Source: Polytrichum commune | Taxonomy: Eukaryota > Streptophyta > Polytrichopsida > Polytrichales > Polytrichaceae | Assembly (NCBI GenBank): GCA_950295325.1 | Contig: OX485807.1 | Location: forward strand, 44,174,440 to 44,238,439 | Reading direction: 5' to 3' | Length of the DNA: 64,000 nucleotides | Shown here: piece by piece, positions 1-64,000 of the stretch | Position numbering within the stretch: the first letter of the stretch is position 1 | Layout: every line of letters begins with the position of its first letter | Made by a program: the position numbers and the translations under genes | The notes under the pieces: model-generated | What the model was told of the DNA's origin: nothing | What the model saw: only the letters and a program-made list of their open reading frames with translations | The model's database searches: none

Positions 1-599
1 GCGGTTCCCACTCAAGAAAATACTCCTCTTAAAAAATAAAAAATAAGGGTGAGGTTTAGTGTTGCATTTTTTATTCTAGAGGTCAGAGGCGGCATTATTA
101 TACATATATATATATATATATAATGTTTTTATTGAAAATCATTGCAGGCATCAATCTGTGAGGTCTTTTACAACAAATCATTGTCGAAAACATTCCCCTC
201 TTCTAAGATCAGTTCTTCGAGTTCTTCTCCACCCATGTATTGATCCAAGAATGAAGACATTGCGAATGCAAACCATCATTCACGACTTGTCCGGTGTGCC
301 ATGTGATGCGTTATGTATTCCAATATTTGTCAATTCGTGTGGCAACACTCGAGGCTCGGACACTGCCATTGAATGTACTAATGCTATATGGTAATATGAA
401 AGAAATGGCGAAGTTGAGCATGTTTATATTTGCCCTATTGGCCTAGACTGACTGTAGTCATGAATTTCTAATTAAAAAAACATTAAAAAAATGCCTCAAA
501 TTTTGTTGATTACTTTAAAATGCATTTTAAAATGTGTATTTTGAAAGAAATTAAAAATAAATGCACCACTAGTGAGGTTACATTGGCTTTCCAAATTTT
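1..599. other. AT-rich spacer, no gene seen
   Basis: Non-coding, AT-rich DNA. The only distinct element is a (TA)n microsatellite at about 100-122. Short open frames here have no recognisable domain or codon signal. Confidence 0.6.
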
Positions 600-1910
600 A
601 AAATCAATTTCATTTCATTGGGGTTCAAAAACAAAGGAACTCCAAAATCAAGCAACCCTACAAGTCGATATCAAAATTGTGGACCTCAGGAGTTTACACT
701 AACTAAAGGTCCATGTTGAGAGTTCAAGCGAGCAGCCGTGGGCTTTGAAGCAAGCCAAGCAATGCAACAAGCTTCAAGGGAATGGCGGGAATGGGGTTGG
801 TACCTATCAGCCGACATTGGCTCGAGGTGGGGCCTATAAGGGTCCAATTGACAACCACCACTTTCTTGCTAAATCTCGGCAGTTTCCATTCAAGGAAATT
901 TTCCTTCTAATAAGCGTGTGTTTACACTCGGGTCCAAGACAAAGAAATTCCAAAATCGAGCAATCTTATAAGTTAATATCAAAATTTGGAACCAAGGAGT
1001 TTACGCTAACTAAAGGTTTGGGTCCCAGGGTATATATGAATGAAGTGGTGACAATGTGGCATCGCTTTCCTACCAACTCTTGGCAGTCCCGACTCCACCA
1101 AAATTGTATTCCCTCGTAGTTTGAGAAACCAATCATTGAGCTTGGGTCCAAATTCCAATTCAAAAGCAAGTTCCATTGAGGGGTGCTTGTGGACCCTAAT
1201 TTTCTTGGACCCAAACCCTAATAAAAACCCACCCCTAGACCAAAAAAAGTCCAAATCAAAATGATCGATCCTATTGGTCAAGAGTAAAAAAATTGATCCA
1301 ATTAGAAGTTTGCACTAGGGTCCATGTCCAAAGCATGAAAACCTAAAGTGACACTAAGTGGCATCACTTTCCAACCAAATGTCGACAATCCTCGCTCCTA
1401 GTTTGAGAAACGAATTTTAAGGATGTTTGGATTTCAAGTTCCTTGGACCTGAACCCTAATGAAAACCTACCATGAGTAGTTTGAGAAATCATTCTTCAAA
1501 CGTGGGTCCAATTTTGAGTCCGAAAGTAAAGTTTATTAAGGGCAAATTAATTCTAATCTTGAGGTGGCAAGAAATTTTGTTAACAAAGATTGAGTCCTTG
1601 GGGTAGGTTTACCGTGGTGTTTGGGTCCAAGAAACTTGGGGTCCAAAACGCCCCTTAAACAAACCTTATTTTCATACTCAAGATTGAACCCAAGCTTGAA
1701 GATTGGTATTCCAAACTAGAAAAAGTATTTTCTTGAGCTAGGATTGCCAAAATTCGGTAGGAAAGTGCCACCACATTAGCACCACTCCACTTTTTCCATG
1801 CTTGGACCCATACCCTATCGTAAACTCCTTGGGTCCAAATTTTTGCTCTCAACCAATAGGATTGCTTGATTTTGGAGTTTCTCTAGTCTTGGACCTTAGT
1901 ATAAACCAAC
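600..1910. repeat. Nested repeats rich in GGGTCCAA motifs
   Basis: A block of about 90 bp occurs twice in direct orientation (about 612-710 and 925-1015) and once inverted (about 1815-1905). It reads roughly as 'aactccaaaatcaagcaa' followed by 'ggagtttacactaactaaa'. Between the copies, GGGTCCAA/TTGGACCC words recur many times in both orientations. An edge near 1640-1660 reads TTTAAGGGGCG on the minus strand and continues into the GGACCC words, so at least one terminal-inverted-repeat element is nested here. No transposase is present. I read it as a pile-up of non-autonomous DNA elements. Confidence 0.6.
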
Positions 1911-2672
1911 ATTGGACACACACATATAGGTGAATGCATGGTATCAATAATCAATAATCAACAATGGTATCAAAAAACCTACCCGTGGGTATGAAAATTG
2001 CAACACTAGTCAGATATTGATATTTGGTGGGTATGTCAAGGTGAGAGAATCTTTATATACCCGAGTTATTATTTGGGTCAGTACCATTTTAAACCATATT
2101 GATACTAGGGTGATTTTACCTAGGTATGAAAGTTCTTGCATGGTATGTAGACCCAAATGGTATCGAAAACAAAAATACCATCAAATACCCATACCCATAC
2201 CCATCAAAAAGTATGAAATCCTTATTATAGATACCCAAATGGTATTATTTTTTTAAGAAAAAAAAAGAAGACAAGACCAATCCAACACTGGAATAAACAC
2301 ACCCTTACTTTGCCATCATGGGGCAACAAAATGCCAGTTTAAATTGAACCATTCTTGAGGGTAAGCTTCGAATTCACTCTCCAAAGGTCATCAAATCCAC
2401 CTCTCTTTCGTCCGAGATGACCCAAAACTACCAGATGATAATGGAGAGGTACCCAAAACCAAATGAAGTGGTTGGCGATTCGATTCCTGATCACGAAATC
2501 TTCTCTCTATTTGACACTAACCAGGTGGCCGTGCACCTCTTGTATTCAAAAAATAGAAATAAAAATGCACCTCTCTTACACACCACGTATTACTGTGAAG
2601 TTTAACACACACGTGGTCACTGCAAGTTCTGTAAAACAATGAATCTTATGTGAAAAAATTATAAGGTACAGG
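1911..2672. other. Spacer, no gene seen
   Basis: No coding region is supported. A short ACCCAT-type microsatellite lies at about 2182-2206. The rest is AT-rich and unassigned. Confidence 0.55.
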
Positions 2673-2890
2673 GTTTGGGGAGGATTTTGGGCATAATCGA
2701 TCAAAATCCTAGTGTTTCCAAGTCCAACCGGTTACATGTTGTGATCTTTCGGATCTTCTTTATTAATTCGAGGTATATTCCATATATTCTTCTAAGATGA
2801 TCGGTATATTTCCTGAAGTCTTGGACTTCAACCGGTTATTTTACAAACTCAACTGCTTCATATGTACCTAGTCAGAGGCTCTTCCCATTC
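2673..2890 (+). repeat. Family D repeat (AACCGGTTA-rich), copy 1
   Basis: About 215 bp that begins near 'ttttgggcataatcgat' and contains three AACCGGTTA-type words. Related copies lie at 36165-36375 (-), 49325-49540 (-), 50155-50360 (+), 51798-52017 (-) and 52022-52245 (+). No coding potential; probably a non-autonomous transposon or LTR fragment. Confidence 0.7.
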
Positions 2891-2896
2891 ATTGAT

Positions 2897-3230
2897 AAGG
2901 TAGACAACCCTTACTTGGCTACTCTTTTTTTAATTAGGACACCTATCTTTGAGTGGTACGTGGTTTGGTGTGACTTCAAGAACAATTTTAAATTAATTAG
3001 ACTATGTGCTCAAAATATGACAAGCATTCAAGGTTATATGGCCATTTAATGAGCACAAGTGACTTCACTTTGATAATGAATAAAAATATTCATACAAGCT
3101 CCAAAAATGATGAAGAAAATGGCTACAACCTCAATTTGGATTTACTAACCATCTTGTACTAATCACGTATTCCATATCCTAGGAGAAGTTGGCTAGTTGG
3201 AAAAATTGACCATTCAAGACCCATCTACCC
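2897..3230 (+). mobile_element. Family A MITE, copy 1
   Basis: About 334 bp bounded by AAGGTAGA at the left and TCTACCCT at the right, that is, short terminal inverted repeats. The interior carries the family words 'tgagtggtacgtgg', 'gctccaaaaatgatgaa' and 'cctaggagaag'. Other copies are at 23620, 42392, 49795, 55008 (inverted) and 57548. There is no open frame, so it is non-autonomous. Confidence 0.75.
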
Positions 3231-3354
3231 TACTTGAACCCTATAGACTTCCAATTGCTCAAATGGTTGTGTTCCATTCTATATTTAGCATATGGCATGG
3301 GCTTCCATTATCTTACCTTCATGGGAAGAAACTTAGATAACTAGGAGAAATTGA

Positions 3355-3885
3355 TGCCGGTACGAATAGTATGAATATTGTGAACAGTGTCAGCGTTGTC
3401 AGTGAATAATGTTGTTATGAATAGTATTTTTAGTGAATAATGCCCGGATGAAAGTGCTTCATGTGAATAGTGCGGGATGAACAATGATTCCTGTTAGTAG
3501 GCCAAGAGTATAAGGCCCAAACCACACGGGAGGAACGGCAATGAGTTGGATGAATAGCATTGGTTCAAATGAGCAAGTGGTTGCCACATGAGAGGAAGTA
3601 TGGGGAGTGGCAACAATGACTTTTTAGCTTCGGTTTTTGCTTTGGATCTTGCTTCGGGATCTACTTGGCAATAAAGTAGAATGACATGGCATAATAAATG
3701 TAGTTCACAACTACCGGGCACTAGTGCCCGGAAGTCCCACAATATAAGGAGAAAAATGAGGAAAAGGAGACTTTTCTTGGGCAAGGTGCCACGTTGGAGG
3801 AAGTTGTGAAACTTCCGGTGCCTCTCGTGTGGGAAGGGCCTAAGTCCACCCAAATTTCCAAGTGTCAACCTAAAATTAAACAAAT
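3355..3885. mobile_element. LTR-like remnant with GAATAGT words
   Basis: The block starts with several spaced copies of GAATAGT or GTGAATA, a texture common in plant gypsy-type LTRs. It is followed by a promoter-like stretch with 'tataaggagaaa' near 3745. No TG..CA boundaries or target-site duplication could be fixed, and no polymerase is present. It could be a solo LTR or an LTR fragment. A 129-codon minus-strand frame across it looks incidental. Confidence 0.4.
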
Positions 3886-3886
3886 A

Positions 3887-4174
3887 TTAAAACTTTGTTC
3901 GGGAACCCCACATAATATAATTGACATATTCCAAGGTCAATGGAACTAATCCACATGGCTGAATAATGTTATGCTCCACTAGAATTACTTTCTTTCCAGC
4001 TTTTGCCAAATTGTAAGCCACACTCAACCCAACAATTTCTGGGATGCCTCCAAATTGTGTCACACCCTCGAGTGGTACCAAGCTCTGTGAAGGCAGCAGA
4101 TTTGATTCAACATCGCAACAATTTTGAACACGAATTTCCTCAAATTCCCCTGCCACACTCCGAACTAATTCCAT
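3887..4174 (-). pseudogene. Fragment resembling an FAD-dependent oxidoreductase N-terminus
   Basis: A 95-codon minus-strand frame contains, at about residues 42-70 (positions about 3965-4055), a stretch that reads like the Rossmann dinucleotide-binding beta-alpha-beta unit of DAO/sarcosine-type flavoenzymes: IVGLSVAYNLAKAGKKVI followed by LVEHN. In intact enzymes the preceding GxGxxG is tight. Here the glycines are disrupted (GGIPEIVG) and nothing before or after matches the family. I see no neighbouring exon with the rest of the enzyme. The call is therefore a captured or decayed gene fragment. An exon of a gene I failed to reconstruct is the alternative. Confidence 0.45.
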
Positions 4175-5039
4175 TCGAATGCATCATCGATAACACACCG
4201 GGGACATGGGCAAACCTCACCACAAGAAATTATTCTCAAACAGCACAAGCATTGTCAAGATTCAATTATAATTCTAATTAAGCTTCACAAGAGTGTTCTG
4301 AACTTCCATGACACCACAAGCATCAAAAGCCATGTAAGAGAAAATTGTGCAATTTCAAGCCTAAATTCAAATAGAATGTATGATGACTTTAATGATAGGA
4401 TCACAGTGGCATGAGGACTAACAGGAGCTTGCAACTTGACCATGCTTTGGCATTCATTCGAGAAATTATGATGACTCCTATTCTTGGAGGATTGTTCCTA
4501 CCAAGCTCACAAGGCTAAGAATGTGGCGTTGACATGTTAGCAATCGATATGTGCACAATATAGTCATGATGCTTATTTCCATTGGGGATCCACTAAGTTA
4601 CATTCTGATCTTGAGTTGTGCCTTCACATGAGGTAGCTGCACCTTCCTTCCTTATTCGTGTTGACTGACCAGAGTTGTTGTAAACCTCCGCCCACAAGTC
4701 ATTGTTGGCAGAAATATCGGCCTCAACAAATCAAAAATATGTTGTCGCTATAAGCATATGAGTTCAAGGCAATTGACCTACATCATTGGAGACTTGTCCT
4801 ATGTAGCTGGAAAGTTTGCAAATCTTGCACAATAATATATTTGCATTGTTTCTTTCATTGATGTGGGACATTTGTGTAGGACTCATATGCTAGTAGTGTG
4901 TCTGTTGATGATGCTTTCTGCAACCTTGACCCCAAACAATATACTGGAGCTGCTGCTGCTGCTGCTTGCTTTTTTACCATTGTTGCAGACAATAGGATCT
5001 GGCCAGGACTCAAGATTGGACCCAAGCTTCAGACTTTTC
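4175..5039. other. Spacer with short CTG microsatellite
   Basis: No supported gene. A (CTG/GCT)n run lies at about 4947-4968. Poly-serine, poly-leucine and poly-alanine frames across it are products of the triplet repeat. Confidence 0.55.
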
Positions 5040-5087
5040 TTACTGTTCAGATGGGAAGTCCAAAGATTGGACCCATCTGAACAGTAA
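5040..5087. repeat. Perfect 16-bp inverted repeat
   Basis: TTACTGTTCAGATGGG at 5040-5055 is exactly complemented by CCCATCTGAACAGTAA at 5072-5087, with a 16-nt loop. It sits inside GGACCC-rich repeat sequence related to 600-1910, so it is probably a foldback of that element. No T-run follows, so it is not a terminator. Confidence 0.8.
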
Positions 5088-5109
5088 GGTCCATTAAGGG
5101 CAAATTTCA

Positions 5110-6064
5110 TTCATGTTTGCAGATCCACCTTTGCTTCAAATCAACAGGCAGAATGCACCGCACCATTAGACTGTAAGGTAGGTGAGCCTAAAGCAGTTGC
5201 TTCTAGCGTTCCAGCCAGTATAGGGATCTTAGAAAGTAGTAGAAATTACTTGATCACACCAGCAAATTCAAATGAGTTAAGATGTATGTCTTTGTCAAGT
5301 CTGAAAGTATTGTTAGCAGATTTTCTTATACGGCATTCTTTTGGATATATTATATTTTAAACTTGAATGTACACAGCCAGTAGAATTTGCTGAAGATTAG
5401 TGTTTGAATAAGGTACCTTAGTCCCTTGCACCAGTTTTCAATAGTGGAAACTTGTTCACAATTTCAACCACCCACTTTATGATGCTTTGTGCTGCACTAT
5501 TGATGTATTTGTTGTCATCCAGATTCATCACTTTCTTTGCAAGATTAGGTGAATACCTCCAACACGAACATATTACAATTTCAAGCCTACTGCTCTCTTC
5601 TTTGTATTCATTAGACCAACTACGTTTGTTTGCCTCGTGGAAATGGGAGATCTGATTGTGTTCTTGCTTGTCTGTAGTAGTGCTGCATCTAGCTTTATTT
5701 CCAAATAGACATCTGATACCACTGACTTGTAGCAAATCATTCAAATATATGAACTCCTCTTTTCTTTTTTAAGGTATATCACGTCATACATTCATAATAG
5801 AACCAGCTTGAATACTAAAACCTCTAATAGGCAATCCAAATTCTGTTATACAGCACTTGACTACATAAGCCCTGCTCAGCACTCTTAACTCCACAAAGTC
5901 AAGTCCACAAACATTTGAAAACAGCAAGGTGCTCTGACTTCAGTAAGTGCAATCACAACACAGGGAAGTTTAAAGACACCAAAGTTCATAATCATCATTA
6001 CATGAAGGGTGCATCAAGGCAACAGTGCTCTCAAAACTCTGAGGCCATTCCAGATAAGCTTTAT
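5110..6064. other. 3' flank of the PPR gene
   Basis: This lies downstream of the minus-strand PPR gene and must include its 3' UTR. A 108-codon minus-strand frame at 5418-5744 has no domain I recognise, and I do not call it a gene. No clear polyadenylation site could be fixed. Confidence 0.45.
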
Positions 6065-9000
6065 TTACCAGTACTCCCCACAAGAACAAGTTCCATTCTG
6101 GAACTTATGAAATCGGCTGGAGTCCCGGGCTACAATCTCACGCCCAACCAATTTGGAAATAAACTTTGTGGCAGAGTGGCAATCGCCACAGATCCGAAGG
6201 TTTTTAAAAATTCGAATAGGAGTCCCTGGAGGTGTGCTCAAAAGCCCATATGAAATGGCCAACCTTTCACTGTGATAGCACAAAGAAAGCTCCTTCTGCT
6301 GAGGATCCATGTCATGTAGCACAAACTGCCTGTCAGCAACATATCCCGCCTTCTTCATTTGTGAAGCCAATCTTGTCAGGTTGGAGTAAATCTCCTCTGT
6401 TTCTGGGTGCGATCTGTCGTCTGCAACAAAATCGTGTATGGTATTGTTTATTTCTATCCAACTTCTGCCAGCCTCCTTCTTCAAGCCTTTTTCGTCCATC
6501 ACATTTCGAACTTTTGCAACTTCGTCCCACATCCCAACCGCAGCATATACATTTGACAACAACACATACACTGCAGCATTTTGTGGTTTCAATCTCAAGG
6601 CACGCTCTGCGGCATGTTCTGCTAGTTTCACATTGCCATGTAATCTACAAGCTCCAAGTAATGTCTCCCACACAGAAACATCTGGTTCAAACGGCATCTG
6701 ATAAATGAAATCCTCAGCTTCTTTCAAGCTCCCTGCCCGACCGAGAAGGCCAACTATGCAACCAAAGTGCTCCTTCGTAGGTGTTATGCCATATTGACTT
6801 TGCATTGCAAGGTAATGCTGATAACCTTCATCCACAAGGCCTGCATGGGCGCAAGCAGAGAGAACACTGGTCAAAGTAGAGCCATCAGGCTTCACTCCCT
6901 CCATCTGCATTCGGTTGAAAAGATTAAGAGCCCTTTTAGCATAGCCATGTTGTGCATATCCACTTATCATTGCATTCCAAACGACAACATTGCGTTTCGG
7001 GATGGTGTAAAACAATTGCTGTGCATCTGCCACATTCCCACATTTCGAATACATGCTGATGAGAGCTGAACCAAGATGAGCATCTACTGTGCCATATCGC
7101 TTTACAATCTCATCATGCACACGCTTGCCTTCCTCCAGAGCTGCGCGGCTTGCACATGCATTGAGGAAGCTTATGAACGTATGCTTGTTGGGTTTCACAC
7201 GTTTCTCTTGCATTTGGTACGCAAGCTCCAATGCTGCATCACCAAGACCGTGATCAGCGTACCCTGCAATTATCCTGTTCCAGGAGACAACGTCTCTACT
7301 GGACATACTGTCAAAGATCTCCCGTGCATCTGGTATACTACCACCTCTCACATACATACTGATTAGAGTATTCCCCACGCCAACGTCGAGGTCGTAACCC
7401 TTCTTCAAAATATACTTGAGGACATTTCTCCCCTCATCAAAGGCTGCAGGGTTAGTGCATGCCTTCAGAATACTACTAAAAGTAGCTTTGATAGGCAAAA
7501 CTCCTTCCCTTTGCATTTGCCAGAACAGCTCAAAAGCTCTGCTTCCTTCCTCATGCTGAGCATACCCAGCAATCATCGCCGTCCATGTCATTACATCCCT
7601 GTGAGGTAAGCTCTGAAAAACTTGTAGCGCATCATCCATACTGCCACATCTAAAATACATGTTGATGAGGGAATTACCTACGCTTACATCCAACTCAAGG
7701 CCACTTTCTGTGAAATGCCTATGGACGCACTTCCCCAGCTCGAGATTTTCAGAGCTCTTGTAACCAGCAAGGAGGCTTGAAAAAGTCACACCATCTGGCT
7801 TCAGGCCCTCTTCTTGCATTTCCTGATACAATCTGAAAGCCTTTCCAGGTGACCCATGGTGAGCTGAAATCATCGAATTCCATGAAACCACATCACGAGC
7901 ATCCATGCCCTCGAATACTTTGAGAGAATGAGCCAAACTGCCACACCTTCTGTACATGCTGATCAGCGCATTCCCGACATGAATGTCAGATTCCATCCCA
8001 CTTCGAATGATGTGTTGATGCACACTCTCACCTTCATTCAGAGCTTCTTGATTTGTACACGCACTGAGAAGGTGAAGGAACGTAATCTTATCAGCCTTCA
8101 CACCTTCAGACTGCATTCGATTGTAAAGGTCCATGGCACCTTCCCAATCTTCCTGTTGTGCGTAACCAGCAATGATCACATTCCAAGAGACCAAATCTCG
8201 AGTGCGCATATCATCAAACAATTGTCGAGCTTTGACAAGATTTCCACACCTGGAATACATGCTCACGAGTGCATTTCCTACTCGGACATCTGCCTGAAGA
8301 CCAGTTTCTGAAATATGGCTGTGAATGACTTCCCCTGCCTCCAAGCCTTCGGAATTCTTGCTGGCACTGAGAATGCTCAAGAATGTGATGGCGTTTGGGG
8401 CGACTCCATTATACCGCATTTCCCAGTACTGCTCAAATGCCTGAACACTGTGCCCCTGTTGCACAAGAGCAGCTATCATTGCATTCCATGAAGCCACGTC
8501 TCTTTGGGCCATCCTCTCGAAAATGTGCTTCGCATTCACCAAATCTCCGCACCTTGCATACATGCTCACCAAAGCAGTGCTCACACAAATGTCGGACATT
8601 AGACCAGCTTTGACAATAAGCTCGTGGATCCTCTTCCCCTCCACCAAGACAATTGGGTGATCACACGCATTGAGAATGTTCATGTAAGTCACTTTGTCAG
8701 CTTCAATGCCTTCCTTGTGCATTTTCCCCAGAAGATGCATACATTCTACTACCTGGGATTGCTGCCCATACAATCCAAGCATCGTGTTGTATGAGATGAC
8801 ATCTCGGTGAGAGATATTCTCGAACACATGCCGGGCGCTGGGTAACATCCCACACCTGCCATACATGTTAACAAGGGAATTTCCCACCCGGAGGTCCTGC
8901 TCATATCCATATTTTGTAATTTGAGCATGTACTAGTTTTCCAGTTTCGAGGTCTCCGGGATTGGAGCATGCGGAAAGGATGCTAACAAACGTGACCTTGT

Positions 9001-9568
9001 TGGGCACAAACCCTTTCCTCTGCATTTTCCAAAAGAGCTGAGAAGCCTCCTCCCTAAACCCCGAGCGAGAGAAACCTCCGATCATGGAATTCCACGTAAC
9101 CAAATCTCGGTGGGGCATTCTCTTAAAAACTTGGTAAGCATCTGCGACCCTATTACACTTCACATACATGCCAATGAGCAAGTTGCTCAAGAAGATGTCC
9201 GGCTCAATCCCAGCCTCATTTATACGTGCATGAAGTTGCTGCCCGTCAACCAAACACTTCCTCTTCATGCAATCCTGCAAAAGCTCAGCAAGGGAATAAT
9301 ACTCCGCATTGACATTCTGCCATTGCAAATCCTTAAACCCCATGACACCAACCGCCTCCGACGAGCTCACAAAACCCTTGCCTCCCGCTTCAAGGTCTCT
9401 TCTGTCGTGCAATGTGTTGCAGGGCACGGCGATGGCGGATGTGCCACCACCAACACCAATTTTGTGCCCCTGATGATGATGATGACCTACGGCCCATGCT
9501 TGGTGCAAACACGCTCGTCGCTGGAGCCTCAGAAGTATGGGCCTCCGCAAGAGGAAGTACATTGACAC
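6065..9568 (-). CDS. PLS-class pentatricopeptide repeat protein with E and DYW domains
   Basis: A single uninterrupted frame of 1167 codons. The N-terminus (about residues 1-60) is Arg-rich with few acids and could be an organelle presequence; His runs follow. From about residue 88 to 975 there are about 26 PPR motifs in P-L-S order, with S motifs ending in R and the following motif starting DVxxWN. An E/E+ region follows (WETLLGACRLHGN, AVYVLLSNVYAA, GRSWIE). The C-terminal DYW deaminase domain has HSERLA (the HxE zinc/catalytic motif) and CGDCH (CxxC). The last residues are CSCGEYW, a conservative variant of the usual DYW ending. In this family such proteins bind organellar RNA and carry out C-to-U editing. 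The target cannot be read from sequence alone. Lack of introns is normal for PLS-DYW genes. At about 26 repeats it is long for the class. Confidence 0.95.
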   Translation of the reverse strand: MSMYFLLRRPILLRLQRRACLHQAWAVGHHHHQGHKIGVGGGTSAIAVPCNTLHDRRDLEAGGKGFVSSSEAVGVMGFKDLQWQNVNAEYYSLAELLQDCMKRKCLVDGQQLHARINEAGIEPDIFLSNLLIGMYVKCNRVADAYQVFKRMPHRDLVTWNSMIGGFSRSGFREEASQLFWKMQRKGFVPNKVTFVSILSACSNPGDLETGKLVHAQITKYGYEQDLRVGNSLVNMYGRCGMLPSARHVFENISHRDVISYNTMLGLYGQQSQVVECMHLLGKMHKEGIEADKVTYMNILNACDHPIVLVEGKRIHELIVKAGLMSDICVSTALVSMYARCGDLVNAKHIFERMAQRDVASWNAMIAALVQQGHSVQAFEQYWEMRYNGVAPNAITFLSILSASKNSEGLEAGEVIHSHISETGLQADVRVGNALVSMYSRCGNLVKARQLFDDMRTRDLVSWNVIIAGYAQQEDWEGAMDLYNRMQSEGVKADKITFLHLLSACTNQEALNEGESVHQHIIRSGMESDIHVGNALISMYRRCGSLAHSLKVFEGMDARDVVSWNSMISAHHGSPGKAFRLYQEMQEEGLKPDGVTFSSLLAGYKSSENLELGKCVHRHFTESGLELDVSVGNSLINMYFRCGSMDDALQVFQSLPHRDVMTWTAMIAGYAQHEEGSRAFELFWQMQREGVLPIKATFSSILKACTNPAAFDEGRNVLKYILKKGYDLDVGVGNTLISMYVRGGSIPDAREIFDSMSSRDVVSWNRIIAGYADHGLGDAALELAYQMQEKRVKPNKHTFISFLNACASRAALEEGKRVHDEIVKRYGTVDAHLGSALISMYSKCGNVADAQQLFYTIPKRNVVVWNAMISGYAQHGYAKRALNLFNRMQMEGVKPDGSTLTSVLSACAHAGLVDEGYQHYLAMQSQYGITPTKEHFGCIVGLLGRAGSLKEAEDFIYQMPFEPDVSVWETLLGACRLHGNVKLAEHAAERALRLKPQNAAVYVLLSNVYAAVGMWDEVAKVRNVMDEKGLKKEAGRSWIEINNTIHDFVADDRSHPETEEIYSNLTRLASQMKKAGYVADRQFVLHDMDPQQKELSLCYHSERLAISYGLLSTPPGTPIRIFKNLRICGDCHSATKFISKLVGREIVARDSSRFHKFQNGTCSCGEYW

Positions 9569-9840
9569 AGCTCATAGCAATTGAAAGCAACGCTTCTCGC
9601 TTCGAGGCAACAGAGAATAAGATGGAGAAGAAGGAGGTACTTCAAATCCAAGCACAGATTTCGCTACACATGATTGTCATATTCCGCAATCGAACAAGCG
9701 CCTTAAACCCTAAACACCAAACCCAACCAAATCTCATACATTAGGGATTGAGTTTCGTAGATGCAGTGAAACACTAAATTGAAAGTCCATTCACACCGGT
9801 TTGCGGGCCCGCGACGTGCCGTGGTGCGCTGGCGTCGCGC
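9569..9840 (-). promoter_or_regulatory. Upstream region of the PPR gene
   Basis: The 5' leader and proximal promoter of the minus-strand PPR gene must lie here, since a MITE begins at about 9842. A longer minus-strand frame overlaps the start (9390-9590) but lies out of frame with the protein. No TATA box stands out. Confidence 0.35.
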
Positions 9841-9841
9841 T

Positions 9842-10402
9842 TAGGGGCTGTCTACACCAGGGACCATGAAGTCGTCCCAAGGCCCTGTAAAATCTGTGAT
9901 TGGCTGTTGAACTCTTCCGGAACCACTTTGGTGTACATCAAGGAAAAAATGTTGACCATGAAATTTGAAGTTTTCAAAAGATATATTTTAAGACCTGCAT
10001 TATTCACTGACATGGTCTAACAAGTTTTGCAGTGGGAGAGGCAAAAGAGGTACTCTGATAGACAAGGGCTCATGACAAAGAAATATTGCTATAATAAAAT
10101 AAAAATTATGATTTTTTCTTTTAGAAAGAGAAGATGAAGATAAGAAAAATGAGTCAAACTTGATTTTTTTTCAAAATTGCCCATTTTGGACATATATTGA
10201 AAAAATCAGCACATTCATTTTTTGGTGCATGGTCATTCCTCTTGGTTCACATTCGGTTTACACCTAGTGAGGGGCCCAAAGGCTTTGAAAATTGGTTTTC
10301 TTTAAGAAATCAAACCATGGAAGTTGGACCATCAAATAGGACTATGGGAAAATGCCATCTTCCATGGTCTAACTTCATGGTCCATGGTGTAAACCATCCC
10401 TT
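9842..10402. mobile_element. Tourist/PIF-Harbinger-like MITE, TTA target sites
   Basis: The left edge reads TTA then GGGGCTGTCTACACCA and the right edge is its imperfect inverse, TGGTGTAAACCATCCC then TTA. The terminal inverted repeats run about 35 bp and include GGACCATGAAG on both arms. A TTA target-site duplication and a GGG-starting terminal repeat are typical of PIF/Harbinger-derived MITEs. At 560 bp with no transposase it is non-autonomous. It lies about 270 bp upstream of the PPR start codon and may carry or displace promoter sequence. Confidence 0.75.
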
Positions 10403-12300
10403 AGCAGTTTCTTTCCCAACCTTTTCTTTGGGGTTGCCGGCTTGCATGAACTTTTTTTTTTTTTGGGTGTCAATGCAACCTGGAAACGTCTCCTACAACT
10501 CCAAAGCAACCAAGCTCGTAACTACGGACAGTTACATCATTCTTTACAATTACGTGGTTTGGATCTTGTGAGTGTGCTGAGGGTGATACATATACAAAAC
10601 TCATACCACTACTTAAAGGTATTCATATTGTAAATTCTTTATTTCAATTCTTTGATATCAATAGTAGATGCAAGATAAATTATAAGCTTGAGGGGCTCAA
10701 TAGACTTTCTTCAAATGTATATGATCTACCGCTAGCCGGTCCCAACCTTGAATCCAAAAAGTGCATGCGTGTGGTTGACCTAGATTTTGTTTTTAACTCC
10801 CAACAAACTCTGGAGTGCATAGCAGAGGAGGCCGAAATCCAATACCTTACCTATTTCAATTACTTATGACCAACCATTGCCTCCACTTGTTGGTTTTACA
10901 GTAAGTGGTGAGAGCACTGACTAGGTGGCATATGACTTGAAGTACACATTGGTGAATGCCGAGGTTATGGCTAGATACTTGCTAGCCAAAGAGAAACTTA
11001 AGAAAGTTATGAAATTAATAACCCTAGAGGATCACCAATGTCACTCGAGGTCTTTGGACTAGAATCATATAGGTGTAGTAAAGGTGTACTATGTGGAGTG
11101 TTGTTAAGAGTTTGGATTAACTACTAGAGACCATTCCAAAACACAACCCACAACCACTTTTCAAAGAAAAATAAAAAAATAAAAAAATCACCTCATACAT
11201 ATTCAAAAACGATCTCAAAGAAAGGGAGTACAATGTAGTGATCATCCTCAATCACAAGCCCAATATATTGTCTAACTGCAATTTTTACTGTTAGGCACTA
11301 ATGGTTGAAGGTATTCAGATGCTAAGTGCAATGAATGAAACTAGTGTTGATGAGAAAAAAAACCCATTTACCCTAGTTGGGGATCCTAAATCGAAGGAAG
11401 TCAGGTCATGTTGGGGATTTGACAGAGAGTCAAGGGGCATAATAAGTGACCAACACTACCATGCCATGGCGCGCACTCAGGTGATGCTTAGATTTAAGGT
11501 TGGTGTTGGCACTCAAGTTAGGGTTCAGTTTGAATCTTGGCAGGTGGGATGTCCATGCCATGTGTCCATTTCATTATTTGTTGACATGGAATCATAAACC
11601 ATGCACCGCTTATATGCATGTCACATGTTGACTATCATGTTTATGTATTTTCCTTTATTTAGGACCATGTCAAAATGTTAGTGGCTCTATAATACCACCT
11701 AAAATTAAAATAAGAAAAATGTTCATTTGGTCATAATTTGCGATTGAGATCAAAATTTTGATAATTTTCTATAGAATAACTACACTAAATATTGTATTTA
11801 GTATCATATGGTATTTTATGTCAATGTGGTAACTTATGTAATGACACTTCTCATGAATAAGTTTATAAGTAGTGTCATCCCAACTCACAATTTTGTAATG
11901 AATACTCAAAGTTTGGTATAGTCTACATCCCAACATTTTTGTAATGAAATGCTATCATGGATGATTGTAATTTGGATGAAAACCACTTAGTAACTACCAA
12001 ATTTTGCAACATTGTAAATCTACATTGTGCAACTTTTTTGGGATGGAATGACAAATAATGTTAGGTTTACATTTAGCATTAGTGGCACTACACATGAGTT
12101 TTACAATTTGTATTGCACAAGATGGATAGAAGTGGTGACACTAAATACAAAATTTAGTGTAGCCACCACAATAATTAATGTAGAAACATGACTCCCACTA
12201 TTATCATTTCACCTCATTTTTAGACCATGTCACAATCTTTGTGGCCACGCCAAAAGCTTTTGGTGTTTGCACACGCACATGGAGATGGCGGCGATGAGTG
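10403..12300. other. Spacer, no gene seen
   Basis: AT-rich spacer. About 30 bp containing ACCATGTCA and GTGGC recurs near 11663 and 12220 in direct orientation, bracketing about 560 bp that hold TTTAGTGTAG-type words seen elsewhere in the window. Weak coding-like texture at 10790-11050 is broken by stops and unassigned. Confidence 0.5.
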
Positions 12301-12892
12301 AGCTTGCCCTCAATCCCACTGAGTCACACTAAGATTGTTCTGGATAGCGCGTCTCTGGTGGGTATGCTTCACAGCACCGCAAAACCATGGCGGCTTCTCT
12401 TCTCTCTTTTGCAACGTGGTTGAAAATCACAACACAAGCATAACGCATGAAAGATTCGCAACCAAAATTTGAAGCGGTGGATCAATCAACCCCTAATCGC
12501 CATCGACGGTAACGATTCCGTGGGGATGTCTGTGGACGGTCCCGAATTGAAGACCTCCAAGAACTCTTTGCACTGGGAGACAGAAGTTTCTGTGAGTAAA
12601 GAGTGGACACACTGGAAGGATTGGATTATCACATCCAAGGATTGTGGTGAGATTTCGTGTGTCGGAGCGAGAGATTGAGTTCGAAGACTTGCAGGAGGGG
12701 AGCCCATGTATTGAGTAGATTGAGAGCTTTTTGTTTTCCCCCTTTTAATTTTATGTAGGTATAGGCGAGTTGGGAAATTTGTACCAGGAATTTGGTTCTG
12801 GGTTTTTCAAGGAGCGAGAGATCCGGGAGGTTTAGGGTAGAAGGTGAAACAGGGAGTGATTTCTCTGTTTTGTTGAAGAAATAATTTCAACT
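12301..12892 (+). promoter_or_regulatory. 5' leader and promoter region of the ankyrin-BTB gene
   Basis: GC content rises here compared with the spacer, as expected near a transcription start. The stretch before the ATG at 12893 holds purine-rich leader-like sequence ('gggaggtttagggtagaagg') and a clean 'ttcaactATGG' start context. Small open frames at 12469-12678 are probably leader sequence. No splice sites in the leader could be supported. Confidence 0.4.
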
Positions 12893-15800
12893 ATGGCGAG
12901 AGAGACGCTAGTGGACGAAGACCTCGACAACATTTTCTATGGGGACGAGCCCGATGAACACATGCTTCCTCGGAAAAAGGTCAGATTTATGTTCCTTCGT
13001 AGTAATTTTTTTTTCGAAATTTTATATGAATTTTTGGTGCATGAAGTTGGAACCCAAATGAAAATGGGTTAAGTTAGTGGTTTGAGCTTTTGAAATGTGG
13101 AATTATTAACAATTTTGTCAAGGAATGACTTGCGAGGGTGGTGTCACAAGACTCTGAGATTTACTGGGGTTTAAGGTATGGGAAGTTGCTCAACGTATCA
13201 GACAAACTTTGAAGCTGATATGGATGACTTCATTCCATGTTAGTTGCTGCAATGCTGGTTGGCATTCTGAAAATGTGTAAAAATTTCAGACATTGTGAAC
13301 ATGCATCTTGTATTTAAAAAATGGATTAATTAATGTATGGAGGATTGAATGTAACTACTTATATGGAGCTAATAAGGGTGAAGATGAATTCTTAGAACGA
13401 GGAGCCTCGCAATAGATGAGTAAATTTTTGTGTAGAGGGGTTTTTGTTCATTTGGTCATTCATTGGGTTAGATGAGTAGCATTGCACAAGTAGTGAATTT
13501 TGATCCCTTCTGATTGCATGAAGTGGCATATAGAACCATTTTCTCATGCTCTTAAAATCTCTTCTGAACTGATTCTTGTGCTCTCAAAAACTCCCGTTGT
13601 AAACTCATTGACTCTCTCCATTCTTCACAAGCAATCAGAGCTCATCTGCCCTAAATTAATTGCTCAATTTGACTTGCCCCTGTGTAACTGATCTAAACCA
13701 ATGATATTATCTTTGGGTTGTTGTTGTACATCTTGAATTCATTAACTTAATTGTTGAAGCAAACCCTACAAAACATTCCATTGGATATTTGCAGGTGCCT
13801 AGCTCTTTTGATGCCCTTAAACGGTACTTATTTAGAGTCATGGACTTTCTACCAGTCACAAACAATCAAAGCTCATCTGTCCTAAATTAGTGCTTAAGTT
13901 GACTTGCCCGTTAGTAGCCAATCTAAACTCTCATCATTGTCTTGGGGTTGTTGTTGTACATTATGAATTCATTCACTTATGTTTGAAGCATAACCCTAAA
14001 AAATGTTGCTTCCTCTTAAAACCTCTTGTGTAGACTCATATACTCCCACAAAAAATTTGGAGGTCACCTGCCCTAAAGTAGTGCTCAAGTTGACTTAGAC
14101 CTTAGTAGCTAGTTCAAACTACTCACATCGTCTTTGGGTGGTTGTTGTACATCATGAATCCTTTCACTTATGTTTTGAAGCAAACTCTACAAAATGTTGC
14201 ATCCTCTTAAAAAATCTTTCAGACTCATAGACTCTGGACCAATCACAAAAAAATTAGATTGCATCTGCATTGAAGTAATGCTCAAGTTTGACTTGCCCCA
14301 CAGTAGCTCATTCAAACTACTGACATTTGTCTTTGGGTGGTTGGTGTTCTGCATCATTTACTTGTGCTTTGAAGTTAACCATATGAAAGCTGGCATTTCC
14401 TTAAAAACTCTTTTTGTAGACTCATAGACTCTCTACCGATCACAAAAAATAATCCAGAGCTCATCTGCCCTGAGTAGTGGTCAAGTTGATTTGTCCCTCA
14501 ATAGCTAATTCAAATCACTGACAGTGTCTTTGGGTTGTTGTTGTGCACCATGAACCCATTTACATTTGTATTTGTTTTTGTTCTTGAAGCAACCTTTATT
14601 AAAAAAAAATTTGCAGGTGCCTATGGGAGATTTGTACGAGGCATCAAGGGCAGGAGATATTGAACGCCTGCGTCTGTTGCTAGAGGAAGGGGCCAATGTG
14701 AACGCTCGGGATACATGGGACTCAGTCGCCCTTTACTATGCATGTTTGGCAGGCCACCTGGACGCAGCGCGGATTTTACTGGAGAGAGGGGCTATTTGCA
14801 GTGAGAACACATTTGACGGGGACCGGTGCCACTATGCCGCTTTAAATTTGCAAGTACGTAAGCTCTTGAAGGCTTTTGAGGCTCGGCCTCCTCCTCTTGA
14901 TCCTCTTCCACGCTCTTTTCGGGAGCTCTTTATCAGCTTTGGTGCCAATTGCAGGTACAACCCGATGATGACGTGAATATGTGCATCAATATGCTTGCTT
15001 ACTTACAGAGTCTTTGATTTGATAAGTGGGATGTGGGTGAGAAGTAGCTGCTTAGGTCGTGGGAGCTTTTATTGCAATTCCTTATGACATTAGAGTTGTC
15101 CAGTTCAATGGGACTTTGCGTTGGGAGTTGGTCCTCTATGATTTCCCATTGGTTATTTCTGCATACATATTCATTAAGTTTTTCCCACTTTAGTAGGTGC
15201 ATGCTTGGAGGTGGTGTTTGAATTTGACTGAAGAGCAACCTATTTTGGCTCATAGAGGCTAAATTCATTTTAGTATCCCAAAATGAGTTTGACCCTCAAT
15301 GAGCTGATCGAGAATATTCCCCATCCAGACCTCCAACACTACCTCTGACAAGTATACAGCAAACACTTCCCATACACGAAAGGTCTTCTATGCAAAACGA
15401 CAAACTCGTGACCAAAGTTCTGACGAGTTAAAGGACAACTCCATTAATGTTGATGCAGCAATTACTTTGATCTATAATGTAGCTTTGCTGTTCTTTTTGC
15501 AGGTACTTGGAAGGTATTGCCGACGAAGCAGATCAGGTGGACAATAAAGAACCATTTGTGAAGAATTATTCACATGATGCATTTAGTATTAATGATGGGG
15601 ACTCTGTTGGCCCCGATATCATCCTTTACGTCAGTGGAAGACCCATTGGAGCTCACCGTGCTGTTCTTGCAGCTAGGTGCCCATATTTTAAGAAAAAATT
15701 CGTAACAGAGTGGAAAGATCGGCATGAGGTTCGTCTTGCGAATCCAAAACTTACGTATCCCGCACTATTTAGCTTGGTGCATTTTTTCTACACAGACAGA

Positions 15801-18800
15801 TTGGATATTGCGGTGGACGACATGGAGGATTTGGTGCGTATCTGCAAGTTTTGTGGATGTTCTGAACTCCAAAAAGCCTTGGAAAAGGAGCTAGTCCACC
15901 AAAAGTATGCGGATTACAAGTCGATAAAAGGTATCGATGATTCACAGAAGAGGTTTATTCTACAAGGATCATGTTTGCCAGAATCGGAGCGGCTGTCTGG
16001 AGCACTGCGTGACCTTTTCATGCTGTCACTAAGAAATTCTGAAAACCGAAGAATTACTGACACTGTAGGTTGTGAAAATGAGGGAAATTCCTCCGAGACT
16101 ATTACAAAGTTAGAGGATGCGGCGAAAGATGCGCAGGTGAGAAAGTTATCTTGAGACGTGTTCTTGTTGTCCAAATTGGTTTGCCCCGGTCTTTACTTGA
16201 AGCTGCCATGGTGTTGTGAACCCTTGAAGATCCAAAAAGCCCATTCTGGGCCTCAAGGTGTCTTACGGGGTTTAGAGCCTACTTGATATATTTAGCTAAA
16301 TGTGCCAAAGTGACCCCATCTAAAATTATTTAATTCATCATTTGCATTAGTACAATGCAGCATGCATATATGTAAATTAAATTACAGAGAGATATGAACT
16401 CTTATTAGTGTCCTAGACTCAAATACATATCACATGTGTTTAGCTAATCACCATTGTCACATATGGCTTTTATTTTCACTTCCTCATTTTATCAGGTTGT
16501 ACTAAAATGTGGATTCAATATGCTAGACTAAATAAAATATCATCTCAATGCTTGGTTGGGGACTGGGGTTTGTACAAATTGTCACTCGGATAAACACAAC
16601 CCCCTGGTCCTTCAAGGGTTAATGCAAAGCTGCTAAAGTATTAGATTCATCTTACTTCGCTTGGTTAAATCTGTATCAGATACTTGAACTTTGACCCAAG
16701 GTCTTTCAGTTGCCCAATTCAATATGGGTTTGATGGCAATCAAATTGCTCAAACATTGTCCAAGGATCCAGTTAAACATTCTATAAACTAAGCACAATCT
16801 TCTGGCAATTGTTAAACATTTTGATTGCCTCCAAACCCATTTTTGATTTCATGCATGTGGGTGGTGTTCACCATGTGCATTTTAAATCAAACATTTCAAG
16901 CAATCAAATATCTAACATCCTTTTGTGAACTTGGGTCTCCTTTTGAGCAGGAGGATATCAAAGGTGACAACGTCGAAAGACTTGGAAGAGCTCTTGATGA
17001 ATGCTCCATCAGCAAGCAGAATGATGAGTTTTTTGAGGAAGATCATACAGATGTGTGCTTCTTAGTAGACAACAAGCAGTTCAGATGTCATCGATTTTTA
17101 TTGGGTGCTCGATCTGAATACTTGAAGGCTAGATTTTCGAGGACAACTGGATTTAGGGAAGGAGCGGGGAAAACAGAGGTCAATAAATCAGGCTCAAGGT
17201 CTTTGCTTGTGCTGCAAGAGCATGACTTGAGTGCTGGTGCCTTTGAGAAGGTTTTGGAATACATGTAAGCTGCAATCACATTGTTTTGCACATGCCACAA
17301 TTTGAAAAGAATTTGGGTTTAGGGTTTTGGCTCAAAGGTTGTGCATAAATGTGTAGTCCACAAATGACTTGGAGATCTTAAGTGTTGGTTCTCTTTGACA
17401 TTACATTTAATTGGTAATCTGGTATGATTGGTAGGCATATAGAAAATGTCCTAGGGTTCATCAAGATGTTTAGGTGGCTAACAATAAGCACTTGGGTGTC
17501 GTTGACCCCTAAGCATCTAAGAGGCCCAATCTGGGCTTCTCAATGCACCAAAAATGTAAAGTTTAGATGCATAATTGATCCATCTAAAATCCACTCATTC
17601 ATCAAGTGCACTTTTTAAATTGGTTGGATGCCTAAATGTGATTGAATATTGGGGTTCAAAGACATATCCTGGGTGTCCTTGGGTGCAAATATGTACTTTA
17701 TATTTTATCATCAATGTCACATGAGAATGTTCATATTTTCTCCATGATGTAAGATGATGTACTAAATGAAGTTTCAAACCCATAAGTATAGGACATGTGA
17801 CAAGTGAGGACTCGTAGAAATTGTGTGTATAGGTTGTACACTGAGCCCCTCAAGACCTTTAAGTTATTGATTACTCTGTCAATGGTTCTGGAGCTTTTTA
17901 AAAAAAAATTGTGAAGCATTTTATAATTTGTTGGAGTCTGTTGTGCAGATACACAGATGCAGTTAAGAATGTGGACCTTGATCAGGTGTGCCTAATGAAC
18001 TTCTTCATCTACAAGAGTTTTCTTTAGAAATGGTTTCAAATTTTGGAGTCCTTAGAGTTATCCTTCAATTCAATCAGAGTTTTTGTGGGGAGTTGGTTGC
18101 TTTGCATACATAACTTTCCATGTTCAGTAAGTTTGCGGTGCATGCTTGTAGTCGATCTGGAGGTTTGAATGAAGAACATTATATATTGGTTCACGGGGGG
18201 TCAAACTGATTTTAGCACCTCTTGGCATGCCAAAATGATATTGGCCCTCCATGAACTGTTATAGGAAGTTCTTTGTTCAAACCTCCAGACCGATGAAAAG
18301 CATGCACCAAAAACTTACCGAACATGGAAAGTTCTGGATGGAAAACAACCAACTCCCGACCAGAACTCTGGTTGATTTACAGGATAACTCCATTAGGCTG
18401 ATAAATTAGAGAAGGGTGTGTATGGCAGCATTGAATCCTAGTGTTCCCACATCTGAACCTATCAGATATACTTCCAAAATACAAATTGAAATTGAAATTT
18501 CTTGAGCCACATGGTGAGTGTGACATGTATGTGATGGCTTTGTTTGTGCAGGCTGAAGAAATATTTGATGCTGCTTCCAGATATCTTTTGTTTTCTTTAA
18601 AGCGTGCAGTGACAGATGCTCTCTTGCCACAACTGGAGACTGCCGCTCCGGCCGATCTATGTGGCTGGCTCCTTCTGGCTGATAAGTAAGTAATTGAAAT
18701 GACAATCGAAGTACACCAACTAGTCATATTATGTGGGGCACAGCAATTCTCTAACCCATGTTAATTTCCAGCCCATGCCAAATCTTCAGTTTACAGTTAG

Positions 18801-19861
18801 TGTGGGCCACATTAGTTGTTTTTCTAGGAAATTGATGGGGTGACTATTTTATTTTATGCAACACTAATCCTTGAACTAATACTCGAGGTGTTGGTTGGAA
18901 GTCTCCAGTAAGACACAGGGAAGACACATTATTGCGACCCTGACCAGACAATCAGTGTGGCCCACATTAAATTTTCACCCACACTAATAGGACTATTTAG
19001 TGTAGCTCCTGTTCTGTCACTCAAATCCACTTTAGAGATGAGCTTTCAACTTGAGAGCCTGAACTTTTTACCGGGCTTACAACGCTTACATGTGGCACAA
19101 CTTCGCTAAAATCTTGGTCAAAATCGCAAGCCACCTCCACAAGGGTACCTTAGGAATTGTTGAGAGCTCAAGCTCTCGTTTTGTGGACCTCAAGCCCATG
19201 GGATTTTAGAAGGATTCTTTGGCTTGTCATGATTGTATCTTTTTTTAGAAGCATTCCCCACTTGATATATCACTTCGAGCATGGCTGCTTTACAATTGCT
19301 CAGACCAGTGAGAGCTTGAGGATTGGTCATGCTCTCAACAGTTTAGAGCTGTGGATGAAGCTTGTCAACTTCAAGTATCAAACTCCCAGAAATCATTGCA
19401 AGTTTGAGCACTTAACTCGAGCTCTAGTGTCAAAGGGGCCCTAATATTGCATGAAAAATTGTTGTTGATTATGGATGATTAGTATCCTTTATACATATAC
19501 TAAATAAATGGTTTGCAGGTATGGAGTATGGAAGCTCCGAGAGCATTGTTTGGATGCCATGGCTATAAATTTTGAGGTTTTTGCTGCAACACCCGAGTTT
19601 CGACAAATGCTCTTGTGCCTTCCACCCCCTTCGGGAGATTTGGCGAAGCGAACTAGTGCTCCACGGGCCCCAGGAGAAGAGGGCCGAGAATCTGAACAAA
19701 ATGTGCTTGATGATTTGCGTGAGAAGTGGTTGGCTGAAGATGGCTCTGAGCTTGATAAGCGAGATGAAAGTGCACTCGAATTTGATAGAAGACTTGAGCT
19801 TTTGGTTTCTTTAGCTGAAGAAGAAGATATTGAGAATGAAGGATCTGCAGAAACTGAGTAG
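12893..19861 (+). CDS. Ankyrin-repeat and double BTB/POZ protein (At2g04740-like)
   Basis: Seven exons with consistent phases: 12893-12979, 14617-14954, 15503-16136, 16951-17264, 17949-17985, 18552-18685 and 19519-19861, together 628 aa. Residues 32-120 form about two ankyrin repeats ([33 protein letters not shown]). Residues about 177-275 form a first BTB/POZ fold ([20 protein letters not shown]). Residues about 380-510 form a second one, whose start is [20 protein letters not shown] and whose end spans exons 4-6. The C-terminus is acidic and Glu-rich. This layout matches the plant ankyrin-BTB family, thought to be Cullin-3 adaptors. The substrate is unknown. All junctions are GT-AG and the tail ends at TAG 19859-19861. 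Intron 1 holds a tandem array; introns 2 and 5 each hold a palindromic MITE. The exact 5' start relies on the ATG at 12893 and fits the family. Confidence 0.9.
13530..14580 (+). repeat. Intron 1 tandem array (~196 bp units) carrying an acceptor copy
   Basis: About five degenerate direct repeats, recognised by 'agctcatctgcccta' near 13633, 13865, 14061, 14257 and 14455 (spacing 232, then about 196-198). Each continues into 'tctttgggttgttgttgtac'. The last unit runs into the real exon-2 acceptor. The first unit ends in 'atttgcaggtgccta' at about 13787-13801, nearly identical to the real acceptor plus the first bases of exon 2 (14609-14623), so an acceptor-edge duplicate lies 820 bp upstream of the true one. 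Confidence 0.8.
15088..15449. mobile_element. Family C foldback MITE, copy 1 (BTB intron 2)
   Basis: About 360 bp, imperfectly palindromic along nearly its whole length. It starts CATTAGAGTTGTCC and ends GGACAACTCCATTAATG. Subterminal words GGGAGTTGG / CAACTCGTGACC and the central pair TGAATTTGACTGAAGAGCAA / GAGTTTGACCCTCAATGAGC are shared with five other copies in the window. Non-coding. Confidence 0.85.
18051..18397. mobile_element. Family C foldback MITE, copy 2 (BTB intron 5)
   Basis: About 347 bp between exons 5 and 6. The arms start CTTAGAGTTATCCTTCAATT and end ACAGGATAACTCCATTAG, and pair over roughly 170 bp each side with mismatches. It begins 65 bp after the exon-5 donor. Confidence 0.85.
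19020..19446. mobile_element. Harbinger-like element, left end truncated (BTB intron 6)
   Basis: The right edge reads CTAGTGTCAAAGGGGCCC then TAA. This is the inverse of the left edge of the element at 61872. The interior shares 'ttaccgggctta', 'gttgagagctc', 'tctttggctt' and 'agcattcccc' with that copy. The left terminal repeat is not clear, so this copy seems truncated. It ends about 70 bp before the exon-7 acceptor. Confidence 0.65.
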
Positions 19862-20738
19862 ATCGCAACGTTCTCACCTTTCAATCTTGGTCACCATATT
19901 AAGGGACTTCACAATCTGCTGTTGCAATTTCGAAGACATTAATATACATTTCTCATATGGTCACTCCTCAAAGAGAATAAAAGTAATCAGAAGGAAAGGA
20001 AGTGTCATTGAAAAAAAGGATGCTGTGCTTCAGTTATATAAGGTATGTTGTGGGTGTTTCTGTTCGTTTTTCATGTTCTCCATTCTACCAATCAGATTTT
20101 AACAACGAAACTTGTGCTGCGTTAGCAAATCTATGATGAAGCATAAGAAAAAATCAGATTGAAAATCGAATATACCCTGATTTAGTGATAATTATTGAAA
20201 GTACATGTTTATTGATTTGTTAAGTGAATAGATAGGTCCTCCCTATTGTGTTCACTATTGAGTGTGAAGTAATTACTAAAATTTGAAAATGTAGTCCAAT
20301 TTCTCTTCAGTTTGTGTCTTTATCATGCTTGTTCTTTGATAATCACCTAACCACACATCAATCAAATACAGGTGTCTGATCAAGAAAAGTAACCAAATAA
20401 CTCCTGCATATCTTCATATGTGTCTTTGGGGGCTCATAATCCCTCTTAACTTCTAAGCCAAGAGGTTTTGCAACTTGAAGCCTGCTTTTAAAAAATAATT
20501 ACCTTGTATGTGTTTCACTGTAGCCCTTTGCTACTTCAGGTACCAAGTTGGCCATTCCAGGTGCAATAATGTGAGCAGCAATTGAAATCAAGGTCGACAA
20601 CGTAACTAAAGTATATGTGAGTTCTTTTACTTTGAATTTTGCACTAGATCCATTTTCTGTTTTATCAATGTCCCTTTTGATTTTCTATCTTGTGCATGGG
20701 TTGCCCTATTAAAGTCTCATGGCAAAGATGAATCATGT
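19862..20738. other. 3' flank of the ankyrin-BTB gene
   Basis: Contains the 3' UTR. AATAAA-like words occur ('agagaataaaagt' near 19973), a candidate poly(A) signal about 115 nt after the stop. No further gene is seen. Confidence 0.4.
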
Positions 20739-21345
20739 ACTTTGTGCCACACAAGTTGCCAAAACATTTCTTAGCTTGCTCACCTTTTTGTGCTGTAGGC
20801 GTATGAACTTGACAAATCTAGGGTACTGTGTCCTCTCAATATCCACATTGAAAATGATTAATTCCTGGAGTTTGCAGAACAACTTTGATATTGATACGTC
20901 TGATTGCATTGGAAGCTCATGAAATTTTGATTGAATGCATACAATGAAGTCATCAAACTTACTCTCAATGAGTTTTGAGTATGTCACTTCGTTGCCTTTC
21001 ATATTGCTCAATGTGAACTAATGCTGTACTTTTGATTCTTCCATTGACTTGATCTCCAAATTCTGCAACCTCTCTTCAAAATCCTGGCTTGTCCCTTGAG
21101 GTTCATAGTTTGAAATCTTCATCAAGCTTTGTTCAGCGGCCTATGTACACCTCAAAAAACGTATAAGTTCATCATTTTGTTCCTTGCCGCCCAATAAAGA
21201 CATTCCTTTGTCATAAATGGCATATAAAATGTCTCCTTCGCATGTCCATAGGTGCTTGAATGACAAGCAGTAGCTTTTCTTGACATCGTAATTAGATTTT
21301 CTTGGCAAGAACTACCCCTGGACATCCTCGAATTGGAGCCACACA
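20739..21345 (-). pseudogene. Decayed coding remnant, family unknown
   Basis: On the minus strand a coding-like frame runs through about 200 codons. It is broken by a stop near 21144 and another near 21025, and then continues with a Lys/Glu-rich helical segment. It has the look of a decayed transposon gag-like or host coding segment but no motif I can name: no zinc knuckle, protease or catalytic triad. I cannot assign a function. Confidence 0.3.
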
Positions 21346-22574
21346 CTCTTGGAAAATATGTTTTGTGATGTGAGTTGTCAAAATGTTATGAATGTTATGT
21401 TGATTGGGATCTTGGGATCAAACAAAAATATTAATCAACATGCCCACTGTATTCCAATATGATTTCTAACTTGTTCCAGACATTGAAAGAAATCATGTTC
21501 TTCTTGAGGGTGTACTTATTCTTTGCAAGTATCCTTTCAAGAGATAACTACATGTAACAAGAAAACACTAAGATTTGTTACACCTTGTTGGAATTGACAA
21601 CCCATACAATTGCAAATCAAAATGATAAAAAAAACATATGCTTTTTATAATCTTGAGAGGATGTCAGGGTCAATCTTTGTACTAATCAGTAAAATATAAG
21701 GTTTACATGTGCTACAATGTCATAATACCCATAATGTCAAGCCTTGTCACACATACCTATCATGAACATTTAAGACTTCTTATCATTTTGTATGTCCTGC
21801 ATGCTATGGTGTCTATTCAAGCTCATGATCATTGGTGCCCTTCACGTTGCCTTTGGGAAATAAAGGATTTATTTTGGTTTTAGAACAGTTTGTTGGCAAT
21901 GCGTTTCAATTTGCAAATTGGCACTATGTATGTTGAGCAAGAGCTTTATGCACCTAATGGCATTGTATCCAAAACAATCATGATGCCCAAAACTAGAAGT
22001 GGAGATGGTTCAAGTTGGACATTGGAGCCCATATCATTCAAAGTTAATATTGGATTCTAAGACTTCCAAATGCAAGCATCAGCAATGATCTTAACAAATG
22101 AATTGGGGACATCCACAATCAACTCCCCTAGTATTGCCACTTTTAAAATTGCGCTTAGTGATGATCATGTCTTTGTGTTGTCAAATGATGACAATGAGAT
22201 TGTCTGATAGTGGATCTATTTAACACTTCACCATTTCTTATCAGAAATGGGTCACTGACAAGCACGCCCTCAAAAACTAGTGGGAATACAAAGAAGTCCC
22301 CATGCATTTCCATGTGCCCACATATCCACTCTCTTTGAGCATAAGAATGAATATCGTGGATTTTCTTGAAACAATGTCCAAAAAACATTTAAAATTGGAC
22401 ACTTCTATAGATTTGAAATGCTTGAAGTCCAGGATGTGAAGTACATGCCATCATCTTTTCGGACTATTTTTTGCCACAAATTCTACATGAGATTTTTATA
22501 AACAACAACTTAAGAGAGTGGCAGCTAAAGAATGATCCCTTTGCTACTAACTTCAAGAGTTTATAGGCTTGATG
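21346..22574. other. Spacer, probably old transposon DNA
   Basis: AT-rich. A few interrupted frames (for example minus strand 22155-22388) have no recognisable domain. Nothing further is supported. Confidence 0.4.
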
Positions 22575-23200
22575 TTTCAGATAGATGGGTCTTAATAACT
22601 ACTTTTCCCCATTAGCCCACTTCTCCTAGGACATGAAACATACGATCAAGCCAAGATGCTTAGCAAATCCAATTGTGTTGTACAAAGCATTGAGAGAACA
22701 AAGAATCAACAAACTACACTACTTATCTGATTTAGTGTGGGCACAAAATTCATCATCAACCCATAACAATGAACATCAAAATAAGTATCATGGGCCAAAT
22801 ATTTCCCTAGTAACACCTCTTCTCACTAATGTTTATTATTGTGAGTTAGATGATAGATCACATAGGTCAGTAAATTACCACGACAAGTGACACACAATGT
22901 AGAGAGTGGCACTAAGACAAGAGGCTTCAATAATTTGTAACAAGCCAACACATCAATTTTGTAAAGTTTGAATAAGGTAGACGTGCCCAAATTGAACAAA
23001 CAATTATTTGGACGCCTATATTTGAGTGCTCCAAAAATTACAATACAAATGGCCACGGGCTCAATTGGATTTGCTAATCATCTGGCACTGATTGCGTGTT
23101 TCATAATCTATGAGAAGTGGGTGCAGAGAGAAAGTATCCATCTACGGCACGTCTACCATTTCAATGTGGCCGAAGATAAATATGTGGCACACTAAATCGG
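22575..23200. repeat. Family A MITE fragments, inverted and direct
   Basis: An inverted fragment of family A lies at about 22580-22700 ('gatgggtctt', 'cccacttctcctagg', 'tagcaaatccaa'). A direct fragment lies at about 23020-23160 ('agtgctccaaaaatta', 'ggatttgctaatcatct', 'gagaagtgggtgcag'). The sequence between them is only weakly related. This suggests two insertions, later rearranged. Confidence 0.55.
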
Positions 23201-23619
23201 ATATTTAGTGTAGTAGCCGACAGGGATAGAACCTGGAAACTCTTAAAATAGTATTGATTGAGAATAGTGCCGAAATGGGTGCATCAGGAAGTGGAAACAA
23301 AGACTAGCTTCCAAGTACCTTATACTATCTTCAAGACCTAAGTAAACTACATCCAGGTCTGGTTCTACTTAGAGATTCAATCCTGGAAACAAATAAAGGT
23401 CAAACTACCACAAATTTTGGCAGCATCATGTGGCACCTCAATGTTCAGCTATAAGTTGGGTCTCATTTCAAAAGCTGCAGTAGTCCAGGTTTGCCTCCAC
23501 CCAAATCAATCGTTTTCTCCAGAACAACTTCCTTGGGTGTATCCTTTGTCCCAGCTGCAAATCACAATAACGTAGATGTATGTCAATCCAACATACATAG
23601 TGATAATGTGACAACTGCA

Positions 23620-23960
23620 TTTGGCTGGTATGTGGTTAGGTGTGGGTCTAAGAACAGACACAAAAAATTCCATGTGTTTAAAAGAGATTGGACTACATGC
23701 TCAAAATATGCTAACCATTCTAAGCTCAATAGTTAACATGATTGGGGGGAGCTATGTGACCTATATGGCCACTTAATGAGCAGAATAAACTTTTTGATAA
23801 TGAATAAGATATTCATATGAGCTCCAACAATTATGATGAAAAATGGCTACTGGCACAATTTAGATTTGCTTATCGTCTCAGATTAATTCCATGTTTCATA
23901 ACCTACGAGAAGTGGGTGCAGAGAGAGAAGTATCTGAATAACACAATCTACCATAATATC
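23620..23960 (+). mobile_element. Family A MITE, copy 2
   Basis: About 340 bp with the family words 'ggtatgtggttaggtgtg', 'ttggactacatgctcaaaa', 'ttcatatgagctccaa' and 'gagaagtgggtgcag'. The terminal AAGGTAGA is worn. It lies about 260 bp beyond the 3' end of the L24 gene. Confidence 0.65.
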
Positions 23961-24215
23961 AGCCAGATTAGGTGGTCTGAATTACCCTCATGACACCAAA
24001 CCATTTTCAACATTATTGGGAAATCTGAAACCTTTAGACCATGATTCCTCAACCTCTCTAAAATAGAGAATAACTGTGAGTGCAGAGAAAATCTACAAAC
24101 GAAACTAGCAAGAACAGGTTAGGAAAAAGTTGGAGAGGTGTTGGTCAAACTAGACATTGACAACACTTGCTTAACTCTCTGGCAGATATTTAGAAAACCA
24201 AACTACCACAGTCCA

Positions 24216-26921
24216 TTATTTACATGGGAGGCTGGATCCAAGTTCACACTGACCTTGCAAAGGCCGGGGTTTCCGTCTTTCAAGTAAAATTGCTGGGCGG
24301 GGAATTATGCTTCCTGATGCTGCACCACCTGTTGAAATACGAACCTTTGTACCATCCTCTAAGTATCTGTATGTCACTCGACAGGGGGCCCTGCACCAAA
24401 ATAAACAAATACATAAATAAATAATTGAACTTCAGCAGACCTGTTGGAGAACAAGGTAGAAGCACCCAAATTTGTCAAGTTCCAGGTCTAACACCTATAT
24501 TTTGTCCCAGAGGGTGCAGCTATGTACTGCAAAATGAACCCTAATGGTATTAATCTAAAGACCAGAAACAAAGCCCACTTTAGATCGTGAGAAAACCTTG
24601 TCTTTCATATCTAAGTCACACGATATTGGGATGTCACAATATCCAGTGCATTAGCCACCTCATGGATTTGCTAATTTTTTATGATCTCCATGAACCTTTT
24701 TGAACATGAGACAAGTCTCCAGTGCTCAAGGTGTCTATTATTGGCGCTTCTACCTTAATACCCAGCAAGCCTATTGTCAGAACCCCAAGTAAGATGAAGA
24801 AACAAAGCACATAAGAAGGGAGCAAAATAAGGTGGAAAATATAGATCCGGACTCACCCATTCACAGGATCAACTAGCTGCACATTAGAAACATGCAGAGG
24901 AGCCTCCACGGTCACAATTCCTCCAGGATTTCCCTCTGTCCTCCTCAGATGCTTTTTAACCTGCCAGATACCAAATTCAGATCCTTTCAGTCCTTGCTCC
25001 ATCATCATGAATCCACAGAAGTAACTTCACAAGATAATTCTTGATAACCTTAATCCTCTTCCCTTACTATTGGATGCTGGTTCTTATCACCACCAACCTG
25101 TGGTTACAAATTGACGTGAGACCTAATGGACCTAGACTTCTCATCAGAGTTATCCTTTAACTTGATCAGACTATTCATCGGGAGTTGGCACCCTATTAAT
25201 ATTAATTTGCTTGTTTTGCATATGATATGAATAATTAATTTCCACTTGTGGTGTATGCTCAGAGGTAGTGTTTAAATTTGAATGAAAAGCAACCTGTTTC
25301 GGTTCATTTGAGCACCTCTTGGCATGCCAAATGAATTTGACCCTCTATGAACCAATAGAGAATGTCCTCTGTTCAAACCTCAACACCACCTCTGACAAGC
25401 ATGCACCGAAATTTACTGAACATGGAAGGCATTGGTATGCAAAAAAGGCAACTCCATACCAAAAGTGATGTTGAGTTGGAGGTTAACTCTATTGCACCAG
25501 AGGTTTAAGGGTTTATGTGAGATCTAGAGTGCCTATTGCAGCAGATGACAGCACTTAGCAGAACCCAATAAGAAATTGCAGCAGGATTCCTTCTCAAGCA
25601 GCACAAAACCTATTATACCTAAAGGGTTTAAGGGTATGTGATACCTAGAGTGCCTATTGCACCTACTGGGGTTTAAGGGTTTGTGAGTTTATGTGATGCC
25701 TAGAGTGCCTATTGCACCAGATGTCAGAGAATCCAGTCAGAAATGTAGCATGATTCCTTCTTCTCAATCAGCAGAAAACCTTTCCAAATTCTAATGTGTA
25801 TACAGGGTATAGCTTTTATAAGGTTTCTTCCTTCGACAATCACTGGACTTTGCACGTGGATGACCTCTGCACAGTGCCTAATAGAGCTAGAGTGCCTATT
25901 GCACCAAATATCTGAGAATCCAGTGACAAATCTAGCAGGATCCTTCTTTTCAATTACAAGAAAACGTTGCAAATCTATTTCTCTCTACAGGGTAGCAGTT
26001 CTTACAAGGTTTCTTCCTTCTAACATCACCTGATTTATGGAGCGGATGACCTTCTGCACAGTTCCTAATCGACCTAAAGCGTCTATTGCACCTAGAGGGT
26101 ATAAGGGTTTATGAGATTCTGTGATTCTGTGATTATGTGATACCTAGAACGCCTATTGCATCAGATGTCAGAGAATCGACTGAAAAAAGCAGCAGGATTC
26201 TTTCTCAATCAGCAGAAAATCCATTCAACCCAGAGGGTTTAAAGGTTTCAGGATTTAAGGATTTGAGTGATACCAAGTATGCCTACTGTACCAGATGTCA
26301 GAATTCCTAGTGAGAAATGTAGCAGGGTTTCCCCTTTCCAATCACCAGAAAACCTTGCCAAATCTTAATTCAAGTACGCAGGGTAGAAGCTCATACAAAT
26401 TTTCTTCCTTCTACAATCACTCAATTTTTTGCGCGGATGACCTTTTGCACAGTTCCTAATAGACCTAAAGTGCCTATTGCACCTAGATGGTTTGAGGGTT
26501 TAAGGGCTAAAGAGATTATGTGATACCTAGAGTGCCTATTACACCAAATATCAGAGGAACCAGTGAGAAATGTAGCAGGATTCCCTCTTCTCAATCACCA
26601 GAAAACCTTGCCATATTTTAATTTTATGTACGCAGGGTGGAAGCTCTTACAAGGTTTCTTCCTTCAACAATCACCCGATTTTTTGCGCGGATGACCTTCT
26701 GCACAGTTCCTGTTAGGCCGGCATCCTTGCCTGCCATCACCATCACCTGCACCCATTCTTCCCAAAATCAGGAGAGCACTGCGATACATTCGCATTGTCC
26801 ATTCCACTCCTCAACCCGAAGAGGTGAAAACTTAAAAACACGAACTGAAGAGTATCCATACCTTGTCGCCTCGAAGAATGCGCCATTGCTTGAACACCTG
26901 TTGCGCTGCTTTGTAACCCAT
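24216..26921 (-). CDS. KOW-domain ribosomal protein L24, mitochondrial type (At5g23535-like)
   Basis: Four short exons on the minus strand: 26862-26921, 26651-26746, 24857-24960 and 24216-24390, joined by GT-AG introns with matching phases into 144 aa. It starts [20 protein letters not shown]. Exon 2 holds the KOW loop and L24 core ([15 protein letters not shown] ... [10 protein letters not shown]). Exon 3 reads [20 protein letters not shown] and onward to VDPVNG. Exon 4 has [11 protein letters not shown] and [10 protein letters not shown], ending with TAA at 24216-24218. Family L24 proteins nucleate 50S assembly and line the exit tunnel. The short N-terminus without a long transit peptide and the GSIIPRP segment match the plant mitochondrial form more than the plastid one. 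The size is usual for the family. Introns 1 (104 bp) and 3 are ordinary. Intron 2 (1690 bp) contains a family C MITE and three decayed copies of exon 2. Confidence 0.92.
25143..25493. mobile_element. Family C foldback MITE, copy 3 (L24 intron 2)
   Basis: About 350 bp with arms CAGAGTTATCCTTTAACTTG and GAGTTGGAGGTTAACTCTATTG. The centre has GAATGAAAAGCAACC and GTTCAAACCTC. It starts about 175 bp beyond the exon-3 acceptor boundary, within intron 2. Confidence 0.8.
25500..26640 (-). repeat. Degenerate tandem array carrying copies of L24 exon 2
   Basis: Units of roughly 180-390 bp share 'gagtgcctattgcacc', 'gggtttaagggttta' and 'gaatccagtgagaaatgtag'. Three units contain a minus-strand copy of the 3' half of exon 2. 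At about 26388-26465 there is an in-frame TGA and a worn donor. At about 25995-26075 the frame is still open in register with exon 2 and the donor CTT-GTAAGA is intact. At about 25811-25887 there is a 1-nt deletion and the donor is lost. The 5' half of exon 2 is missing in all. Only the copy at 26651-26746 has the full acceptor and fits exon 1. Confidence 0.85.
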
Positions 26922-27198
26922 TCTGCTCTCTTTCGCGCGCGTCTCTGAAACTCCAAAAATCAAGATCCTCTCAAATTTTCGACCTCACACCCAATTCAGT
27001 CACATTCCACCATCTCGCGCTTTCGTGACAATCGATCCAAACGCTCGAAATGCGAATTTGCGGCACCTGCGTGAACACATCGGGTGCACACAAATGGAAA
27101 AGTCTCTCAAAACCCTAAACCCTGCTCCTCTCTCCCAAACCAATGCTGACGTGTTCCGAGCTATAAAGGGTTCCAATGTTTTCACCTTCAACTACATA
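26922..27198 (-). promoter_or_regulatory. Upstream region of the L24 gene
   Basis: About 280 bp of higher-GC sequence between the L24 start codon and the MITE at 27199. It should hold the leader and core promoter. No defined element can be named. Confidence 0.35.
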
Positions 27199-27705
27199 CT
27201 TAGGGCCACTTCACGCACGAGCCAAGGGCCGTGACCATGAGATTGTGAGAGCCCAAAAGAAAGCGTCCAAAGGCCGTCCCAACACACCTCCAAAATCACG
27301 TAGTGTGGTCACGGACCCTCAAGTGTAGTGTGAAGTCATATGTGACTGGGCCCTCAACCAAATGCTATTTCAATGAATTTCTATTCATGCAGGTCCTCAC
27401 ACATGATAAAATAAAATAAACCAACGGTTGTGAGCGTAAGGAGTGCCATGGTCTCCCGGTTTTGTGTTAGGCCTACCTCCAAGAGGTGGCTTTTGAAAAT
27501 AATCCAAGTGACCGTGAAACATGATCCATTCGGTGCCATGTAGGAATCCATGTAGACTTTACATCCATCTTGCATTCACATATTCCGTTAGTCCCTCAAG
27601 CATAGTGTGAAGCAAACTTGGACCGGCTCCGTCCTTTCCACCAATGAGAGTTTTTGGAGTGTAATGGTCACGGGCTCTTAGTCCCGTGTGTGAAGTGGCC
27701 CTTAA
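27199..27705. mobile_element. Harbinger-like MITE (GGGCCACTTC terminal repeats)
   Basis: The left edge is TTA then GGGCCACTTCACGCACGAG. The right edge is the inverse, ending GTGTGAAGTGGCCC then TTA. The target site TTA and terminal GGGCC are PIF/Harbinger-like. About 505 bp, non-coding. A second, shorter member is at 30025-30278. Confidence 0.75.
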
Positions 27706-29603
27706 ATAGGTACACTAAATTATAGTGCTATTGGTGTTGGTGGTAAACTACTAGCACGGAAATAACTTATGATTGTGAGCTACTCTAGTTTTTTAGTTAG
27801 GGTGGAAATAATGTGGGTTCAAGACTTAGGGTCTCCCCCTAAGTTTTTCTTAAGACTTTTGATTAACACCTTACATTAAATAAAACAATCATCTTACATC
27901 ATTTAAGTATAATAAAATAAAACATTCACCCACATCGATTTCCTCTAGAAAAATAAATTGATGTGACTCACACCAATTTCACACTAGAGATTAGATGTGG
28001 GCTAAAAAGTAACGTAATCCACAATAACTCTCATAATGAGAATCGGGACAAGCTCTAGAGAATTATTATGACCAACATTAATAAGACTACTTAAGGTAGA
28101 GGGTATTAAAACCAACACCTATAAACGCCCCCAATTGCCAACACTCTACTACCTTGAACTATTCCCTATGGTGTAGGAGTGCCTGGGCCCACATAGTGGC
28201 AGTTTTAGGTGCCATTAGTGGCGCCACCTCATAGCAACCTTCACTACCTCTGTGTAAGGTAGGTAATGGGCTCCACTCTACCTTGGATTGGATCTGGTGG
28301 GTTTAGGGTGGCTTGTCAATGCTTGTTCTCGCCATTCTATTCACAAGGTGGGGAGTCTAACCATTTTATTCACATAGCCAAGGAGGTCAGCTCACAAAAC
28401 ACAAAGGGGATTAGTTCTAGGCATAAAGGGGGTCAATTCCCAAGCTGCAAGGTGACGGTTTTGCAACAAACCAGGTGGGATCATCGAGGTGGCCATGCGG
28501 TTGTGTGCACCGTTACTAGTTGGGCTTTGATCTAGCTTGGGTCTAGTACCCAACTATGTTGTGTTGGTTTTAGGCAATGAAGGTGGGGGGTCCTCATCGT
28601 ATGCAAGGTCATCATACACATGGCTTATGGATTGGTTTAAGGAAGCTAGTGGTTTTGACTTTGAATATTCATCAAATATTCAGTTGAGGCTAAAAATGTT
28701 TTCTTTCTTTCTTTATACCCATGTTTAGCCCAAAGGCTAATATGAATATATACTTCTTATATCAACCACATAGCCATATGTATGTGCAATAGCTTAAAGT
28801 GTTAATTTAAGAACCCTCTACCTTAGTGTACCTATCACATGGTCGCCTTGAATCCTCGGTGGAGAGCTTGACTTTGCACATAAAATATGATAAATAAATG
28901 TATACAAACTAGAATAAAGCTTCATAACATTATTCAACAGTTGATGGCATCTCTTTAGGCCCCAAGGAGGAGTATTTGGATCATTTTCAACATGTGAACA
29001 AGATTTAAATTTAACTTTGATTCCTTGGCAGTGTTTAAATTAGGCTCCTAGCAATGAGCTATGTTATCATTGCAATAAGGCTAATTTGCATGGCAATTTT
29101 TTTTGGGAAACAAAACACTTCTAAATTTGCGATTAATACTATTTTGTTGCTCTAAAAATATATGTAATTAAGAAATTTTTATATGCAAAATGTCTATAGT
29201 AACTTATCATAACATTCATATACCCTAGGAAAGAGGATAATCCAACCATGAATTGGGAATAAACATGACGTCATTTTCAAAAAATAATAACTTTACTCCT
29301 TGTATTGTAGCAAGGTCTCCATGGAAGTGCATATGATTTGCATGAGGATTAATAATGTCATGTAAAGTTTTGGAAACCCATAATATGACTCTAGGTTTTC
29401 ACCCTGCATGTCGCCATGTCTCCCACCCAAAACCCATTATGTCTTTAGTTAAGAAGTCAACAAACATACAATTATGATGACCATACCTCCCCCCCCCCCC
29501 CTCATAACTAAAGCATGAGAGATTTGATTTTCAATCAAATGTATTTTTCAATGCTTCATCGTGGATTTTAAATTTGAGTTATCCCTGAGGTCCCTCAAAA
29601 AAT
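27706..29603. other. Spacer with a C-homopolymer
   Basis: No gene is supported. A run of 13 C lies at 29489-29501. Open frames near 28266-28728 show no domain. The region is probably old repeat DNA. Confidence 0.5.
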
Positions 29604-29869
29604 CGTGTTGCAATAGGGAATTCCTCCTCATTTTGTGCATGTTAAAATGTTTAAGGGGTGTTCTAGTGGTGTTAGAACCCCTAATTACGATGAAATGAAG
29701 GGGAGGCATTTGACTTTGGCCCAAAGATGGCTATATATAGCCATAGTTGGGCCAGTGTCAAATGCCTCCCCTTCATTTCATCATAATTAGGGGGTTCCAA
29801 CTTCACTTGAACACTCCTTACACATTATAACATGCACAAAATAGGGAGAAATTCCTTGCAAACACACAA
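29604..29869. repeat. Long near-perfect hairpin (~265 bp)
   Basis: Two arms of about 110-120 nt pair around the perfect palindrome ATGGCTATATATAGCCAT at 29727-29744. Inner arms are nearly identical (GGGGAGGCATTTGAC against GTCAAATGCCTCCCC; TTCATTTCAT; TTTTGTGCATGTT against AACATGCACAAAA). Identity is highest near the loop and falls outward. The whole unit could be a young foldback MITE or a MIRNA-like/siRNA hairpin locus. No coding content. Confidence 0.85.
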
Positions 29870-30024
29870 GTTTTCAAGAAACTTTAAGGATAACTCTTAT
29901 GCAACACAAGTTATGTGGTGTAAATTCAAGCGGTAGAAGTTGCAGAACATGAAAAATGAACCGAATAACACCCACATACCTTATCTTAGAGGAGAGCTTA
30001 CTTGGTGGGTGACATGTGTGTAAG

Positions 30025-30278
30025 TTAAGGGCCACTTTCACACACGAGACTGAAGGCCCATGACCATTGCATTTTAAGGTCTTTCTCATTTGTTGAGAAG
30101 GCCGAGACCGTCCAAGTTCACTTCACATTAGAAGGTGAAGGTATAAGGGTCCAAAGATGTTATCATGGATGAAAAATCTACATGGATTCCCTACATGGCA
30201 AAGTATAGATAATGTTTCATGGTCATGGCCCTTGCCGTAACCATGGCTTGGCTCGTGTGCGAAGTGACCCTAAGCCTA
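30025..30278. mobile_element. Harbinger-like MITE, short member
   Basis: Terminal repeats TAA-GGGCCACTTTCACACACG on the left and CGTGTGCGAAGTGACCC-TAA on the right. About 250 bp, with internal words GGTCATGGCCC in common with 27199-27705. It ends about 450 bp upstream of the HCF106 start codon. Confidence 0.75.
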
Positions 30279-30729
30279 GTATAAAGCCCTTGGGCCTGAT
30301 TTGATGAAATTGAACGATCCTATTGGCCCAAATTTTGAGAGTTCGGGCCGGCCCTCAATCCGGCCCCAAGTATAAAGTGGCCCTATGTTAAATAAATTTT
30401 GAGTGCTCCCTCAACTTAATTCCTTGTTCAGCATTTGAGTCGCAGCATCTGATTGGCCCATGTCTCCTTTCTTTTATCTCCAACTTGTGTAGCATCATCC
30501 CGAGTCCCGACGGCGTCTGTCCATCCCCAAAAACAAACAAAAATCCTCTTGCATCGTCGTCCGAGCTCGTCGCTCGCAGTGCCGAGATTGCCAAGGAGTT
30601 TTGGAATCAACAAATCCTTGCGTACGTTAACCTGGCGCACTGGGATCATTCACAGAGTCGAAAAGTTGGGGTGGAATTGCTGCCTGCCTGCCAGATTTGA
30701 GAAGCACAAATTGGTAGGAGTAAGGAACG
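30279..30729 (+). promoter_or_regulatory. Upstream region of the HCF106 gene
   Basis: About 450 bp between a MITE and the start codon. GC content rises from about 30430. Probable leader and promoter; no named box is evident. Confidence 0.35.
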
Positions 30730-33700
30730 ATGATGGTGGCTATGGCGAGGGCCGCATCTGTGGTGGCACATTCTTCTTCAACCTCCTGTTTCGCACTGCA
30801 AGAGCCACGCACCTCTCAATCCTCGCTCCTGCGTGCCTCCTTTGCACCGTTGCGCAAAAAAACTCCTTCAATTTCTTCACTGAAAGCCTGTGCGCTACTC
30901 AGCTTGGCTTCATCGTCTTCGTGGCGGGGAAGTGTGCACCTCGGCCAGCTTCTTGCAGCCAGAACTGGTGTGTGTGTGTGTGGGTGGTTTAACAAAATAA
31001 TGTACAGTCAGTGTGGAATTTGAGAGATTCGGATCGTGAATCTTGATTATGCACACATCTGTATCATAGCGTCTTATCTATCCTGGGATTTCTGAGTTTT
31101 CGGTGGAAAATTCTTCCATACCCCACCCACCAGCTAGCTCTCCTTGGTTTTTGGTTATGGGTTCCCCTGTTTTCATGTGACCACCCATTTTCTGGGAATA
31201 AAATGAGAGAGAATGCTGTTTTATGAGTCTGTCTGTGAAATTTTTCAGGTGAGATTAATTGTGGTGTGGCTGCTTTTGGTTTAAGAGATTTTTGAGTATT
31301 TGGTGGAAATTAATCCTTCCATAACCCACCCACCAGTTAGCTCTCCTAGGTTTTTGGGGTTAAGGATTCCCCTGTTTTCATGTGACCACCCATTTGCTGG
31401 GAATAGAATGAGAGAGAATGCTGTTTCATGAGTCCGTCTGTGAATTATTTCAGGTGAGATTAATTGTGGTGTGGCTGCTTTTGGGTTAAGAGATTTTTGA
31501 GTATTTGGTGGAAATAAATCCTTCCATGACCAACCCACCAGCTAGCTCTCCTAGGTTTTTGGGGTTAGGGATTCCCCTGTTTTCATGTGACCACCCATTT
31601 TGCTGGGTTGCAAAAGGAATCTGTGGAATAGAATAAGAGATAATGCTGGTTTGTGAGTCCGCCTCTGAAAGGTTTCCGGTGAGATTAATTGTGATGTGGT
31701 TGCTTTTGGGTTTAGGGATTATTTGAGTGTTTGGTTGAAAACAATTGTCCCACAACCCACCCACCCACCAGCTACATAGCTCTTCCAGGTTTTTTGGGTT
31801 TATGGGTTCCCCTGTTTTCATGCAACCGGCGATCTGCTGGGATGCAAGGAACTTGTGGAATTTAATGAGAAAATGCTCTGTTGGTGAGATTGATTGTGGT
31901 TTGGTCGCTCTGGGTGAAGGTAATGCGAGGCAGGTGAAGAGGATTAAAGGAGTGAAGGCGTCATTGCTCGGAGTTGGGGCGCCAGAGGCTTTGGTCATTG
32001 GCGTTGTGGCTTTGCTTGTCTTTGGTCCCAAAGGCTTGGCCGAGGTATTTATTTCCTTCCTTTCTTCCTTCTCGGCATCCCTTGCTCAATTTTTTGTGCC
32101 TATCCTTGGTCCTCATGCCCTCTTGTCTACCTACCATTGCTTGCTTTATGACTCAATAATTCAGCTCACATGTGTGTGCATGGAAAATATGCGGTTCTGG
32201 GCATGGTCGGTGTGATGGGTTCCTATATTTTTGAATCAATGACATGGAGCTGAGTTTTTGGGTTCTTATATTCTTGAATCAAGTACATGAGCTGAATTTT
32301 GGGTTCTTGCATTATTGAATCAAGTACATGGAGCTGAATTTTGAGTTCTTACATTCTTGACTCAATTACATGGAGCTGCCTTCAGATAGTGAAGAGCAGA
32401 AGAGCCTATTGGCTTGGAAATCTTAGCCAACCACTTGCAACAGGAACGCGATGAATTACTGATAATTTTTTTGAAATGATTTGTGTTGCTGAAGCTCTGT
32501 ATCTATGTAGAACTGACTGGAAACTCTCTTTGCATACCTAGGATCAAAAGAAAAAGGTATAGATGTTGCGAGTAGAGAGATTTTTAAGTGCTTGTCAGTG
32601 GGTTACAGGTTGCTCGCACTTTGGGCAAGTCGTTGCGTTCTTTCCAACCAACAATCAAGGAGCTTCAGGTACTTCAAGATAACTTACCTGCAAATGTGCA
32701 GTCCTTGAACCTTGATGTCATTTTATAATAAGGCCAAATTCAGCTGACCATCTTCTTAGTTCTTAAGGACTCCAATCTTATCAAGCACTTTGCCTTGGGC
32801 AGTTCGGTTGTCTGATTTTTCTTAAACAAGGCCACAGTGTAGAAGTTCCTTACTGTTGAGAGTTTCCTCACTGGTCTTTGACAGCAAGTTTCAAGAGAAT
32901 TTAAGGCGACTCTTGAGCAAGAAATAGGTTTGGATGAGCTGCGAAACCCCACCTCATATGATTCACCCCCTACTTCAATGCCTGCCTCCACCTCCGAAGC
33001 AAAGGCACCTCCTGCACCTGCCAAGCAAGGTGCATTGCCAAGTTCTTTCATATCTTATGGAGCTTCTCAATTTTTAGAATCTGTTGACTTTTCGTCGGGA
33101 GTTGGTTCCCTACAATTTCTCATTGGTTGTTCTGCATACAATATAATAATTTCTCTCCACTTGCGGGTGCATGCTTGGAGGTAGTGTTTGAAGTTGAATG
33201 AAGAGCAACCTCATTCTGTTCATTGAGGGCCAAACTCATTTTAGCACCTCTTGGCATGAAAGTGAGTTTGACCCTCAATAAACTGATAAAGATGTTCTCC
33301 ATTCAAACCTCCACACTACCTCCAAGCATGCACCGAAGACTTACCGAACATGGAAGATGATGTATACAAAATAACCAACTCGTGACTTAAAGTCGTGTTG
33401 AGTTAGAGGAAAACTCTAATGTCTACTTCCTAATGGGGACTATTAAGAGGACCTCATTCAAAACCAATATGGTTACTTCTTTGATCAATTTTTTGTGAAC
33501 TGAATTCAGAGAGAATGTTTTGAGTCAGATATTTATGTACTTACTTCGCTGAAATTGAGTGTTGTTTTAATGAATGGTTGGATAGATGAGGCCCCAGTGC
33601 AACCCAAGCCATACACAACAGAAGACTATGTAAGGATCACAGAGGAGCAAGCTAAGGCTCTAGTTTCTGAGGAAGAACGCAAAGGTATGTATACCTCTTA

Positions 33701-35605
33701 AAATTCATTTTCTGTTGTACAATTCTAATTTGAAACATGAATCATCGAGTTTCATATCCTACTAGGCAAGTAGAGATTTTTATCCATCAGATATAAGGGA
33801 TACATATCACGTGAGAACTAAAGACAACCTTTGATTTGTGTCGGTCAACGCAATTGTCTGTGACCTCTGAAGATATGCAAGGTCTGAAACTGGTTGTCAC
33901 ATTTTCCTCAAGGGGTGTAAGTTACTGGACTTAGGATGTGGAACCAATGATCCATAAAAACCAAAAGGGAAATGAATTGTCTCCTCTTAAGTTCATCCCA
34001 AATGGTTCTGAAGTTTTTTTTTGTTACTTTTCATTGGATGTTGGTTCAGGAAATCTCTTTGTCTAGTGCTTTACTAAATGTATGCATAGATGTCCTCAAA
34101 TTGTTTAGGTCAATCATGGCTTAGCACATTTTTACATATGCTCTGTGAGCACACCTTAACGCTGATGAACCTATTGCTGAAAGGCAGTTAATTTTTTCTA
34201 TACATTTATGCTCGAAATATTTGTGGATGCGGTGTATAAATTTGATATCAAATACTCTTTCATGGTGAGTATATTCAAATATGAGCACCTCATGTCTGTT
34301 GTATGTAGAGAAAGTGAAGGCCCCGTTCATATGGAGGTGGACATTAGAACAGCCAACCAGTTATAGCAGAATTTATTTCATTTATTTTCCATTGTCTCTT
34401 CAAGCAAATCAACCTAGAGCTCCTCCTATCTCTTTTGTATTGTTTCATGTGTTTCCAGCTCCCTTGAGATTCTAGAGGTTGAATGTGGAGCTACTTTTGC
34501 ATATCTTTATTGATCCTTTAAGTGTTTTTTTTGTGGTTTATTGATCTTAATTTAAGATACATGGGCCTTATGTGGTCACTCTTCTTGGTTGGACACCTCT
34601 AATTGAGTGGTATATGGCAAGGCTTTGAGTCAAAGAACGGACACTAAAAAGACATGCATCAGGGTGGGATTGAACTATGTACTCAAAACGTATACACCAT
34701 TCTAGGTTCAGAAGTGAACATCACAATTGGGAGGGGTCTATGTTATCACTTAAAGAGAAGGAGAATCCTTGCTTTGGCCTCCTGTATTCATTGCATCTCA
34801 TGAAACTCCAATTATGATGAAACTTGAAATGACAATTTTCGCGATACGCAATTGCTTACCAGCCAGAAAAGAAATATATGTGGAGTTGGAAGTGCCCACA
34901 ATAATAGGACCACATACCTTAGTTTCAGATACTCATATTTTCTGATTTATATTTCTGATGTGACTCGCATTGTTTGCAGCATCAGAAGCTGCAGCTTGGG
35001 GAGGCACTCCTCCTGTCAAGCCTGTAGTAGAAGATCAAGCACAACCTGCAGAGACACCTATTGAAAAGACTCCTGTGCCTGAGCAGGAGAAGAGCCAAAA
35101 TGTTGAATCTGTAGGAAAATCTAGTGAGAGTGTAAGTTAATGTCAGCAAATTTTGCAATGCTTTGCAAATGATGAAAGTAATTGGTAGTAAACTGGAGCT
35201 TTGAGTGGTGAGTTTGTGCATTGTAACGGCATCTTTTATGACCTCTTCCTTCTTGTGTCTATGTTGCTTTATGTAGCATTCTGTTGCAAGTTTTCTATTA
35301 TGTCCTCATCCACTACTTGTTGACAAAGGCATCCATTTTTTGGATATGGCTTTTTCACCGAGTCCAAGGTAATTGTTGATGTGTTTGGTTTAAGGACCAA
35401 CTTGTAGTTGCTACTTATGATTATAATGTGGGGTTCTTCCAACTTCTGCTTGTTGAAAATCCTCCTAAGATAATGCGGATCATCAAACTTCGGTTATCAT
35501 TTACTTCGTTTACATATTCTCCTGCAAAATGAAAACAATGTTATTTTTACTTCAAAGATGCAGGAAGGCTATGAAGAAGTTCCCATCACAACTCCCTTTG
35601 GATAA
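30730..35605 (+). CDS. HCF106: HCF106 / TatB subunit of the thylakoid twin-arginine translocase
   Basis: Seven exons: 30730-30967, 31920-32044, 32609-32668, 32885-33029, 33586-33684, 34980-35131 and 35564-35605. All phases agree, giving 286 aa. Residues 1 to about 92 are Ser/Ala/Arg-rich, a plastid transit peptide. The mature part begins near SLLGVGAPEALVIGVVALLV, the single membrane span with its conserved early Glu (E102). The FGPKGLAE hinge and the amphipathic helix VARTLGKSLRSFQPTIKELQ follow. Next come the EFKATLEQEIGLDEL segment, a Pro-rich linker and the YTTEDYVRITEEQAKALV helix characteristic of HCF106 rather than Tha4. The protein works with cpTatC in binding twin-arginine precursors at the thylakoid. 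The start ATG is followed by a second in-frame ATG at once (MMVAM), so the exact start is uncertain by one codon. Intron 1 has a tandem array, intron 2 a minisatellite, intron 4 a family C MITE and intron 5 a family B MITE. Confidence 0.93.
31085..31919 (+). repeat. Intron 1 tandem array (~204 bp units) abutting the exon-2 acceptor
   Basis: Four units marked by 'ccaccagctagctctcc' near 31131, 31334, 31539 and 31769. Each unit includes 'cccctgttttcatg', 'gagagaatgctgttt' and 'gtgagattaattgtggt'. The last unit runs directly into the real acceptor as 'gtgagattgattgtggt'. Two units contain 'tttcag|gtgagatt' (junctions at 31248/31249 and 31453/31454), which join a pyrimidine-rich acceptor to a consensus donor with no exon between them. 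Confidence 0.85.
32217..32380 (+). repeat. Minisatellite, ~42 bp x 4 (HCF106 intron 2)
   Basis: Units start at about 32218, 32260, 32301 and 32343 and read 'gggttcttatattcttgaat' then 'caagtacatggagctga'. The repeats are imperfect. Located in intron 2, 170 bp after the exon-2 donor. Confidence 0.8.
33070..33423. mobile_element. Family C foldback MITE, copy 4 (HCF106 intron 4)
   Basis: About 350 bp. The right edge is complete (GTTGAGTTAGAGGAAAACTCTAATG) and the left edge worn (CTGTTGACTTTTCGTCGGGA). It begins only about 40 bp after the exon-4 donor at 33029/33030, so the insertion nearly reached coding sequence. Confidence 0.8.
34553..34921. mobile_element. Family B MITE, copy 1 (HCF106 intron 5)
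   Basis: Terminal repeats TTAAGATACATGGGCC on the left and GGACCACATACCTTAG on the right. About 369 bp. The interior includes 'gagtggtatatggcaag' and 'caaagaacggacactaaaa', also seen in family A, so the two are related. It ends about 58 bp before the exon-6 acceptor. Confidence 0.8.
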
Positions 35606-36164
35606 CAAAGTGTAGAAACTTATGGACTCACAACTACACTGGCGACAACAATAATCTCCTCTTTTATTTAAAATATTGAGGGTGATGTTCAATCTTGGAC
35701 TCATGATTTTATGAAAGGAATCTGACATGCTCTAACAACCCATCATCTTTCATCCAAATTGAGTCAATCCTTGCCTGTAACCAAACAAATTATTTATACC
35801 CTCAAAGCACTAGGTGACTACTAAAAGTCTTTGTAGCCTGCATACTTCAATGAGTAAGTGTGACTACCCAAATAAGCTACTAATGGAACCTTCCCAGATG
35901 ATGTCAATCCATTTGTTTTGACCTGTCCACTTTTTTATGAACTCAAATCACAGCCTGCGATGGTGCTGTTGAAGAATGATGGACAAGTGTACCTATCCAT
36001 TCAAAATATACATAGGAATCTGGAATGGTCTTAAGTTTCTTCCACTGAACATTCCTGGAGTACGGAAAAACTCAAACCTCTTGGACTTTTGTAGGTAAAC
36101 TTTGGCGGCTGCAATTGTGGGTCGGAGATGCCAAGTGGCATATATGTAGTAGTTTGAGAATCAA
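35606..36164. other. 3' flank of HCF106
   Basis: The 3' UTR and spacer. AT-rich; no additional gene is seen. Confidence 0.45.
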
Positions 36165-36375
36165 TGAACGGGAAGAACCGGCTGCTAGTTACAGATGCAC
36201 CGGTTGAGTTTGAGAAATAACCGGTTGAAGTTCAGGAAAATTACCGATCATTTAGAGGGAATTTATAGAATATACCCCAATCTAAAACCGAAAGATGCAA
36301 CATGTAACCGGTTGGATTGGAAACGCTAGGATTTCGACCGATTATGCCCAAAAATTTCCCCGGACACTTTTGAGG
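36165..36375 (-). repeat. Family D repeat, copy 2
   Basis: Inverted relative to copy 1. It begins 'caatgaacgggaagaaccgg', carries ACCGGTTGAG and ACCGGTTGGA words, and ends at 'tttccccggac'. Confidence 0.7.
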
Positions 36376-37333
36376 ATCGAAGCAATGCACGGACAAGTTG
36401 CATGCGACAGGAATCATGGTTCATCATCTTATGGCGAGGATGATAGTACCACTGCTGCAGGTACTTCTACTTCCTCCTACTCCGGGACTTCCTTGTGACG
36501 CCAGTTTTTTTTGGCCACCTTCCGTATTTACTACCACTCTCAGTCCATTGTGGGCACTATTGACATAATTTATGAGCAAATCCAAGTATTCGGAGGGCGA
36601 CTCAACTCAATTCGAAGCTTAGCATCATAACTTATTAGGTAGGTGGATTGTTGATGATGATGGGTTTCGAGCATTTTTACATGCCGGGCTTACAACAATC
36701 TTGGAATTTCTAGAACCCTACCCTACCCCTCTGATCGGACTTACTCGTCGTATTGTTTGAATGGTTTGCGATCTGCTGCCTGAGATTGCAGAGATATTTT
36801 TTTGGGAGCGTGAAATACCATTCGATCATGGATGGGTTTAGGGTGGGTGTTTGAGGTTTTGGATCTGTGGGGTTATGTGGGTTGTGTCGGTACCTTTTCA
36901 AAAAGTAGGCTACTGTCGGCTTACTTGTTCAATTTTTTCTGCCAAATTTGAATTACACCTCGATTGCGCTTGCTTAATTACTCAAGTTGCATAATTCTTC
37001 TTCTTTCTCTTCCTCCTCCTTGGTTTGTAAGATGACGTTTTTCTGGTTTGATCTTCTCATGTTGGATCTTTGGGGACTGAGGTTATGTGTGTTGTGTCGG
37101 TACTTTTTTAGAAAGGCTACTCCCGGCATACCTTATTTCTTCAAAAAACTTTCTACCAGATTTGAAATACACCTCGATTTCACTTGCTTAACACTCAAGT
37201 TGCATTATCCTTCTTCTTCGTCTCTTCTTCTTCCGTGTGACTAAGGTCCAAATCGTATCTGATGTTCACCTCGGTTTGGAAGACGATGTTGTTGTGTTTT
37301 GCTTTTCTCATGTTGGGGTTATGTCACAGATCG
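36376..37333 (+). promoter_or_regulatory. Upstream region of the amylase gene with a ~235-bp tandem duplication
   Basis: Two related blocks lie at about 36865-37030 and 37080-37250. Both read 'gttgtgtcggtac', 'aggctact', 'tttgaa-tacacctcgatt', 'cacttgctta' and 'ctcaagttgcat', then a TTCTTCTTC pyrimidine stretch and a GTnnGTAAG/GTGACTAAGG end. Pyrimidine-rich tracts just upstream of plant start codons are common in leaders. This duplicated block may therefore hold alternative leader/promoter sequence. Confidence 0.6.
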
Positions 37334-40300
37334 ATGGCTTCATGTGTTATAACTTCACAGGCATCGGGAACGATCATAAAAGAAACGTTCCCCTCCTCCT
37401 GCTACACATCGTCCAACCATCACTCGGTGCGAGTGAAATGTGCTCCGAAATCAAGAGTGTCTCTATTTCCTTCACTCTCAGCTGCTACTACTTCTTCTTC
37501 TTCTTCCAGAAAGAGGAATTTGAGGAGTGTTATGAGAGTAGTGGGGGCTGCATCCGCTACCTCGGAAGCAGAGAATGTGCAGGCTGAAGAAGTTCTGGAG
37601 CAAGTAGGTGAATCACGGGGTGGCAACATCAAAGCTGACCCTCTCAGAATCATCTTGTTCCAGGTAAACAAACCTTATTTTTGTTGGGAATTTATCGCCG
37701 CTACTGCTGCTTTTGTCAGCAATTTCGTGTTTGCTGCAAGTGCTTAAGCTCCACTTCTTGTGACTGCTGGCTTAACCCTCTGGATCATCTTCTTGACGAC
37801 TACTGATATGTTTGTTAAGTGTTTCTCTATGTTATGTTTGTGGGTTTTCAATATTGGGAGCTGAATTCCCCGTCCAAGAATGATGACTACTGATATGTTT
37901 GTTACGTGTTTCTCTATGTTATGTTTGTGGGTTTTCAATATTGGGAGCTGAATTCCCCGTCCAAGAATGATGACTACTGATATGTTTGTTACGTGTTTCT
38001 CTATGTTATGTTTGTGGGTTTTCAATATTGGGAGCTGAATTCCCCGTCCAAGAATGATGACTACTGATATGTTTGTTACGTGTTTCTCTATGTTATGTTT
38101 GTGGGTTTTCAATATTGGGAGCTGAATTCCCCGTCCAAGAATGGAACTGGAGCAGTGAGAATTTATCAGGCGTGTGATTGTTGTCATCAATTTGGTGTTT
38201 GCTGTCATTGTTGATTGCAACAAATACTTGAGCTCTAATTCTTCTGATCGTCTTCTTGATGACTAATGTTATGTTTTCTAAGTCTTTTTCTCCATGTTGT
38301 GTTTGTGGGTTTCCAATGTTATGAACGGAATTCCCGTCTGAGAATGGAGCTGAACAAATTCGCATTTGCTATCACTATTGATTGCAATAAATAGTTGAGC
38401 TTAAACCCCCTGGGTTAACTTTGTGACGAGTACTAATATTATGTTTCGTAGTCTTTTCTCCATGTTATGTTTGTGGGTTTTCAATGTTGGAATGGAATTA
38501 CCCGTCTGAGAATGGATCTGGAGCAGGGCGTGGGATTGCATGAAACTCAAGATTCTTTGTTATTTTATTGATAAACTTCAATGTAAGATGGTGTTTTGAT
38601 TATCTATGGGCTTAAAGTAGGAACTCATATTGGCCGCTACTGCTTTTGTCAACAATTTCGCATTTTCTGTTACTGTTGATTGCAACAAATACTTGAGCTC
38701 TACTTCTTCTGACTGCTGACTTGACCGTCTGGATCATCGTCTTGATGACTACTGATATTATGTTTTCTAAAGTCTTTTTCTCCATGTTATGGTTGTGAGT
38801 TTTCAATGTTGGGAACTGAATTTCCCGTCTGGGATTGGCCCTGGACCAGTGGCCTGGAGTTGCATGAAACTTGAGATTCTTTTATCTTTGTTCATTTTTG
38901 ATAACTTTAGTGTAAGATGATAATGTTGTGAATTTATCTATGGGTAAAAATTAGGGATTCAATTGGGAGTCGTGGAGAAGCCCCTCCTGGTATGATGAGC
39001 TAGGACAAGTTGCTGAGGATCTCGCTGACTCGGGATTCACTGACGTCTGGTTTCCACCATCCACGCATTCTGTGGCTCCTCAAGGTAAATAACAATTTTC
39101 TGCTACCCTGAATTTCACTGGTATATATGTCACTTTTGTGGAGAGACCAAATTGACTTCAGAGGAGGCTCTTTGTTTCATCCTCTTCTCATGATCTCTTT
39201 CACATGCAATTTCAAAAGCAGACAATGGGTTGGTAAACATGCGACTGTAAATACATCACTGCTAGTCAGGTATGTGGTCCTATTGTTGGCACTTCCAGCT
39301 CCACAGATGATTTTGGCTGTTGAATTTAATCGGAAATTGTCTCATCCAGTTGGCAATTGAGAAGTCGTGCAGATTGTCATGTCATGTCATGTCATGTAGT
39401 AGTCAGGCAATGGCAGGGTCATCTGTCATTTTGGGTGTTAATGTGCCTCGTATCCAATCATGAATAGACATGTCACCAAATCACGTTGCATAGCTTGATC
39501 ACTATGCGGCCTGAATTTCAATTTCTGCAGGATACATGCCGGGACGACTATACGACTTGAATGCATCACAATATGGAGACGAGACAAAGTTGAAAGAGGT
39601 GATTGACAAATTCCATGGGCTCAGAGTGCGATGCATTGCTGATATAGTCATCAACCACCGATGCGGAGAATTCCAAGATGAGCGTGGCGTGTGGTGCATT
39701 TTTGAGGGTGGAACGCCCGATGAGCGCCTTGATTGGGGTCCATGGGCCATTACGAGTGATGACTATGAGTACACGGACGGGTCTGGAAATCCCGACACAG
39801 GAGCCGATTTTGGAGCTGCCCCAGATATCGATCACACAAACGAGCGCGTCCAACGGGAGCTCAGCAGCTGGATGCTGTGGCTAAAAACCGACATTGGCTT
39901 CGACGGGTGGCGGTTTGATTTTGCAAAGGGCTATGCGGGGTACTACGTTGGGATGTACTGCAAGAACACCATGCCCGAATTTGCAGTTGGTGAGGTGTGG
40001 AACAGCCTCAATTACAGTTTTGGGCAATTGGATTTCAACCAAGATGGTCACCGGCAAGATTTGGTGAACTGGGTGCATGCAACGGATGGCATTGCGACGG
40101 CTTTTGATTTTACAACCAAGGGCATTTTACAAGAAGCTGTGAACTTTCAGTATTGGAGGCTGAAGGATGCAAGGGGTCGGCCACCCGGGATGATTGGGTT
40201 TTGGCCAGAGAAGGCGGTTACGTTTATCGATAACCACGACACTGGTTCGACGCAACGGGAATGGCCGTTCCCTTCCGACAAAGTGATGCAAGGCTATGCA

Positions 40301-41196
40301 TATATTTTGACTCACCCTGGCACCCCATGTGTGGTAAGTTCAGCTCCCTGCCTCCTGCATGACCTGTAGGTTTTCCTGTCTCAAGGTATGTGGGCCTTAT
40401 GTGGTCACTCTTCTTAATTGGACACCTACAATTGAGTGTATAGTGGTATATGGCAAGCCGTGTAGTTAAGAATGGACATTAAAAATAGATGACTGGACTA
40501 TGAGCTCAAAATTTATACACCATTCTAGTTTCAATTGTGAACACCACAGGAGGAGAATCTTCACTTTGACCTACTGTAACTACTGCATCTCAACTCCGTT
40601 TCTGAAACTTGAAATGAGAATCTACATGATTTGCAATTGCTAACTGGATGAAATAATTCCCGAGCTGATCCAACAACCATAAATGTATGTGGAGTTGGAA
40701 CCGCCCACAATAGGGCCACACACCTTAATAATTGTAAAGATGTTGTATGTTTTTCTCTTCTGTGTATTAATGCTACCATCTGTTGGCATGTTGACCAAAT
40801 TAGACTCTGCTCAAGCCGACTTGGTCTAATGATAAGTCTGAAATTCCTATCTCCAGAACCTGTTACGTGAGTTTATTTTTGTTTCTTCCACCATCACTCA
40901 TGTGCTTCACTTCCATGTGCATATTGCAGTTCTATGACCATTATTACATTTGGAAGCTAAAGGTGGAAATCAGAGCACTCCTGGAGACCCGAAAGCGCAA
41001 TGACATCAAAGCCAATAGCAAATGTACAATTCTGGCTGCTGAGCATGACTTCTACATGGCATCTATAGAGGATGGGCAAGTATTGGTAAAACTTGGTCCC
41101 CGCTTTGACATTGGGGAGCTTGCACCCAGTTTAGAAAAGTATGATATAGCAGCCTTTGGGATCAACTACTGTGTTTGGGAGAGGAAGAAAACCTAA
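37334..41196 (+). CDS. Alpha-amylase, GH13, with predicted plastid-targeting extension
   Basis: Four exons: 37334-37663, 38955-39084, 39531-40333 and 40930-41196; phases agree, 509 aa. Residues 1 to about 100 are Ser/Thr/Arg-rich with few acids early, like a chloroplast transit peptide. The catalytic barrel starts at RIILFQ|GFNWESW. Conserved regions are visible: [22 protein letters not shown] (nucleophile Asp about 283), AVGEVW (acid Glu about 308) and FIDNHDTGS (Asp about 390). FYDHYY and the C-terminal beta domain end with VWERKKT. The segment [13 protein letters not shown] with [16 protein letters not shown] matches the AMY1/AMY2 type more than plastid AMY3, and the CBM45 modules of AMY3 are missing. 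It hydrolyses alpha-1,4 glucan, in this case perhaps plastid starch. A start at 37262 in the same frame is possible but adds a hydrophobic, non-transit-like stretch. Confidence 0.93.
37798..38145 (+). repeat. 87-bp minisatellite, four near-identical units (amylase intron 1)
   Basis: Units start GACTACTGATATG at 37798, 37885, 37972 and 38059, an exact 87-bp period. Identity is almost complete, so expansion is recent. Since 87 is a multiple of three, the minus strand reads as a 29-residue protein repeat, which I regard as incidental because the array sits in an intron. Confidence 0.95.
38146..38954 (+). repeat. Older, diverged units and an acceptor-flank copy (amylase intron 1)
   Basis: Diverged copies of the 87-bp core recur near 38262-38350, 38430-38520 and 38755-38840 within larger units ('gcttttgtcaacaatttcgca', 'gattgcaacaaatacttgagc'). 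The segment before the exon-2 acceptor ('tttatctatgggtaaaaattag|ggattcaattgg') has a copy at about 38600-38632 ('ttatctatgggcttaaagtag|gaactcatattgg'), giving an acceptor-like AG at 38620. Confidence 0.75.
39267..39400 (+). repeat. Family B MITE fragment and GTCAT microsatellite (amylase intron 2)
   Basis: 'caggtatgtggtcctattg', 'cacttccagctccaca' and 'agaagtcgtgcagattgtca' match the left part of family B as at 55911. It breaks off at (GTCAT)4 near 39377-39396. Confidence 0.6.
40383..40729. mobile_element. Family B MITE, copy 2 (amylase intron 3)
   Basis: Left edge AAGGTATGTGGGCC and right edge GGGCCACACACCTTAA; 347 bp. The interior resembles copy 1 over its full length. It starts 50 bp after the exon-3 donor. 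Confidence 0.85.
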
Positions 41197-41876
41197 AAGG
41201 CCAACTCTTTCTTTGAATTTTTTCATATTCTGGGGCCAAGAATTGTTTCCTCAAAATAAGCTTGCTACTGTAATTACCAGCAACCATATCCTCTACATTA
41301 CATACACACCGTCAGGGTAGGTGAAATGGGAAAATTATTATGACTCGTTCCCTAAACCTATGAAATTGGTCATGTGATTCTTACATGAGCTTCCCTATAT
41401 AGGTATTGCATTGGTTTGTATGCCCAAGCGTCACTTTGGTATAGAAACACGATACTCTCCAGTCTCTAAATGAGACATTCAACAAACACATGGTGTGGTG
41501 AGGACATCACTTGCAATCCGTTATCAAGGTGTGTGTGCCCACACTATCTGCATAGTTTGTGCAAGCTACACCATTTTGTAGCAGATTTTTTGATGTTAGT
41601 AAAGTATAAGCTGGGATATATGAAATGCAATCATATGGAAGGCTGGTTTCTCTTTTGCTGATCATTCATTTTGTAAGACGGTAATGGAGATATCACAACA
41701 TTTGTGTAGTGATGGAAATTGAGGATTTGGATGGTCTATATTTATTCATATACTCTTTAGACTGGTTGATTTTTCAACATATGAGTCAAGATGTGATATT
41801 CCGTCTGTTTCACATTCTTGTTGGTCTAGGATTGTTGATGAGCAAACGAGATTCCACACAAGTTGAATGTCATTGT
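41197..41876. other. 3' flank of the amylase gene
   Basis: The 3' UTR and spacer; no gene is seen. Short frames at 41470-41661 and 41709-41972 lack any domain. Confidence 0.5.
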
Positions 41877-42179
41877 AAGGTATGTGGCCCTAATGTGGGC
41901 ACTTCCAAGTCCACTGACAATTTGGCCGTCGGATCAGATTGGGGATTGGAGAATTATAAGAGAGTTATCTGAAATATTCTCTCCCTAAGTGATTGCATAG
42001 GCATTCCCAATTGTATTAACTATGAAACCCAGATTGGTTGATATATAGTGTGCATGTAGTTGAATCTCAACACAACACGTGTCTTTTGGTGTCTGTTTTT
42101 GACAAACAAGCCTTGCTATATACCTCTCAAATACAGGTGTCAATTAAGAAGAGTGATCATATAAGGCCCACATACCTTA
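41877..42179. mobile_element. Family B MITE, copy 3
   Basis: Left edge AAGGTATGTGGCCCTAATG and right edge ATAAGGCCCACATACCTTA; about 303 bp. The terminal inverted repeats are the clearest in the family. Confidence 0.85.
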
Positions 42180-42391
42180 GTGAATGTAATTACTTTCAGA
42201 TCTCTTGTGCTCTAAAAGCATACATTGTTATAAAGACACCCGGGTGATATACCATGAAGGAGTCCAATTCAGCCGTAATTATCTGCGCTGATTATCCATA
42301 ATGGTGTCAACAATTTGCACACATATTGCTTGCATGATCAGCACTGTCCTTATCAACAGAACTATTCCCAATAGAAAGACCACATACATAT

Positions 42392-42983
42392 TAAGGTAGA
42401 CAACCCTTATTATATTACTTTTCTTATTAGGACACTTATATTTGAGTGGTGTGTGGTTAGGTGTGGCTCCAAGAACAAATACTAGAAAGACATGTGTTTA
42501 AAGAGATTTGACTATATGCTCAAAATATGATAACCAATAATGTTCAATAATCAACACTTTGGGGGGGGGGGGGGGGGGGGCTATACAATATGACCATTTG
42601 ATGAGCACAAGAATTTTCACTTTGATAATGGAATGAAGTAGAGTTTAAAGTCTAGGAAGCCATAAGGCTTATGGGACTAGAAATATATCAAGATGTTGAC
42701 AAAAGATTGATTCTCTAGAGTAATGGAGTGCAGTGGCCTTAGTAAGATACATGTTGATATCAACTTCATGGACCAATTGGAAGAAAGACTTGAGACTACC
42801 TAGTACTACGTTCTGAAACACGACGAACAAGATAATTCATGTGAGCTCCAAAAATTATGAAGAAAGTGGCTACGGCCTCAGTTTGGATTTGTGAACCATC
42901 TCGTACTACTCGCGTGATTCATATCCCTAGGAGAAGTAGGCTAGTGGGAAATAGTAACCATTTAAGGCCCATCTACCTTGTGC
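42392..42983 (+). mobile_element. Family A MITE, copy 3, with ~200-bp insertion and G20 tract
   Basis: Left edge TTAAGGTAGACAACCC and right edge GGCCCATCTACCTTG. The family sequence is interrupted at about 42637-42835 by unrelated sequence. A run of 20 G at 42561-42580 replaces the short G tract seen at the same place in other copies ('attgggaggg', 'ttggggggagc'). Confidence 0.75.
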
Positions 42984-44148
42984 GAAGGTCACCATTTCCA
43001 AATGTTTTGACCTAACATCCTCTTCTGATTGGAGACGAAGAGATCATGAGCCAAAACCCAACTGATAGAATTGGCAAATGAGTGGGTTGAGTTTCGAGAA
43101 GGCCAGCGAAGCGCATCTGCCACCAACCTACTACGAAACAGCAACGCTGATGCCATTAATATGAGCTTTGATTACAGACGGTACTCCCCTCCAGGACAGG
43201 CTTTCATGAGTGTCGCAGCGTACACCTTACAATTTATTGCCACTGGGGTAGGAAAAACATCACCACCATGATTGTCGCCTGCCTCCTCGCCTGTCAGATG
43301 TGATGAAATATTTGCTCAATTTATACAAATACTTGGCAACAATGGAGCTGGCGACAGACTTACCTTACGGCCTTTAAATGCTCAACATGCTCTTGGAAGA
43401 AGCTGTTTCTCTTGATTTTCCTTCCCTCCGTTAGATGCTTGCCACACAACCATTCTTCTACAAGGAACTCAAGCAAAGTGATTATTGTGTTTCCACACAC
43501 CATTCGTGACAAAGTAGATTTCTTTTCGAGAAGAATAGATTAATAACAGTGGATGCTGATTCTCGTCAACACGCCCATCATCATCTTCGTGTAAGCTTGT
43601 AGAGATGAAATGGCGAACATGGCAGCAGCAGCAGCGCAGTATCTGCACAGAATATGTGCAGGTGCTAATCCCTAATTAACCCCAAACCAGCTATTCCATC
43701 ATTGCAAGATAGATTGATTCGTAAGTTCCACTGGCGATGATTTTATTCACATCAAAGTTCATTTGTACAAGGGTAACTCGTCAAAAACACTGAAAGCTCC
43801 GGTTCAGGAATCTCATGTAGCTTACACATGAATCTGAAGCTCTTGGATCCCCAAATAGAGAGTTCTCAATCCAAGCAGAGAGAACTTGCAATGGAAACTG
43901 GAATTTAAAAGGCCAGCTTATACTCTGTTTTGAGCATCCACATCTTTGTGGCCACTCGCGCAGAAGCAGGAAACTGGTAAACCCGGTGTAAGACTATCCT
44001 CCGACCAACAAGCAGTTGAGGATGGAGAACAGATCATCGAGATCTGCTCTCTCTCACGACCAGTACCAACTCTGATCTATGTGTAACAATTGTGCGTAAA
44101 TTTGGTGGAAGCTGATCGCCTCTTGAGAATTTTGATAGGTTTAAGCTA
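42984..44148. other. Spacer and 3' flank of the BAHD gene
   Basis: The minus-strand BAHD gene ends at 44149, so its 3' UTR lies in the right part. A plus-strand frame of 66 codons at 43071-43271 has an even amino-acid mix (it contains RSASATNLLRNSNADAIN) but matches nothing I know. A short GCAGCAGCAGCAGCG run is at about 43623-43637. Confidence 0.4.
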
Positions 44149-47100
44149 CTACTCTTTCAGGGATTCGGTGAACTTAGCCATGGCAGTAGCACTGGGTAAT
44201 CCAAGTAAGACATTCACACTTCTCCTATCCTTCCCGCAGGAAGTAAACAGCACCACTTCCTTATCCGGTGGGGTAGCCGGGCTCATGCACAATGGCTGTC
44301 CCCACCCAAAGTTTACAGTATGGAAGGGAAGCCGGATCCATGTGGTGACAAGCAAAGTGGCAACAAGTGCAGGTCGAGTGCGAGTTGCCTCGAAGAAATC
44401 CACCGCAGATCGCATGTACTCATCCGTGATTACGGCTATGGCCTCTTGCACAAGCTTGACAGCATATGAGATCGGCTTCTCAGAGAGTTCCCCTGCTGTT
44501 GCAATTGCACATGTAAGCACGATGCCATTCCCCATGAAGTACTTGGGGAGAGGTGGAGAAAACCTTGGTCGGCCATCTACTGCGAACAGCAATCTGCTCA
44601 TCTGAGCAGGTGGCATGTCTAGTGCGAGTGTGCGAGCTCGCCATGTCGCAGCTGTCAATGCTTCGAATGTGGACACCTTGCTAACTGTGCCGTCCTCGAG
44701 GATCCGTGCCTTTAGGCTTTCCAGCTCCAGGGGGGTTAAAGTGATGGAGCTGAAGATGAGTTTGTCGCCCATCAGAAGCTCCTTGTTCGCAGACAGGTCT
44801 TCGATCTCGTCGAACTCGTGGTGTGGGAAGTCTATTCGAGGTGGCTGTCGAGCTTGGAGGACTGTGCGGTCGATGTGTGGGCAGTTTGTGATGTCTAGAC
44901 CTCGAGCTAGCTCCCCCCATGCCAGAACGAATTCGTTGGCGGAGAGACCGTCCATCATGCAGTGATTGTTGTTTATACCGATCACGAAGCCTCCGCACTT
45001 GAATGTGGTCACCTGTGAATTTTTAGATTACCAAATCCCGGAGTCAGTCAGGTAGATCTTCGGTCGATTTTCTAAGCTCCACTCTCATTGTCAAAACTCT
45101 CCGCTCAGACAATGAGACCGTCAAAACGGATGAGCACAGAGCTCCAATGCAGGGTTGAAATCGAATACGTGCCATTGCTGTAAATGATGTGCTGCCTCGC
45201 CGAGCACGGTTACGCTAATGGCAGAGTTTAAGCAATCTGTTTGACCTGTATGTATGACCAGGACATGGCTACAGCTCATACGAAATTCTAGCAAATCTAG
45301 GAGTTAGATCAGCTTCAAGAACATATGCATCTTCGATGCGAAGTTTGCGAATATAATTCACAAACTCCGGAGTCAGCTGTTCGGTCGATTTTCGAAGCAC
45401 TTCGTCCACTTTGATTGTCTAAAATCGCCGCTCAGATAATAAGACCAGATGTCAAAACGCATGTACACACAGATTCCAGAGGAGTTTCCTCTAAAAAGCA
45501 GTGAGGAAATCAAACACATGCCCTTGCTGCGAACAACGTGCTACTCTAATGGAAGAGGTAAAGCAACATGTTTGGCCGCAGAAAAACGCATCATCTGATG
45601 TTGGAATTCTAGGAGGATTGGATTCAAGAAACGAGTCCACCTTCTGTCCAAGATTTCGTGCTAGTGTTTATACACGACTAAGCGCAAAATACATAAGCAC
45701 TAGACGCAGAAGTGAGCTGAGCTGCCAGAGCTTCTCCCCTGAAGTGCGTTCACACAATCGTGCAATGCACGCCTGCTGCGAATAGCATAAATGTGGTGGA
45801 GAAAGGGAGACATCTATCACCAACACGCGACCACGGTAATGGCAGAGGTTAGGAAACTCCGGAGGCAGCTATTCGGTCAATTTCCTGAACTCATCATCCA
45901 ATAATATGGTCAAAATTCGCTGCTCAGTCAATAGCACTATGTGCACTAAAATGGATGAGCACAGAGCTGCCAGATGATTTCCACCTGAAATGCAGCGATT
46001 AAATCAATTGAGTGCCATTGCTGCGATTGACATCCTGCCCGAATGGACACGGTACTTACGCTAATGGCAGAGGTAAAGCAATGTGTTACTTCAGCTCGGG
46101 TTGATGTATTTTTCATCGCAGAATGCATCAATTCGTGCAGAACTGAGCTGCCATAGAGTAATTTCTCCTACTTTGAATAACATTGTGGAGAGAAAAGGAA
46201 ACATCGACCATCGGGGAACATGCGATAATGCAGAGGCTAAGAAAATGTTGTTTCCTGCACAATCAATGGCGACACTTCCAGACAATGACACTCTGTTAAA
46301 ATCGACAAGCACAGAGTTGCCAGAGGATTTTCCCCTGAAATTCAGCGATGCAATCGAATGCATGTCATTTCTCCGTATAACATGCTGCCTCACCGAACAC
46401 GGTACTTACGCTAATGGCAGAGATTAAAAAAAAATTACTTACGCTAGGGTTGATACATTAGATAGAACTAAGCTGCCATAGAGAAATACCTCCTGTTGCA
46501 AATTACACTATGGTAGGGAAAGGGGAACCTCGATCATCGAAGAAACATCATGACGACGATAACAGTAGAGGTCAGGGAAAATTTCTCTCTTCTACCTGCA
46601 CATCCATGGCGGCATTTCCAGGATGTTTTTTTGGATTCGGAAACATCAGACAATGACGCCATGTGTAAAATGAATGAGCTGCAGGTACGACATCAAATGA
46701 GTTGCTGTTGCTGCGAATGATATGCTGCCTCACCGGAGACGCCACTTACACTAATGGCAGAAGCCAAGCAGTATGTTACTTACACTAGGGTTAATACATT
46801 GCTGCGGCTAACATTGTAGTACAAAAAAGGAAACATCGATCACCAATCATTTTACCTGCACAATCAGTGGCGGCACTTCCAGGATGTTTTTTGCATCAGG
46901 AACATCATAGACCAACTGCCGCATGAACGGTGCCGGCCTCGACAGCTCCCCAAGCTCCGCAATGAAGTGGTCCGCCACAGCCACAACAAATAATGCACCT
47001 TGTTCCTGGCAGTCGACCTGCAGCTTGTAATCCGCACTTAAGATCAACCTCCCCGCTAGCGGGTAGAAGTGCACTAGCAGCTTCGCCAGCGACTTTCTTA

Positions 47101-47362
47101 TCACAGACACCGGGTCGTCGTGTTTCTTGTCCTCCTGGCCATTGAAGAAGTACACCGTGCGCATCGGCACGGCAATGTTCTGGTCCAAGTTGCTCAGGAA
47201 GTACACATGCCTCTTCGTCGGCTCGGATGGGAACACAAGTGTCGGTTCCTTAACCTCCATCGCTAGCTTGATCGGCGACCCTGCATGACTATCATCATCC
47301 TCATGATGATTCTCTTCAGTCATCTCCAATGCCACCACTTCTTTCGCTTCACTCCCTGTCAT
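44149..47362 (-). CDS. BAHD acyltransferase, HHT/ASFT-like hydroxycinnamoyl transferase
   Basis: Two exons on the minus strand, 46856-47362 and 44149-45012, phase 0 junction after residue 169; 456 aa. Family features in order: KEPTLVFPSEPT near residue 38, YFLSNLDQNIAVPMRTVYFF, LAKLLVHFYPLAGRL and AKNILEVPPLIVQ. The catalytic HxxxD is NNNHCMMDG (His186, Asp190). The structural DFGWG is NFGWG here (residues 403-407), a change seen in some BAHD enzymes. The sequence around the first exon resembles omega-hydroxyacid/fatty alcohol hydroxycinnamoyl transferases (Arabidopsis HHT1/ASFT), which make feruloyl esters for suberin and cutin. An HCT- or spermidine-type acceptor cannot be excluded. The enzyme is cytosolic with no targeting signal. 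Length and the single intron position are usual for clade members. The intron holds a degenerate tandem array. Confidence 0.9.
45013..46855. repeat. BAHD intron array with copies of the exon-1 3' end
   Basis: About five degenerate units marked by 'ctaatggcagaggtaaagca' near 45220, 45547, 46060, 46410 and 46755, spaced about 330-510 bp. Two units carry a copy of the exon-1 end and donor. At 46591-46650 the sequence 'tctac|ctgcacatccatggcggc' continues 'atttccaggatgttttt', and the minus-strand GTAGA donor is intact. At about 46252-46283, 'tttcctgcacaatcaatgg' has lost its GT. The authentic edge is at 46851-46900. Confidence 0.8.
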
Positions 47363-48904
47363 CTTCTTCTCCTTCTTCTTCTAAGTCCTTCCTCACTCAA
47401 CCCTACCCTCACGACTTCGATTCCACACAAACATGCACCCTTGCTCCTACAATTTATACAACACCCGAACTCAAAAAACTAACACCGACCATTGCATAGT
47501 CCCTATACAAAGTAATACACATCACCCTCCATGCGATTATTCAACTGACAAACTTATCACCAGCCTCCAGGTGAAGCTTGCCGTCTCCGGAATCGAGTAC
47601 TCTGAGAGCTGTAGCTAGCAGTTCTGGAAGCTTGCTATACATCATACACTTGAAATGCTACTGCTAGACACTGCAATCCACCCACTGCAGTTTAATGGCC
47701 ACTGACAGCACTATGCCATTCCAGATCAACAGACCCAATATTGAAGTAGCTAAACTTACACCAACTTATAATTTTCCTTCGCTGACGATAGTACTTCTTG
47801 CTGCGGCAACTTAGACGACAGGGTTAAGAATCTGTGAGTTCGTAAGTACTCAAGTGTTGGTGACGCTGCTGTTGGTGTTGCTGGATGTGTGAGTGGAGTG
47901 GAGCGGCGTGAGGGTCGAGGAAGATAGATAGGTTAGGTTAGTAATTAAGGGGAGAGTAATTGAATGTGATCTTGACGATGGAGTTGGTCGATGATGCGGC
48001 GGGCCGCGGAGCCATGGTGGCAGGGATTGGGTGGGGTGATCAAGCTAAGATTTGTTCGATCATAAGTGCTGCGGCGGCCTCTATAATTTCACTGCACGTC
48101 GGTGAGCTTCTGCTGCTGCTGCAGTAGCTATAAGTGTACCGATGGACACTGATGAGTTTGTCAAAAAAGTCACCAAGCTTATATGTTGCAGATATGACTG
48201 TTGTCAAACACATCCATGGGATAAAACTAAATATGTAAGAACAAAATAATGGAGCATGAGTTTCAATGCTAAACCACAAATATGCTTATGACATTGTCGA
48301 CTACCTACACCATAAAGAAAGAGAGGTGATGTTGTACATCACCAATCGGGAAGTTGAAGTGTGCGAGGGGGCATGGTGGAATATTCATGGAATACTAAGG
48401 TCTATGTACGTATATGGCATACAAGCAATCTTCAAATGCCGGACATGCAAAGGGTAGTACAGCGGCTATTGTGTGAATGAAGGCCGATGCAAATGCCTCA
48501 CCAAATGAAGTGCATTGGCAATGACCACCGAGACACAAGAAGGGTCCTACCAACTTGGGAGAACTGGGAACAAATAAGGGCAAATTGCAATAAAGTAAAA
48601 TAATTGATGATTGATGGATAGATATGCATTGGGTTTATATTGTTTCTTGGATTCGTGTATTGTGTAAGCACTTCACACCAATTTGGAGTAGCAAACACCG
48701 CACTGTATCATGGGAACACACAATACATTTAACAAGCTAGCCTAGCTTGAACTATTAAGAACTCTCTCTAGAATACCATAAGGAAGATAAGCGTCTAATG
48801 GCATGAACCACCCCACCATAGAGCCAGGAGGAAGATGACCCCTTGCCATGCAAACCTTCCTCATGCTAAGTGCTTACCCCCATGCCAGTTTTCTTAGTGA
48901 AGAA
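47363..48904. other. 5' flank of the BAHD gene and spacer
   Basis: The BAHD leader and promoter lie just right of 47362. A pyrimidine-rich leader (minus-strand AAGAAGGAGAAG) is at about 47362-47382. A CTG/GCAG microsatellite is at about 48108-48122. No gene is supported; frames near 48266-48700 look random. Confidence 0.4.
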
Positions 48905-49135
48905 GGGTTGCCACTAGCTAACTCCCCCTAGTTGGAGCACCATTAATGCTTAGGACTAAGGCTCCTTGATAGCCTTGCTCACACTACTAATGGTCTTATG
49001 GCTTTGCCATTAGTTAACTTCCACTAATTGGATTGGCACCAATCCTTACGACTAAGGCTCCTTAATAGCCTTGCTTACACTACTAGTGATACTATGGCTT
49101 CATAATAGCCCCCGATAGTAACATGCACTAATTGG
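48905..49135. repeat. Two ~117-bp tandem units
   Basis: 'taggactaaggctccttgat' with 'agccttgctcacactacta' near 48950, and 'acgactaaggctccttaata' with 'gccttgcttacactactag' near 49049, each after 'tagttaact/tagctaact'. Two diverged tandem copies; no function inferred. Confidence 0.65.
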
Positions 49136-49324
49136 AATAATCATTGTAAACAATGATACTCTTGGTAAAAAAAATTAGCAACACATCATTCCAACCAGTA
49201 AACCACAATGATAGGTGATATTGGTGTAGATGAGACAATTGTAAATCACAAACATGTCATTTCAAATTCGAGAATTAGATTTGAGTTTCAAAGTTATGTG
49301 GTTTGGGGCTTCTAGTTTGTGTGG

Positions 49325-49540
49325 ACCAACCGCTAGTTACAAGTGAACTAGTTGAGTTTGAGAAATAACTGGTTTAAGTTCAAGACTCCAAAATAATTAC
49401 AGGTTACTTTAGAGGAATCTATAGAATATACCTCAATTTTATATAAAGAACAATTGAAAGATCAAAACCTGTAACCAGTTGGACTTGGAAACACTAGAAT
49501 TTTAACATATTATGCCCAAAATTCTCCCCGGACATTATAC
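49325..49540 (-). repeat. Family D repeat, copy 3
   Basis: Inverted copy: 'accgctagttacaagtgaac', 'gttgagtttgagaaataact', ending 'attctccccggac'. AACCGGTT words have decayed to AACTGGTT. Confidence 0.65.
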
Positions 49541-49794
49541 CATTGTACTAAGCTTAAGGAGGTCCAAGCACTTAATTGTGTGATATATGTGATAATATTG
49601 GAGCTTATATCATATAGCTGAGATTGGACTCCAATTTGAGGTTTAATATGACACATGACAATTTTTCATTCACAAGGGTCTAGTAGTAGATTGTGTCCAG
49701 AATCACACCACTTCAACATGGCCAAGGCTATCCCTGCATGGAATTTAACACATGTTAGATTGGTTAGAACAATGTCATTCTAGTGTCATGTAGG

Positions 49795-50137
49795 CCCATC
49801 TTTCCTAGCAGTGTCAGTGTGGTTTGATGTGACTCCAAGAACAAACACCAAAAAGACGTGTGTTTTGAAGAGACTGAGTTGCGTGCTCAATATATGATTT
49901 CCATTCTAGATTCAGTGGTCAACATAATTGGGAGGTTCAATATGACCATTCACTGAGCATGAGAACCTTCACTTTGATAATGAGTAAGATATTCACATGA
50001 GCTCTAAAAACTACGAGGAAAGCAGCGATGGCCTTGATTTGGATTTGCTAACTATCATCTTGTACTAATTGCATAGTTCATATCCTAGGAGAAGTGGGCC
50101 AGTCGGAAGAAGTAACCATTTAAGACTCACCTACGTT
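49795..50137 (+). mobile_element. Family A MITE, copy 4
   Basis: 'tgtgactccaagaacaaac', 'gatattcacatgagctc', 'atcctaggagaagtgggcc' and 'agactcacctacgtta'. About 343 bp. The left terminal repeat is worn. Confidence 0.7.
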
Positions 50138-50154
50138 AAATAATGTGAGGATGC

Positions 50155-50360
50155 AATGTCCGAGGAAATTTTCGGGCATAATCAGTCAACATCCTATTGT
50201 TTCCAAGACCAACCGTTTACATGTTGACATCTTTCGGGTTTTTCTTTATAAGATCAAGGAATAGGATGTAAATTACTCTAAACGGATCAATAATTTCCCT
50301 AAAAAACTTGAATGTGAACCGGTTATTTCTCAAACTCAACTAGTTTATCTGTAACTAAGG
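50155..50360 (+). repeat. Family D repeat, copy 4
   Basis: 'ttttcgggcataatcagtc' to 'aactagtttatctgtaacta', adjoining the family A element above. Its orientation is opposite to the copy at 49325, so the two family D copies flank a family A element. Confidence 0.65.
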
Positions 50361-50384
50361 TAGAAATACCCAAACCGGTTAACC

Positions 50385-51255
50385 ACCCTCTACTTGTGCA
50401 CTAGACCGCTGTCATAATAGTGAAGTGCCATTTCTGAAACCAATCATGATGAGGCGGCAACTTCAATGCGTGTAGACTTAGTGTAGCCAATGGGAGTCAA
50501 GTTTTAATGTACTCATGAGGTAATTGATTTAGGTGATGTTCTATATGGAAATGCGGATTACCTTGTTTGATGTAGGGAAAATCTAGTGAACGAGTAGGAA
50601 GTTTGACAACTTTCAACTTTTAAAAATTGTAATTTTTTTTGTATAGGGCAGAAAAAATATGAAACAACTTGCACTCTTCATGAATCCTTCTCGTCTATCT
50701 TGGAAAATTATCTCATGATTGTAAGACCGTATCTTCAATGCGAATCACCTTTTTTTTACGGGTTATGGTATTTCTACCTTAGCAGTCTCCCTATTCATTG
50801 TGAGCACGGCTTAAGCCTAGAGAGCAAGTGAATGAGACTCGGGAGTTGACACTGTGATGCATTTAACATCTCAGGATTTGGCTGAGGACTGTCAGGCTGG
50901 TGTCAGAGCCACTGAAGGTTGAGGCATCAGTAACCGATGAAATAAGAGAGTTTGCATATCATGTTTACTAGGAGGAGTAAGCTAGAAATATCATAAACCG
51001 TAAACTATCCTCTACCCGTGCATTAGACTTCCGTCACAATAGTGAAGTGTCAATTCTGAAACCGATAATTGCGAGGCTGGCAACTTGAAATGCGTGTACA
51101 GTTAGTTTAGCCAAATTTAGTCAGTTTGACTATCATCAATCACAGTTTAATGTACTCATGAGTTAACATGTTTAGGTGATGTTCTGTGTGGAAATAAGCA
51201 TTACCATGTTCGGTTTAAGAAGAATCTAGTGAATGAGTAGGGGGTTTGACAAACT

Positions 51256-51297
<42 letters not shown>

Positions 51298-51440
51298 GTA
51301 AGGGAATAAAATTATGAAACAACTTGCATTCTCCATGAATCGTACTCTTCTATCTTGGAAAATTATCTCATGATTTTAAGACCATATCTTCAATGCGAAT
51401 CACCTTATTTTCACGGTTTATGATATCACTACTTTAACAA
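50385..51440. repeat. Large direct duplication (~400-440 bp units)
   Basis: Unit 1 at about 50388-50780 and unit 2 at about 50996-51438 share 'acaatagtgaagtg', 'tgaaacaacttgca', 'cttggaaaattatctcatga' and 'atcttcaatgcgaatcacct'. Unit 2 has gained a (GT)n(AT)n microsatellite at about 51257-51297 where unit 1 has a T/A run. About 215 bp separate them. Non-coding. Confidence 0.8.
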
Positions 51441-51794
51441 TGGGGTATTGATTTTCCTACAAAGAAAAATAAACTCTATGGAGAATACAATTTTTTTTCA
51501 TGAATATGGAAATTGTTACAAATTTTGAAGTGGTAAAGTTTAGGGTTACACATAGTCGATCTATAAGTTAACCCATAACCGCTCATCTAAATGCTAATGT
51601 TTGGTTACAACAGTTATTAAAAACTCTTATGAGGATAATCAATCACAAGCCGCCACCACCAAACCTTAGTTCCGTTCACCTAAAAGATATAGATCTTATC
51701 TAAGTCGGCATTACATGACCCTAGCAAGCAGTTAAATGGACCTAGTCGACTATGGATGCCTCGACCTTATGTTGACTTTTAAGGCTTTGGGCCC
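51441..51794. other. Spacer, nothing seen
   Basis: AT-rich sequence without gene or clear repeat. Confidence 0.5.
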
Positions 51795-52250
51795 AATGAA
51801 CAGGGAGAACCAGACGCTAGTTACAGATAAACAAAGTGAGGTTGAGAAATAACCGGTTGAAATTCAAGACCTCAAGCCAATTACCGAACATTTTAGAAGA
51901 AGTTATAGAATATACCTCAAAATTTAATAAAGAAAAACCGGAAGATGTCAACATGCAACTGGTTGGACTTGGGAACACTAGGATCTCAACCACTTATGCC
52001 CAATAATCTCTTCGGATCAGCGATCGGGGAGATTTTTGGGCATAATCGATTGAGATCCTAGTGTTTGCAAGTCCAACCGGTTACATGGTGACATCCTTTG
52101 GTTTCCTTTATTAAATTGGGGTGTATTCTCATATAAATTCCTCTAAAATGATCGGTAATTTTCCTGGAGTCTTGAACTTCAACCGGTTATTTCTCAAACT
52201 CAACCGGTTCATATGTAACTAACTGCCGGTTCTCCCCGATCATTGCTTCG
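51795..52250. repeat. Family D copies 5 and 6 as a head-to-head palindrome
   Basis: An inverted copy (51798-52017) and a direct copy (52022-52245) meet at 'ttcggatcagcgatcgggg'. The outer ends are 'ggagaacc' and 'ggttctcc', each followed by a GGGCCCA word further out. The whole is about 450 bp of imperfect palindrome, which suggests that the single copies elsewhere are half-units of a larger foldback element. Confidence 0.8.
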
Positions 52251-52254
52251 GATA

Positions 52255-52980
52255 TTGTTTGGGCCCATTAAGACCTCTGCATGAGGCCGTTCCATTGCCA
52301 CCTTCACCATTGCTGCACTGCAAGCGGCCATGTACCTTATGGAGGAGAGGTTACACTCCTTACACTCAGGAGAGTACTCTATGAACACTTCCTCCGGAGT
52401 CTGTCCTGGTCTTCCAAGTTCAGTCTTTAACGTGGCATCTTGAAAAATGGGGAGGCATAATTGTGTGTAAGTTGGGTTGTTGTCTTATACTAGCTTGGAC
52501 ATGTGCCATCCTTGTCCGTGCACCGGTGTGTATGGTTAAAATCCCTGTTGAACTCAACCCCATGTACCCAAGTAACCATGTGTTCATGCCCCCGCGTACC
52601 TGTCATATGCATGTATGTTTATGTCCATGTTCTGAAGTTCCCAAGACTCGTTACCATGTCCCCATGAAGAGTTCTAAGGATTTTTCTTTTCTTTTTGATT
52701 AAATTGTCCTTTTTTTCTCTCTTTTTATTGCCCATGCCATGTCATCACCTTAGATTCATGCCCACCACCTCCCCCTAGTTTCCCCCACCGTGCCCACCTT
52801 TTGCACTTGTAGTCCCCCCACCTTTCCACATTTGTTTATGCTTTCTTTTGTCACATCTTTGTTTTGGAATTTTTTTTTTTACCATGTGACCCTTTTGCTT
52901 TGGAACCTTTTTTGGATTTAGCTGGTTGGACATGTGTCCATCTTTCATGGACTCCAACCACCACGAGCTTTATTGTATAT
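52255..52980. mobile_element. Possible LTR-retrotransposon 3' fragment
   Basis: A purine tract 'gaaaaatggggagg' near 52441-52454 followed by TGTGTGTAAG resembles a polypurine tract next to an LTR start. The following 500 bp have the pyrimidine-rich, CCATG-rich texture of an LTR. No polymerase domain, matching second LTR or target duplication was found. Tentative. Confidence 0.3.
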
Positions 52981-53176
52981 AGATTGCATATAGCTAACAA
53001 CAAAAGTTAGGGGGCTATTCCACTATTACCTATTATATTTGGAATTGTCACTACAAACATATGAGTCCTGGACAAATTGACCCGGATCACTAGAAAAATC
53101 TAACATTCTACCACATTGGTAAACTTGTATATTTCTCCCACTGATGCAGGTCCTAAGACTCCTCGTATGTTGGTAC

Positions 53177-53208
<32 letters not shown>

Positions 53209-54809
53209 AGAAATTTGTGCACTATTGTTTACAACTTAACATTCTTAAGCCAATACTACCGTACCTTGACCTTCTTTCTTTTTTGAATCTTGTTACTTAA
53301 AGTATTCTTGGTCCTATCATGAGGCTACCATGTATGTACTGTGTGACCATGATACGTTCTTGAGCATTAGATGAGTCCTTGAGCTCAGGGCCCATCATCT
53401 TAGGGTTGATGCCCTAGCTAGATTGGTTGTTGATGGATAGTTTTTTCCACAGTGGTGCATGGGAATCTGCCAGTGTTCGTTCATTTTTTCTCTTTTCTCA
53501 TGACGACTCATATACAACTACTGGCTGCAATTTATCATCAATGAGTGGGAAGATAAAAGTCAACAAAATTGCCACATGGTAGGTGCCAGTGGTATAAGCA
53601 CACACTCTTATTAATGCAGGTATTCATCAATCCTCATCCTCCTAACATCACTTCATAACTTCCACATGTGTAAAGAGAATCCATTTGCTGATAAAATATG
53701 CTAACCTGAGACTTGCCAGATGGGCTGTAATCCTGAATTCAGCATCAAATCCAGACAACTTGTGAGTTGAGTTACGTACATATATAGTTTGGCAGGATCC
53801 TCAGTCTGGGGTTATTAGGATCATGTTCGTAAATGTTTCTGTGTGTTGGTGGGATTTGGTTCAACGTTGACATAAGTGCAAGAAACTACTTCTGGTTAGA
53901 AAATTGATAAATCAGGGTGCATAAAAAAAATCCCAAATGGAACTTACTGTCAGCACTTGAAAATGCTAAATTTAAGAAACAAGGTACAAAAAAACTAAAT
54001 TAGTCACTCGAGACACAAAGCATTGCGTTCATGTCTTGAATGAGGGTATGAGCCTGAAAAACTATGGTATGAAGGTGATCTTCATGTGTAAGTACAACCA
54101 CCATCAATATACCTAGTGCACTTGAAGGATGATGTCGTGGCTGGCAGCAGTTACAGCTGAAGTGTAAAGTGATGTACATGAAGGAAGGGACTCGCACCAA
54201 ATTGTGATGCACATCAGTACTATAAGTGAATCATAGTTCAGCCAATGTCACACTTGATTTAGTATAGGCATTCATGTAATGAGACAAGTGAGCTTTCTAA
54301 GGTTACCAAAAATTACCTAAGATTCGTGCAACACTTTATCAATACTATGCAATTTAGTTGCTGAACATTATTCATTGCACTTACCAGAAGACTGGCACAT
54401 TTGACATGAGAATGTTGTCCCTATCACATTTGCCAAGGGTATCCTACACTGAGATCATCGTCAAGATTAGTTTCAGAATAAATCACATTTTGTTGATTCC
54501 TACTGGGAAATTTTGTTGATTCCTACTGAGACGTGACAACAGAAATTGTAGCATTCGAAACTCAATCTGTATATGTGTTAGCTTGCCCAGTACTTTATAC
54601 AAATGTCATAAGTATCTAAGGCACTGATTGTGACCTCGTGACCAATGGGCCACCCTCCAATTTCTTCTGCCACTGCTGCCCCGTGGGGTAGCTCTTAATC
54701 TTTCAAGGGTTAGGGTATAGATAGAGAAACCCTTCGTTCACTGAAAATTAATGTACAGCATCAGGGTTGAGGATTCCGTTGATCAAAAATTTTAGCTGCC
54801 TAAAGTTAA
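52981..54809. other. Spacer and 3' flank of the ABC transporter gene
   Basis: A (GT)n(AT)n microsatellite lies at about 53179-53207. The right-hand part must include the ABCC 3' UTR. No gene is supported; frames such as 54000-54212 (minus) look random. Confidence 0.5.
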
Positions 54810-63976
<9,167 letters not shown>

Positions 63977-64000
63977 CTGCAAACACAAATATAGTCAGAT

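What the first reader, a model, noticed from the sequence alone, without database searches (positions are those of the whole stretch)
12980..46855. Five of six interrupted genes carry an intron array that copies a neighbouring exon edge
Seen directly in the ankyrin-BTB intron 1 (acceptor copy at about 13794), L24 intron 2 (exon-2 and donor copies), HCF106 intron 1 (units of the acceptor-proximal flank), amylase intron 1 (acceptor-flank copy at 38620) and BAHD intron 1 (exon-end and donor copies at about 46251-46283 and 46591-46650). Unit lengths differ (87, ~196, ~204, ~250-390, ~330-510 bp) and sequences are unrelated, so this is not one transposon. The shared theme is local tandem duplication that overlaps a splice junction. 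Inference: a lineage-wide process (replication slippage or template switching near exon edges) that lengthens introns and seeds decoy splice sites.
Basis: partly seen in the sequence, partly recalled or inferred. Interest (0 to 1): 0.85.

Follow-up and report, generated by a model that had tools for sequence, protein, structure and literature searches.

The report
Introns lengthened by copying exon edges
In this genome, short stretches of DNA have been copied head-to-tail inside introns, sometimes carrying a scrap of the neighbouring exon and its splice site along; it happened separately in several genes, but no more often at exon edges than random placement would give.

Summary
All five intron arrays exist. 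Three clearly carry a copy of an adjoining exon edge (Ank-BTB acceptor, L24 donor, BAHD donor). Amylase reaches the acceptor with weak exon support. HCF106 shows no exon-edge copy.

They are not one transposon: own-genome searches find no other full copy of any of the five, only partial copies for three.

I sampled 29 further loci from four gene families in the same genome. The conserved BAHD intron carries mutually unrelated arrays in 8 of 11 other genes, four of them reaching or crossing the acceptor. One duplicates 32 nt of exon 1, the whole ~135-bp ancestral intron and ~21 nt of exon 2. One ALDH gene copies ~46 nt of its exon-1 end with the donor.

A preference for exon edges is not supported: 9 of 19 arrays cross an edge; uniform placement predicts 9.8. 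Arrays also occur in 200 kb of adjoining and random DNA (20 arrays). They are dense in BAHD introns and rare in chaperonin introns.

Most likely: recurrent local tandem duplication with units about as long as the original introns, tolerated because splicing joins the outermost sites (inferred; no RNA data). A recurrent variant of a known mutation class.

The parts
12980..14616 (+). Ank-BTB intron 1 (AAAAAG|GTCAGA ... TTTGCAG|GTGCCT)
   Evidence: sequence; length 1637; ankyrin and BTB exons
13581..14572 (+). Tandem array, about five diverged ~205-bp units, Ank-BTB intron 1
   Evidence: only the own locus found in the genome
13788..13801 (+). Copy of the Ank-BTB acceptor and first 7 nt of exon 2 (TTTGCAG|GTGCCTA); AG kept
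   Evidence: 0 of 100 shuffles
24961..26650 (-). L24 intron 2 (1690 bp)
25502..26719 (-). L24 array; units carry about 60 nt of the exon-2 tail plus donor. Inner exon-end copies at 26397 and 26006 (GT kept) and 25820 (GT lost)
   Evidence: only the own locus found
31085..31888 (+). HCF106 intron 1 array, about four ~205-bp units; two units hold TTTTTCAG|GTGAG (GT at 31249) and TTTCAG|GTGAG (GT at 31454)
   Evidence: partial copies elsewhere
32216..32378 (+). Second HCF106 array, 42 bp x 3.9, intron 2
37697..38966 (+). Amylase intron 1 array: 87 bp x 4 at 99% (37794-38143) nested in older units about 300-465 bp apart; alignment reaches 12 nt into exon 2
   Evidence: edge test not significant
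38614..38633 (+). Copy of the amylase acceptor flank (AAAGTAG|GAACTCATATTGG); AG kept, exon part weak
45013..46855 (-). BAHD intron 1 (1843 bp)
45059..46907 (-). BAHD array, about five to six diverged units; begins about 50 nt inside exon 1
46590..46648 (-). Copy of exon-1 tail plus donor of BAHD (GTGCAG|GTAGAA)
   Evidence: score 59, 0 of 100 shuffles
46251..46281 (-). Second BAHD exon-1 tail copy; donor lost (CAG|GAAACA)

Best explanation
Segments of roughly 90-390 bp are repeatedly duplicated head to tail at many places along genes and elsewhere in this genome. The ancestral introns were about as long as the segments, so many duplications carry one or both exon edges. If the outermost donor is joined to the outermost acceptor the mRNA is unchanged, so the duplicate is kept as extra intron and the inner edge decays as a decoy. 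Longer exon pieces are probably removed by selection, since the kept exon overlaps are short. The DNA step (slippage, template switching or end joining) is not resolved. Shown: the arrays, the edge copies, unrelated arrays in different genes, and crossing at the rate that uniform placement predicts. Inferred: which splice sites are used, selection against long exon overlaps, and the DNA-level step.
For: Own-genome DNA searches return only the own locus for Ank and L24 and partial matches for the other three. BAHD: 8 of 11 fetched introns carry arrays; the 12 BAHD introns (window included), compared with each other, match only between L030 and L031, outside their arrays. Edge copies: L028, L033 and L035 clear (0 of 100 shuffles), L027 a 5-nt overlap in register (3 of 100). 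L033 duplicates exon-1 tail, whole intron and exon-2 head; its inner donor reads CT instead of GT. L047 (ALDH) copies about 46 nt of exon-1 tail. Null model: 9 of 19 crossing against 9.77 expected (P of 9 or more 0.76); outside the window 5 of 13 against 6.01. Exon overlaps are short against unit length: KS p = 0.0001 for nine cases, 0.019 for the five outside the window. Copy identities range from about 66% to 99%, so duplications are of different ages.
Against: No RNA data: splice-site use is inferred from coding continuity. Null-model inputs were entered by hand from diverged alignments. If only exon overlaps up to 50 nt could survive, 9 of 19 exceeds the 5.7 expected (P = 0.040; 7 strict cases P = 0.29; 13 outside the window P = 0.13), and the earlier version with 17 arrays gave P = 0.014 (outside the window 0.047). 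Uniform duplication does not explain why BAHD introns hold so many more arrays than chaperonin introns.
Confidence: 0.75

Rival explanations
1. An exon-edge-directed process: breakpoints are favoured at splice junctions, for example through the short CAGGT shared by donor and acceptor, or by transcription- or splicing-linked DNA damage.
For: Exon overlaps are short (5 to about 100 nt) relative to units. Several non-crossing arrays end within about 25-45 bp of an exon edge: L030, L031, L032, HCF106. With a 50-nt tolerance the excess is nominal: P = 0.040 with 19 arrays, 0.014 with the first 17.
Against: No excess under uniform placement (9 of 19 against 9.8) or under a 110-nt tolerance (7.7 expected, P = 0.32). 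Selection against long exon overlaps would give the same short overlaps. Arrays also lie in adjoining and random DNA.
Confidence: 0.12
2. The arrays are degraded tandem transposons or satellites inserted into introns.
For: Three of five arrays have partial matches elsewhere in the genome.
Against: Those I read look like copies of gene pieces: L005 holds HCF106 exon 1, L001 the BAHD exon-1 end. Arrays of different BAHD genes are unrelated, and units contain host exon edges.
Confidence: 0.03
3. Intron gain or exon duplication: inner copies are used as extra exons or separate introns, as in potato RdRp.
For: Inner copies often keep splice dinucleotides: 4 of 8 donor copies keep GT, 5 of 7 acceptor copies keep AG (one lost, one shifted), counted by eye. 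L24 units keep an AG before and two of three a GT after a ~59-nt exon piece.
Against: Copies carry indels and lost sites: L033 inner donor CT, L035 exon copy with indels. The recognised domain is complete in the outer exons of the window BAHD gene. Without RNA this is not decisive.
Confidence: 0.1

Closest known systems
Potato RdRp tandem duplication across an intron-exon boundary (PMC4974935; abstract, introduction, and results and discussion read)
   Same: A local tandem duplication carries intron end, acceptor and exon start; the duplicated edge supplies splice signals.
   Different: There a new intron was gained and shown by RNA reads. Here existing introns appear lengthened, often serially, and no RNA evidence was available.
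Internal gene duplication with whole introns (Gao & Lynch 2009; Arabidopsis TOUCH3), known here only as cited in PMC4974935
   Same: L033 duplicates a whole intron with exon on both sides.
   Different: In L033 the inner exon pieces appear to have been absorbed into one longer intron instead of giving two introns.
[quoted passage not shown]
   Same: Duplication of a segment containing AG|GT.
   Different: Source segments here contain an existing intron edge, not exon alone; no intron gain was shown.
Stwintronisation by donor duplication in Lipomyces (PMC7138796; search passages read)
   Same: A duplicated donor lies within an existing intron.
   Different: 4-7 nt duplications proposed there; about 90-390 bp here; no stepwise splicing shown here.

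Membership tests
Tandem genomic duplication crossing an exon-intron boundary | Head-to-tail copies in which one copy contains intron plus adjoining exon sequence | tested here: met
   Ank-BTB, L24, BAHD, L028, L033, L035, L047
Tandem genomic duplication crossing an exon-intron boundary | Local origin, no dispersed source element | tested here: met
   Own-genome searches with the five window arrays: own locus only for two, partial copies for three. The arrays of the sampled loci were not searched against the genome
Intron gain by tandem duplication | The intron itself is new, absent from relatives | tested here: not met
   BAHD only: exon 2 begins at model position 132-137 in all 12 genes with two exon matches, while arrays differ between genes, so the intron predates the arrays; the exon-1 match ends at 138-140 in 6 of 12 and earlier (108-122) in 6. 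No relatives' genomes were available for the other genes
Intron gain by tandem duplication | RNA evidence of splicing at duplicated sites | not testable with these tools
   no transcript data
Introner or transposon-made intron sequence | Same element in many introns | tested here: not met
   introns of 12 BAHD genes compared; only L030 and L031 share short stretches, outside their arrays
Recursive splicing sites | Pyrimidine tract plus CAG|GT, used stepwise | tested here: inconclusive
   sequence form present in HCF106 units and at copied acceptors of Ank-BTB, L027 and L028; use not testable. The definition is recalled

The most novel reading that the evidence does not exclude
Where the downstream exon begins with GT (CAG|GT), a duplicated acceptor is also a zero-length exon: splicing to the decoy regenerates a donor that can be spliced again to the true acceptor. 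Such duplications would be self-correcting, so introns with CAG|GT acceptors (as in the BAHD genes) could collect arrays freely and grow through built-in recursive splicing sites. HCF106 units carry near-ideal TTTTTCAG|GTGAG sites.
Probability: 0.12. Interest if true: 0.8.

Novelty: new variant of a known kind. Interest (0 to 1): 0.5.

Why it matters
It gives a concrete, countable route by which introns lengthen without transposons, and natural series of decaying decoy splice sites beside real ones. The BAHD intron, with unrelated arrays in most of the genes examined, is a ready replicate experiment for asking when a duplicated splice junction is tolerated. It also warns that an apparent preference for exon edges can be simple geometry.

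Tried and rejected
Gene calling by codon usage in the 200 kb sample found few genes; Pfam on five of those ORFs named one (GIDE/RING, L009), so intronic and spacer arrays in that sample could not be separated. Alpha-amylase family search: 7 exon matches, no orthologous intron set followed. Naming the species from papers: nothing relevant among 8 listed. Paper searches on duplication and introns (7 of 7 listed, 15 of 64,812, 12 of 19, 4 of 4, 10 of 20, 12 of 48): no listed title or abstract start describes recurrent arrays of exon-edge copies; only PMC4974935 and PMC7138796 were opened, so absence from print is not shown.

Considered and rejected: one transposon; exon-edge targeting as a necessary explanation. 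Selection disabling decoys: too few copies to tell from decay. A link of unit size to nucleosome spacing was thought of but not tested.

Limits of the counts. Peroxidase: of 150 matches listed I took the first six genes in rank order with an exon match ending near 147-149 and a following one from 144, left out the longest gap (2044 bp) for the letter limit, and fetched five with only about 15 nt of exon at each end; L052 and L053 look nearly identical. CCT: of 56 matches nine multi-exon genes were fetched; two further multi-match places (C2:31311706-31315251, C2:44917245-44917963) were left out. CCT and ALDH gaps lie between HMM matches and may hide small exons; the BAHD gap of L037 contains one, and that of L035 may, so its intron length is an upper estimate. 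The edge test covered 15 introns, 30 edges (L24 failed there and was done); HCF106, L037, L042, L054 and L055 were not edge-tested. The donor edges of L027 and L036 were each reached by 1 of 100 shuffles and not pursued. L036's two arrays count separately. Exon overlaps used (7, 58, 15, 45, 5, 10, 32, 100, 47 nt) were first readings; rereading gives about 7, 60, 12, 50, 5, 10, 32, 95, 46.
Full report
WHAT WAS CHECKED. Tandem Repeats Finder and self-BLAST find the five reported arrays and a 42-bp array in HCF106 intron 2; self-BLAST adds direct repeats at 36868-37237 and 48908-49100. Pfam confirms ankyrin, BTB, TatA/B/E, amylase and BAHD exons, an ABC transporter piece and a PPR-DYW gene. L24 was identified from translated exons on the minus strand and recall.

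EXON-EDGE COPIES IN THE WINDOW. I aligned up to 40 nt (70 for L24) of each adjoining exon with 6 nt of intron to the intron interior and to 100-200 interiors shuffled in 2-base blocks. Clear: Ank-BTB acceptor (score 26, 0 of 100), BAHD donor (59, 0 of 100), L24 donor (102, 0 of 200). Weak: amylase acceptor (42 of 100 shuffles reach it), although the array alignment runs 12 nt into exon 2. A weak resemblance of the amylase exon-1 end inside the array (score 23, 0 of 100, shuffled maximum 21) was not pursued. HCF106 intron 1: no exon-edge copy shown (by eye).

NOT ONE TRANSPOSON. Own-genome DNA searches return only the own locus for the Ank and L24 arrays. The other three give partial matches. 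The pieces I read look like copies of gene parts in unrelated surroundings: L001 holds the BAHD exon-1 end and the first array units including a remnant of the exon copy, so that duplication is older than the fragment; L005 holds HCF106 exon 1 with unit 1; L002 and L003 hold intron pieces. L004 and L006 were only aligned.

THE SAME THING IN OTHER GENES. Family searches located exon pairs for ALDH, BAHD, Cpn60/TCP1 and peroxidase. BAHD, 11 genes besides the window's: 8 of 11 introns carry tandem arrays, including 7 of 7 gaps of at least 900 bp. These introns and the window's, compared with each other, match only between L030 and L031, outside their arrays. L033: 188-bp unit made of the last 32 nt of exon 1, the entire ~135-bp ancestral intron and 21 nt of exon 2; the inner donor reads CAG|CTAATT instead of CAG|GTAATT. 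L028 copies 10 nt of exon 2 with the acceptor, L035 about 95 nt of exon 2, L027 5 nt (the L027 edge alone is reached by 3 of 100 shuffles). L030, L031, L032 and L036 have arrays that do not cross. L029, L034 and L037 have none. ALDH: 1 of 4 genes (L047), copying about 46 nt of exon-1 tail and the donor. Chaperonins: 1 of 9 genes (L042), not crossing by its coordinates. Peroxidases: 2 of 5 fetched introns (L054, L055), the two longer than 1 kb, not crossing by coordinates.

IS THE EXON EDGE SPECIAL? For each of 19 arrays (six in the window, nine BAHD, one ALDH, one CCT, two peroxidase) I entered intron length, unit length and extra length by hand, reconstructed the ancestral intron length, and computed the chance that a uniformly placed segment overlapping the intron crosses an edge. 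Expected 9.77; observed 9 with the two weak cases (amylase, L027), 7 without them. P of 9 or more is 0.76; P of 7 or fewer is 0.098. Outside the window 5 of 13 against 6.01. With exon overlaps capped at 110 nt the expectation is 7.7 (P = 0.32). With a 50-nt cap it is 5.7: 9 would be a nominal excess (P = 0.040), 7 would not (P = 0.29), and outside the window 5 against 3.1 gives P = 0.13. The first version with 17 arrays, before the peroxidases, gave 8.79 expected against 9 observed with no cap, and P = 0.014 (outside the window 0.047) with the 50-nt cap. Exon overlaps are shorter than uniform (KS p = 0.0001, n = 9; 0.019, n = 5 outside the window). Selection against long exon pieces, my looking inside introns only, or edge targeting could each cause that.

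WHERE ARRAYS OCCUR. With one fixed criterion: 20 arrays (5.3% of bases) in 200 kb of adjoining and random DNA (0.10 per kb), 9 in 11.9 kb of BAHD gaps (0.76 per kb), 2 in 29.3 kb of chaperonin plus ALDH gaps (0.07 per kb). BAHD against background: rate ratio 7.6, p = 2e-5; chaperonin plus ALDH against background 0.68, p = 1.0; the three sets pooled 2.7, p = 0.014 (the later peroxidase introns are not in these tests). For gaps of at least 900 bp, 8 of 8 BAHD (window included) against 1 of 12 chaperonin/ALDH, Fisher p = 7e-5. So presence depends on gene family, which the duplication model alone does not explain. Gene content of the 200 kb was only roughly called, so some of its arrays may be intronic.

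MECHANISM. Best reading: recurrent local duplication of segments about as long as the original introns, retained when outermost-to-outermost splicing keeps the mRNA intact. Two of the youngest intron arrays (amylase 87 bp x 4 at 99%; L030 96 bp x 6 at 97-98%) span almost whole numbers of units (350 and 576 bp), so junction microhomology there is at most about 2 bp. Whether slippage, template switching or end joining made them is open. Decoys: 4 of 8 inner donor copies keep GT; 5 of 7 inner acceptor copies keep AG, one is lost, one shifted; too few to tell decay from selection.

RELATION TO KNOWN WORK. Tandem duplications that cross an intron-exon boundary are known: the potato RdRp case (PMC4974935; abstract, introduction, and results and discussion read), which also cites whole-intron duplications in TOUCH3 and by Gao & Lynch (not read here). 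Donor duplication inside an intron is proposed for Lipomyces stwintrons (PMC7138796, passages). What differs here is serial lengthening of existing introns and independent recurrence in most examined genes that share one conserved intron. Searches listed no paper on that pattern, as far as the listed titles and abstract starts show; four of the six lists were partial.

Noticed in passing
L003-L006 (C2:47.216-47.230 Mb, C2:66.632 Mb, C1:17.551 Mb): Separate partial copies of HCF106 exon 1 or intron 1 at other places, three of them within about 10 kb on C2, near other duplicated sequence (453 bp at 96% in L003); looks like gene-fragment capture by a mobile element.
   Followed up: partly
window 31249 and 31454: HCF106 array units contain TTTTTCAG|GTGAG and TTTCAG|GTGAG, the form of recursive splicing sites.
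   Followed up: no
C2:55342450-55343450 and C2:55354300-55356250 (L033, L032): Two similar BAHD genes about 12 kb apart carry unrelated arrays in the same intron, so these arrays arose after the gene duplication or were remade since.
   Followed up: partly
L054 (C1:19635785-19636910): A peroxidase intron of about 1.1 kb is mostly a complex nested tandem array (129-1058).
   Followed up: no
C2:23.12-23.37 Mb: Eight closely similar peroxidase first-exon matches on both strands within about 250 kb, several with identical scores: a recent gene cluster.
   Followed up: no
window 18053-18390, 33086-33422, 58487-58782, 60300-60608 and others: Dispersed short repeat families, some palindromic (MITE-like), sit in other introns and spacers of the window, a second route of intron lengthening.
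   Followed up: no
window 36868-37237: A direct repeat of about 160 bp at 210-bp spacing lies just upstream of the likely amylase coding start.
   Followed up: no
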